A DNA stretch of 64,000 nucleotides from the NCBI RefSeq assembly GCF_026914265.1, contig NC_069123.1, positions 48,182,949 to 48,246,948 on the forward strand, given 5' to 3'. This document shows positions 1-64,000 of this stretch, one piece after another. This stretch comes from Mya arenaria. Lineage: Eukaryota > Mollusca > Bivalvia > Myida > Myidae. Position 1 is the stretch's first letter. Every line of letters starts with the position of its first letter. The translations under genes were made by a program, and so were the position numbers. The notes beneath the pieces were generated by a model. The model was not told the origin of the DNA. It was given only the letters and a program-made list of their open reading frames with translations, and did no database searches.

Positions 1-206
1 GGTCCGATTCGATTCGAAAAATAAAACAATAAAATATTATCCGTTTTTTTGTGTGTGTGATAAACAATACGTAATAAAAAGTTTATCTTGTGAGAAGGTT
101 CTTAATTGAACTGAAACAATTTTCTTCAACATTTCTAAATAGCATATTTTATGCTATAGTATCTCTTTTTTTGAGTTTGAACCAGTCTTTCTTTTTTTAA
201 CTTTAT

Positions 207-1283
207 TTATAACAGGTATCTACTCGATGCTGCAATAAAAGTTGATTGTCTCACACTCTGGTATCTAACCAATTCACCACAAACAGCAGCATCAGAAGTT
301 GATAGTCGCACAATCTGGTATCTGACCAATTCACCACAAACAGCAGCATCAGAAGTTGATAGTCTCACACTCTGGTATCTAACCAATTCACTACAAACAG
401 CAGCATCAGAAGTTGATAGTCTCACACTCTGGTATCTAACCAATTCACCACAAACAGCAGCATCAGAAGTTGATAGTCGCACACTCTGGTATCTAACCAG
501 TTCACCACAAACAGCAGCATCAGAAGTTGATAGTCTCACACTCTGGTATCTGACCAATTCATCACAAACAGCAGCATCAGAAGTTGATAGTCGCACACCG
601 TGGTATCTGACCAATTCACTACAAACAGCAGCATCAGAAGTTGATAGTCTCATACTCTGGTATCTAACCAATTCACCACAAACAGCAGCATCAGAAGTTG
701 ATAGTCGCACACTCTGGTATCTAACCAATTCACCACAAACAGCAGCATCAGAAGTTGATAGTCTCACACTCTGGTATCTAACCAATTCACCACAACAGCA
801 GCATCAGAAGTTGATAGTCTCACACTCTGGTATCTAACAAATTCACCACAAACAGCAGCATTAGAAGTTGATAGTCGCACACTCTGGTATCTAACCAATT
901 CACCACAAACAGCAGCATCAGAAGTTGATAGTCGCACACTCTGGTATCTAACCAATTCACCACAAACAGCAGCATCAGAAGTTGATAGTCGCACACTCTG
1001 GTATCTGACCAATTCACCACAAACAGCAGCATCAGAAGTTGATAGTCGCACAATCTGGTATCTGACCAATTCACCACAAACAGCAGCATCAGAAGTTGAT
1101 AGTCTCACACAAACAGCAGCATCAGAAGTTGATAGTCTCACACTCTGATATCTGACCAATTCACCACAAACAGCAGCATCAGAAGTTGATAGTCGCACAC
1201 TCTGGTATCTAACCAATTCACCATACGCAGCAGCATCAGAAGTTGATAGTCGCACACTCTGGTATCTAACCAATTCACCATAA
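207..1283. repeat. 57-bp minisatellite, about 19 units
   Basis: A tandem array whose unit is 57 bp. It is recognisable by the recurring words acagcagcatcagaagttga and ctctggtatct. Units alternate between minor variants (gtcgcac or gtctcac; ctgacc or ctaacc). One unit near 790 is one base short and one near 1100 is about half deleted; the rest keep 57 bp. Because 57 is a multiple of three, long frames stay open across the array on the minus strand, giving a 19-residue repeat beginning GELVRYQ. There is no start context, splice structure or flanking coding sequence, so the frames are read as a by-product of the period. Confidence 0.95.
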
Positions 1284-1538
1284 ACATTCACACTTTCCCA
1301 CCGCTAATTTTCACACTTACAAATTATCCCCAATTATCTCTTTGCACCCCAAACTTACTTGTATTTTTCTATACTGTTCAACAAAAAATGAACTACACGC
1401 AGCAAACTTGTACTTGCAGAATAGTATTTCAAAGCAATTAAGACATTCCTGGTAATGAACAGTTTGAAATTCAGAAGAAGGAAACTAACAGTAAGTCATT
1501 GTTTAGCATAGTATAAAAAGACGGTCAGTTTCCTCGGC

Positions 1539-1860
1539 ATGCATAATCCACCTAAAAATGCAAACGTGCTAGTTAATATACCGTTTATTGAGAATAGCAG
1601 TGGAGGCCAGACTCTAGTTCTAAATGGCATGAAAACCAGAAAACGTCGGAACCACTACGGCAATGAAGGTCCACACACTACAAATCATGTTGAGGGTTGG
1701 CACCTTAAAATGAATAACCACTGCCACCCTAACGTAAACACTCTGATTAATATTGTCCAGAAAGAGTAGACTGCTAACGAGGCCAAGATATTCCAGCGCA
1801 TGCCAATGGTGGAAGGTTTAAGCTCCAGCTACAAACTATATGGATATAATGACATATGTT
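1539..1860 (+). pseudogene. Fragment of a FLYWCH/MULE-type transposase-like protein
   Basis: A 76-codon open stretch contains HTTNHVEGWHLKMNNH followed by HPNVNTLINIVQKE. That is the pattern of the C-terminal part of the MULE-transposase-like domain found in many invertebrate FLYWCH proteins (TNHVEGWH, then HPN, then a helix ending QKE). After an in-frame stop the similarity seems to go on for about 30 codons (ANEAKIFQRMPMVEG). The upstream FLYWCH finger and the catalytic part are not seen nearby. It is most likely a decayed copy of a transposase-derived gene; a real terminal exon is less likely. The family call rests on motif memory only. Confidence 0.55.
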
Positions 1861-3507
1861 GATGCTGCTGCCCATTTAGTAAAACTGAAGTAAATGTATG
1901 TGAATAGGTAGCATTAAAGTATTGTATTAGGAGTAAGTATATGTTTTAATGTCATAATTAATCAATAAATAAATATTTGAATATGTGCTATTTATTTATA
2001 CTGTTAAAATATGTAATTGAAGAATATAATTATATCTGTAGTGTGCTGTGTAATTATATATTCACAATTTAATTCAATTCTTATGTTTTTCCATAATTGC
2101 ATTATATTCTTGCATTTTTAATTATATGAACTTATGAATTGCAACTGGAAGAAGTGTTATTGATCCCAGATTGCAAATAAATAATCAGCTCTATATTTGT
2201 GTTAGTTTGTGAAATTTAAGAATGTCTTTCTCAAAACTAGAGACGCAACTTTTTCAGCACAGTATAGCATTTTTCGTCAATCACCACCTTTCAACTCTAT
2301 TGTTACAACACACAATACATCTCCCCAACCCCAACCTCAATTTCTATAGGAAAAATAGCGGTTGGGAAAGTGGGAACACACCATATCAGCGTGTACATGT
2401 ACGATGGTTGTGAATAAAACAAATAAAATCAAAATAAATGCGTGTGAAAAGGTAATACAAAGTCATTTCAACACGTCTTGTTTTGGATGACAATTCATGA
2501 ATATAACCATAAGACACCATTCTTCCTTATTTCAAAAGCTTTCAAACAAAATATTGCAAATTTAACTAGTAGCAATGATTTATTCGACTTCAATCTACTT
2601 ACTTAACTTTTTGTTCACAATGTATGTGAAAAACCATCCTCCCTTATAAGGTTATTTCAGAAATTGTAGAGCGAAAATATTCTCAACAATCTTATTCCAG
2701 AGTGCGACAAGCAAATTATTTAAACAGCTGAGATATCAAAGCAACCGGGAGTTTTTTTGTTATTGTTTTTCTCATTGCAGATTTTTTTTTTAATTCAAGG
2801 CTTGTGAGTGATTTCAGTGCTGGTGATGAATTTAATGTACACCCAGTGTTTGGAATGCCACGATATAAATGTCAATTAGAAGTGTTTTCTTTTTTGCAGT
2901 TTCTATAACGTGTCTTACAACCTTAAACTGTCGGGTCGGTATGGCCAACATTGAGTGACATAACTTTAATTTCTTGCATAATTTTCAAAGCAATATAGTT
3001 TCTTTCAGTCATTTTTTTATTAATTGATATTAACTATAGGATTTATTAGCCTTGTCTAAGGGCCCGTTGGACTTGGTTTGGGACTTTCATATACACCCAA
3101 CTTTATGGCACTTTTATCCTTACATATCTTAGAATGTAAACATACAATAAAATCTGACCGGGTGCAAATGCACCAGTCCTTTTCCAAATTAAGATTGGCA
3201 GGCGCTAAATCATCCTTGGCACCCCGGAGTATCATTTACGTCATGAATACGCTGGGGTACCGAGTATGGTGCTAATTGCACCAATCCTTTTCAATCCAAT
3301 AAGCTGTTAGTGATTGATGTCCCATAAATAACCTCCGCTCGTGAGAACACAAATTAAAAAAAAAACATATGGTTTAACCCAGATCACCATGACTGCGCGT
3401 CAGGGTTACTTGGTAGTAGCCTGTAATTACTTGCGTAATTAATTATTGTGTTATTGTGTTGGCAGAAAGCCATGTTATTAACTGTGAGCCTAAATACTGT
3501 ATAATAA
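1861..3507. other. No gene recognised
   Basis: AT-rich sequence with only short frames and no recognisable protein motif. Two similar words, gcaccagtccttttc near 3170 and gcaccaatccttttc near 3278, suggest a small degraded repeat. Confidence 0.5.
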
Positions 3508-3970
3508 ATGGCAATGGTGTATGTTTCATTTCGAAACTATTAATAATACAACTGAATGAAACTGTTGTAATTTAAAAGATACATTGATCGTTCTATGATA
3601 TGAAAATTCATTTTGATCCTTCTTCCGATAAAGAACTGGGTTTACTGGCATTGAAAGAGATCAGTCATTGTTATATAATTGTTTTGAAATATAGTAAAGC
3701 AGGCCAAGTAGGTCAAGGTACTTTGTAATTAATGGCATTGGTGTGTGTTTCAGTACGCATAGAATATCACAGTCTTGTAATAAGCATTTGAATGAAACAT
3801 GTTATGATAAAAATGGATGATACTGTGGTAATTTAAAAGATATATAGACCGTTCAATATTGTGAAAAGGCTAGACATTCCTCTATCAATCTAAAAACTGG
3901 GTTTGGTGACTTAAAATTTTACAGAGATCAGTCTGTTTATTTTTTAATTGTGTTAAAGGCAGTCAGGCAA
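3508..3970. repeat. Diverged tandem duplication, about 220-bp unit
   Basis: Two similar blocks lie in direct order, starting near 3510 and 3730. Shared landmarks are ggcaatggtgtatgtttca versus ggcattggtgtgtgtttca, then gaatgaaac, gtaatttaaaagata, aactgggttt and agagatcagtc. The copies differ by many substitutions and small indels, so the duplication is old. Confidence 0.6.
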
Positions 3971-4416
3971 CCAAAGTAGAACAAGTTCAGACTATGTGGT
4001 GTTTGTTATATATTGTGACAGCTTTGTATTGCATGTTATTTTCTCTTACGTATTATATTACGAGTGCATGATATTTTTCAGTGGTGTTGGACTGTGAGCA
4101 GTACCCACGATGCATAACTGCTCTATATGCCCAGTATTGTCAATGGAGAAGGACGAAGTAATTGATACCGATCTGTAAATTATACAACGAGAAAACAGCA
4201 ATATATAAGGCCTATTTTAATTGAGTGGTCAACGGATCCGCCGCCAAATTATTTGAAAACTCAAAAAAAAAAACATGAAAAAAAATCCGATTTTATTTCT
4301 TCCGCTGACGTGACAATTTATGTATGCTCAAGTAAAACCTGTTGTTGCAGTAAGGTGCAGTTTCACTAAATGGCGATCTCAGTGAAGCGAAGGTCGTATA
4401 TAAAATCAATTCTCAA

Positions 4417-4632
4417 TTTCAACACACCATCTGCATTTAATCGATTTCTTAAGAACTGACAACTCAACTGTAAGCGATGTAATCGCCTCAGCATCAGGTG
4501 AGACAAAATTACACACTATTTATGCGTATACCGATGAAAAAGACTGGACGGGAATACCATCAGAAATGACCTGCCAGGAGGCCTTCGATTTCGGAAACCG
4601 GTTTATCAAGGCTGATGTCTGTATCATAGGTA
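4417..4632 (+). CDS. Candidate internal exon, unknown protein
   Basis: An open frame without a start codon runs for about 70 codons. It reads through TDNSTVSDVIASASGETK and YAYTDEKDWTGIPSEMTC and reaches a donor-like junction where CIIG meets gtaagatg. The composition (acidic, few leucines, two cysteines) looks more protein-like than the surroundings. No family is recognised, and no partner exon or acceptor with a clear pyrimidine tract was found. It may be chance. Confidence 0.2.
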
Positions 4633-5841
4633 AGATGTGTGTATAAACCAGTGTAATTGTTAAAATATTCTGGTCTGTGTTGTTTAAATATGCCATATAT
4701 GCACACTTGTGGATTGAGTGTTTTCTTGTACCAAACATTATTCAAAGTTTAAATTTTAAAACTCTATTTTAGAATTGTTTTGTCGCAATTATGTGGCATT
4801 TTATTACTTCTTTCTATGTTTAAATCTGTTCTTTAATTTGTTTAGGTATTTGTCCTAGTAATGTGTTCAGGTACTTTCATACCTATAACATACAACAAAT
4901 ATATTATTTGTAGTCCAGGTTCAAAGCTTCACACTCTGTTCCAAATATAGGAAAAGGCATGTTGTCTATTGTCAGCATCACCTCGACATGAACCACTCGA
5001 GATGCTGGTTGGTGTTACCGAAAAATAAACATAATCGCTTTGAGCTACCCTTTTCAAGGATCCGCGCCCATGCCACGACACTGTGTTTTTCCTAGAGGGC
5101 GTTAATTGTTGAACATATATGGAGACCACCTACTATCTAAGTAATATCTTGGTTTAGTTTAATTTTGCAAAAGCTTTATAAAGTTTATAAATAATATTTT
5201 TATACTGCAGGCGTGTTAGCGAAATTGGCTCCAGTGTCTTGTTTCTGTTGAGAAGAAGAAATAGTGCCCAGCAATAAGGAGCCAATTTATTTATGTGACA
5301 TTATTTCAGGGTGAAGTAAATAAAATGCTTATATCATGATTACAATTATTTTAATCTGAAATTGGTAGGCGGGAACAATTTAACTTTGAACTGTAAAGTC
5401 AAACCCATGTGTATGAATAAATGAGCATGGAACATAACAATATTTATTATAATATAGAGACATTGCAGACATTGTGTTACATAGAAAAGAAAACACACTT
5501 AAGCATTTAATCAATTTCAAATTTCATTCATATGGTATGTACAAGTTCAAAATTAACTAAATGAAACTTGAACTAACAAAAATTCATATAATTAGTTGTA
5601 ATTCTCTAAACTAAATCAAATTGTCAGAGATACGCAGGAGGAGGAAAATATATTTGTGTTTAATTATTATGATTTTGCATATATATTTCAAAACCCTAAT
5701 AGTACATGCATTTATTATTTTGGATATGTATTCGATAACCCCAATGCCATAAATGTGCTGTTCTTTAACCAGCAGGCTGATCTGTATTTACACAATTACC
5801 TGTTGGCGCAACTGGATTTCTACAGAATGTAACCATAATTG

Positions 5842-5985
5842 ATTTAAACATATTTTATTCAACATATACAAACAAACTACACAGAATATACACACACACA
5901 AGTTGTCTATAATATTGAAATGGATTGGAACGAAAGCAAAGCTTATAGAGTTCTTCTCCAAAGGAATTAAATTACTCATTTCCAG
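5842..5985 (-). repeat. Short interspersed element, copy 1
   Basis: The block begins tttaaacatattttattcaa and contains gaaatggattggaacgaaag. It matches the inserted block at 35636-35741 in the same order (aaacatattttattca, tatacaaa, then gaaatggat and aaagcaa). Read on the minus strand the shared end is gaataaaatatgttt, a 3' tail with a poly(A)-signal-like word. It is probably a truncated LINE or SINE 3' end. No target duplication was found here. Confidence 0.5.
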
Positions 5986-6059
5986 AAAAAAGCGTATGAT
6001 TGACGATTAGACGATATATATCATTTATGCGAGAAAGGTTGTTTCTAATGCTAAAAAAA

Positions 6060-9000
6060 TAGGAATAAGTTTGTTTTATTTTTTAGATATGGATTCAATA
6101 GTTCAAACATGATACATAATAGATACAAAATAAGCACAAGTGACAGTATAAAGGATATATAAGTAGGGTGTGGACAGATATGAAGGAAGACAAGAAGTTG
6201 GGTACATACCATATTGGGGAAACACTGTAATTCAGGTTATGATCAGAAACGTTTCGAGTCTTGTATGAATTTATGAACAGTATCAAATATTTTGGAGTTG
6301 TTCTCGTTGTTTAGGGTTGGATTGCCATAGAGAATGAAACCAATGTTGATTTCTGTGATAATTGACATATCACGAAAGAAAGTTTGTCGAGAGTCGGTAT
6401 ATAAAGGACAATGCATAAAATAGTGAGTACTACTTTCAACTTCACCACACTCGCAAAGAGGAGAGCTGATAATATTTTTACAATAAAGGTGATAGTTAAG
6501 ACCACTGCAACTAGTACGCAGTCGAGTGTGAAGTGCTTGTAATCGGCGGTTACCGTAATAATAGTAAGGCGGGCAGACTGGCAATCGACTACGAAGTGCA
6601 TATTTAAAGGATGCAATTGAACGACAATCCCGCATATTCTGTGGAAGTTCATTCCATGCACGTATAGTTGAAGGTAAGAATGAGGAAAAGTAAGAATCTG
6701 TGCGTGACATAACCGTTCTTGTGTTAGATGCATTCCGTAGTGGATAATTATGTGTACTGACATTTAAAGGTGCAAGGGATGATAGATATTCTGGGGCAAG
6801 GCCGTTTTTCATTTTATAGAAGAGACATAGTTTGTGATTAATGCGTCTTTCTGATAGAGTAGGCCAACATAGCTCCGTATGGAGAACATCAATCGAAATT
6901 AACTTAGTAGACCCACAAACTATTCTACTGGCTTCATTTTGTATCTTTTGCAGTTCGTTTTTTTCGTAGTCCGTACAATTATCCCAGACAATATCCGCAT
7001 ATTCAAGAATCGGACGGATGTACGAAAAATAAATAGTTTCTAGACATTTTCTGTCCAGACGGAACTTAAGCCTTCGCATGATGCATATTCTTTTAAGTTC
7101 TTTACTTCTGATGTACTCAAAGTGTTCATGCCATGTACAGTCACTGGAAAGAACCAAACCAAGATGTTTATGCGAATTGATTTCTGAGATTTGTTGACCA
7201 TGCATAGACAAATCTGGATAAGTACGCGGTAGGCGTTTCCTGGAGAACAGGATTGACTTAGTTTTTGCAGGATTAAAGGTGACTAGCCATTTATCAGCCC
7301 ATGTACTTATGCTATCAATATCTCTCTGGATTATTTCAGTGGCCCTTAAGGGCTCGTCAACGAGAATATAAATACTAGTATCGTCTGCAAATAGCCTAAC
7401 ATTACTTCCAATGTTGACAACAATGTCATTTATAAATATCAAAATTAAGAGGGGACCTAGAATAGAACCTTGGGGTACACCAGCCTTAAGAAAGACCCAA
7501 CTAGATATGGAGCCAGGGAGAATTAAACGTTGCCTACGTTTGCTAAGATAGTCACTAAACCACGAAAGTAAATTGCCATCGACACCAGTTTCTTGTAGCT
7601 TCACAATCAAGCCCTTGTGCCAAACTTTATCAAATGCCTTACTGATATCAAAGAATACTGCTCTAACCTCTAGGCCATCATCTAATGCCTTACAAAATGT
7701 GTTGTAAAGGTATGCAAGCTGATTGACAGTAGAATCGCCTGGCCGAAAGCCTGACTGGAATGGGGTAAAAAAGCTTATGTCACGAAGGTGGTTAAAGAAG
7801 TGTTTATATATTGCCCTTTCAAACACCTTTTCCATTGTATTAAGTAGGGAGATAAGACGATAGTTAACAGGAAGTATGGAATCACCCTTTTTGAAAACTG
7901 CACACACATTAGCATCTTTCCATGATTTTGGAAATCTACCGATTGAGAGAGACATATTAAATAGGGAGCACAACGGGCGAGCTAACGCGTTAGAACATTC
8001 TTTTAGGATTCGATTGCTTATGCCATCTGGTCCTGAAGCTTTATTAACAGGCAATGATGATATAATGTCAGTTATCTCATTTGGTACTGTGATATTGTCA
8101 ATTTTGCGGTTACTGTTATGATTACTGGCTGGCGGAACAATGTGGCCGGTATCATCTAATAAAGATTGATTTTTAAAGTGGGTATTGAGTATTTCAGCTT
8201 TACTAGCATCATCTAGGCAGAGTTCGCCATCAGAGGGATCTTGGATTGCATTAATGTTGTTTGGCCTTGGTTGAGGATTAACAAACGACTTCAAAACTGT
8301 CCACCATCCTTTAGACTGAGAAGACCCTGAGCAAATTTTTTCTGAGAGATTAGAATAATATGTTTCTTTTGCGTCACGAATAGCCGAAGTTGTTTCGTTC
8401 CGAAGTTTACGAAATTTACCCCATAGTTGGGTTGAGTTTGTATTTTTAGCCTTACTATAGTAACGTTTACGTTTGCGAATAAGATTTTTTACATGTAAAG
8501 TCATCCAGGGTACATCATCTGGTCGAATAACGACTGTTTTAGTCGGGATACATCTTTTTGCGTTAGTCAAAATGACATTGGTAATATTGTCAGTGTATAT
8601 ATTGATATTCAAATTAGAAAGAGAGTCCCAATCAGTTCCCTCGAGAAGATCACGCAACTCATCGTAATTACCCCTATCGTAATACCATATTTCTCTCGAG
8701 AAAGAGGAAGACTTACATTTTGAAAACTTAAGAATGCCAAAGATTGGGCAATGGTAGCGAATGTTTGATGGAAGAAAAGGATCTCCGACACCCGATGTTA
8801 TTAAACTATTAGAGTTAGCAATGAAAATCAGATCTAGTGTTGATGAGGTACTTTCAGTAAAGTGAGTTGGCTCTATTATCACCTGCGATAGACCATATAG
8901 TGAACATAAAGTTTGAACACGTCTAGAGTAACTTATATTGCTGGTGTTGTAGTTAAAGTCACCTGTGATGATTATATCACTTATTCCTGTATCAAAGGCA

Positions 9001-9600
9001 AGTCCCACAGAATCCTCTATAGAATCGCAAAATGCGGTAGAGGAGTTTGGGGGTCTGTAAAATGTACCAAATAATAACCTTTTACGGTTCTTTAGTGTAA
9101 TCTCGACCCATACGCATTCGAGACATTGGAGCTCTAAATCAGGACGACGCGAGAAATGAATAGAATCTTTGACGAAGACACAAACACCACCATGACTGTC
9201 TCCTTGTCTATCGCGTCTCTCAACCGTGTGATAACCATTAAATGATATATCTTCGCAGAAAATTGAATCATTAAGCCATGTTTCTGTAAAAGCTATTATA
9301 TCAAACCCACTCAGTTCCGAGAAAAGTATATCTAATTTGCTTTGTAAGCTTTGGACATTGTAATGGATGAATGAAACATGGTGTTGTGACAAGAGAAGTT
9401 TGGATAACTCTGAGCCTGACTCTGATGCTAGTGAAACTGAATCAGGGCCAGGATTGGGGTGAATATCACCAGATAATAAGATAAGCTCAACAATCCAACA
9501 TTCAACTACAATTGAAGCAAATATTGAAAAGACGAGCACAAACCATAACCCATTACAGCGGTGTTTAGTTGCGTTGGAACGGATTTTTTACCAGTGATTG
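6060..9600 (-). mobile_element. APE-type LINE (Jockey/CR1/L2 group), nearly complete
   Basis: A non-LTR retrotransposon on the minus strand built around one long frame at 6243-9539. Its 3' UTR runs to about 6060, where the minus strand ends in an A-rich tail (the plus strand reads ttgttttattttttagat). The 5' end is not clear: no ORF1 is seen upstream, so the element may be 5'-truncated or may carry only the short N-terminal leader. No target duplication was found. The uninterrupted long frame suggests a fairly recent insertion. Confidence 0.8.
6243..9539 (-). CDS. LINE ORF2: endonuclease plus reverse transcriptase
   Basis: A 1098-residue protein. Residues 24-32 read GDIHPNPGP, matching the NPGP core of 2A-type translational-recoding peptides known at the N-termini of some APE-type LINEs. 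An apurinic-type endonuclease follows: FIHYNVQSL (N61), TETWL (E86), FGTFYRPP (Y161), GDFN (194-196), LDLIF (D236) and RYHCPIFG, where the usual SDH aspartate is Tyr262. The reverse transcriptase has NYRLISLL (usually NYRPISLL), FFDISKAFDKVWH, GVPQGSILGP near residue 686 and the catalytic FADDTS near 717. The C-terminus has a zinc-like CECG..H....C cluster around residues 1030-1055. The start is the first ATG and lies 23 codons before the 2A-like motif. No internal stop is present. The protein would nick target DNA and copy the element's RNA into the genome. Confidence 0.9.
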   Translation of the reverse strand: MLVFSIFASIVVECWIVELILLSGDIHPNPGPDSVSLASESGSELSKLLLSQHHVSFIHYNVQSLQSKLDILFSELSGFDIIAFTETWLNDSIFCEDISFNGYHTVERRDRQGDSHGGVCVFVKDSIHFSRRPDLELQCLECVWVEITLKNRKRLLFGTFYRPPNSSTAFCDSIEDSVGLAFDTGISDIIITGDFNYNTSNISYSRRVQTLCSLYGLSQVIIEPTHFTESTSSTLDLIFIANSNSLITSGVGDPFLPSNIRYHCPIFGILKFSKCKSSSFSREIWYYDRGNYDELRDLLEGTDWDSLSNLNINIYTDNITNVILTNAKRCIPTKTVVIRPDDVPWMTLHVKNLIRKRKRYYSKAKNTNSTQLWGKFRKLRNETTSAIRDAKETYYSNLSEKICSGSSQSKGWWTVLKSFVNPQPRPNNINAIQDPSDGELCLDDASKAEILNTHFKNQSLLDDTGHIVPPASNHNSNRKIDNITVPNEITDIISSLPVNKASGPDGISNRILKECSNALARPLCSLFNMSLSIGRFPKSWKDANVCAVFKKGDSILPVNYRLISLLNTMEKVFERAIYKHFFNHLRDISFFTPFQSGFRPGDSTVNQLAYLYNTFCKALDDGLEVRAVFFDISKAFDKVWHKGLIVKLQETGVDGNLLSWFSDYLSKRRQRLILPGSISSWVFLKAGVPQGSILGPLLILIFINDIVVNIGSNVRLFADDTSIYILVDEPLRATEIIQRDIDSISTWADKWLVTFNPAKTKSILFSRKRLPRTYPDLSMHGQQISEINSHKHLGLVLSSDCTWHEHFEYIRSKELKRICIMRRLKFRLDRKCLETIYFSYIRPILEYADIVWDNCTDYEKNELQKIQNEASRIVCGSTKLISIDVLHTELCWPTLSERRINHKLCLFYKMKNGLAPEYLSSLAPLNVSTHNYPLRNASNTRTVMSRTDSYFSSFLPSTIRAWNELPQNMRDCRSIASFKYALRSRLPVCPPYYYYGNRRLQALHTRLRTSCSGLNYHLYCKNIISSPLCECGEVESSTHYFMHCPLYTDSRQTFFRDMSIITEINIGFILYGNPTLNNENNSKIFDTVHKFIQDSKRF

Positions 9601-10742
9601 GTATTGGGTGCGGAGCATGGTATGATTTAAGGGAAATCACAGCTAACACACTGCACATAATTGGAATTGAAAATATAAAAATGATACTGTTTTTCCAACT
9701 TCCCCTGACGTTTAATTGTGTCAAACCAGCGGCCGGGGTCATATTACAAGATGTTTTCATGAAATAGAGTGTATAAGAAACAAGAATAAAATGACCGCCG
9801 GTAACCTGCGATTGACGACAATAAATGTCACTGGTATGTACCCACAAACTTTCATGAAGCGAATAGCATGCACATTTGAGAACAATAAGAATAGAAAGAA
9901 GAAAAAAGAAATCTTGATAGTAAGTACTACTGGTGTAAACTTTTAACTTTAAAAAGAAATAACTTTTACACGAACAATGAATGTACATTATTACCATTAA
10001 GTAGGTCTAACTTCAACTAAATTGATCATATGCATACCGAATTTTCTATTATGAGAACAATTATGTTTCGGACCAGAAATAGAGGTACAAGAAAGGAAAA
10101 ACCTGAAAAAAGCCAAACAATTAGCCAGTTGAATATCAGTATAATTAATGAACAATCAGTTATCTTTTAGCTATAAGTAACACAATAATTATTTCTTAAT
10201 TCAAATTAAAAAAAGAAAAATCTTTTTAAGAAACATTATGATCTAGATTGCGGTAGTCAAACAATCACAAAATAAAATAACCTGTGATTATCAGTTTTAT
10301 ATAGTACAGTCAATGGGGGGATTAAGTGCGGTATTAAATACAGTAAATGGTGAATAAACACAGGTGTGGTATTAATAAAGGACAAGGATAAATAGCTTTA
10401 ATTCCTAGGTAATAGATTGACAGGTGTAAAATATCAATACAGTTTTAGGTGAGAGTAATCGAAATTTCAAAATACAATACCTCGCTAGAAATATTCATCA
10501 AAGTCATCCATATGCGTTAATTTCCTAACACAATATTTGAGAACTGTACATGACATCACAAACACTGAACTATCCTTTATCTCCATTTCCATGACACAAA
10601 TTTACTTTAAAACATCATAATTGAAGATTTTCACTAACACTAGAAATAACACGTCCGTCATCGCCGATACGCCTGACTGACCCTAATTGACATGTGTGTT
10701 AATCAGGGTAGATTATCATGTTTATTAATTACAATTAATTAT
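9601..10742. other. No gene recognised
   Basis: Short overlapping frames on both strands just upstream of the LINE show no recognised motif. Some of the first few hundred bases may be LINE 5' UTR. The rest is AT-rich and featureless. Confidence 0.4.
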
Positions 10743-10917
10743 TGTACAGTATTTCAATGAGTGTACGGCATTTCAATAATTGTACTTATTTCAATAATTG
10801 AACTGTATTTCAATGATTGTACAGTATTTCAATAATTGTACTTATTTCAATAATTGAACTTATTTCAATAATTGTACTGTATTTCAATGATTATACTGTA
10901 TTTCAATGATTGTACTG
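10743..10917. repeat. 18-19-bp minisatellite, about 9 units
   Basis: Tandem units of the form tgtactgtatttcaatgat, alternating between 18 and 19 bp (tgtact or tgaact, then tatttcaata or tatttcaatg). It lies about 30 bases before a TA microsatellite. Confidence 0.9.
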
Positions 10918-10949
10918 TTGAATGTGACCCCGTGATCACTGACCAGAAG

Positions 10950-11018
<69 letters not shown>
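10950..11018. repeat. (TA)n microsatellite
   Basis: Uninterrupted TA dinucleotide run of about 68 bases. Confidence 0.97.
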
Positions 11019-11026
<8 letters not shown>

Positions 11027-12317
11027 TTTTACTTTTCGTCCTTTGAACTAAGAAAATTATTATTATATCAAGTACCATTGATAGTGATGCTTTATGATAG
11101 TCTGCAAGACAAGGTCGAACATGACACATGTGACCTTAAGATGATGTTGCGGGGTTATTTATCACCTGAGTGATAGCTCTAGTTGTTATCTTAGCACGTG
11201 TTAAACCTTCTAAACATGTGGATTTTATAATCAAGATTACACTGTATTATCTTAGCAATTCGTAAACATTGTTGACATGTTTGATCTAAACGCTTATAAA
11301 ATCGCAGATTCAACATGCTACTTTTACAGTGTAGTTATTCTCTTTATAAGAACAAATGTAAATAGCTCTGGAAAATTGCTTTACATTGTACCATTCGGAG
11401 TTTAAATAATATTAAACATTTCTGCACCCACCTTAAATAGCACATGTTTTCATAAAACACTCATTAAATAAATTGTCTTTTCAAAGCGATATACTCTTCT
11501 AAAGCAGAGGAATACCTTTAAAAATTCCATCTGATGTAATCGTGTTATCTAGGTCTTTGAAATCATAATTGGCATTGAACATATAAGCCATCTCAATTAT
11601 GTCATGGTTATTCCTAGCAAACACTTCATGTTCATAACCTTTAAGGGTTATGTTAGCATTATCATTTGCATGTTTCGAACTGGAATATATAAAGGTATAT
11701 TACTTTTCAGGTTTTCAAACTCTTAAATATAGCGTTTAAATTCGAATTCTGCTCTGTGTTTCTATGACATAGCTTTTTATAATAGTTTCAGTCTACACAA
11801 TTTAACATTTAACTTAACTATGTGATTTATTATTAACGTAAGTTTGCCAGTTTCAGGCATGTTTACATTTCTGGTCGAACCATTTAGCAGAATCAGTTAT
11901 AATACAGTTTAACAACAAATCGAAATATACTTAACAAACGTAATATTTGGTCTGCCTTTTCAGTATCTGTTAGATTTTTCTATACTGTTGCCATTATCAC
12001 TATTTTAAACTAAATTATTGAAATAAGCAATTCACTAAGCCGTTTTTGATGTTTAATTGATTTCCTCATCACTTACATAAAAGTCTTTTGTAAATACATG
12101 TGTGTTGCAAAATATATCAAACGACAATGGGGCATAATTGATAAAGTTAATGTAAAACCAGCAGTAAGCAAAAATAAATTTCATTTTGCATGATATACAT
12201 GTAGTCAAGTAAACTTGGACTACGGTTAATGTAGCATGTGCATTGCCCATGTCATACTCCGATCACAGTCGGCATGTACAATTATTAATGCAGTTACCTT
12301 ACATATGTCCAAACATA
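11019..12317. other. No gene recognised
   Basis: AT-rich sequence with short frames only. No domain, repeat or RNA gene could be supported. Confidence 0.5.
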
Positions 12318-12455
12318 CTTAAGGCCACTGCCAATCGAAACTTACAGTGATTAAAGAAAGGGCACCACCAGGACCGACGCCTGTGGCTAAATTTGACTCA
12401 ACAAGGGGAAATTCACCCGGTCCGGACAGGTGGCGGACTGTCACATAATCTTCCG
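12318..12455 (+). pseudogene. Degenerate 18S rRNA fragment
   Basis: The stretch gaaacttacagtgattaaag, then ggcaccaccagga, gcctgtggctaaatttgac, tcaacaaggggaaattcacc and cggtccggaca follows the near-universal eukaryotic small-subunit rRNA segment. The rRNA reads GAAACTTAAAGGAATTGACG, GGCACCACCAGGA, GCCTGCGGCTTAATTTGAC, TCAACACGGGGAAACTCACC, CGGCCCGGACA. The words are in the same order and spacing, with scattered substitutions. The presence of GGCACCACCAGG marks it as eukaryotic 18S and not bacterial 16S. Similarity fades by about 12455. No flanking rDNA was seen, so this is an isolated, probably dead copy; it might also be part of an rRNA-derived repeat. Confidence 0.75.
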
Positions 12456-13929
12456 CGTCAGACTACGGTATATACTCGTCACAAATAATACTTTTGGATT
12501 TAAATGCAACTAAGGCATTTTTAATCTTTTTGCAATCAAGACAGTGACGGATAAATGGTTTATATCGTCGATAGATCCAAAAAGCTAGTGTTTATTACAT
12601 CAACAATCAGCACACATATGCAAGGTCGTTCCGATTTCTAGTGGCCTCCTACCAACTGGCTAGATCTGTTTCTGGCAAGTCACAAACAGCCTCTTGAATC
12701 TCATTCTATCTACCGTCTACTTGAAATTCCTCAGAAATTTGTCCCGATCTTGAATGTTCCTAAATAATAGAGTATCTCCCTGTTCTGAGATTGCGCAGAT
12801 ATTATAATATCCTCTTTTAACTTACATTTGTCCTACTCCTCCTTATGATGTCCGAGTGCCTTGGTTTCGCTGTGTTATTGGCCAAACGGTCCTCCAAATT
12901 TTCAGCTGCTGTATTGGTCAGTAGGGAAACGACGTTCTTGTTCAAATTAGTATTTTCTTGGCGGACTGTCGTCATGGTATCAGCATGATCAAAGCATATA
13001 ATATTTCACGCACGTTATTTACAAACTCACATATGTCAGTTTAAACTTCGGACAAAATCGATCAGTCACCAATGTCACTATTATAATACATTCACAATAT
13101 TTATATGAAAAACTACAAAAAGAAGCACAGTAGCCAAAAGTTTAAATTGGGCATGATCGATGAAATCATTTGTTTCAAAGTTTTCTAGACTATATCATAC
13201 TATATGAAATTTATTTTTGCTTACTGGTGGTCATTACACTGATTTCATCGATCATGTCCCATGAAAACAAAGTTTCGAAAAGGGTAAATATGAGTAACTA
13301 TATTACTTTTTATTACCAGAAGCATAGTTAAAAACAAGAGTTTCAAAAGCATGACAGAATAAAATATTAAGCACATTTAATGCTTTACCAATAACTTAAT
13401 GTCCTTGGTTAAAAGCAAAATAACCAGTATAGTTCAAAACAGTTCCTAAGTAAATATAAAACTTCAAGGGTTTCCATTATAGATCCACTTCTCCGTGAGT
13501 AATTGGCCTCTTGTTTTACGAAAGACAATTATTTTAAAGTTTAGTGTATTTATTGATAAACCCAACATTATTCTGAAAGGTTATCCAGATGCAAGCTCTC
13601 TTTCCTACAATGGCCATGCCGTCAGCAAATAACAACTTTGAACTATAAACAAGAAATTGTTCAAGGCTGTATAACCGGCGAAGTAAATTTGGTTTCAAAA
13701 GTAAAAGTAACCGATTATGGTTTTAGATATGTATATTTGTACAGCAATGTTATTAAAAGTAGTGTTTGTGGCTGTTTTATACAGACTGTCATTGACAATT
13801 TAATTCAGCTGTCGTTTAGAAATGAAGATTTTTAGATATTACTATTAATGATGCAACTGTCAGATTTTAGTTCTTAAAACCAGTATGTAATCAATCTTAT
13901 GTTAACAAACAAAGAGTATCTATGCAGCT
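12456..13929. other. No gene recognised apart from a foldback
   Basis: Short frames only. The one structural feature is the inverted repeat at 13149-13260, listed separately. Confidence 0.45.
13149..13260. repeat. Inverted repeat, 20-bp arms, about 70-bp loop
   Basis: The left arm gggcatgatcgatgaaatca (ending at 13168) pairs with the right arm tgatttcatcgatcatgtcc (13240-13259) with one inserted base. This is probably a small foldback or MITE remnant. No target duplication was recognised. Confidence 0.7.
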
Positions 13930-14589
13930 CTCTATATAATGCAGCATTTCTACAGGACAATGTTGCCACAAAGTCTGAAGTGAACGCGTTCTTATCCTTT
14001 TGATTAAATAGTTCCCTATACTTCCCATGATTAATTAATTATCGATACCACAAATGCATCAAACAGTTTACAATATACTTATGTGTAAACTCGATTTTGT
14101 TTTACTTTACTCAATATCATATTTATAGCTTTAAGGCCTTAACTGACAAAGGTATTCTGATTTGTGTGAGTTGAATGATGTCCCTAGGCACCTAAAACAG
14201 TGTAAACGCTCATAATTATCGTTTCGGCCTTTTTCTTGAAAACAATCACAGTTAACGTACCGACAAAATTTACAAAAATCCATTAACTGAATACCATGGC
14301 TACAATGGAAATTATCTACGGAAACTCGCCTAAACTGCTATACAAAACACATCAATTTGAAGTGTATGAAATAAATGAGCATTGTACGAAATGTTCAAGA
14401 CTGGCGATTCTATGCCCTCTAAACACGACATAAATGAATAGCTTCCGTAGTCTTGAAAAAAGCATAAGACCCAAAAATTTGCTAGTTCTTTCTTAGCTCC
14501 CTTGACCACAGTGCTACATTTTGACCTTTAAAATAACTGGTAAAAATAATTTTACGTATTTGTGGGTCTGATTCCTTCCTATTCACACA

Positions 14590-15345
14590 TGTTTTTATTA
14601 TTAAATATTCCACATTACACAACACAATTAATCACATACACACCTAATGTTAAACATATGGTGTTTATCATGTAATGCTTTATTTTAAGAAGTGAAAGTG
14701 GTGCCCATACAGAAAACATTTATATATTGTTAAACAAACTTATAAAAAAGAAGAGAAAAGACAAAACAAAAAGGAGAGATAATTTTTTACCCAAAATATT
14801 AACAAGTAAATAAAGCATTTATAAACTACGAAAAGATAGAAAGAAAACAAAACTGTACTAGAAGGTGTTACTTAAATGTAATCTTTCTTTTAATACATGC
14901 CATTTTTGCTCGTTGACTGTTAAGTTGTCATTCATGAATGCAATTTCATGTTCAATTTTGTTTCGCAAACTTGTGTAGTTTTGAAAGCTGTAAAAGTTGA
15001 AGTAATATCTCTAAGCTTCATAAAGTATGTAAAAATTTTCAACAGCACAATCAAGAAATTAATAAGACGACTAAAGTTCGATTTTTGAAACAATCCAAAG
15101 CTTATGGTTTTAATATTTAGGCAAATTGGTGTATTTATTGACAAGCATAGGTTATTAAGATCGTTCCACAACTTTTGTATAAGTCTACATTCCCCGAAAA
15201 AAGATGTTCCATTGTCTCTATATATTCTGAACAGAATTGGCATCAGCTGGAGTTTGTGAGCTTGCATTGATATAGGTATCTGTTTCCTTTTTACACCTAG
15301 AATCAGGACAGTATGGATAAACGTTTTTTTATTCAACACAATCAT
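14590..15345 (-). mobile_element. 5'-truncated L1/Tx1-like LINE piece in unit 1
   Basis: A 137-codon minus-strand frame at 14932-15345 contains FFGECRLIQKLWNDLNNL, then CLNIKTISFGLF and FLIVLLKIFTYFMKLRD. That is the C-terminal pattern of L1/Tx1-like LINE proteins (an FWEC-like word, a FGL word, then a hydrophobic helix). Units 2 and 4 run straight through this point (near 23190 and 36650), so the piece is an insertion. Similar words flank it, ggtctgattcctt near 14565 and ggtatctgtttcctt near 15265, possibly a diverged target duplication. Confidence 0.6.
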
Positions 15346-16737
15346 GCCGGTATATTCGGTCTATGAGATGTTAAAAGGTGTACTTTTAAAATGTTAAAAA
15401 GGGTCTTATGGTACGTTAATTAATTAAGTATGGTACCAATGATTAACATGCGTTTTATATATATATTCTATTCAACCTGTTGCATATCTATTAACCTAAA
15501 TCAGTAATAAAAAAGGACCCACCGTCCGTCCCCTTACACCTACCAGGTTAACATCCACAAAATCTCTTTCACAATTCCAGAGATACACCGGAAAGCCGGG
15601 GGCATCTCTGATTGTGAAAAAGTAAAGGAAAGAAAATACTGATGGTCGCTCCGCTCTCACCTTTTACTTATTTACTATATCTTTAGATTAATTACTTAAA
15701 TATAATATTTCTATATTATTTACAACAATATAATCAATATAATATCTCTATATTAATTACCTCATTATTATATTTTAATATTAATAACTTCATTATAATA
15801 ATGTCCTTACTTGAAATGACGTTGTCGGTAGACAGCCACCCCGGTGCTTAAGAAAGTTTTGACTCGAGTTAAAATTAAATACTAAGTACCAGTTTACCCT
15901 CTCAGGTTATATGAAATTGTGTATTATGAAATCAATAATACCAAAATAAAACGGTACACATCGTCATCACATCTACTGTTCGTTTAGTGCGTTAACTAAT
16001 GGCAAGAACAATTTCAAATGGGTACGAAATTTCCAAACAATATTGATAGGATCAGTACAAACGTCCACAGTATATCTGCATACGAAACTGTCATTAAACG
16101 AAGCGCCCAAGTTTCGCGTAGAAATACATTCTATTTGATAGCTTTTTGTAAGCTCAAAATCATACTCATTGAGTTGCAATTATAAAACTGTGTCCATGTT
16201 CATTAAATTTATATTCCATGCATTATGTAAACATAACCATAAGTTGTTGTTTTTTTCGTTCTTCGGTCGGAACTCATATCAGCGACGGATTCAGGCGTTT
16301 GTTAAAAATGTAGATAACTTTCGGCTTGTTACATTCACTGCAGTACTGTGGCCAGTACCCACACAGCTATGGTAGGTGTAGTACAGTATCTCAATGGACG
16401 TTTCAACTGCCATACGAGTTACCGTCCTGTTTTGTTCATGAATCCATTTCGCGGATTCTTTTCGGGAGTTTTCCTCAAAAGACTAAGAGCCAATCGGCGA
16501 CTAGATGAAGTTGTCAGAGGCTCGAAAAATGTCGACGACAGTAACAAATGGAAGTTTTAGCCTAATAAATATTTTGATTAACCAATGAAAGTTTTCTTGT
16601 ACTTCATGCATTTATTAAAATATGTTCGTATTTAGCAATGCCAAGCACAACTTACGTACATAAGGCCGTCACATTGAGGGTTGTTTTGTATTCATCAATC
16701 CTTCTCTATTTAGTTTTACCAGAATAGTTTATTCGCT

Positions 16738-16743
16738 AACAAT
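16738..16743 (-). terminator. Poly(A) signal, GPCR copy 1
   Basis: AATAAA on the minus strand, about 125 bases past the receptor stop. The word and its setting (tttattcgc) are kept in all four units. Confidence 0.55.
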
Positions 16744-16867
16744 GTTAAACGAACCTTTTATCAGTTTCACCATAGGATGCGAAAAAGAGGTGTTTTTCAG
16801 TATTTAAAATATGCATTATTTAATAGAAAGGAGTTATGACTTCAATTTCCTTATCCAAGCACTTTGT

Positions 16868-17911
16868 TTATAAAGTACCGGAGACGTTAATAGTGCGATT
16901 GGCGGGCGTGGTCCACACGCGGTCGGGCTGAATACGGGATCTCAATATCCGGAAGAGCCTCTTCACCTCCTCCCGGAACCTGGAGCCCGTTAGGCAGTAC
17001 AACACGAAGTTGCACGAGTTGTTCGTGTACATGGCGAGGTTCACGACGGCCCACCAGGGGTCCTGCAGCTGGACAGCGCGTGGCACGTCTGACGGGATCC
17101 AATAAGGCTCGCCTATGAAGTAGACAGATACAGGCAGGGTAAAGATAATGAACATGAAGTTCAGACACACCAATACCACCGACATGTTGGAAGTCTTGTC
17201 TCTTGGGGCGTCCTGGTTCGCTGGCCTTATCCCATTTCCAACTTTTCGCCGACTTTGAAGAAGTTTGTATATGATACATACATTCCCCGCAGACAGTATT
17301 GCGAAAGGAACCAATGAAAATTTACACAAATCGATCCATGTCCATATTTTACCGAAGAAACGAGCATAGCTGTCGTTGACTGGAATGCATGACAAAGTGA
17401 TCGTCGAATTTCCTTCAATAATGTCAACATCTCCAAACCCATACAACAGGTTACAGTTCACCAGTAAAGCCAACAAAACAATGCCACCAACAGAAGCCTG
17501 AGCAAGTCGTTTCGAACAGATTCGCTTGCTTTTGTATGGACAAAGTGTCGCGACCAGGCGCTCCACGGTGATAGCAGTAAGTGTCCATACCGTCCAGTCC
17601 GACATGACGTACATGAGCCACCAGTGCATCTTGCAAACGGCTTCGGATGCGTGTCGGATGTCAAAGTCAAACGCATACTTCACCCATTGGCGGAGAAGAC
17701 CGATGTAAAGCATGCTGAGGTCGGCGGCTGCAAGCGCTAGCAGGAACACGGTAGATGCGGACCGGTTAAAGCGCGGTTTGGACAGCACGATAATGGTGAT
17801 GATGTTTCCGATGGTTCCCAGCACAATCAACACTGGGGAACAGACCTGCCACATGAGCACGCCGGCCCGCAGCTCCCGCCCCGAACGGAAGGAGCCATAG
17901 TCTTCACTCAT
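16868..17911 (-). CDS. Class A (rhodopsin-like) GPCR, tandem copy 1
   Basis: A single-exon 347-residue receptor, most likely for a peptide or small molecule; the ligand is unknown. Seven hydrophobic segments lie near residues 18-43, 54-75, 94-120, 136-157, 190-216, 243-267 and 285-308. Family marks are GTIGNI in TM1, LALAAAD (D64, 2.50) in TM2, a likely disulfide between C93 and C175, a glycosylation site NST168-170 in extracellular loop 2, and helix 8 RFREEVKRLF. Activation motifs are altered: ERL for DRY (117-119), FTLP without the toggle Trp (T258 at 6.48), and NFVLY for NPxxY (301-305). The start is the conserved ATG, preceded by an in-frame stop. It is about 94-95% identical to copies 2-4 by hand count and has private changes in the C-tail (residues 323-347). 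No symbol is assigned because the subfamily is not clear. Confidence 0.93.
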   Translation of the reverse strand: MSEDYGSFRSGRELRAGVLMWQVCSPVLIVLGTIGNIITIIVLSKPRFNRSASTVFLLALAAADLSMLYIGLLRQWVKYAFDFDIRHASEAVCKMHWWLMYVMSDWTVWTLTAITVERLVATLCPYKSKRICSKRLAQASVGGIVLLALLVNCNLLYGFGDVDIIEGNSTITLSCIPVNDSYARFFGKIWTWIDLCKFSLVPFAILSAGNVCIIYKLLQSRRKVGNGIRPANQDAPRDKTSNMSVVLVCLNFMFIIFTLPVSVYFIGEPYWIPSDVPRAVQLQDPWWAVVNLAMYTNNSCNFVLYCLTGSRFREEVKRLFRILRSRIQPDRVWTTPANRTINVSGTL

Positions 17912-17977
17912 TGTTCACAGTGAGAAGCAAGCTCTATTTGCACAGTAATATGGATAAATGACCACGTCCAGCAAGAC

Positions 17978-17984
17978 ATTTATA
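17978..17984 (-). promoter_or_regulatory. TATA box, GPCR copy 1
   Basis: TATAAAT on the minus strand, about 67 bases before the ATG, in the context cttgtataaatgtcttg. The same word at the same distance is kept upstream of all four receptor copies, which supports a real core promoter and a short 5' UTR. Confidence 0.65.
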
Positions 17985-18749
17985 CAAGCAGCACTAACAT
18001 CGCTGTTTTCGATATCCCACCCCTAAGCTTGGCATGAAACACAACACAGTCCTTCTGCAGCAAAAGTGTATTGGAAATTTATTTGAAGTTATCATTTGAC
18101 TTTCATCTTCATAATTGCTGTAATCTGATTCACCACGTGAGAGTCTAGCTTGTTAAACCTCATTCCCCTTCCCACTGTTCATTAGGCCCGCTATTAACAT
18201 GTTCATTACAAATAACATAGAGCAAAATGGAAACATTAATTTATCGGACATTTTATGACTTCCGCACGTCCGCACAAACATATCATTGCAAATAACATAC
18301 AATGGGCCCCCAGATTTCGCGTTAAACCTTTCACATTATGCACTCGGATACAGAAGCTACTGTATGTACTTCTACGTCACAACGACAATGGCGCCCATCA
18401 CATAGGTACATACTCTTTCACCCAAAATTGATGCCGAACTTGGAACGGTGACCCTGACCATGGAAGAAGGAGGTACAAACATTTCTTATTAGTGTTGTTT
18501 TGATGAGTTGTACATTTCACCAAGTTTCATCACTATAATATTGATGTATGAGGTTCAACCCTTGACATTAACCTTGAACTGACGCGATTCCTACACAGAT
18601 TGTTGTTGACCCAATTTTCGCCGGTAACAATTATGATTGTACCAGGTTTTTGTGTCGTTCGATTTGTTAATTGAATATATATTATTCTTCTTCCTAACGT
18701 TAGGACATTTTTGAACTGTATGTCATAAAACATATAAGATAATTCATTT

Positions 18750-18820
18750 GATGGATGGATGGGTGGATGGATGGGTCGGTGGGTGATTGGGTGTATGGAT
18801 GGATGGATAGATCGATCGAC
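18750..18820. repeat. (TGGA)n-like microsatellite
   Basis: Imperfect runs of tgga, tggg and tcgg tetranucleotides. A similar tract at 52666-52740 is followed by the same downstream sequence, so the two belong to one repeated segment. Confidence 0.9.
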
Positions 18821-19911
18821 TCTCTTCCAGCGTAACATCATTACTATTCATGATCTATTCTAATTTCCCATCAATTGAACACATTTTAGGTTAATCAATA
18901 TTTTCGATAAATAGCTTAGATTTGGTGTTGTCCAACATAATTAGGGTCGAAGCCTGATAGATTGTATTCTTTATAAAAAAATGTTTATATGAAGGGTGAG
19001 AGATATCAGACAGAGGCCAGCAGACATATTGGGACAGATATCAAATACCTCAAACAGGTCAATTACTTTAAACATAGCAGTTGTGGTGGCAAATATTCAA
19101 GTATGCATTTACCGATTTTATCACCTTAAGTCATACCATTAAATATATACAAAATTTTCTTCAATAACAATATATTAAAATACTTAATTTTGAATAATAC
19201 ATAATTGTCCATGGTTTATATCTGAAAATATGTAAACACAATCGTTAGATTTTTGCCTTATAATACCTGGAAATACAGAAGTTTAATTACGTATTAAGTA
19301 TTAATTTATTAGACACAAAATGAACCTTAAAGTTCGCGAAGCAGTGTGGTAGTTGGTCATACTTAAAAAAGATCGAAAATGATATTAATTCAGTTTATTT
19401 TCATGTTATGAAATTGCTACAGTTTTTTCACAACTCATTTCCTACTAAATTACTATTCATGAGCACCACAACCTATTCATTGGCACCACAACGTTCAGAA
19501 AATCGATCATAGTGCAGCAAGTATAACAAACAAAGATCTAAAATTTGTAACGCGGCAACCTTTTGTCAATAAAAAAAGTCACACACATGTAAAGAAAATG
19601 CTTAAACCTAAGGTACGAGAACAATTCTCACGAAAATCCAGATTTTTACGTTATCAACACTAACGTCTAGCAAGTTATACAAGTTCTAGACGATCAGATA
19701 TTAAATTTTACATTTAGAACAACTCATGGCCATTCCTATGTGGAACTACATTCTTCAATATTTTTTTTAATTACTCGTATAAACCTCTAAAAATGAAAAA
19801 TAAGAAACCACACTCACTTCATATTCCACTCATTGGCACTATTACGGAAAACGCGTTGGAGCATTTTCAACACATAAAAAAATGTTATGGCTCCAATGAT
19901 AACCCGTCGTA
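18821..19911. repeat. Repeated segment shared with 52741-53500
   Basis: From about 18830 the sequence tattcatgatctattctaat, then gaacacattttaggt, tagcttagatttggtgttgt and gaagggtgagagatatc recurs near 52770-52900 with few changes. The first few hundred bases are clearly homologous; beyond about 19160 the match is lost until the RT piece at 19915. No gene is seen. Confidence 0.6.
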
Positions 19912-20440
19912 TATATGCCTTTAAGGCTTGTTATCTAAGTTTGGAGATCTTGTTGATAAATTCAATAGCACTTTAAGATATATTGATGATATTCCAAGTT
20001 TGGATAATCCGGTATTTACAGATAATATGAAATCGATATAAGCTTCACAATTGCAACTTAATAAATCTAAAACATCCGATTTAAAAGCATCATATTTAGA
20101 TCTGCAACTCGAAGTAAAGGAAGATATATTGAGTATCAATCTTTATGATAAACGTGATTATTTAAAATAATTTATTACCCTTCTTTGGATGGAGATATTC
20201 CTAGTTTACCATCATATGGTGTTTTTATTGCACAGTTAATAAGATTTGGTAGAATATGTACAGATGTCAAAAATTTCAGCTCTCGCAGTGGCGGACAACT
20301 TCTAAAACAGGGTTTTAGATATTATAACTTATGGAAAACTTTCTCAAAATTCGAAATGGTCATTAATTTATTTTATCGAAGTACAATAGTAGTCTTAAAT
20401 CGCTGATTGCTAATAGTATTGCTCATTCCGATTTTTATGG
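19912..20440 (+). mobile_element. Retroelement reverse-transcriptase remnant
   Basis: A decayed plus-strand coding remnant has the words LRYIDDIPSLDNPVF, ASYLDLQLEV, LYDKRDYLK, YGVFIAQLIRFGRIC and LLKQGF. These follow in order the pattern of a reverse transcriptase common in bivalves and cnidarians (RYIDD catalytic box, then SYLDL, LYDKRD and YGVFISQLIRYAR). It resembles Penelope-type architecture, but the class is not certain. It is broken in several places. A second remnant lies at 53502-53705. Sequence to about 20960 may belong to the same element. Confidence 0.6.
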
Positions 20441-21111
20441 TGATGTTTAAAAAAAAATCGTAAAATTAAAATATTTCCAGGTAGGTAGTTGGGCAGACAG
20501 ACTCAATGAAATACTTGGATTTTAGTTAAATCGTGGATGTAATGGCAATACTTTGAAGAGTACTTGCCTCCTAGTTATAGAAGATGAATTCCTGAAACGA
20601 AACAAAATATAGGGTTGAATATATAGCATCCTTACATAACTAATCTTTCAGCCCTTCATGTTATCTTTAAAACCGTCTTTGGCTGACTCTATTAAGCTTT
20701 CATTCCTTTGATTTTATGAAGTTTGCAGATTTGTGTTATCTTTCAACCGTTTTTGGCTGCCTCGGAATGTTTTGGCATGTGACCTCATTTTCTTCAAATA
20801 TTTTACATAGGTTATCATTTGGAAGAAAAAATAAGCTAATATATGACGCTTTAATTTTTAATAATGCTTTCTTTATTTGTTCACAGTTTTAGTTCAATGA
20901 TGCTTTTCATTATGAAACGCTATGACCACACAGTTTTAAACCTTTTATTATCTAAGGTGTGTGATGCTCATAGTTTCAAACAATAACTGCATCGTATCTT
21001 TGAAAAGTTTTTGCATTAGGTATTCTTGCTTACCGGACATGTGTTTCCGGTCATATGACCAGTGCTGTAAAACCCGTCTTACACCCCCATGTATGATGAG
21101 TCACGCGCAAC
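20441..21111. other. No gene recognised
   Basis: Low-complexity AT-rich sequence, possibly the trailing part of the retroelement remnant. No separate feature is supported. Confidence 0.4.
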
Positions 21112-21340
21112 CAGTGCCGTAGCCAGACTTAAATAAACACCGAGGCAGAACAGTCTATAGGGGTGCGGGGTCAAGCTCCCCCCCCCCTGGATTTATTTTC
21201 AAGAAGCGATTTCCTGCATTCTGGAGTATCTTTGGTCGATGGTTTGTGTACATTGAGGCAAATGAAATAAATAAAAAAAGTTATTTTTAGAGCTATAAAA
21301 ATTGTTATACGCCCCAAAAATTAGTGTAGCTACGGCACTG
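21112..21340. mobile_element. 229-bp MITE with CAGTGCCGTAGC ends
   Basis: The left end cagtgccgtagccaga and the right end gtagctacggcactg form terminal inverted repeats of about 12 bp (CAGTGCCGTAGC). The element is flanked by gcaac on both sides (21107-21111 and 21341-21345). No coding capacity. The ends resemble hAT-like MITEs, but a 5-bp duplication is short for hAT (usually 8), so the superfamily is left open. Confidence 0.65.
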
Positions 21341-21495
21341 GCAACAACGCTCCACTTCTTATTTCTTTTATTGTATGGTTTATGAAAACTATAGTATGCC
21401 ATTTCAATAAAGCGCAATAAAATATATAATATGCAATCCTTTTTATTAAAATTGAAAATAAAGTATCGTAAAAACGCGATTTTAGAGGAACTATT

Positions 21496-21554
21496 TGACG
21501 TCAATTGTATTTGACGTCAATAGTGATTTAAAATTACTGCGCTTTATGACGTCA
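21496..21554. promoter_or_regulatory. Cluster of three perfect CRE palindromes
   Basis: TGACGTCA occurs at 21496-21503, 21512-21519 and 21547-21554, three copies in 59 bases. This is the binding palindrome of CREB/ATF-type bZIP factors. No promoter or gene is recognised next to it, so a regulatory role is inference. Confidence 0.4.
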
Positions 21555-21949
21555 GTAAACAAAGTCGAACGCGCTTTTTGGTGAAATGTACAAAAATGCG
21601 TTTTCAACGTCAATTTTAACACCAATTGATAATTTTAGATATGCAAGAAAAAATATCAATCATGTGTTTCCGGTCCGGATCGAAAAATTCAAGCCTTGGG
21701 CACGCTGCGTGACCGGTCACTCGGTAAGCCTCGTAACCGGCTTACGGATTTTTCTTTACGTAACGGAAATATTTGATAGATACTTATACTCTAAATTGTA
21801 TTCCTTCGTCCGCAGATAGAGTTGGAATCTCTAATCATTGAAGTACTTTGGGCTTTACCCATTAGTTTATTATTATTTGTTTTATTATTAAGTTTCCGCA
21901 AGTTAATGCATACTTTGATAATATTTACCTTTCGAGTATTTAGCTTATA

Positions 21950-22520
21950 ACCTGAGCAAAGTGCTCAAGGTGAGCTATTGTGATCGGTCTATATCCGGCG
22001 TCTGTCGTCGGTCGTCCGGCTTCAACAATTGCTTATAAATGTCATCTTCTCATAAACCACTTGGACAATCTTAATGAAAGTTTACAGGAATGATCCTTGG
22101 TTGGTGCTCTTTCGAAATCCCATGCAGTTCTCTGGTTGCCATGGCAAGAATAAAGAAAAACTTCAAAACTTTTCTTGACAAAAAACATGAGACATAGAGC
22201 TTAGATATTTGGTATGTAACATTGTCTAGTAGTTGTCTACCAAGTTTGTTCAAATTCTGCCCCTAGGGTCAAATTTGGCCCCACCTTGTGGGTAACAAGT
22301 TCACTATAAATACGTTTTTTTTTAAATCTTTATAGTTATGTAAAGTTTACTCTTGAAGCAAGGGCAGCAAATCTTGCTATATGGTCATCCTTTCTATTGA
22401 AGAGTGCATAGTCTATTTTTAGTTTTTTTTCTATTTTTAGTAACAAGGGATTATATGTTATATTTCTTAATACTCCAAATTAGTCACTTCTACGGTAATA
22501 ATTATTCTTTTTATAGGTTT
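21950..22520. repeat. Dispersed bivalve-type repeat
   Basis: Begins gagcaaagtgctcaaggtga, gctattgtgatcggtc, then cgtctgtcgtcggtcgtccg. This opening is familiar as a high-copy dispersed repeat of bivalve genomes. It runs to about 22520 without coding potential. Both limits are approximate and the class is unknown. Confidence 0.45.
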
Positions 22521-22559
22521 AAAAGTTAGAAAATATTATATATCTTTATTTTTTAGAAG

Positions 22560-22812
22560 AATTTCATTTTAACCCAATGATGAATTGGCAATGTTTGCAA
22601 TACAAAGCTAGTTTTCGTAGACATGCAGCATTTTCCGAGTTTAATAATTGAATGAATTTAAACATGCTTGGTCTTGCATAGTAAAATTTAGTCATTATAT
22701 TTCGGACAAATCAAAACAAAGTGATATTCATCTTCGATATCATTACGAACACATAAAACACATTTACGTTGATTTCTTTCAATATTACCATATCTGCCTC
22801 TTTCAACATTTA
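22560..22812 (-). mobile_element. LINE C-terminal fragment
   Basis: The minus strand reads ERGRYGNIERNQRKC, VLCVRNDIEDEYHFVL and ICPKYND, a CxxC...H....C zinc-binding tail typical of LINE reverse-transcriptase proteins, and then meets a stop. The fragment ends where the second GPCR unit begins (22815), so it sits on a duplication breakpoint. Confidence 0.6.
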
Positions 22813-24214
22813 ACCTTACAGGCCAAGGTATTCTGATTTGTGTGAGTTGAATGATGTCCCTAGGCAGTTAAATTCAGTGTTAACGCTCATAATTATCGTT
22901 TCTTGAAAACAATCACAGTTTACGTAGCGAAAATGGAAATTATATAGGGAGGCCCGCCTAAATGGATATACAGAGACACACCATTTTAAAGCGTATTAAA
23001 TAAATGGGCATTGTACGAAATCTTTTAGACTGGCGATTCTACGTCCCATAAATAAACACCACATAAATAAATCTTCTTCATCAGACCTAAAAATTAGCAA
23101 GTCCTGTCATAGCTCCCTGAACCACAGAGTTACATTTTGACCTTTAAAATAATATGTAAAAATAAATTCATGCCTTTATTGGCCGGTTTCCTCACTGTTG
23201 ACACTTAGAACCAGAGCAGTATGGATAAACTATTTTTTATTCAAAACAATCATGTCATTCGGTATATGGGATGTACTTTTAAAATGTTAAAAAGGGTATT
23301 ATGGTACGTTTATTCAGTAAGTATGGTACCAATAAATAGCATGCATTGCATATGTATTATATTCATGTTGTTGCATATCCTGTATAATGAATAAGTAATG
23401 AAACGAGTTTTGAGTTGAGTTTTTAATTAAAAAGGTTACCCTCTCAGGTAACCTATTTAGATTGAGAAAGCTACTTCTGACTGATATTTTGTTAAAGTCT
23501 GATTGATGCAAATAAATTATAGTTCTTATACTTTAAATTCAGTCCTATACCTGCATTGAAAATATAAAACAACATAAACTGTAACCGATAAATGCCTGTC
23601 ATAACCCAAGGAAAGGCACTGTAAATTTATGATTTTTTAATACAATTAGCAAGTTTCATAACAGTAACTGATAAATCTATATGAACTAGAATATATGAAC
23701 ATTGCTTTCATCTCAGAAGTTAATTGCTAGTGTAAAGTTAATTAAATGAAACCCGATATTGCCTAGTTACTGTTGTTTATAGATACAAACTATGAATAAC
23801 GACTGATTTTAAGTGTGTTGGCGTTTTGATTATTTGTAGTAGGTAAAATAAGACGGGGTATTTTAATCAACACATATATTTTCTGCGTAATTGTCTAGAA
23901 TGAGCTTTTTTGATCGGTTCCTTTCCAAGATTTATTTAAGCTTTGTCCGCTTAAATTTAATTTGCACTATTTTAAGCCGCATGGTAGCGTACGTCCCATT
24001 TATTAACCAACGCGCATTAATTCTTTTAAAATGTCAAAATATAGTTTATGAACGCGAAAACTAATGACAGGGAGATGAATAATGCCGAATCTTTCAAGAA
24101 AGGTAACTGGAGCAAGCGGTGCCTGACCAGGTTGGACAGATTGGCAAAATAGTGTAGATACACTACAGCTTCGCAGAGTGAGTAACTTCTACCCTTAGGA
24201 ACATTTGGTTTTCA

Positions 24215-24562
24215 GTGTACATGTATGGTCATGTGGTCGAGATACAGTGTAACTTAGAAACATTTGGTTTTCTGTGTACATGTATGGTCATGTGGTCGAG
24301 ATACAGTGCACAACATGTGTCTCCCATCATGGTCACATCGACACCAAATGTCGCACAATCTTCATTACGTGTCATAAAAATAGTCCATTCGCCTCACTGT
24401 TATAAATGTTGGAATTGCGTGTTGCATATGCAATATCCTGGGGGTTCTGAGCGTAGATCCAGCAAACAGATGCTATCATTAGTGTTAGAGATAGACTGTG
24501 TATATTTGGTTTCAATGAGGTATAGAAAGCACAATGTGGTGGTGACAAAAAAGTATTCATAA
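24215..24562 (+). other. Duplicated open frame of unknown status (unit 2)
   Basis: A 115-codon plus-strand frame has close counterparts at 29398-29745 (115 codons) and 37677-37955 (92 codons). They share NVAQSSL, VIKIVHSPHCYKCWNCVLH and the ending HNVVVTKKYS. An antisense frame is also open over much of the same bases. The first part lies in a doubled 62-bp motif (tgtatggtcatgtggtcgag twice) present in units 2 and 3 but single in unit 4. No domain is recognised. Because the whole units are very similar, an open frame in each copy is weak evidence for coding. Confidence 0.25.
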
Positions 24563-25339
24563 TCGTCTTTAAGCAAATAGTGAATGATAACTTTATTCCA
24601 AAATCTGAATAGTCGGATAAATGAATCTTCTAAAGCTACGTTCTATAGGTCATTTTTAAGCATATTCTAACATTGTGTGAAATATATAAAGCTGTTGTGA
24701 CCCAATAAGACTAAGCACCCATCATTTACATGTAGAAACTGGACGATGGTCAAATGAACGTAAAGAAAATTACTCAAACATGAGTACCATTTGTTGATGG
24801 ATTGTTATCTCCGATAAATATATAAGACGATATAGCATAATTATATCAAATATCCAATACACAGTTCAACTTATCCAGTCTGAAATGTTAGATTTTATAA
24901 GAAACTAAGCAGCATTAATACATGATGCTTTTGAAGTAAGAAAAAAACTAGTATCAGCGTAATCTAATCCTGGTGATTTTTTTTTGTAAGGATGCTATGC
25001 CAATTACGAACAATCTGGACGTTTTCGATAAACAAGTTTTAAAATCGAATTTATAATGTACACATACAACTCTACTATAGTTATAGTTTGACTTTAGGCT
25101 AGCAAAAGGGACATTACGTAATATACATATACATGCAACCATGTGGAAGCATATATCTGTTAGTATATGTTTTGTAAAAGATTAGTAAAATCGTCATCAA
25201 ACGCTTGTTATTCTTCTTTGTCATATTTCATTTTGAGCTGAAATAGTTTAGTAATATTGAAAGATGATACATTATTATACATGTATCTTCTTGTATATTT
25301 TAAATTGATTGAACTTGATATTACATTTTAAATTTAAAA

Positions 25340-25391
<52 letters not shown>

Positions 25392-25601
25392 GCATTACTT
25401 GTTTCTTATATGGGTGTATTCTCTCTGGCAGCATGTGTGAAAGATTCCTGTGAATATCTTGAACAGTTTTTGAGTTCTGTCAAAGGTTTATCTTTTTTAC
25501 ACCCCGCCACAGACGACGACGTCACCATGGCTACCAACATAACCTTCGAAAGGCATTCATTTATTCACTTTGGTTTAATTTACAAACAAAAACAAGAGTA
25601 A
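25340..25601 (+). CDS. Signal-peptide-like frame starting in an ATG microsatellite (unit 2)
   Basis: A perfect (GAT)n run of 17 triplets (25340-25390) reads as a string of methionines. It continues as IALLVSYMGVFSLAACVKD and SCEYLEQFLSS. The hydrophobic run ending SLAA followed by C looks like a secretion signal with its cleavage site. After KGLSF the three unit copies fall into different frames through a one-base length change in a T run, so the C-terminal half is not conserved. It could be the first exon of a small secreted protein or an accident of the microsatellite. Unit 1 lacks the whole segment. Confidence 0.3.
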
Positions 25602-25946
25602 AACATACTTTAAAATATCTGTATTTGGCATTAGGTGAACATTCAGTGATTTACAGAATGAGTGAAATAAGACTTAAGTGTACCATTTAGAACACATTTC
25701 TCATTTATATAAAACTGTGCCTTTTGAGATGAATAAAAAATAATAAAGAAGCATAATAATACGGCACAAATCGTCATCACATTTACTGTTCGGTTAGTGT
25801 GTTAACTTGTGGCAAGACAATCCAAATGGGTATGAAATGTCCAAACAATAGTGATATGATTGGTACAAACTTCCACATTATATCTGCAGATGAAACTTTC
25901 ATGTTCATGGTAAGAAACGCTTAAGTTTTGCGTACGGATACATTCA

Positions 25947-26460
25947 TTATACCCCCACAAACGAAGTTTTAAAGGGGTATATAGGAGTGAGCTGGTCGGT
26001 CGGTCGGTCGGTCTGTCGGTTTTCATGGTTTCCGGACGATAACTCATGAAAGGCTTGACAGATTTGAAAATATTTTGGTACACAGGTGTAACATCAGAAG
26101 ATACAGGTAAAGTTCGATATTGGGGCTGGTGGGGCCAAGGTCAAGGTCACTGTTACTAAAAATAGAAAAACGGTCCGGACGATAACTCATGAAAGGCTAA
26201 ATGGATTTGAACAATTTTTGGTACACAGGTGTAACATCAGAAGATACAGATCAATATCGATATTGGGGCTGGTGGGGTCAAGGTCACTGTTACTTAAAAT
26301 AGAAAAATGGTTTCTGGACGATAACTCATGAAAGGCTTGACAGATTTGAACATTTGTTGGCAGTAACCTTGGAGTTATGGCCTCTTTTCAAAGGAATGGT
26401 TTGCCATTCCTGTGTCCAGGCGGCATTTGGGGGTATTCGTCACTCCTGTGACAGCTCTAG
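25947..26460 (+). mobile_element. Helitron-like non-autonomous element with internal repeats
   Basis: A 514-bp insertion absent from unit 3 (empty site at 31162/31163). Host bases cattca and ttttgtttac flank it and join exactly in unit 3, which fits insertion between A and T with no duplication. The 3' end has a hairpin GTCAC-TCCT-GTGAC (26439-26452) 8 bases before a terminal CTAG, as in Helitrons. Near the 5' end is a short (GGTC)n tract. The core holds about three tandem copies of a roughly 140-bp unit starting cggacgataactcatgaaag (near 26032, 26173 and 26315). This architecture recalls the bivalve pearl-type elements. The 5' end is TTATACCCCC, not the canonical TC. A 2-bp TT duplication with an ATAC start is an equally good reading. 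Confidence 0.65.
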
Positions 26461-26996
26461 TTTTGTTTACTTTGTTCAAGCTAAAGTTTAAATTTGAATA
26501 CACGTTTACTATATTAACGTGACCATAAGAATTGTTTTTGTTCTTGGAACGATGGACGGAATTCCTATATCAGTGACGGATTTAGGCAGTTGTCAAACAT
26601 GTAGATAACCTTTGACCTGTAACATTCACTGCACTACGGTGGCCAGTACCCACACAGCTATGGTAGGTGTAGTAAGTACATTATCACACTGAACGTTTCA
26701 ACTGCCACACGAGTTATCGTCCTATTTTGTCAACGAATCCATTCGGCGGTTTTCCTTAAAAGACTAAGATCCAAACAGCGACAAGGTCAAGTTGCCAGAT
26801 GCATGAAAGATGTCAACAACAATTATGAATGGAAATAACAGTCGATATATATTTTGATTAACGAGTAAAAGGATAGCTGTACCTTATGCATTTGTTAAAA
26901 TGTGTTCATATTTTGCAATAGCAAGCACAAGTTATTTAAAATAAGGCTATCGTTTTGTATTCATCAATCCTCCTCTATTCAGTTTTACTAGAATCA

Positions 26997-27002
26997 TTTA
27001 TT
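26997..27002 (-). terminator. Poly(A) signal, GPCR copy 2
   Basis: AATAAA on the minus strand, about 140 bases beyond the stop, at the position kept in the other units. Confidence 0.5.
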
Positions 27003-27139
27003 CGCTAACAATGTTTAACACATATTTTCTCAGTTTCACCAAAGGATGTTAACCAGAGGTGTTTTTTTCAATATCAAACTTAAACACTGTTTAAAAAAAT
27101 GGAGTTAAAACTTCAAATGATTTAATCCAAGCAATTTGT

Positions 27140-28183
27140 TTATATAGTACCGGAGACGTTGAAAGTGCGATTGGCGGACGTGGCCAACACGCGGTCGGGC
27201 TGAACAGTGGATCTCCATATCCGGAACAGCCTCTTCACCTCCTCCCGGAACCTGGAGCCCGTTAGGCAGTACAACACGAAGTTGCACGAGTTGTTCGTGT
27301 ACATGGCGAGGTTCACGACGGCCCACCAGGGGTCCTGCAGCTGGACAGCGCGTGGCACGTCTGCCGGGATCCAATATGGCTCGCCTATGAAGTAGACAGA
27401 TACAGGCAGGGTAAAGATAATGAACATGAAGTTCAGACACACCAATACCACCGACATGTTGGAGGTCTTGTCTCTTGGGGCGTCCTGGTTCGCTGGCCTT
27501 ATCCCATTTCCAACTTTTCGCCGACTTTGAAGAAGTTTGTATATGATACATACATTCCCCGCAGACAGTATTGCGAAAGGAACCAGTGAAAATTTACACA
27601 AGTCGATCCATGTCCATATTTTACCGAAGAAACGAGCATAGCTGTCGTTGACTGGAATGCATGACAAAGTGATCGTCGAATTTCCTTCAGTTATTTCAAC
27701 ATCTCCAAACCCATACAACAGGTTACAGTTCACCAGTAAAGCCGACAAAACAATGCCGCCAACAGCAGCTTGAGCAAGGCGTTTCGAACAGATCCTTTTG
27801 CTTTTGTATGGCCAAAGTGTCGCGATCAGGCGCTCCACGGTGATGGCAGTGAGTGTCCATACAGTCCAGTCCGACATGACGTACATGAGCCACCAATGCA
27901 TCTTGCAAACGGCTTCGGACGCGTGTCGGATGTCAAAGTCAAACGCATACTTGACCCATTGGCGGAGAAGACCGATGTAAAGCATGCTGAGGTCGGCGGC
28001 TGCGAGCGCCAGCAGGAACACGGTAGATGCGGACCGGTTAAAGCGCGGTTTTGACAGCACGATAATGGTGATGATATTTCCGATGGTTCCCAGCACAATC
28101 AACACTGGGGAACAGACCTGCCACATGAGCACGCCGGCCCGCAGCTCCCGCCCCGAACGGAAGGAGCTATAGTCTTCACTCAT
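27140..28183 (-). CDS. Class A GPCR, tandem copy 2
   Basis: Intact 347-residue paralogue with the seven-TM layout and altered motifs of copy 1 (ERL, FTLP, NFVLY; C93-C175; NST168). By hand count it differs from copy 3 at about 8 residues and from copy 1 at about 16. It has A63 and the pair MS at 103-104 like copy 1, but I120, W124 and S147 like copy 3, so it is a mosaic. Private residues include T165, A274, T326 and F341. An in-frame TGA two codons before the ATG fixes the start. Confidence 0.93.
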   Translation of the reverse strand: MSEDYSSFRSGRELRAGVLMWQVCSPVLIVLGTIGNIITIIVLSKPRFNRSASTVFLLALAAADLSMLYIGLLRQWVKYAFDFDIRHASEAVCKMHWWLMYVMSDWTVWTLTAITVERLIATLWPYKSKRICSKRLAQAAVGGIVLSALLVNCNLLYGFGDVEITEGNSTITLSCIPVNDSYARFFGKIWTWIDLCKFSLVPFAILSAGNVCIIYKLLQSRRKVGNGIRPANQDAPRDKTSNMSVVLVCLNFMFIIFTLPVSVYFIGEPYWIPADVPRAVQLQDPWWAVVNLAMYTNNSCNFVLYCLTGSRFREEVKRLFRIWRSTVQPDRVLATSANRTFNVSGTI

Positions 28184-28249
28184 TGTTCACAGTGATAAGT
28201 AAGCCGTAGTTGCACAGTAATATGGATAAATGACCACGTCCAGCAAGAT

Positions 28250-28256
28250 ATTTATA
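28250..28256 (-). promoter_or_regulatory. TATA box, GPCR copy 2
   Basis: TATAAAT on the minus strand, 67 bases before the ATG, in the same setting as in copy 1 (cttgtataaatatcttg). Confidence 0.65.
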
Positions 28257-28735
28257 CAAGCAGCACTTACATCGCTGTAACCGATATCTCATCCATCAGC
28301 TTGTCATGAAATACAACACAGTCCCTCTGCAGCAAAAATTGTATTGGAAATATTGTAATGGTTAAAGTATTCATTTGATTTTCATCTCCATAATTGCTGT
28401 AATCTGATTTACCACGTAAGAGTCTAGCTTGTTAAACCTCATTCCCCTTCCCACTGTTCATTAGGCCCGCTATAAACATGCTCATAACAAATAAAACAGA
28501 GCAAAATGGGAACATTAGATTATCGGACCTTTTATGACTTCCACTCGTTCGCACAAACATATCATTGCAAATAACATAAAATGAGGCCCCAGATTTCCCG
28601 TGAAACCTAAGACATTAGACAGAAGCATCTTAATATAATGCCATGTCATAATGACAATGACCAACCACATAGATTTGCGCGTCCCCTTTTATCCAAATTG
28701 GATGCCGGACCAAGACCGGTGACCAAGACCATGCC

Positions 28736-29234
28736 TTTGAAATTCGATATTTTCAGGAATAAATAAACAGTACATTATAAACAGACAAACAACAAAATCA
28801 AATAGTTTCAATTCCGCTGCCTTTGTTTTTTGTAAATAATGTGAAATAAATGCATTCCTTGTCAAATAGTGTTTTGTGTCAATGGAGGGTCTTTCCGTAG
28901 GACAAGCGGCCTCGTTCTGAGATTGACCTCTAAATTGACTTAATATAAGTTTGGAAAACTCCAACCAACTCGGGAACTAGTAAAATAATAAAACGAAAAC
29001 ATACATGTATCTGGATTTGCCTCATCTATTGTACAACAATAGAGGAAATATATCCTAAAACGATATACTATACATTTACATTTCAAAGCACGAAGATTGT
29101 AACGAAACATGGAAAACAGTTTAAAGCACATACATGTAACCACATTATTGTAGCATATGGCATTTATATCATCACGGCAATTTGAGCTATGTTGCACAGC
29201 TTAAGTTGCAGCCAAGACAAAACATTAGTGTTAA
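28736..29234. other. Spacer between units 2 and 3
   Basis: About 500 bases not matched in the other units. Only short frames and no recognised motif. Unit 3 resumes at ctaatgacagggagacg (29246). Confidence 0.5.
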
Positions 29235-29397
29235 AGCCGATTCCTAATGACAGGGAGACGAATAATGACGAAACTTTCAAGAAAGGTAACTGGAGCAAGC
29301 GGTGCCTGACCAGGTTGGACAGATTGACAAAATAGTGTAGATATACTACAGCTTTGCAAAGTGAGTAACTTCTACCCTTAGGAACATTTGGTTTTCA

Positions 29398-29745
29398 GTG
29401 TACGTGTATGGTCATGTGGTCGAGATACAGTGTAACTTAGAAACATTTGGTTTTCAGTGTACATGTATGGTCATGTGGTCGAGATACAGTGCACAACATG
29501 TGTCTCCCATCATGGTCACATCGACACCAAATGTTGCACAATCTTCATTACATGTCATAAAAATAGTCCATTCGCCTCACTGTTATAAATGTTGGAATTG
29601 CGTGTTGCATATGCAATATCCTGGGGGTTCTGAGCGTAGATCCTGCAAACAGATTGTATCATTAGTGTTCGGGACAGACTGTGTAATTTTGGTTTCAATG
29701 GGCTATAGAAAGCACAATGTGGTGGTGACAAAAAAGTATTCATAA
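29398..29745 (+). other. Duplicated open frame of unknown status (unit 3)
   Basis: Counterpart of 24215-24562 with the same 115-codon length and the shared core VIKIVHSPHCYKCWNCVLH. Differences from unit 2 are scattered (for example CKQIVSLVFGTDCVILV). Coding status is undecided. Confidence 0.25.
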
Positions 29746-30522
29746 TCATCTTGAAGCAAATAGTGAATGAAAACTTTATTCCAAAATCTGAATAGTCGGA
29801 TAAATGAATCTTCTAAACCTACGTTCTATAGGTCATTTTTAAGCATATTCTAACATAGTGTTGAAATATATAAAACTGTTGTGACCCAATAAGACTAAGC
29901 ACCCATCATTTACATGTAGAAACAGGACGATGGTCAAATGTACGTAAAGAAAATTACTCAAACATGAGTACCATTTGTTGATGGATTGTTATCTGCGATA
30001 AATATATAAGACGATATAACAGAATTATATCAAATATGCAATACACGGTTCAACTTATCCAGTCTGAAATGTTAGATTTTATAAGAAACTAAGCAGCATT
30101 CATACATAATGCTTTTGAAGTAAGAAAAAACTAGTGTCAGCGTAATCTAATCCTGGTGATTTTTTTTGTAAGGATACTATGACAATTACGAACAATCTGG
30201 ACGTTTTCGATAAACAAGTTTTAAAATCGAATTTATAATGTACACATACAACTCTACTATAGTTATAGTTTGACTTTAGGCTAGCAAAAGGGACATTTCG
30301 TAATATACATATACATGCAACCATGTGGAAGCATATATCTGTTAGTATATGTTTTGTAAAAGATTAGTAAAATGGTCAACAAACGCTTGTTATTCTTATT
30401 TGTCATATTTCATTTTGAGCTGAAATAGTTTAGTATTATTGAAAGATAATATATTATTATATATGTATCTTCTTGTATATTTGAAATTGTTTAAACTTGA
30501 TATTACATTTTAAATTTAAAAA

Positions 30523-30605
<83 letters not shown>

Positions 30606-30818
30606 GCATTACTTGTTGTTTCTTATATGGGTGTATTCTCTCTGGCAGCATGTGTGAAAGATTCCTGTGAATATCTTGAACAGTTTTTTAGTTCTGGCAA
30701 AGGTTTATCTTTTTTTACACCCCGCCACAGACGACGACGTCACCATGGCTACCAACATAACCTTCGAAAGGCATTCATTTATTCACTTTGGTTAATTTAC
30801 AAACAAAAACAAGAGTAA
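30523..30818 (+). CDS. Signal-peptide-like frame starting in an ATG microsatellite (unit 3)
   Basis: The ATG run is longer than in unit 2 and broken once near 30567, where the continuous methionine string starts. It then reads IALLVVSYMGVFSLAACVKD and SCEYLEQFFSSGKGLSF. The tail goes on in a basic frame (PRHRRRRHHGYQ) that unit 4 shares and unit 2 does not. The signal-like N-terminus is the only part common to all three. Confidence 0.3.
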
Positions 30819-31141
30819 AACATACTTTAAAATATCTGTATTTGGCATTAAGTGAACATTCAGTGATTTACAGAATTTGTGAAATAAGACTTAAGTGTAC
30901 CATTTAGAACACATTTCTCAATTATATAAAACTGTGCCTTTTGAGATGAATAAAAAAAATATAGAAGCATAATAAAACGGCACAAATCGTCATCACATTT
31001 ACTGTTCGGTTAGTGTGTAAACTTGTGGCAAGAAAATCCAAATGGGTATGAAATGTCCAAACAATAGTGATATGATTGGTACAAACTTCCACATTATATC
31101 TGCAGATGAAACTTTCATGTTCATAGTACGAAACGCTTAAG

Positions 31142-32290
31142 TTTCGCGTACGGATACATTCATTTTGTTTACTTTGTTCAAGCTAAAATCAAACTTGAAA
31201 TTAAATGTGTTGTAAGTATGGAACTTTTCATTAAATTTGTATACACGTTTATCATTAAATTTGTATACACGTTTACTATATTAACGTGACCATAAGTGTT
31301 TTTTTGTTCTTGGAACGATGGACGGAATTCCTATATCAGTGACGGATTTAGGCAGTTGTCAAACATGTAGATAACCTTTGACCTGTAACATTCACTGCAG
31401 TACGGTGGCCAGTACCCACACAGCTATGGTAGGTGTAGTAAGTACATTATCACACTGAACGTTTCAAACAACTGCCACACGAGTTACCGTCCTGTTTTGT
31501 CAACGAATCCATTCGGCGGGTTTCCTTAAAAGGCTAAGACCCAACAGCGACAAGGTCAAGTTGCCAGATGCATGAAAGATGTCAACAACAATTATGAATG
31601 GAAATTTCAGTCGATATATATTTTGATTAACGAGTAAAAGGATAGCTGTACCTTATGCATTTGTTAAAATGTGTTCATATTTTGCAATAGCAAGCACAAG
31701 TTACGTAAAGTAAGGCGTACGTATACATTCTATTTGTTTACATTGTTCAAGCTAAAATCAAACTTGAAATTAAATGTGTTGTAAGTATGGAACTTTTCAT
31801 TAAATTTGAATACACGTTTACTATATTAACGTGACCATAAGTGTGTGTGTTTTTTGTTCTTGGAACGATGGACGGAATTCCTATATCAGTGACGGATTTA
31901 GGCGGCTGTCAAACATGTAGATAATCTTTGACCTGTAACATTCAGTGCAGTACGGTGGCCAGTACCGATACAGCTATGGTAGGTGTAGTAAGTACATTAT
32001 CACACTGAACGTTTAAACTGCCACACGAGTTACTGTCCTGTTTTGTCAACGAATCCCTTTGGCGGTTTTCCTTCAAAGTCTAAGGGTCAAACAGCGACAA
32101 GGTCAAGTTGTCAGATGCTCGAAAAATGTCAACAACAATTATGAATGGAAAGTTTAGTCGATATTGATTAACGAGTGAAAGGTTAGCTGTACCTTATTCA
32201 TTTGTTAAAATGTGTTCATATTTAGCAATACCAAGCACAGGTTACGTAAAGTAAGGCTATCGTTTTGTATTCATCAATCCTCCTCTATTC
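31142..32290. repeat. Doubled GPCR 3' flank inside unit 3, 566-bp period
   Basis: Two flank copies in direct order, both starting cgtac..atacatt and containing caagctaaaatcaaacttga. Diagnostic differences assign the first to the unit-2 type and the second to the unit-4 type. Confidence 0.9.
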
Positions 32291-32306
32291 AGTTTTACTA
32301 AAATCA

Positions 32307-32312
32307 TTTATT
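32307..32312 (-). terminator. Poly(A) signal, GPCR copy 3
   Basis: AATAAA on the minus strand, about 140 bases beyond the stop; equivalent to the signals in the other units. Confidence 0.5.
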
Positions 32313-32449
32313 CGCTAACAATGTTAAACACATATTTTCTCAGTTTCACCAAAGGATGTGAACCAGAGGTGTTTTTTTCAATATCAAACTTAAACACTGT
32401 TTAAAAAAAAAGATTTTAAACTTCAAATGATTTAATCCAAGCAATTTGT

Positions 32450-33493
32450 TTATATAGTACCAGAGACGTTGGCAGTGCGATTGGCGGACGTGGCCAACAC
32501 GCGGTCGGGCTGAACACGGGATCTCCATATCCGGAACAGCCTCTTCACCTCCTCCCGGAACCTGGAGCCCGTTAGGCAGTACAACACGAAGTTGCACGAG
32601 TTGTTCGTGTACATGGCGAGGTTCACGACGGCCCACCAGGGGTCCTGCAGCTGGACAGCGCGTGGCACGTCTGACGGGATCCAATAAGGCTCGCCTATGA
32701 AGTAGACAGATACAGGCAGGGTAAAGATAATGAACATGAAGTTTAGACACACCAATACCACCGACATGTTGGAGGTCTTGTCTCTTGGGGCGTCCTGGTT
32801 CGCTGGCCTTATCCCATTTCCAACTTTTCGCCGACTTTGAAGAAGTTTGTATATGATACATAGATTCCCCGCAGACAGTATTGCGAAAGGAACCAGTGAA
32901 AATTTACACAAGTCAATCCATGTCCATATTTTACCGAAGAAACGAGCATAGCTGTCGTTGACTGGAATGCATGACAAAGTGATTGTCGAATTTCCTTCAA
33001 TTATTTCAACATCTCCAAACCCATACAACAGGTTACAGTTCACCAGTAAAGCCGACAAAACAATGCCGCCAACAGCAGCTTGAGCAAGTCGTTTCGAACA
33101 GATCCGTTTGCTTTTGTATGGCCAAAGTGTCGCGATCAGGCGCTCCACGGTGATGGCAGTGAGTGTCCATACCGTCCAGTCCGCAATGACGTACATGAGC
33201 CACCAATGCATCTTGCAGACGGCTTCGGACGCGTGTCGGATGTCAAAGTCAAACGCATACTTCACCCATTGGCGGAGAAGACCAATGTAAAGCATGCTGA
33301 GGTCGCCGGCTGCGAGCGCCAGCAGGAACACGGTAGATGCGGACCGGTTAAAGCGTGGTTTTGACAGCACGATAATGGTGATGATATTTCCAATGGTTCC
33401 CAGCACAATCAACACTGGGGAACAGACTTGCCACATGAGCACGCCGGCACGCAGCTCCCGCCCCGAACGGAAGGAGCTATAGTCTTCACTCAT
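32450..33493 (-). CDS. Class A GPCR, tandem copy 3
   Basis: Intact 347-residue paralogue. It has G63 and A341 like copy 4 but I120, W124 and S147 like copy 2, and the private pair IA at 103-104 and L211. The frame is open for 21 further codons upstream to an ATG at 33556, because one base change turns the upstream TGA of the other copies into TGT. The conserved ATG at 33493 is preferred: it sits where the other three copies start, while the longer start lies beside the TATA box. If the upstream ATG were used, the protein would gain an N-terminus containing YPYYCATRACLSLCT. Confidence 0.92.
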   Translation of the reverse strand: MSEDYSSFRSGRELRAGVLMWQVCSPVLIVLGTIGNIITIIVLSKPRFNRSASTVFLLALAAGDLSMLYIGLLRQWVKYAFDFDIRHASEAVCKMHWWLMYVIADWTVWTLTAITVERLIATLWPYKSKRICSKRLAQAAVGGIVLSALLVNCNLLYGFGDVEIIEGNSTITLSCIPVNDSYARFFGKIWTWIDLCKFSLVPFAILSAGNLCIIYKLLQSRRKVGNGIRPANQDAPRDKTSNMSVVLVCLNFMFIIFTLPVSVYFIGEPYWIPSDVPRAVQLQDPWWAVVNLAMYTNNSCNFVLYCLTGSRFREEVKRLFRIWRSRVQPDRVLATSANRTANVSGTI

Positions 33494-33559
33494 TGTACAC
33501 AGTGATAAGCAAGCCCTAGTTGCACAGTAATATGGATAAATGACCACGTCCAGCAAGAT

Positions 33560-33566
33560 ATTTATA
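33560..33566 (-). promoter_or_regulatory. TATA box, GPCR copy 3
   Basis: TATAAAT on the minus strand, 67 bases before the conserved ATG. Confidence 0.65.
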
Positions 33567-34229
33567 CAAGCAACACTTACATCGCTGTAACCGATATCTC
33601 ATCCATCAGCTTGTCATGAAACACAACACAGTCCCTCTGCAGCAAAAAGTGTATTGGAAATATTGTAATGGTTAAAGTAATCATTTGTCGTTCATCTCCA
33701 TAATTGCTGTAATCTGATTTACCACGTAAGAGTCTAGCTTGTTAAACCTCATTCCCCTTCCCACTGTTCATTAGGCCCGCTATAAACATGTTCATAACAA
33801 ATAACACAGAGAAAAATGGAAACATTAGATTAACGGACCTTTTATGACTTCCGCTCGTCCGCACAAACATATCATTGCAAATACTATAAAATGAGGCCCC
33901 TGATTTCCCGTGAAACCTAAGACATTACGCAATCGGAAACAGAATCAACTTTATATACTACCATGTCATAACGACAATGACCCACCACATATATTTGCAC
34001 GTCCCCTTTTATCCAAATTGGATGCCGGACTTGGAACGGTGACCAAGACTACGAGTTAGGAGGTACACACATTTATTATGCTGTTGATTTATTGAGTAGT
34101 ACATTTCACATAGTTTCATCCCTTTCATTAAAGTATGTGGGATGTTCGAACCTTGAATCAAGTACTGTGACATTGTCGTCGGACTGACGCGATACTAACA
34201 CAGATTCCTGTTGACCCACTTTGTCTGTT

Positions 34230-36035
34230 AAAAAGGTTTCAAAAATGCCTTATGTGTCGGGTAAAATATTTTGTTGTCAATGATAATTTTGAAAGCAAAT
34301 GCTGTATATTTAAATTAGCAATATGAATCCCGGGCAGTTTAAAGTTAAATGAAGTATGATTGTTTTGAAGTTTGCTCCCTATTTTAGATGTTGATTTAAT
34401 TATACTTTCAGTAATTGGTATTGAATTCTGATCATTTTCATCTGTAAAATTATTATTTATTTTGTCATTTACCAAGTAAGAGAAATTGTCACATGATCAG
34501 CTGAAATTATTGCAAGTATTGCACAAATTGTTAAATATATCAAATTTATTTTTATTAAGCATAACGAAAGTGTTTGTCCGCGTTATTCTAATTTCTCCCA
34601 GTATTCTGGAAATTTTGGTAGCAATTATTTCTGCTATTTACAGTATTCCACACATTGTTGTTTACAGCAGGTAACAGAGGCTGCCTACAAATGTAACTTG
34701 GACCTATGTTTGATGGACTTAGCTGTTGGTAGCCATTAAGAAGTGTCCATTATCCAGCCGCTGAAAATCAAGTCGGCTTGGAGCCTCCTAATAACCACAA
34801 GAAAAAGGCACATCACTGGATTGGTGCCATTTAGCTTCCTGTTGTAGGCTCCTTTAGCAAGGGAAATTAGAGTTCAAACCAGAGGTGTTTTGATGCACAT
34901 TTAGTATATTTGGATATCCACCGGGTCTGCAATGGCGTAGGTTTCGTTGACCGGGTATTTCAGCATGACCAACCGAACATTCTCCATGTTTACCTTGACG
35001 CAAAGGTAGTCGGTCCGTAACATCATGGGGACCAATGAATATTTGCTAATTTTTCCTCTGCTGTTGGTCACTAAGGTGTGTAACCGGAAGCTCTCCATAA
35101 TCGACACATTGGAAGTCTGTTCGGCCGTTGTTATCATAGTTGTCACTGAACAGGCCTCCATCAAAGCCATATTTCAGACCAGGTTGGTCATTGAGCTCCT
35201 GGTAGTATCCGGGTAAGTGTTCATTTCCGCTCAGTTGAACGCCGCGTCAGCTTCGAATCTCTTGTGATTTACTGGAAGTTGACCACAACTGCCTTGTTGC
35301 AAATATGATTGGCTGGAACGATTATCGTAGCGTTGAGACATGCCTCTGTGTCCGCCTCGTTGCAGTTCCTGCTGGCCACTAAGCTGCTGGTGCTTACCCG
35401 CAAGTTGTCCTCTTTTTCATAAGTCGTTTCCATGTCCGGTAACTATTTGGAATACATCCGGGCATTGCTGTTTTGAAACACTTCTGGGTATATCTTTATT
35501 TTCCTTGAGTTTGATGATAGGAATGGCATTGTGCATTGTTCTCACAAGAAAACTGGAGCCCGTTCTGTTTAAATGTATTCCGTCATGACTTTAATAGTTC
35601 TGTGCCTTAATTCCGTTTTTGTCTATGAACCATTTAGTTCAAACATATTTTATTCAGTTCGTATATACAAAAATAACAGTACAGCAATAGTATGATGAAA
35701 TGGATCGGAAAACAAGCAATGTAATTTAATATTAATTCCTTTCTATGAACCATTTGAAAACTTCAGTTATTGAAAAGTTTAATGATTTCGCTAGTTTAAC
35801 TACTATTTCATTAAACTTACCGATATGTTTCATTTGAGTATCAGATCTTTGGGCAATTGTTGAAATGTGAACGTCACATGACAACATCAATGCGATCCAG
35901 ATTCCTTTAGGCCTATAGTTGGTCCAGCGATTTCCCTCGCATGACGTCCTTTCCGCCAATATACACAACAACCTTTTTGTACACGTCCCTTTCAAGTTCA
36001 TTTAATTTCTTTTCGACCGTGTCGATTACTGCACC
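34230..36035 (-). mobile_element. LINE fragment: ORF1 esterase plus start of endonuclease
   Basis: The minus strand carries an ORF1-like remnant with GNRWTNYRPKGIW, DVHISTIAQRSDTQMKHIG and KFNEIVVKLAKSLNF. After a nested insertion comes DGIHLNRTGSSFLVRT. The DGIHLN word matches the DxxH block of SGNH-type esterases known in ORF1 of some CR1/L2-type LINEs. Further down, 34239-34475 has GIHIANLNIQHLLSKL, the opening of an APE endonuclease. The rest of ORF2 is missing. Several frame breaks are present. The fragment fills the gap between GPCR units 3 and 4. Confidence 0.65.
35622..35755 (-). mobile_element. Short interspersed element, copy 2, with 14-bp target duplication
   Basis: A 106-bp insert (35636-35741) in the LINE ORF1 remnant is flanked by perfect 14-bp direct repeats tctatgaaccattt at 35622-35635 and 35742-35755. 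The minus strand of the insert ends gaataaaatatgtttgaact. The insert matches the block at 5842-5985. A long target duplication and an A-rich tail point to LINE-driven insertion of a truncated LINE or SINE. Confidence 0.8.
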
Positions 36036-37676
36036 TTTCATCTATATAATACAGCATTACTACATGACGATTATGCCACAAAAAATAGAAGCGCACGCGT
36101 TCTTATTCTTTAGATTTAATAGTTCCCTATAATTCATACTTCCCATGAAAAAGTGATAATCGATAACATACATGCATCAAACAGTTCATAATATGCCTAG
36201 GTGTAAACTCGATTCTATTTTACTTTATTTAATAACATATTCATAGCCTTAAGGCTTTACTGGCCAAGGTATTCTGATTTGTGTGAGTTAAATGATGTCA
36301 CTAGGCAGTTAAATTCAGTGTAAACGCTCATAATTATTGTTTCTTGAAAACAATCACAGTTTACGTAGCGACAATTGAAATTATATTGGGAGGCCCGCCT
36401 AAGTGGCTATACAAAGACACACCATTTTAAAGCGTATAAAATAAATGGGCATTGTACGAAATGTTTTAGGCTGGCGATTCTACATCCCTTAAATAAACAC
36501 TTCATAAATAAATATCTTCTTCAGTGTTGACAAAAAAAACATCAGACATAAAAATTTGCAAGTTCTGGCATAGCTTCCTTTACCACAGTGTTACGTTTTG
36601 ACCTTTAAAGTAATATGCAAAAATAAATCCATGCATTTGTTGATCAGTTTCCTTATTGTTTACACCTAGAACCACAGCAGTATGGATAAACAATTGTTTT
36701 ATTCAAAACAATTATGTCATTCGGTCAATGGGATGTACTTTTAAAATATTAAAAAGGGTCTTATGGTACGTTAATTAATTCAGTATGATACCAATTATTA
36801 ACATGCGTTTTATATATATATTCTAGTCATGTTGTTGCACATCTTGTATCCTGATTAAGTAATGAAACGAGTTTAGCGTTGAGTTATTAATAAATACTTA
36901 TTACCAGGTTACCCTCTCTATATTCAGATTGAGAATGCCACTGATATTTTTTTAAGTTTGATCGATGCAAATAATTCATAGTTGTTATACTTTAAATTCG
37001 GTCCTATACCTGTACTCAATGATAATTTTTAAACAACATCAACTGTAACCGATAAATGCCTGTCATAACCTAAGAAAAGGCACTGTAAGTTGGTGATGTT
37101 TTGATACAATTAGCAAGTTTCATAACAGTAACTGATAAAGCTATATGTACTAGAATATATGAACATTGCTTTCATTTCGGAAGTTAATTGCGAGTTTAAA
37201 GTTACATATAACCCGATATCGCCTAGTTACTGTTGTTTATAGATACAAACTATGAATTACGACTGAATTGAAGTGTGTTGACGTTTTGATTATTTGTAGT
37301 AGGTGAAGTAAGACGGGGTATATTAATCAACACACATATATTTTCAAAGTAATCTAGAATGAGCTATTTTGATCGGTTCCTTACCAAGATTTATTAAAGC
37401 TTTGTCCGCTTGCTTTCAAATTTAATTCGCACTATTCTAAGCCACATGACACCGTACGTCCCATTTAGTAACTACCGCCCATTAATTATTTTAAAATGTC
37501 AAACTATAGTTCATGAACGCAAAAACTACTGACAGGGAGAGGAATAATGACATAACTTTCAAGAAAGGTTACTGGAGCAAGCGGTGTCCGACCAGGTTGA
37601 ACAGATTGTGTAGATACAATACAGCTTCGCAGAGTAACTTCTACCCTTAGGAACATTTGGTTTTCAGTGTACATGT

Positions 37677-37955
37677 ATGGTCATGTGGTCGAGATACAGT
37701 GTACAACATTTGTCTCCCACCATGGTCACATCTACACCAAATGTCGCACAATCAACATTACATGTCATAAAAATAGTCCATTCGCCTCACTGTTATAAAT
37801 GTTGGAATTGCGTGTTGCATATGCAATATTCTGGGATTTCTGAGCGTAAATCCAGCAAGCAGATGCTACCATTAGTGTTAAGGACAGGCTGTGTAAATTT
37901 TGTTTCAATGATGTATGGTATGCACAATGTGGTGGTGACAAAAAAGTACTCATAA
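37677..37955 (+). other. Duplicated open frame of unknown status (unit 4)
   Basis: Shorter counterpart of the frames at 24215 and 29398. It starts within the single copy of the 62-bp motif and keeps VIKIVHSPHCYKCWNCVLH and the HNVVVTKKYS ending. Confidence 0.25.
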
Positions 37956-38603
37956 TCTTCTTTAAGAAAATATTGAATGATAACTTTATTCCAAAATCGT
38001 CGGATAAATGTACCATATACAGCTACGTTGTACATGAGTACCATTTGTTGATGGATTGTTATCTGCGATAAATAAATAAGAAGATATAACAGAATTATAT
38101 CAAATATGCAATACACAGTTCAACGTATGCAGTCTGAATTGTTAGTTTTGTAAGAAACTAAGCAGCATTCATACATGACGCTTTTGAAGTAAGAAAAAAC
38201 TAGTGTCAGCGTAATCTAATCCTGGAGATTTTTGTCTTTTTTTGTAAAGATACTATGACAATTACGAACAATCTGGACGTTTTCGATAAACAAGGTATAA
38301 AATAGAATATATAATGTACACATACAACTCTACTATAGTTATAGTTTGACTTTATGCTAGTAAACGGGACATTACGTACAGTATATATACATGCAACAAT
38401 GTGGAAGTATATATCTGTTAGTATACTATATGTTTTGTAAAAGATTAGTAAAATCGTCAACAAACGCTTTTTATTCTTATTTGTCATATTTCATTTTGAG
38501 CTGAAATAGTTTAGTAATAATTAAAGATAATATGTTATTATACATGTATCTTCTTGTATATTTGAAATTGATTAAACTTGATTTTACATTTTAAATTTAA
38601 AAA

Positions 38604-38648
<45 letters not shown>

Positions 38649-38849
38649 GCATTACTTGTTGTTTCTTATATGGGTGTATTGTCTCTGGCAACATGTGTGA
38701 AAGATTCCTGTGAATATCTTGAACAGTTTTTGAGTTCTGGCAAAGGTTTATCTTTTTTTACACCCCGCCACAGACGACGACGTCACCAAGGCTACCAAAA
38801 TAACCAGAATCTATCTTCGAAAGGCATTCATTTATTCACTTTGGTTTAA
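38604..38849 (+). CDS. Signal-peptide-like frame starting in an ATG microsatellite (unit 4)
   Basis: About 14 ATG triplets followed by IALLVVSYMGVLSLATCVKD and SCEYLEQFLSSGKGLSF. The basic PRHRRRRHQGYQ stretch is as in unit 3 and the terminus then differs. Two replacements (F to L, A to T) fall in the hydrophobic and cleavage region. Confidence 0.3.
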
Positions 38850-39789
38850 TTTACAAACAAAAACAAGAGTGAAAAATCCTTGAAAATATCTATATTTGGC
38901 ATTAAGTGAACATTCAGTGATTTACAGATCGTGTGAAATAATACTTAAGTGTACCATTTAGAACACATTTCTCAATTATATAAAACTGTGCCCTTTAAGA
39001 GGAATAATAAAATAATGTAGAAGCATAATAAAACGGCACAATCGTCATCACATTTACTGTTCGTTTAGTGTGTAAACTTGTGGCAAGAAAAATCCAAATG
39101 GGTATAAAATGTCCAAACCATATTGATATGATTGGTACAAACTTCCACATAATATTTGCATACAAAACTTTCATGTTCATAGTACGAAACGCTTACGTTT
39201 CGCGTACGTATACATTCTATTTGTTTACATTGTTCAAGCTAAAATCAAACTTGAAATTAAATGTGTTGTAAGTATGGAACTTTTCATTAAATTTGAATAC
39301 ACGTTTACTATATTAACGTGACCATAAGTGTTTTTTTTGTTCTTGGAACGATGGACGGAATTCCTATAACAGTGACGGATTTAGGCGGCTGTCAAACATG
39401 TAGATAATCTTTGACCTGTAACATTCAGTGCAGTACGGTGGCCAGTACCCACACAGCTATGGTAGGTGTAGTAAGTACATTATCACACTGAACGTTTAAA
39501 CTGTCACACGAGTTACCGTCCTGTTTTGTCAACGAATCCCTTTGGCGGTTTTCCTTTAAAGTCTAAGGGTCAAACAGCGACAAGGTCAAGTTGTCAGATG
39601 CTCGAAAAATGTCAACAACAATTATGAATGGAAATTTTAGTCGATATTGATTAACGAGTGAAAGGTTAGCTGTACCTTATTCATTTGTTAAAATGTGTTC
39701 ATATTTAGCAATACCAAGCACAAGTTACGTAAAGTAAGGCTATCGTTTTGTATTCATCAATCCTCCTCTATTCAGTTTTACCAGAATCG

Positions 39790-39795
39790 TTTATT
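39790..39795 (-). terminator. Poly(A) signal, GPCR copy 4
   Basis: AATAAA on the minus strand, about 140 bases beyond the stop, at the conserved position. Confidence 0.5.
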
Positions 39796-39930
39796 CGCCA
39801 ACAATGTTTAACACATATTTTCTCAGTTTCACCAATGGATATGAATCAGTGGTGTTTTTCAATATCAAACTTAAACACTGTTAAAAAGAAAGGAGTTAAC
39901 ACTTCAAATGATTAAATCCAAGCAATTTGT

Positions 39931-40974
39931 TTATATAGTACCGGAAACGTTGGCAGTGCGATTGGCGGACGTGGCCAACACGCGGTCAGACTGAACACGG
40001 GATCTCCAGATCCGGAACAGCCTCTTCACCTCCTCCCGGAACCTGGAGCCCGTTAGGCAGTACAACACGAAGTTGCACGAGTTGTTCGTGTACATGGCGA
40101 GGTTCACGACCGCCCACCAGGGGTCCTGCAGCTGGACAGCGCGTGGCACGTCTGACGGGATCCAATAAGGCTCGCCTATAAGGTAGACCGATACAGGCAG
40201 GGTAAAGATAATGAACATGAAGTTAAGACACACCAATACCACCGACATGTTGGAGGTCTTGTCTCTTGGGGCGTCCTGGTTCGCTGGCCTTATCCCATTT
40301 CCAACTTTTCGCCGACTTTGAAGAAGTTTGTATATGATACATACATTCCCCGCAGACAGTATTGCAAAAGGAACCAGTGAAAACTTACACAAGTCGATCC
40401 ATGTCCATATTTTACCGAAGAAACGAGCATAGCTGTCGTTGACTGGAATGCATGACAAAGTGATCGTCGAATTTCCGTCAATAATTTCAACATCTCCGAA
40501 CCCATACAACAGGTTACAGTTCACCAGTAAAGCCAACAAAACAATGCCGCCAACAGCAGCTTGAGCAAGTCGTTTCGAACAGATCCGTTTGCTTTTGTAT
40601 GGACAAAGTGTCGCGACCAGGCGCTCCACGGTGATAGCATTAAGTGTCCATACCGTCCAGTCCCCAGTGACGTACATGAGCCACCAATGCATCTTGCAGA
40701 TGGCTTCGGACGCGTGTCGGATGTCAAAGTGAAACGTATACTTGACCCATTGGCGTAGAAGACCGATATAAAGCATGCTGAGGTCGCCTGCTGCGAGCGC
40801 CAGCAGGAACACGGTAGATGCGGACCGGTTAAAGCGCGGTTTGGACAGCACGATAATGGTTATGATGTTCCCGATGGTTCCCAGCACAATCAACACTGGG
40901 GAACAGACCTGCCACATGATCACGCCGGCCCGCAGCTCCCACCCCGAACGGAAGGAGCTATAGTCTTCACTCAT
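39931..40974 (-). CDS. Class A GPCR, tandem copy 4
   Basis: Intact 347-residue paralogue. It shares G63 and A341 with copy 3 but V120, C124 and L147 with copy 1. It has the most private changes in and near the membrane: W12, I19, T80, H82, I92, the pair TG at 103-104, N112, D166, L265 and S329. The ERL, FTLP and NFVLY motifs and the disulfide cysteines are kept. W12 replaces an arginine in the extracellular N-terminus and N112 lies inside TM3, so ligand or signalling properties may differ. Confidence 0.93.
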   Translation of the reverse strand: MSEDYSSFRSGWELRAGVIMWQVCSPVLIVLGTIGNIITIIVLSKPRFNRSASTVFLLALAAGDLSMLYIGLLRQWVKYTFHFDIRHASEAICKMHWWLMYVTGDWTVWTLNAITVERLVATLCPYKSKRICSKRLAQAAVGGIVLLALLVNCNLLYGFGDVEIIDGNSTITLSCIPVNDSYARFFGKIWTWIDLCKFSLVPFAILSAGNVCIIYKLLQSRRKVGNGIRPANQDAPRDKTSNMSVVLVCLNFMFIIFTLPVSVYLIGEPYWIPSDVPRAVQLQDPWWAVVNLAMYTNNSCNFVLYCLTGSRFREEVKRLFRIWRSRVQSDRVLATSANRTANVSGTI

Positions 40975-41040
40975 TGTTTACAGTGATAAGCAAGCCCTAG
41001 TTGCACAGTCATATGGATAAATGGCCAGGTCCATCAAGAC

Positions 41041-41047
41041 ATTTATA
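41041..41047 (-). promoter_or_regulatory. TATA box, GPCR copy 4
   Basis: TATAAAT on the minus strand, 67 bases before the ATG, as in the other copies. Confidence 0.65.
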
Positions 41048-41309
41048 CAAGCAGCAATTACATCGCTGTTTCCGATATCCCATCCATAACCTTGTCATGA
41101 AACACAACACAGTCCCTCTGCAGCAATTGTATTGGAAATATTAAAATGATTAAAGTAATCATTTGACTTTCATCTCCATAATTGCTGTAATCTGATTCAC
41201 CACGTGAGAGTCTAGCTTGTTGAACCTCATTCCCCTTCCCACTGTTCATTAGGCCCGCTATAAACATGTTCATAACAAAAAAACATAGAGCAAAATATGA
41301 ACATTAGAT

Positions 41310-43030
41310 TGAAGTTCCTTCGTTTTATAACATTCTAGACCTGAGTGAAGATGAAGTTAGAAAACTTATTTGTCAATTGCAGACGAAATCATGTGATCTT
41401 GACATTCTCCCAACAAAATTGTTGAAATCTTATTTAGGTGAAATGCTACCTTCCATCACGAAGCTAGTTAACATTTCATTGCAAAATGGTGTCTTTCCAA
41501 CGAAATGGAAACAGGCAGTTGTTAGACATTTGCTGAAAAAATCTGGACTTGAACTTGAGTATACCAACTATAGACCTGTTAGTAACCTCTCATTTTTTAT
41601 CCAAATTGATTGAAAAGGCAGTTATGTTGAGACTTAGTGATCATGTATTTTGAAAATAAACTTCTTCCAAAAAATCAATCTGCATATAGACGTCATCATT
41701 TGTGTGAGTCAGCTTTGTTGAGGCTTGTGAAAGACTTGTTGGATGCCATGGAGAAACAGGAAGTAACGGCACTGATTGCAATCGATCTTAGCGCCGCCTT
41801 TGATACTGTGGACCATGACATTCTCCTCGATGTGCTAAACAAGCAGTATGGTGTTTGTGGGTCAGCACTGGACTGAATCAACTTCTATTCACGACCAAGG
41901 AGTTGCCGTGTTAGTGTGAACTCAACCCTGTCCTCAACACGTCAGCTACATTGTAGCGTTCCACAAGACAGTTGTTTAGGACCGTGGTTCTACCTAACTT
42001 ATGCAGGGACACTGTTTGATGTAATTCCACCATCTATTTCACTCTATAGCTTTGCAGATGACCACACTGCGAACAAATGTTTTAAACCAATAGCTTCAAT
42101 ATCTGAAACGCAAGCAATATAGGAATTAGAAAAGTGTGCTGTTACAATCAACAATTGGATGAATGAAAATAAACTTAAAATGAACACTTCAAAAACTGAG
42201 TTTATTATGTTTGGTAGTAGGCAACAGATGTGACGCAAAAACAATTTGCATAGCAGGAGATGAAGTGAAATCAAGAAGCTGTATCAGATATCTTGGAGCA
42301 TTTCTTGACGAAACACTAAATTTCAAAGAGCATGTTAAACGAAAAGTCGAACTGCCATGTTAAGTTATTTCAGAATCAAAAGTATTCGAAAATATCTTAC
42401 CAAATAAGCTGCAGAAACTCTTGTGTTGTCACTAGTAATTTCTCATCTTGACTATTGTAATGTAATCCTCGACGGAAACTAGTTCTGAATCGCAAGAATT
42501 TTGACCGCTCCAAACAAGCTCTTTGTGACCTGCACTGGCTACCAATCAAAGCAAGAATTACATTCAATGTTATGTAGTTCCATTTAATAAGAGAAGGACT
42601 TTTAGTGACTGAAGTTTTTTTTTAGGACCAAAATTGTGGAATAGTTTGCCTCTTAGTATCAGAAACTCAGAGATTGTAGAAACTTTTAAGAAGAAATTGA
42701 AAACACATTACTTTCGAGACTTTTATGCATTATTTTAGAGACTGTAGTGGCTGTGATAGTAACAAAAGTGTATCAAAGAACTGATTTTATTTTTACTTTA
42801 TATCACAATAAGTGCATCATGTGTCCTGAAATGCTTTTTACATTTTCTTAAGTCATGAATTTATTCAGATTGCCTCTTACTTTTTAAGTATTACCAGTTG
42901 AGCAGTATAATGTACATTGCTTCTATTAACCTTCTTTTACTTTTATTTTATTTATTTGTACAACGCCATTGAATATGTTTTACGTAAAAATAGGCGTTTT
43001 ATCAAATTAAAGTGTTTCATGTTTCATGTT
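41310..43030 (+). mobile_element. 5'-truncated LINE inserted in unit 4
   Basis: Plus-strand LINE that begins just before the reverse transcriptase and is broken by several frameshifts. Motifs in order: ILPTKLLKSYL, FPTKWKQAVV and NYRPVSNLS (41377-41613); LLPKNQSAYRRHH and AIDLSAAFDTVDHDILL (41637-41876); YSFADDHTA near 42050; and the C-terminal GPKLWNSLPLSIRNSEIV ending in YALF and a stop at about 42738. The 3' tail ends gtttcatgtttcatgtt. Units 2 and 3 show the uninterrupted site, so the insertion postdates at least the separation of unit 4. No clear target duplication. Confidence 0.8.
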
Positions 43031-43440
43031 CCATCAGACCTTTTATGACTTCCGCTCGTCCGCACAAACATATCATTGCAAATAACATAAAATGAGGCCT
43101 CAGATTACCCGAGAACTTAACTCATTATATAAGGCAGTCGGAAAAGAAGCTACTTTATAAACTATCATGTCTCAACGACAATGACCTACCACATGGGTTT
43201 GCACATGCCCTATTTGCAAATTTGATGCCGGAATTGGAACGGTGACCATGACTACGAGTTAGGAGGTACACACATTTATTATGCTGTTGGTTTATTGAGT
43301 AGTACATTTCACAAAGTTTCATCCCTTTCATTAAAGTATGTAGGATGTTCGAACCTTGAATCAGGTACTGTGACATTGTCGTTGGACTGACGCGATACCA
43401 ACACAGATTCTTGTTGACCCAATGTTCGCCAGTATCCATC

Positions 43441-44879
43441 TATACATTAGCGTTCCTTTTATAACGAAAAAAGTGAACAATTATTATTGTTTCCGTGTGA
43501 TATTTAATGTTTAATGTGAATATCTTTGGGATATATCAACGTGCAGTACAATATTTATGCGAAAAAGTAATACAAATTGAAGTTAATATACAAGTACGGT
43601 TTTGTCATACGGGGCGTGCATAAAATGTTTTCTTACCGATCATGTCAATTACATTAAACCACTCCCGGTTCATATATTCAACTTGTCATACAAGCAGAAT
43701 GTTCATCTTGGCTACAATGTATAAACTAAGGTTCCAGCACCCCAAATCAGTACTTTTCGGGAAACCCATTTAAAGCTTGGCGCGAGCACCTGCACTATTG
43801 TCACGTGCTAGGACTAATGTTTCTAAGTTAATTATTTCACTTAATGCAAACAGAGATGACAAACATGAGGAAATTATAAATACAAAGTATAACGAGACTT
43901 TATGAAGGCACATACTGAATAAAAATAAGAAAAAGGTATCCATCATGTTTAAAGTTGTCGGAAAGAAATTTAACATTGAGTTTTAAATGCTATCAAATTG
44001 CAAGAAAAATTTTAATATTGTCCAGAAGAAACTTTACAAAACAGAAATATCAACATCATGCCAATTATCTAACTCTCCGAAAGACATTGTATATCTGTCA
44101 TATCCTTTAAGGACACATTATGTGAGAAGTATCCAAGTATAATCATGCATAGCAACGTTTACATAATAAACAGTTTTGAACACAACCCAGGTAACTGATA
44201 AATGATATAAAAATGTGTTTAAAAATGTTGACATGTTTCCTTAATTAATTTTCATTTGAACCCGTAAAAAGGTTCAGGAATATGACATAATTCGGTGTAA
44301 AATAAAATACAGGTTTTAATGTTTTTCTCAGATTTAAATTAGCTATATATAGTGCAATTCGGTAGCTATAGTTCTATTGCATCGTGTTTATTTCATACTC
44401 ACGTAAGGGATATTACTCCATCGCCAAGTTTTACAAGGTAGTTTGTGATTTCTGGTTCGTTGTTTTGCACTTAGTAGTTATATGTCTTAAGTTTTCCTTG
44501 CATTATTTTCAATTTAAAACTTTGCTTTAAATGTTTTATAATCACAAACTTGTAGACGCATTTAATGTACTGATATTATTAAACAAATCTTTTAAGATTT
44601 GCGGTACATATAGGGTTACCAATAGTTACTATATATATGTGATAACCGAATTTCATACATGCCTGTCACCATATTTTCAATATAATTTGTCCAGCTGATT
44701 TTATTTTAATTACCGTCATTATGCATATTTAATTATCATAAAGCCAATGATGACAAAGTAAAGTTTTCCAGACAGCTTAAGTATCAAAGGTTGAACTGCC
44801 CAAAACTTAACAAATGTTTCAATGTCAATTTGAAGGTATGTCAAGTATTAGGTTTGGGCTAAAAATGTGTTTCGGAAAA
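43441..44879. other. No gene recognised
   Basis: AT-rich sequence with short frames only. The region right of the last GPCR unit is not shared with the other units. Confidence 0.5.
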
Positions 44880-45400
44880 TTAACTTACCTATTCTATTAA
44901 CTCCAAGTTTCCAAATCCAAAAATCTCTCATCCATAACAAAGTAGTAGTTTAATTATCTTATTAAACATTTCAATTTGCATATCAGTTACGAGGTATAAT
45001 ACATTGCCTTTGCAGCTTGGTGTGTAATACTACGGGGGGGCGGGTAGAGATAAATTATCAAGAACGACACAAATATATTCCAAGGTATTTGTACTCTTTC
45101 ACAGTTTCTATGTATCGTCATTCGACCAGATGAGAATATTACAATATTTTTTATCAGTATTCACCCTTGAATGCCATGTTAGACAGTAGTCTTGTTATGC
45201 ATCTAAACAATCTTGTAAATCATATACAGTATCACAGACAATGGCTGTGACATCATCATACAAAGTAATAAACCATTTAATATATAACAATATCTTACTA
45301 TCACCACTTCCGACCCCTGTTTTCAAGCTAAACAAACTGGTCTCTGACAGTAAGATGACTGAATATTCATTTATTATGAAACACATGCAGTCTTAAACTT
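44880..45400 (-). mobile_element. LINE reverse-transcriptase fragment
   Basis: The minus strand contains SLFSLKTGVGSGDSKILL (compare LKTGVGQGD in LINE reverse transcriptases), then LYDDVTAIVCDTVYDLQDCL in the position of the catalytic FADD box and its helix, then YCLTWHSRVNTDK. The order and spacing fit palm and thumb regions. It is heavily decayed; the catalytic FADD reads LYDD. Limits are approximate. Confidence 0.55.
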
Positions 45401-45816
45401 AGAAAACATGTTTAAAATCCAATGAGTATCCGCATTTGTTTTTGCTAACACATTTGACCTTCCAAATTTTCATTCATTGAATGGCAGTGTAGTAATTTGG
45501 TTATGTATTCATGCCCCGCTTAAAATAAAAGTGTTTTCGTTAATTTTTGGAACATAATGTGCACTTCATTGATTACTGTTCATAAAAGCTTTGCACTAAA
45601 AAACGAGCGAATAATAAAAAATCAGAATGAATAGCAGAGAACTATTTGTCAACAAACAAGAAATAGAAAAGTTTACAGCTATAATTTTGCGTGAGGGGCG
45701 CCCCACGGGTAGCGGCGAAAATATTGCCCTTTTCAAAAAGGGGTAATTAAGAAAAATATATAAAAAAAAAACTAATAAAACACCGAAAATAAGTATAAAA
45801 GAAACAGAAAAATGGT
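45401..45816. other. No gene recognised
   Basis: Short frames only. A GC-rich island gaggggcgccccacgggtag near 45700 stands out but could not be assigned. Confidence 0.4.
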
Positions 45817-45949
45817 TTATTTCAGTGTAAGATTGTATTTAATTTCACTCGTGATCATAGAAAAACTATATTTTCACTCGTTCGCCACTCGTGAAAATGT
45901 GTTTTTCGATGACACTCGTGAAATAAAATACGATCTTACACTGAAAAAA
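45817..45949. repeat. Foldback MITE, about 130 bp
   Basis: The left end ttcagtgtaagattgtattt and aatttcactcgtgatcatag pair with the right end cactcgtgaaataaaatacg and atcttacactgaa. The arms are about 55 bases with few mismatches and the loop is very short. The whole element is nearly one hairpin. No coding capacity. Confidence 0.8.
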
Positions 45950-46547
45950 GACACAAATATCCTCTATATATAACTTACATAATAGTTAGATGGTTCGCCA
46001 TTTACCCTAACACACAAATTAATACAATTTACTGATATTTTACCATCTTTTGAAATTACTGCCAATAGTATATGTTATAAGTTTTGACAAAAGACATCTT
46101 AGTGAAAATTTTCAACTTAGTGAGAATTTTATAATTTTTGACAACGATTATTTTAAATACCAGCTACTTTTCACCATATTTATTCATATGCATATATTGT
46201 TTAGACCATCTTCTTGCTTATTTTCATATTGTTATTGTACAAACGTTTTTCGTTTTCTTAAAATTCAAATAAGAAAAAAGGCAATTTGTTTACTTAGTCA
46301 AAAATTGTTAGTAAGATGCTTATTGATTACGGTCCGAGACAGAATCAAATGCAGCTTCAAGGTCAATAATTGCAGGGAAAACTTTCTTCATTTTAGCTTT
46401 TCATATTTTTATATTTACACCCCAACTTCCATTCCTTAAATGAACTGCCTTTCGGCAATTGCGTTTATCAATCGATGAACGCAACATCTTCGGATATGTT
46501 CGGATCGCAATTCATCGCATAACAATATACATGAAAACTATTATATA
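45950..46547. other. No gene recognised
   Basis: AT-rich sequence. A plus-strand frame at 46050-46439 has no start context or domain and looks like composition. The 46430-46520 stretch may be a short dispersed repeat. Confidence 0.4.
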
Positions 46548-46572
46548 GATAGATAGATAGATAGATTTATTC

Positions 46573-46679
<107 letters not shown>

Positions 46680-47959
46680 ATAGTAACAAACCAAATGTCT
46701 CATAAAGTTATAACACAGACTGATTAACAAAGTATTAGTGATGATATATATACTAAAGCACAACATCATTAGAATGCTTTGGATACATACGTGCGTTAAT
46801 AAAGATTTAATTCAATGTGACAAATATATAACACAGGATAACCCATTAAAGTTATTCAACTTATTTCCAATGGGGTCCTTATGACAAATGTGATTATTTG
46901 CCCAGATCTCAGTTGTAAGCTTTTTAAATTAGGTTTTCTTATACAAAAGTAACATGCATGTACTCTTGACCAGTTAAAGAATGATTAAATGTTTGAGATC
47001 GAACTTTTACTGTTATAATGCAACCGATTGTTAAAACCATATGACACTTAAGCATAATATGACAAAAATCTTAGAACTGATATGTATGCAATATTAAATG
47101 AATAATAATTAATAAAATAGGAAATCTTCCATTCCTGCACATTTCATACCAACAATGAGATGTGATTTCACCTCTTTTTTAAAGGTATTCTTATTTTTCA
47201 ATTCTTTTAACTTTATTGGAAGACTGTTCCAGTCCTGGATTGCTTGATAAAAGAAAGTATTTAGTATAAAACTGTCAGCCTGTGGCACTTTAAAATTTCC
47301 AGCACTATGTCTACTGTTGTAAGAATGTGTGGATGAGATTAAAGTAAAATGTTCATGTAAATATGATGGGCATTTGCTATTAAAGATTTTATGTACATGG
47401 TTTAGTCGTGGTTGCTTTATCCTATTGTCTATATTAAGCCATCCAATGTCATTGAAAGCTGAGACTTTCAGGGAAGTTCTACAATCATAGCCATAAATAA
47501 ATCTGACAACTTTGTTCTGAGTGACCTGTAATCTGTTCTTGAATTGTTTAGATATACCACTGTACCAAGATGTCGATGCATAGTCAAAATGACATTGTAT
47601 TAATGAGTTGCAACACAATCTTTTCATACCTAAAACACGATTTTGTCTATATGAATTTTTTAACCTAGAATTAACTTTACTGACAATATTGTTAACAATA
47701 GATGCAGCACTGAGATCATTGTCCAGTATACTTCCAAGATATTTGACGGATTGTTTAGGTTTTATGATATGGCCATTGCAGTTTACATTAAAGCTATCAA
47801 TTTTTGTTAGTTTCCTTTTAGACCCAAATAAAATACATTCTGTTTTTCCAAGATGTAAAGACAGTTTGTTGTCAACTAACCACTTACTACAGTTTTCAAG
47901 TTCCTTGCCGAGTACATTACTAATAACAGACGGGTCTTTGTGTGAGAAAAGGATAGCAC

Positions 47960-49167
47960 TAGGGATGGAAACCGGATACCAAATCGGTATCCGGATACTC
48001 GTATCAAATTGTTTTCATAATAAGTAAATTTCCTTATATGTCACCCACCTTCTGTTATTTGACATAAGTGTCCACTTAATTTATAATTCGTCATATGGCA
48101 ATTTCACTTTTTCATTCATTCTTTCTCAGTCTTAATAATTTATAATGTATTAATCAAAGCTAAACAACTCATTTTACGTCATAAAACTCATGATGAATAC
48201 CACATAAACACCTCGCGATTTTGATAGTCACTTCGGCCGAGGTGGTTGCTTGGTTACTGCCACGTGCTTTCGAGTTTGTTATTTATCAGCAGGTTTCATG
48301 TTAAATGACGCTTTGATTATTTGATAGTCGATTGTAATTTTAGTTCATTATATTGTTTGATTTAATTTAATACCTACAATTTCGTCTGCCTCATGGTGGA
48401 CTTTAAAGGCGTAGTCGGTGGACTGCATACGGGGTGTTTTTTCATGTGATTTGAAGTTCCACCACAATATACCAGTTTAACCTTACACAGTTGACACACA
48501 ACACTTTTACCATCCTCGGATTTTGTGAAATACTTCCAAAAACTTGAAGTCAATGTTGGAGGCATATTTCCGTTGTCGTGATACAGGAATAACGATTAAT
48601 AATTCAAAACACAATTACAAGATGCAAAATGATGGAAATTCGATTGAAAAGTGAAAAGATAAACAAATTTGTTTTTATATTTATTGTTCAGATAGCAATA
48701 ATTTCTTCATGCATATTCATCAAAAATACGATTGGTCATTAATAGCTTTGATTGCACGACCCTTATCTTGTGATTGGACGATCAATTCCTGCGGATTAAT
48801 AATCAATCCGTTTAATATCAACTAGTGCCAATTAGTGTCAATTAAGCACATCTGATATCATAAAACAACACTTGTCATTGTAAACAAGGTCATAGAACTT
48901 CACAGGGTGCTGCACAAGGACACAATATCACGCCTTGTGCAAACACCAAATTAGCAGACGATTTGTGACACATACCCACTTCGCGACAGACACTGTTGAT
49001 CACCTGAAATATTTCATCTGAAAAGTTTTATAACAATTGCTATGTCTCTGCTAAGCTATTTCATCAAAATTTTAATTCTTAACGAATATTCGAATACCCA
49101 TTTTGGTATCCGAATACTTGCGTGATATCCGGATATCCGGATACTCGGATATCCGCTTCCATCCCTA
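47960..49167. mobile_element. 1208-bp hAT element
   Basis: Terminal inverted repeats: the left end tagggatggaaaccggatac pairs with the right end gatatccgcttccatcccta (TAGGGATGGAA plus a looser extension rich in ggatatcc or ggatacc words). A perfect 8-bp target duplication gatagcac lies at 47952-47959 and 49168-49175, the hAT hallmark. It is inserted in the reverse-transcriptase ADD region of the minus-strand LINE. Only a short BED-finger frame remains inside, so the element is non-autonomous. Confidence 0.93.
48374..48565 (-). CDS. BED-type zinc finger remnant of the hAT transposase
   Basis: A 63-residue frame with SSFWKYFTKSEDGKSVVCQL, then CKVKL and GGTSNHMKKH. This is the BED finger (aromatic FWKYF, CxxC, HxxxxH-type ending) that opens ZBED/hAT transposases and binds the element's ends. 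The catalytic DDE/RW core and the C-terminal dimerisation region are missing, so the protein could at most bind DNA. Confidence 0.7.
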   Translation of the reverse strand: MPPTLTSSFWKYFTKSEDGKSVVCQLCKVKLVYCGGTSNHMKKHPVCSPPTTPLKSTMRQTKL

Positions 49168-51367
49168 GATAGCACTATCATCTGCATATAATATTAATTT
49201 ACATTTTTCACTTATGGTTATACTCATATCATTGACATTGCATAAAAAAGGAACGGTCCAAGTATGCTTCCTTGAGGAACGCCACAAGAGATGTTCATGA
49301 ATTGAGACGTTGTATTATTTACATTGACAACTTGTTTACGTCCAGATAAATACGATAAAAACCACTCAATTGAATCAACACCAATTTCTTTTAACTTCTG
49401 ACATAGAATTTTGTGATCTACGGTATCAAACGCCTTTTGAAGATCCAGCATAATCATTCCTGTATATAGACCTTTGGAATTTTGATCTTTTATATGGTCG
49501 GTCACATGAATTAGGCAGGTGTCAATTGAATAGTTACATTTAAAACCACTCTGAAGTTCGTATAATAATCCATGTTTAACAAGAAAAGATTCTAGTTGGT
49601 TGTATACAACTCTTTCTAAGATTTTTGAAACTATACATAGTATGCTTACAGGTCGATAGTTTGAAACATCAGATCTATTGTATTTCTTAAACAATGGTTT
49701 AACTTTAGCATTTTTGAGTTCAGATGGTACAATGTTACTTGTGATAGAGCTGTTTATCAGAAATGTTACTGGTATTTTTAAAAATGGTGCAGCATCTTGC
49801 AGGAATGTTATCGAACCCTGTGCTTTTTGAACAATTTAGTTTACATAGTTCCTTGTAAATGTATTCTTCACTAACAGTGTGAAGTTTAAATTTAACAGAG
49901 TCGGGATTTCTATCTTTATAAAATCGTTTAAAACAGTCAGACTCATATTTAAACAAATTGAAGGGCAAAGGTAGTTTTTTTACTAAAGTTGAGGCTACAG
50001 TAGTAAAAAAAGTATCAAAGTGATTTGCAATCTTACATGGTTCAAAACAATTTTCATCATCAATGTTGAAAACAATATTTGGAGAAGATTTTTTAAATCT
50101 GACCACAGCTTTTTTGGATCATTTTTATTTTCTTCCAGCTTGTTCGACATATATTCTGATTTGGCCTTAATTACTTCTTTCTGAACAAGGTTTCTGTTAA
50201 ACGATATTTATCTAACATCTCCTTTTTTTTTAATTTGAAATAAAAAGCATCTCTTTGACTGATGAGTTCCAGAATGTTAGAATCTAACCATGGTTCGCTT
50301 CTTTGTTTTAGTCTGACTTCCTTAACAGGAGCAACAGTGTTCAAGACTGACATAAATGTTTCTTTAAAAGATAGCAATGAATCTTCTACATTTTTTGCAA
50401 TAAACATGTTTGACCAATCGCACAGATCAAGTTTGTGAATAAAATGATCTACATTGTAATGTTTCAAAGACCTTATAACAACATTCTTATGCTTAGTATA
50501 CGTCCCTTTCTGTGTTTTACGCGTACAAAATACAGGCAAATGATCACTGAGACCTATCGGAAGCGTACCAGACTGAACAATCTTGTCTTGATGGCTACAT
50601 TAAATGTGATCTAACACAGAAGAGGAGGACTCTGAGATTCTGGTAGGGTCATTTATGATCTGTTTTATATTAAAGATATTTAGAACTTGTTCAAACCTTT
50701 TAAAAAGAGCTGATTTCTTTGCAAAAAAACAAATGTTGAAATCACCAATGATGTACCATTCTGTGTCAGATCTAACCATAGATAAAACATTTTCAAAAAT
50801 ATCAACAAAATCTGTTTGTTTAAGTGGTCTATAACATGACCCTATTAAAATAGGTTTGTTTTTTGGTAATAAAATATCAGCCCAAACTGCTTCAAGATTG
50901 TCCTTTTCTAGGTCCCGTCTTTCGGTGAACGCCAGATCTTCATTAATGTATAAGCATACTCCACCACCTTGTCTGTTACGGTCCTTTCTGATCACATTGT
51001 ATCCACGGATTTGTATTTCCGAGTCCATAACTGAATTGTCCATTCAGGTCTCTGAAAACGCTATGGCTGCAAATCTATATTTTGACATTAAATGTCTCAC
51101 TTCGGGCAACTTTGGTAAAAGAGATCGTATGTTGAAATGAATAAAATGAAGTCCTTTAAGTTCAAAGCAGTTAAAATTACTACACGATTCAGCAAAACTA
51201 TTGTCATGTAAATATGGCAGAATTCTATCATGAATATCGTTTAAATCATCACAAAGATAAAAAGGTAATAATTTAAAAGTACATATCCGACAAGTGAAAT
51301 AGAAAGATCCATTACAGTTGCATACGTTTGAGTAAAAAGAATCACTAATATAACCAGAGCATCTTAT

Positions 51368-51571
51368 ATGTGTCCGGATTTCACAAAAATCACAGTTGGC
51401 GGCTTTACCACGGGCAGTTACACCTTTTCAATGATATATATATATCAATATATTGATCTTGATATTGCTTGTCCGGATTTCACAAAAATCACAGTTGGTG
51501 GCTTTACTACGGGCAGTTACACCTTTTCAATGATATATATATATATCAATATATTGATCTTGATATTGCTT
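51368..51571. repeat. Tandem duplication, about 100-bp unit, two copies
   Basis: tgtccggatttcacaaaaat, cacagttggcggctttacca, then cacgggcagttacacctttt and a TA-rich end recur once with two substitutions and a slightly longer TA tract. It lies at the 5' end of the LINE. Confidence 0.93.
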
Positions 51572-51949
51572 GTATTGTGTTAGCAGGTCCCGCAAAATAT
51601 TAATCAACATTTTAGAAAGTGTTAATTCATTATATTTTAAATGTATTGTTGCCATAGGTGTTTCAATTTTACGTTTAAAAGTGATTTCAAGTTGTCGATC
51701 TTTTCCCGCGTTATTGTGACGTCATTTGAAAAAAATGTTTCCGGTTACAGTCGGGTCGTTCTATTAACAGAATGGGTAAGAAAGGATTAAATAAAGGTTT
51801 TCTCAACCCCGCAATTCATTCCTTATATAAAACAGTGGTGCACACACATTTTATCATTTTTTGAGCGAAATCCAGCGTGAAAATGATTTATTAGGTCCTT
51901 ATTTTCAGCAAATATCTGCAGACATTTTATTCAAAGCAGTGATGAATCA
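51572..51949. other. No gene recognised
   Basis: Short frames only. One CRE-like tgacgtcat lies near 51717. Confidence 0.4.
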
Positions 51950-52640
51950 TTAACCTAAACAATTTAAAAGTCTGATCGCCCCATAATTTTCTGCACCAAG
52001 TCGGCTAACCTTATTTTTGAGCATTGTTTGAATAATTTCCTTTGTCCGTGTTTCAGGGACATAACCAGTCTCTAACACTATCTTCATCACATATATATAT
52101 TTCAAAAAAGTATATTGTATGTGTTCCTTTAGAAATAAATCTACGCCACCAGCCTTACCATTATTCAAATCTTTAACAACTTTTTTTGTATTTCTTCCTT
52201 AGTTATTGGAGCGTTAAGAAGATTATCAATATGATCCTGTGTCTTCAAAGGTGAATTATCATTTGTGTTTTTTTGCATCGTTTTCAACAGATGTTTTTGA
52301 AATGACTATGTAGGACTTTAAATGATGCCACAACATTATATTTGCTTCACCATTTAATTTTTCCATTATTGCTTTAAATTTCTCAAGTTTTTGTCATTTA
52401 CATTGTTTTATAATTTTTAAATTTTGAACCGAGAGTTTTCCTAAAGTTTTTTCTTTCACTATGTAATGATTGTTAGTTTGTATAATTCTTCTTTAATTTG
52501 TAGGTATATTTTACTTGCTGAGAATTTTGTCTGGCTTTTTACAATTATGATTGTATCAATTTTTCTGTTGTTGCTCTGTTATCTAGGATTGCATTATTGT
52601 CCCTAAAACGTTAAAAAACAATTTTGCACTGTCAGCAAAC
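51950..52640 (-). mobile_element. LINE fragment (linker and early RT)
   Basis: The minus strand at 51950-52168 reads NNGKAGGVDLFLKE, TGYVPETRTKEIIQ and NKVSRLGAENYGAIRLLNCL. These correspond to NGKAxGxD, VPxxW..G.I, and KG...d.ENYRGITLL in LINE reverse transcriptases. Upstream to about 52640 there is weaker linker similarity (QKLEKFKAIMEKLNGEANIM). The fragment lacks the catalytic boxes. Confidence 0.6.
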
Positions 52641-53501
52641 ATATTAGATTATTCATTGGTAATGATATGGATGGTTGGATGGATGGATGGATTGGATGGA
52701 TGGATGGGTAATTAGGTGTAAGAATTGATTGATGGGTGGGTCAAATCTCTTCAAGCGTAACACCATTACTATTCATTATATCTTCTAATTTCACATCAAC
52801 TGAACACATTTTAGGTCCATCAATATTTTCGACAAATAGCTTAGATTTGGTGTTGTCCCACATAGTTTGTATGTTTATATGAAGTGTGAGAGATATCGGA
52901 CAGTGGCCGTCGGACATCATCGGACAGATATCTACTACCTCAAACAGGTCGGTAAATTGTGTTGTCCCTTCATATTTTGTATGTTTATATGAAGTGTGAG
53001 CGATATCGGACAGTGGCCGTCGGACATCATCGGACAGATATCAACTACCTCAAACAGGTCGATAAATTTAGTCATACCATTAAATATACATGTATTCAAT
53101 TTTTTCTTCAATAACAATAAAAAATATACATAATACATAATTTTCAACTGGTTTATGGCTTCTATTTTTTTCTATACTCCAGTTTGTATTTTCAAGCATT
53201 TTGATTTCAGACATCCTCGTAAATATCTAACAATTAAAGCTCATTAAAATATGAAAATCAACTTCTATAAGATCTTAACAGTTTCTACAGTAACAGTTAA
53301 AACACAGTTGTTTTTTTAAAACAGTGTCCGTTTCACTTTCATGGCAATATCAGCAAATATATGCTATAAGCCAAAATCAAATTTAACAAATAAGACAATA
53401 AAAGGAAACATGATAAAGGGCATAACTAGCACACTGAAATAGCTATAATGTTGTCTTTAACGACTAGCTTAACTCTGCTTAATGTAGATAAGTGATTTTT
53501 A
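52641..53501. repeat. Repeated segment shared with 18750-19911, with internal 110-bp duplication
   Basis: (TGGA)n-like tract at 52666-52740, then cattactattcat, gaacacattttaggt and tagcttagatttggtgttgt as near 18830-18930. Here the block with gtttatatgaagtgtgag, gatatcggacagtggccgtc and ctcaaacaggtc is doubled with a 110-bp period (52850-53070); it is single near 18990. Confidence 0.75.
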
Positions 53502-53705
53502 TATGCCTTTAAGGCTTGTTATCTAAGTTTGGAGATCTTGTTGATAAATATATTAGCACTTTAAGATATATTGATGATATTCCAAGTTTGCATAATCCGG
53601 TGTTTACAGATGATATTAAATCGATATAAGCTTCACAATTGCAACTTAATAAATCTAATACATCCGATTTAAAAGCATCCTATTTAGATCTGCTACTCGA
53701 AGTTT
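53502..53705 (+). mobile_element. Retroelement RT remnant, second copy
   Basis: About 200 bases match 19912-20110 closely (gcctttaaggcttgttatct, gatatattgatgatattcca, aagcatcctatttagatct). It covers only the RYIDD to SYLDL part. It is broken and much shorter than the first copy. Confidence 0.7.
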
Positions 53706-53815
53706 AACAGCATCATTGAAAGTACCATTGTTGTCAAATTTAATACCCAAGTCTCTTAAATGGTCAACTATGTTTATGTTCTGACTATTCAATGACAATG
53801 CACACAAAGCTATTG
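53705..53815 (-). mobile_element. Short LINE RT thumb fragment
   Basis: The minus strand reads ALSLNSQNINIVDHLRDLG and IKFDNNGTFNDAV, which resembles the Y/DLG..xDNNGTF region after the FADD box of LINE reverse transcriptases. It abuts the preceding remnant. Confidence 0.45.
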
Positions 53816-54483
53816 CCTTTTCTTGTGAACATTATTTACATAGCTTTTACATATACTTGAATTGATATACTAGTATGCGGATTATTTTCTAATTTCTAAC
53901 CTTGGAAAGTTGTACCATATCAGTACATGGCCTACTTTCCATCTTTGTAGGCTATGCTAACTTGATCTTCGTAATGGTTAAAGTCCCTACATGTTTAAAT
54001 GATGTAAATATTTTTTGGTAAATACATCCAAATAATATAACTTTTATCAACCATTTTTAACATTTTTTAATCACTAGGATGATAAAAAATGCACTAATCG
54101 CTATCACAAAATTTCTTAACGCCAATGTGTTGTTTCTCGAGGTCTGCCCACGCCCATTGGCTGTATGATAGCTTGATCCCGCCTTGACACCATCACGACT
54201 TAAATTGTGTTTGAATGCCAAAAGTGACATGAGATAGAAGTGACAGCAATTCGAAGTCAATCCAGACATAGGAAGACTTGAAAAAACAGAGTGAGATACA
54301 AGAGTTCCGGGTACGATATCCTAGCCCTCTTGGTTCTTTAATTTGCTCGGTATAAGGCACTGGTACACGGGATATCACTTACCTATGTTGAGCCGGTACT
54401 GTGTATGCCGACCGGTAGACAATGGACTCCGCTATATAAACGTATACGGGATATACGGTACGACTTAGCAAAACAAACTTGCA
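53816..54483. other. No gene recognised
   Basis: 54290-54420 looks like an anonymous dispersed repeat (gagttccgggtacgatatcc, ggcactggtacacgggatat). Nothing else is supported. Confidence 0.35.
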
Positions 54484-54768
54484 TCACATTTGTATTAGAA
54501 ATAGAAGCTTAATTTTCTTCTTGTGAAATTTCATTAGAAATTGGTTAATCCGTTTATAACATTTAAAACAAAAATATTCTGTAATCTGTAACCTCTGATA
54601 TTTTAAGCTGTGCATTTTACACCACATATATCTCTCGTCACATAGAGCTTCAATCGGAACACCTATGACCAAATCCAACAGAATTGACTGTCTCGAAGCT
54701 TGCCGGAGATGGCCGAGTTGTAACCATTGATAGAGCTCCTCGAGTAGCATTACGTCGATATTTTGCAT
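54484..54768 (-). CDS. Candidate first exon or small gene, unknown
   Basis: A 94-codon frame beginning MQNIDVMLLEELYQWLQLG, then HLRQASRQSILLDLVIGVPI and DERYMWCKMHSLKYQRLQ. The first 50 codons have a more GC-balanced, protein-like composition than the surroundings; the last 25 are Lys- and Phe-rich and may be intron read-through. No family is recognised. A donor-like word (gtgtaaaatg) lies near the YMW residues. Evidence is weak. Confidence 0.22.
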   Translation of the reverse strand: MQNIDVMLLEELYQWLQLGHLRQASRQSILLDLVIGVPIEALCDERYMWCKMHSLKYQRLQITEYFCFKCYKRINQFLMKFHKKKIKLLFLIQM

Positions 54769-54837
54769 ATCCAGCTCCCCACTTCCGGTTATGACTCTAA
54801 TATTCGCAGTCGCTAATCAGAACATAAACCATAAATT

Positions 54838-55492
54838 TATCATTGTTTTAGAAGAATTGGCATGTATCAATGGTTTGAAATAGAAACCAATTTTAGGCCG
54901 CTAGGCTGCTAGGCCGCTAGGCTGCTAGGCCGCCAGGCCGCTAACTTCACGCCGCTGGGCCGCTGAACTGCTTGATTGACTATTTTGAAAAAGAAGTAAA
55001 GATAATTGCTTCAGAGTGATCATTTGGGCATAAAAACAGTAAATATATCATTGTTTAAGAAGAAAAGGCATGTATACATACCTTGAAATAGGATGCCATA
55101 TTAGGCCGCTAGTCCGCTAACTTCACGCCGCTATGCCGCTGAATCGCTGGTTCGACTTTTTTGAAAAAATATTGAAAATCGCTTCAAATTGATAATTTAT
55201 TAATAAAAACAGCAAATATAGCATTGTTTTTAGAAGAGCAGGCATGTTTGCATGCTTTATATAGATAAATGTTTGATCGACTTCTTTGAAAAAAAAGAGT
55301 TAAAAATCGCTTTAAAATGATATTTTGTGCATAAAAACAATTAGTATATCATTGTTTAAGAAGAAAAAGGCATGTATTAATTCTTTAAAATAAGATACCA
55401 TATTAGGCCGCTAGGCCGCTAACTTCACGCCGCTAGGCCGCTAGGCCGCTAGACCGCTAACTTCACACCGCTAGGCCCCTAACTTCACGTAC
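54838..55492. repeat. Composite tandem repeat with GCCGCTAG blocks
   Basis: Four spacer units each contain cattgtttaagaagaaaagg plus catgtat (54841, 55052, 55223 and 55351; periods 211, 171 and 128). Three are followed by GC-rich blocks of the 8-mer gccgctag (ttaggccgctaggccgctaa, cttcacgccgct) at 54894-54972, 55102-55150 and 55404-55490. The third unit has lost its GC block. It is a two-level repeat in otherwise AT-rich DNA. Confidence 0.85.
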
Positions 55493-56068
55493 ATAATAAC
55501 TTAACATCTGTACTAACTATTATGCCTTAACATTTACCATTGCTGAATCAAAATGTCGAATGATTGCTCACTCGGCGGTGGCAAAATTCAAACAAGGCTG
55601 GCGCGCCTGGAATGTTGGGGCATTGCTAGTTTCTTGTGTGATATGCCATTATTCTAAAAAGAATTAAGGTAAGTGCATATTTTCCTAACATAACCGTACA
55701 CATGCTGGGACATATCAATATTAATTTATATTAACAATATTATAACAGTGTATTTAATAGCTGAAAATGCAAAAATATTAAATTATTGGTGAATTCTAAC
55801 GATTTACTGTGATCTACTATAGTCTCACAAGGTAGCAAAACCGTGTTTTCTGCACATTTCTTTAGAATCAAACTCCGTATCCTTCATACGTAGCATTGTG
55901 TTCGACATTTGTTCATCCTTTTTGGTATATTAAAACAATTGTATTTAATGTGTTGATTCTTATTTGGGAGAAATAGTGTATCTTTAAGTTCTGACAGAAC
56001 TACATGGCCAGTAAAGTGAAGACGTACTACATATTTCAAACGTAAAGCATCATTCCACATCATCAGCT
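55493..56068. other. No gene recognised
   Basis: Short frames only, with no motif. Confidence 0.45.
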
Positions 56069-56336
56069 TGATGGTTGTGTCACAATGCTTTTCTGCTAAT
56101 CACTTAATTACGGAACAAAATAATCACAAAACACTGTTAATAGGGAAAAGTAAAAAAGTAAAACCACAATAATAATGTCGCACATATGCTATCTGTAATT
56201 TGTCACTTGATGGTTGTGTCACAATGCTTTTCTGCTAATTACTTAATTATGGAACAAAATAATTACAAAACACTGTTAATAGAGGAAAAAGTAAAACCAC
56301 AACATGTGGCACATATGCTATCTGTAATTTGTCACT
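56069..56336. repeat. Tandem duplication, 139-bp period, two copies
   Basis: gatggttgtgtcacaatgct, tttctgctaat.acttaatta, then aaacactgttaatag and gctatctgtaatttgtcact are repeated. The second copy is about 12 bases shorter in an A-rich stretch. Confidence 0.92.
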
Positions 56337-57055
56337 GAATCTTTAATAGAGAGTGCCAAATATCAACACATTACCATTGCGATGTTAAACGAGAAGTTCT
56401 CAGATATTACTTAGAAGTTCTTAAAATGCCTAAAAGCAGTGAAAATTGACCATGAAATAAAGAAACCTCTCGGTATAGATGTTTGTTATTTGACGTTTAC
56501 AAGCCAAATTCAAATAGTTTTGTTAAAACCCTGCCTTTGCTCGTGAGCCAACTACTTTACAACAAGTTTACTAATGTTTTGAAGCCAAGCACCACATTTG
56601 TGTTGATGTCTGTAGATCTGGACATGTCTATACTCGTTAAACTAATACTTTATCGTGTTAAACTGAGGTTATTTATATCATGAACAGGTTAAACCGTTAC
56701 CGTTCCTGTGAAACTAGCATTGTTTACGTCTCACTTTGGCTACTATATCCGGATTATGATGATCCATCGTGATAAAACAAACAACGCGTATGTCACCTTT
56801 ATGCTATTCTGCCTCTCTGTCTAATAAAGGTGGTGTTAGAATCTGGAAAAGTGGTGCTAGACTGCTTGGATCAAATGGTACACGGCATGATTGACATCTT
56901 ACATTACTTAACATTTAGACTTAGTCGAACTCCACATACATTTAAATATGTTATGTACTTAACAACACCAATCTGAAATGTTTGATGTTCCACGAATTCT
57001 TATACATTATTGATCATCCCATTCGGAAAGTATTATATGGTAATAACTATAGTTG
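56337..57055. other. No gene recognised
   Basis: A plus-strand frame at 56483-56683 has no start context or domain. Nothing supported. Confidence 0.4.
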
Positions 57056-57330
57056 GCCCCAAGTCAATGCGTGCATAATGACATCACACAGCAGACCTTG
57101 CATAACATGGTGGAGGTGCCATTCAACATGCCAGTGATCACATACACAATTATCACTTCGTTGTTGAGAACATCCATTTGAAATGGGACATGGGTCTCTC
57201 GGGCCATCATTTAAGTGTGGTTTTGTGGTGATTGTTTCTATTTGTAGATTGGAATATGCATTTTTATAATCAGCTAGTTGCTTTAATTCACTTTTCCTAA
57301 TTATGTCATAGCTTTTAATTCTTAAGTACT
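57056..57330 (-). CDS. Candidate terminal exon, cysteine- and histidine-rich
   Basis: A start-less open frame of about 90 codons ends in TAG at 57056. It reads SYDIIRKSELKQLADYKNAY, SNLQIETITTKPHLNDGPRD, PCPISNGCSQQRSDNCVCDH and WHVEWHLHHVMQGLLCDV. Charged early residues and clustered Cys and His give a protein-like look. No domain is recognised, and the acceptor (an ATTAG near 57302) has a poor pyrimidine tract. It could be a last exon of a small secreted protein or chance. Confidence 0.2.
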
Positions 57331-58489
57331 ATCATCAAGAAAACACAAAACATCGTCCGGAGAATTTTGACACAAAACACAGCCATATCGTCACCAGAAT
57401 TTTCCGAAAGAAACGCTAATATATGCTTTTTGAAAAAAATCTGAATAAAATATGTTATTAAGTTGTTACCACTCTTTACTCCAATATATGTTTCGAAGGA
57501 CATTTGTGTTACTGCAAAAAAGAGAGTTCCTCAAAACTAAAACAGGTCATGATCTTTTTCAAAATATTAAATGTTTGACCTTCCCCAGTGGATGGCCCTA
57601 GAAAATATATATACTTGTAGTTATAGATTGTTAATTAGCGTTTCTTTTTTACATTATATAAATCACTGACGTCGCGACGTCGGTATGGAATAGGTTTCAA
57701 TGCTGTACCATAACAGTATGAGTGATATGATGTAGGAATTGTACGTAACCCAACTATGCAATAATCATGGCCGTATCATTGTCTTATGATCTCCCTTGTC
57801 TTTAAAAAATAATTTAGGAAACATTTGATGAAAATAACAGCGGAGGCATGATTATTTTGACTAAAAAAATAAAGGAATTACCTCCTAGTTAAGATATGAA
57901 AATTATTAGTGTATAAAGATATATGTATTCTTAGCATTAAAAAAGTCACGTGATATGCAAATTTCGTAGTGACGTTTGCGCGCTAAATTACTACTTTACT
58001 TAAGGCATGTTTGTTATAACGATTGACGCATTATTTGACCAAACATTTAGAAAATGTCAAAAAGGTTAGTCATTTGGATATACAGACGTTTCGATACGTT
58101 TACATCACTAAAAGATACTGAGACTGGGACTTTAAACATAAAGAATATTGATGGGTAAATTTCGATATATAGATTTACTATTATTTCTATGTGAAACAGT
58201 TTAAGCATCTTGAAGTTCTAATATGATTTTGGAAATATTTTATTGATTTCTAATCATTTGAAAATATTTAAAATTTACTTAAGTTGCTGTAATACGGGCC
58301 CTATTGCACTTCTAACATTCCTCTAAACACTGTACAGTTTCTTTATCCAGACCATTGTATTCTTGCTAATTGTCGAGTATACAATCATTTGAACTTTATT
58401 TTAAATATCATATTGCTCATTTTTGATAATATATACCAGTTAACTTGTTATAATTACTTTCAATTTCTCTTCACATATATGCCCCTGGG
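57331..58489. other. No gene recognised
   Basis: AT-rich. Holds a 14-bp perfect palindrome gacgtcgcgacgtc at 57668-57681, which contains two GACGTC words. Confidence 0.45.
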
Positions 58490-58723
58490 CTGGTATTCAT
58501 GAAACATCTAACGTCATTTCTGACTTTAGTCATTTTCTTAGGTTATGTATTTCACTGGACATATGGTATAATAACTTTCATTCATTTTTTTTTATAAATT
58601 TAACGTATTAATACACATGATTTATTTAAAAAAAAATTGTAGTTGTTGCCTTGATTTGACCATGAACATGTTAGGAAAACGACTTAAGTTAAGAAATTAC
58701 TTAAACTGTTTTATGAATACCAG
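58490..58723. mobile_element. 234-bp MITE with about 55-bp inverted ends
   Basis: The left end ctggtattcatgaaacatct, aacgtcatttctgactttag and tcattttcttaggtta pairs with the right end aggaaaacgacttaagttaa, gaaattacttaaactgtttt and atgaataccag. The outer 16 bases match with one difference; the inner part is looser. No clear target duplication. Confidence 0.7.
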
Positions 58724-58859
58724 CGGAGGCTTTATTATCATACCCCTCATAAAATGAAATAGTATAGAATTTCCCGTCTTCACTCAAAGCTTGCGTCACA
58801 CTTAAAAACTCATAACTAAAAACATAAAAAAGTTTATAATAGTTAGTATTACAGCACCT

Positions 58860-59240
58860 GGGATTTTATGCCCCAAGGGGTGGCATATAGTTATCTGATT
58901 GTCTAACCGTCCAGCAGATAAAGCTTTTGGATTTTGAGGTCAGTTGGTCAAAGGTCAACGTCGTGGTGACCTTAAGATAACCTTTAGCTGAAAATTTGTT
59001 TCCGATCAATATATTTTGTTTATGAAAAACACTTTGGTCCAAGGCCCTCAAACTTCGTAGGCATGTTGGTCAAAACCAGCAGATGAACCCTATTGCTTTA
59101 GAGGTCAGTCGGTCAAAGGTCAAGGTCGTTGTTAACTTAAGCTGATAAAACGCAGTTTCCTATCAATAATTGAAAAGGCCTAGGCCTAAAGACCTCGAAC
59201 TAGGTAGAGGTCCTTTAAACATGACCATCACCCTAACTAT
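58860..59240. repeat. Dispersed repeat with doubled GGTCAAAGGTCAA motif
   Basis: ccaaggggtggcatatagtt, then a block with gaggtcagttggtcaaaggt repeated as gaggtcagtcggtcaaaggt about 180 bases later, each followed by aaggcc/caaggccctcaaactt- or gacctcgaactagg-type words. The form is a common bivalve dispersed repeat. No gene. Confidence 0.5.
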
Positions 59241-59434
59241 TTTGACGTCAGTTGAAGAAACTGAAGAAAGATTGCATTCAGTTAGTTCAAACTTGGTATG
59301 CTGGTGCACTGTCTTTGCTTTCTTTTAGTCATGTTTAAAAAACATTTGTGACGTCTTTGATGCTTTGTCTTGTTATGTATTTGAGATAAAAACCAAAGTG
59401 ATATACACAGACAAACTGAATTTCGTAATTAATA

Positions 59435-59440
59435 TTTATT
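59435..59440 (-). terminator. Poly(A) signal, alpha-tubulin
   Basis: AATAAA on the minus strand, 160 bases past the stop codon of the tubulin gene. Confidence 0.7.
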
Positions 59441-59599
59441 CTTTGATAATCTAACAAAATAGAATAACAATAAGTGTGTCGATTTTAACAGGCATATCCT
59501 TTAAATTATTGCGTACGCTAAAAGTGAGCACCAATACATTTTGTATTATAATATGACTTGTGAATGGTTTCGCTCCGCATGCGTCCTGTGCTTAAGCTT

Positions 59600-63141
<3,542 letters not shown>

Positions 63142-63239
63142 GGTTGTAGAAAGTGGACGGAATTCACTGAGATCTCACGAAGACGTTAAGTGTCGGATGA
63201 GACGCTCGAATGTGGCCCGACAGCGACAATACGGTAAGC

Positions 63240-63245
63240 TTTATA
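63240..63245 (-). promoter_or_regulatory. TATA box of alpha-tubulin
   Basis: TATAAA on the minus strand in the setting gcggtataaagcttac, 99 bases before the ATG. It predicts a start of transcription near 63210 and a 5' UTR of about 70 bases. Confidence 0.7.
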
Positions 63246-63800
63246 CCGCACCCTACCATGTCTAAATCCCATTGGTTGATTTTCCTGGTCGTTCACTGCC
63301 ACTATTTGTATCTCCTTTCAATTTAGGTCGCATGACAGAGTATTAAGTAAAATATTTGGAAGTTATGGTTGTATAATATCTTAATTTTGTAAATATTGAT
63401 AAGAAGAGTTAAGGCGATAGACCAATTGAGTGACAATCAATGAGATATTAAATGTCGAATGTTAGCATGTGCCAGCACGCACTCTTCATAGTTTGCGTGC
63501 ACAGGTGTCTTATTAAGGCGCTAGTTCAAGAACTTCAACTCTTATCATCATAGTATGACAAATTATCTTGATTCGGATTTTCGGGCATTTTACCTTATGC
63601 CACTTATGGCATATAAATACACATTAAGTCTCCTGATGGTTTTACGGCGGGGTCAATAATGCAGCCATTAAACGCTGGCAGACATTTCATTACTCTAAGA
63701 AACGAATAGATGCGTAAAATTTGCCATAGCTATTTATTTTTCAAGGATGGCAGACAGTAAGAAACGTTCTAATAACAAACAGCAAGACATACATAGGCAG
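63246..63800. other. Upstream flank of alpha-tubulin
   Basis: No gene or repeat recognised. It may hold further promoter elements of the tubulin gene. Confidence 0.4.
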
Positions 63801-64000
63801 TATATTTATTTCATTTAAACACATTATTTCATAGGTTTCATGATTAACAAAAAATGCAATTTATATGATGGCTGGTGTGTCTATGCACTAATACACTCGA
63901 GATCAAAAATCCGTTTTAGGCAGAAAATTGTCCATGAAGCCGCCACTCTCTCTTAACATGGGTTGGGAGATTCAGCATCCTTTAGTGCACAGGGACGAGA
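63801..64000 (-). other. Possible 3' end of a neighbouring gene
   Basis: The minus strand from the window edge is open for 15 codons (SRPCALKDAESPNPC) to a TAA at 63953-63955. A second short frame ends ESGGFMDNFLPKTDF. An AATAAA lies at 63805-63810. This would fit the last codons and 3' UTR of a gene beyond the window, but the evidence is thin. Confidence 0.2.

Follow-up and report, generated by a model that had tools for sequence, protein, structure and literature searches.

Four tandem class A receptor genes

The window analysed here, a 64,000-nucleotide stretch of the Mya arenaria genome to which all positions below refer, carries a tandem row of 4 minus-strand genes for class A GPCRs: copy 1 (16868..17911), copy 2 (27140..28183), copy 3 (32450..33493), which is mosaic when compared with copies 2 and 4, and copy 4 (39931..40974). 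As judged from the ORFs, all 4 genes are intact, in agreement with a preliminary description of the locus; each comprises 347 codons, ends with a stop codon and aligns with the others without gaps. The term "single-exon" used in that description applies to the coding part of the genes, and introns may be present in the untranslated regions. Copies 2 and 3 are 95–98% identical to the rest of the array. The dN/dS comparison proposed at the same time yielded values of 0.15–0.26 in all 6 copy pairs, the best reading being that purifying selection acts on the array and the frames are kept open.

A Pfam scan that took in copies 1 and 4 matched 7tm_1 with 66.6 bits (E 3.3e-18) and 63.9 bits (E 2.1e-17), respectively, against a cut-off of 30.5, over residues 35–305, and on this domain assignment the copies are class A (rhodopsin-like) GPCRs. 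The motifs canonical for the class, D/ERY, CWxP and NPxxY, are absent from all 4 copies, which carry E117-R118-L119, F257-T-L-P260 and N301-F-V-L-Y305; departures from these motifs occur within class A and are alone no bar to membership. The best matches among PDB sequences were NTSR1 and GHSR, with E of ~1e-10 to 1e-11 (2.8e-11 for copy 2 against neurotensin receptor type 1), and the galanin, motilin and tachykinin receptors scored close behind in this search, a ranking by sequence match rather than by tree.

Among 117 scored candidates in the 1.2-Gb, 18-contig assembly, only these 4 genes matched at >90%, the next-best candidate reaching 59%. No further array copies were detected in the window by tblastn (remaining matches had E of 1.2 or worse), none of 30 pattern matches in viral contigs was confirmed as a relative, and an Rfam scan returned 0 matches.

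Duplicated units

Self-blastn and alignment placed the genes, all on the minus strand, within larger duplicated units: unit 1 (13931..19060), with patchy homology to the other units at its low-coordinate end; unit 2 (22809..28733); unit 3 (29244..34222), the low-coordinate end of which is shorter than in units 2 and 4; and unit 4 (36041..43434), delimited by self-blastn and the sequence at the edges of an insertion. This insertion of ~1.7 kb (about 41311–43032) interrupts unit 4 and is lacking from units 1–3. The flanks are homologous and have the same orientation across the units, as in a tandem array.

A comparable picture could be produced by misassembly, with alleles or mis-joined contigs set in tandem. 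Elsewhere in the assembly, all 4 Mb-spaced pairs that were chosen for their near-equal scores are 97.8–99.85% identical, 2 of them being inverted, and these could be retained haplotypes. The array itself behaves differently: unit lengths are unequal and the insertion is confined to unit 4, silent and flanking divergence amounts to 3.5–5.9% between copies 2 and 3 and up to 22% between copy 1 and the others, the window is free of N, and the array lies on one of the 18 contigs, with no extra copy at >90% found. The junction in unit 3, which also bears on this question, is considered below.

Conflicting sites within the coding sequences

The preliminary description proposed exchange between the copies on the basis of 4 residues, and the residues themselves were recovered as reported: in copies 1 to 4, position 63 is A, A, G, G, position 120 is V, I, I, V, position 124 is C, W, W, C and position 147 is L, S, S, L. 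Across the coding sequence, 80 of 1044 positions are variable and 14 of these split the copies two against two, 8 sites supporting 1+4|2+3, 5 supporting 1+2|3+4 and 1 supporting 1+3|2+4, in the order 14,14,12,13,12,12,12,14,14,14,14,14,14,12 (14 standing for 1+4|2+3, and so on). Synonymous sites on either side take part in the conflict.

Could a single tree nevertheless account for all sites, the conflicting ones being parallel mutations, some perhaps selected? Conflict was found at 6 of the 14 informative sites, and single-tree simulations (2 trees combined with 4 rate-heterogeneity settings, 2000 each) produced 0.8–2.6 on average (p 0.001–0.044 in all 8 settings), the upper value being reached under extreme rate heterogeneity. 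In favour of one tree, the tests of order confined to the coding sequence were not significant: the clustering statistic from the same simulations showed a gain of 0 (p 1.0 under each of the 8 settings), the label-order tests gave p 0.095 and 0.73, and the best global p of the GENECONV-style test was 0.09 (pair 1–2, nt 34–311). In an approximately unbiased (AU) test on the whole coding sequence, neither 1+2|3+4 (p 0.36) nor 1+4|2+3 was rejected. The participation of synonymous sites argues against one tree, as do the flanks described below. By themselves, the 4 residues and the coding sites are suggestive only; in 4 nearly identical copies, coding residue patterns offer too little signal to prove exchange, which flanks can do.

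Polarity could be assigned to some of these changes. Residue 63 is Ala in all 4 outgroup paralogues; hence, Gly is derived in copies 3 and 4. The nearest outgroup (L005) carries Val at residue 120 and Cys at residue 124, which makes Ile and Trp look derived in copies 2 and 3, with outgroups L006–L008 not all concordant with L005 at these positions. Between nt 188 and 310, 8 of 123 positions distinguish copy 3 from copy 4, which rules out a recent 4-to-3 conversion of this interval, and 3 of 123 distinguish copy 1 from copy 2. The older conflict in this interval probably reflects the same kind of process as that seen in the flanks, the partners being either 3 with 4 or 1 with 2.

Different stretches follow different trees

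When the flanks were included, the relationships among the copies changed along the alignment. Upstream of the gene, 14 of 16 two-against-two sites favour 2+3, and the last 10 such sites in the 3' flank (relative positions 1308–1793) all favour 3+4. Over gene plus flanks, label order was non-random by both statistics (p 1e-4; 20,000 shuffles), the clustering of sites exceeded that in single-tree simulations in all 8 settings (p 0.001–0.004), with the conflict count being weaker in 2 of them (p 0.046 and 0.091), and the GENECONV-style test singled out pair 3–4 (global p 0.024 and 0.001). The AU test, for which segments were picked after the site patterns had been seen, did not reject 1+2|3+4 at 5% for gene plus flanks as a whole (p 0.077). 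Apparent closeness of copies 1 and 4 near alignment columns 6900–7050 was set aside because copy 2 is poorly aligned there.

Judged by site order, different stretches of gene plus flanks thus follow different trees beyond chance, and the nearest relative changes between stretches for copies 2, 3 and 4. A single tree is rejected here by the label-order, clustering and GENECONV-style tests and, together with the uniform signal in the non-coding duplicated segment behind copy 3 (see below), we regard it as very improbable. The recombination tests suggested in the preliminary description were therefore significant for gene plus flanks, but not for order, clustering or GENECONV-style signal in the coding sequence.

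A step in divergence at copy 1

A change-point scan located a step in the divergence of copy 1 at 16849..16850 on the minus strand, 18 bp past the stop codon (relative position 1062/1063), where silent divergence rises from 5.5% (n 489) to 17.7% (n 745; p 0.002, the floor of 500 permutations); the control pair 2–4 shows no jump (p 0.89). Likewise, 4-fold sites and 3' flank differed in the comparisons of copy 1 with copies 2, 3 and 4 (Fisher 2e-5, 4e-4 and 7e-4, respectively) and not in the 2–4 control (0.87). In these comparisons, the relation of copy 1 to the other copies changes just past the stop codon. The 2–4 control disfavours relaxed synonymous constraint as the cause, and a raised rate in the 3' flank of copy 1 may be an alternative source of the step. 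One boundary is visible for copy 1, and far upstream every pair evolves fast (22% for 2–4). We do not claim a two-ended conversion tract over the upstream region and coding sequence of copy 1, its second end being invisible in this fast-evolving sequence.

A probable conversion scar behind copy 3

Unit 3 holds 2 adjoining versions of a ~540-bp 3' segment, both on the minus strand. The first, 3L (31146..31716), resembles copy 2, with 14/458 differences to unit 2 and 30/537 to unit 4, whereas the second, 3R (31715..32257), resembles copy 4, with 9/552 differences to unit 4 and 39/467 to unit 2. They meet at 31715/31716 in a 2-bp GC common to both. All 19 two-against-two sites in the duplicated segment support 2+3L|3R+4, for which parallel mutation in non-coding sequence is not a reasonable explanation. 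The site list and alignment further place a switch of unit 3 from 4-like to 2-like within 32231..32299 (minus strand), an interval that also includes the duplication boundary at 32257.

The join resembles an unmerged overlap, with ~540 bp present twice, and under misassembly the scar would be a false join of overlaps. However, 3L and 3R differ at 34/537 positions, above the 0.15–2.2% of the 4 Mb-spaced pairs and, considering also the properties of the array given above, we find an artefact unlikely.

Within this 3' segment, the 2–4 distance is 39/486, as elsewhere, while 2–3 rises to 46/491 and 3–4 falls to 9/527; because the 2–4 distance is unchanged, these values identify copy 3 as the recipient and a copy-4-like unit as the donor in the 3' flank. 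This exchange postdates the separation of copies 2 and 3 (1.6% versus 3.1–5.9%). Exchange between copies, as put forward in the preliminary description, is thus supported by the duplicated segment, the copy 1 step and the site-order tests on gene plus flanks, that is, mainly by flanks, with the 4 cited residues alone being only suggestive. Its qualification as "ongoing" was not borne out, since the exchange is placed after the copy 2/3 split and is not dated to the present.

How did the scar form? A tract of unit 4 would have been copied from the homologous position, some 190 bp beyond the stop codon, onwards, and synthesis would then have switched back, out of register, to unit 3 via the 2-bp match, duplicating the segment in the same step. 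Conversion and tandem duplication would then stem together from a single repair event, with invasion of unit 4, copying of ~540 bp and 2-bp out-of-register re-annealing, a scheme that we put forward tentatively, as it falls well short of an even chance. If true, conversion-with-slippage could regularly supply local duplications inside receptor arrays. Two separate events, a plain tandem duplication in unit 3 followed by conversion of its gene-proximal side by unit 4, have a probability not far below one half. Junctions of 2 bp are frequent among tandem duplications, which counts in favour of this order of events, and homology ends in any case at the point where the tract's far end would lie. 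Yet the near end falls inside the 68-bp interval that holds the duplication edge, a coincidence if the events were separate, and an unconverted duplication was not found in any unit of the array.

Probable exchange between receptor copies and known systems

For the locus as a whole, we consider it highly probable that a tandem class A GPCR array has been subject to non-allelic conversion and/or unequal crossing-over under purifying selection. The 4 paralogues would have arisen by segmental duplication, and non-allelic homologous recombination would later have transferred pieces from one unit to another. Exchange between the copies looks real, and the process is already known in gene arrays. 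A topic-based literature search found no paper on this array, which says little, and yielded general parallels only.

Mouse V1R pheromone-receptor genes likewise form GPCR clusters that show duplications and deletions, and conversion between neighbours has been inferred; this is a vertebrate family, for which the evidence is drawn from cross-species dS and trees (PMC2644715), whereas in the Mya arenaria array 2 segment versions adjoin within one unit. Partial gene conversion has also been proposed for the duplicated LWS opsins of poeciliid fishes, again class A receptors, and the available part of that report describes nothing comparable to the duplicated 3' segment (PMC3087554). Cephalopod GPCR expansions are, similarly, tandem and invertebrate; in the accessible portion of their description, gene conversion is mentioned a single time, as a way in which new regulation might arise, and a site-level test of exchange does not appear (PMC6408891). 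A mechanistic parallel to the single-event scheme is offered by yeast segmental duplications formed through break-induced replication and microhomology template switching, which are likewise replication-based with short matches at the joins. The yeast matches are given as 5–10 bp and the duplications mostly far larger (PMC2518615), compared with 2 bp and ~540 bp, and an inferred mechanism, in the copy 3 scar.

The array offers a clean, small case in which tandem receptor genes of a non-vertebrate have exchanged sequence and one junction can be read at the level of single bases, and gene trees of this receptor family should be built per segment.

Four intact GPCR paralogues in the array

The 4 tandem class A GPCR copies, all on the minus strand (copy 1, 16868-17911; copy 2, 27140-28183; copy 3, 32450-33493; and copy 4, 39931-40974), are intact ORFs of 347 codons each, in agreement with the preliminary description; their alignment is gap-free, and identity to copy 2 is 95-98%. 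They reside in longer duplicated blocks of the same orientation (units 1 to 4 at ~13931-19060, ~22809-28733, ~29244-34222, and ~36041-43434, respectively), the last of which is broken by ~1.7 kb absent from units 1-3 (~41311-43032); an ORF at the edge of this insertion (41308-41610) yielded no Pfam match. Copies 1 and 4, the 2 that were scanned, match Pfam 7tm_1 well above the cut-off, and among solved structures, the closest in sequence are those of neurotensin receptor 1 and the ghrelin receptor (E ~1e-10 to 1e-11). At 3 positions where GPCRs usually carry the motifs D/ERY, CWxP, and NPxxY, the array copies have ERL, FTLP, and NFVLY. The dN/dS ratio is 0.15-0.26 in all 6 copy pairs, and purifying selection therefore keeps the frames. 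Many of the private amino acid changes of copy 1 lie in its C-terminal tail (codons 319-347), where the nonsynonymous rate is close to the synonymous one (8/130 and 3/42 in pair 1-3). The window corresponds to C2:48182949-48246948 of an assembly of 1,216,080,610 bases in 18 contigs, for which the GPCR and the other genes suggest an animal source. A protein search of this assembly (117 of 773 candidates scored, 130 matches listed) revealed that, among the matches listed, only the 4 array copies exceed 90% identity over the full length, the next best being 59% and 58% identical and located ~17.7 Mb away on the same contig.

Conflicting site patterns in the coding sequence

Residues 63, 120, 124, and 147, the conflict of which had been taken as a sign of exchange between copies, are as originally read. 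The coding sequence contains 14 two-against-two sites, divided 8, 5, and 1 among the 3 possible trees, and the 6 conflicting sites compare with a mean of 0.8-2.6 in single-tree simulations (p 0.001-0.044, 8 of 8 settings). In the same region, neither clustering in the simulations (p 1.0), nor label order (p 0.095 and 0.73), nor a GENECONV-style test (our own implementation, not the program GENECONV; best global p 0.09) was significant. The AU test on the whole coding sequence rejected solely 1+3/2+4 (p 0.0075). In segments picked after the fact, it favoured 2+3 upstream (other trees, p 0.0008 and 0.008), rejected 1+4/2+3 at nt 160-325 (p 0.005), and favoured that same tree at nt 326-1041, with 1+2/3+4 at p 0.051. 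Because the coding tests are mixed and the AU segments post hoc, the residue pattern, although real, is suggestive of exchange but falls short of proof.

Four more distant paralogues (59, 58, 50, and 51% identical) served as outgroups. All 4 have Ala at residue 63, and hence the Gly of copies 3 and 4 is derived. With V, V, I, I at residue 120 and C, F, R, R at residue 124, the Ile and Trp of copies 2 and 3 can be called derived only by comparison with the nearest outgroup, and residue 147 carries no polarity information. The stretch nt 188-310 (123 positions) contains 3 differences between copies 1 and 2 and 8 between copies 3 and 4, so that any exchange there may have run in either direction.

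Probable recombination across genes and flanks

From relative position -540 to +1810, there are 44 two-against-two sites (25, 15, and 4), the order of which departs from chance at p 1e-4 by both statistics (20,000 shuffles). With 200 more downstream alignment columns, the block contains 49 such sites, 20 of them conflicting; in single-tree simulations of this extended block, clustering gave p 0.001-0.004 across all 8 settings and the conflict count p 0.001-0.091. The GENECONV-style test on the block singled out pair 3-4 (global p 0.024 with no mismatches and 0.001 with mismatches allowed), and the AU test on the whole block did not reject 1+2/3+4 at 5% (p 0.077).

Beyond copy 3, unit 3 carries 2 versions of one 3' segment side by side, 3L (31146-31716) and 3R (31715-32257), with a GC common to both parent sequences at the join. 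Differences from unit 2 number 14/458 for 3L and 39/467 for 3R, and those from unit 4 30/537 and 9/552, respectively; each of the 19 two-against-two sites of the duplicated segment groups 2 with 3L and 3R with 4. Unit 3 becomes 2-like again on the gene side within 32231-32299, which spans the segment edge at 32257. In this scar, the distance between units 2 and 4 matches that in other regions (39/486), whereas the 2-3 distance is higher than there (46/491) and the 3-4 distance lower (9/527), identifying unit 3 as the recipient. Judged by sequence divergence, the exchange (1.6%) is younger than the split of copies 2 and 3 (3.1-5.9%, measured outside the scar at silent and flanking sites). Either a single conversion with slippage or a duplication that was later converted may have produced the scar.

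At silent or noncoding sites identical in copies 2, 3, and 4, copy 1 departs from the common base at 5.5% (n=489) as far as relative position 1062, a figure that rises to 17.7% (n=745) past this point (p 0.002, the lowest value attainable with 500 permutations). No such step was found in pairs 2-4 (p 0.89) and 2-3 (p 0.34), and the step in pair 3-4 at 1195/1196 (p 0.003) is the scar. Copy 1 thus appears to consist of a younger 5' portion joined to an older 3' portion, which either a crossover or a conversion tract could account for.

Non-allelic recombination inside the array is the best reading and is very probable. We consider it improbable that the copies are alleles set in tandem by the assembly. 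The same assembly does contain 4 pairs of GPCR loci, picked for near-equal scores, whose members are separated by ~1 to 1.6 Mb within one contig and are 97.8-99.85% identical across 5-8 kb (2 pairs being inverted); these may be retained haplotypes or recent large duplications. If haplotypes, they place allelic divergence at 0.15-2.2%, below that between copies 2 and 3, which renders the artefact less likely, though still standing; the varying unit lengths and insertions also fit old paralogues better than tandem alleles. Recombination of this kind is known, the array being new only as an example: the literature describes microhomology template switching in yeast (PMC2518615) and gene conversion in GPCR clusters for V1R and opsin genes (PMC2644715, PMC3087554).

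Other elements in the window

A LINE-type retrotransposon (6246-9587, minus strand) has a single 1114-aa open frame with endonuclease and reverse transcriptase domains and, close to its start, the motif SGDIHPNPGP, which resembles a 2A-like sequence. A decayed LINE (47112-51427, minus strand), spread over several frames, retains a reverse transcriptase piece (49227-49835) and a weak endonuclease match under the cut-off (50603-51043); it sits within 43434-52541, a stretch interrupting the homology with the region upstream of copy 1. More than 15 copies of a 57-bp tandem repeat occupy 239-1286, where both strands are open for long stretches. A tubulin C-terminal exon (Pfam Tubulin_C; 59600-60496, minus strand) is, judging by its end, of the alpha type.
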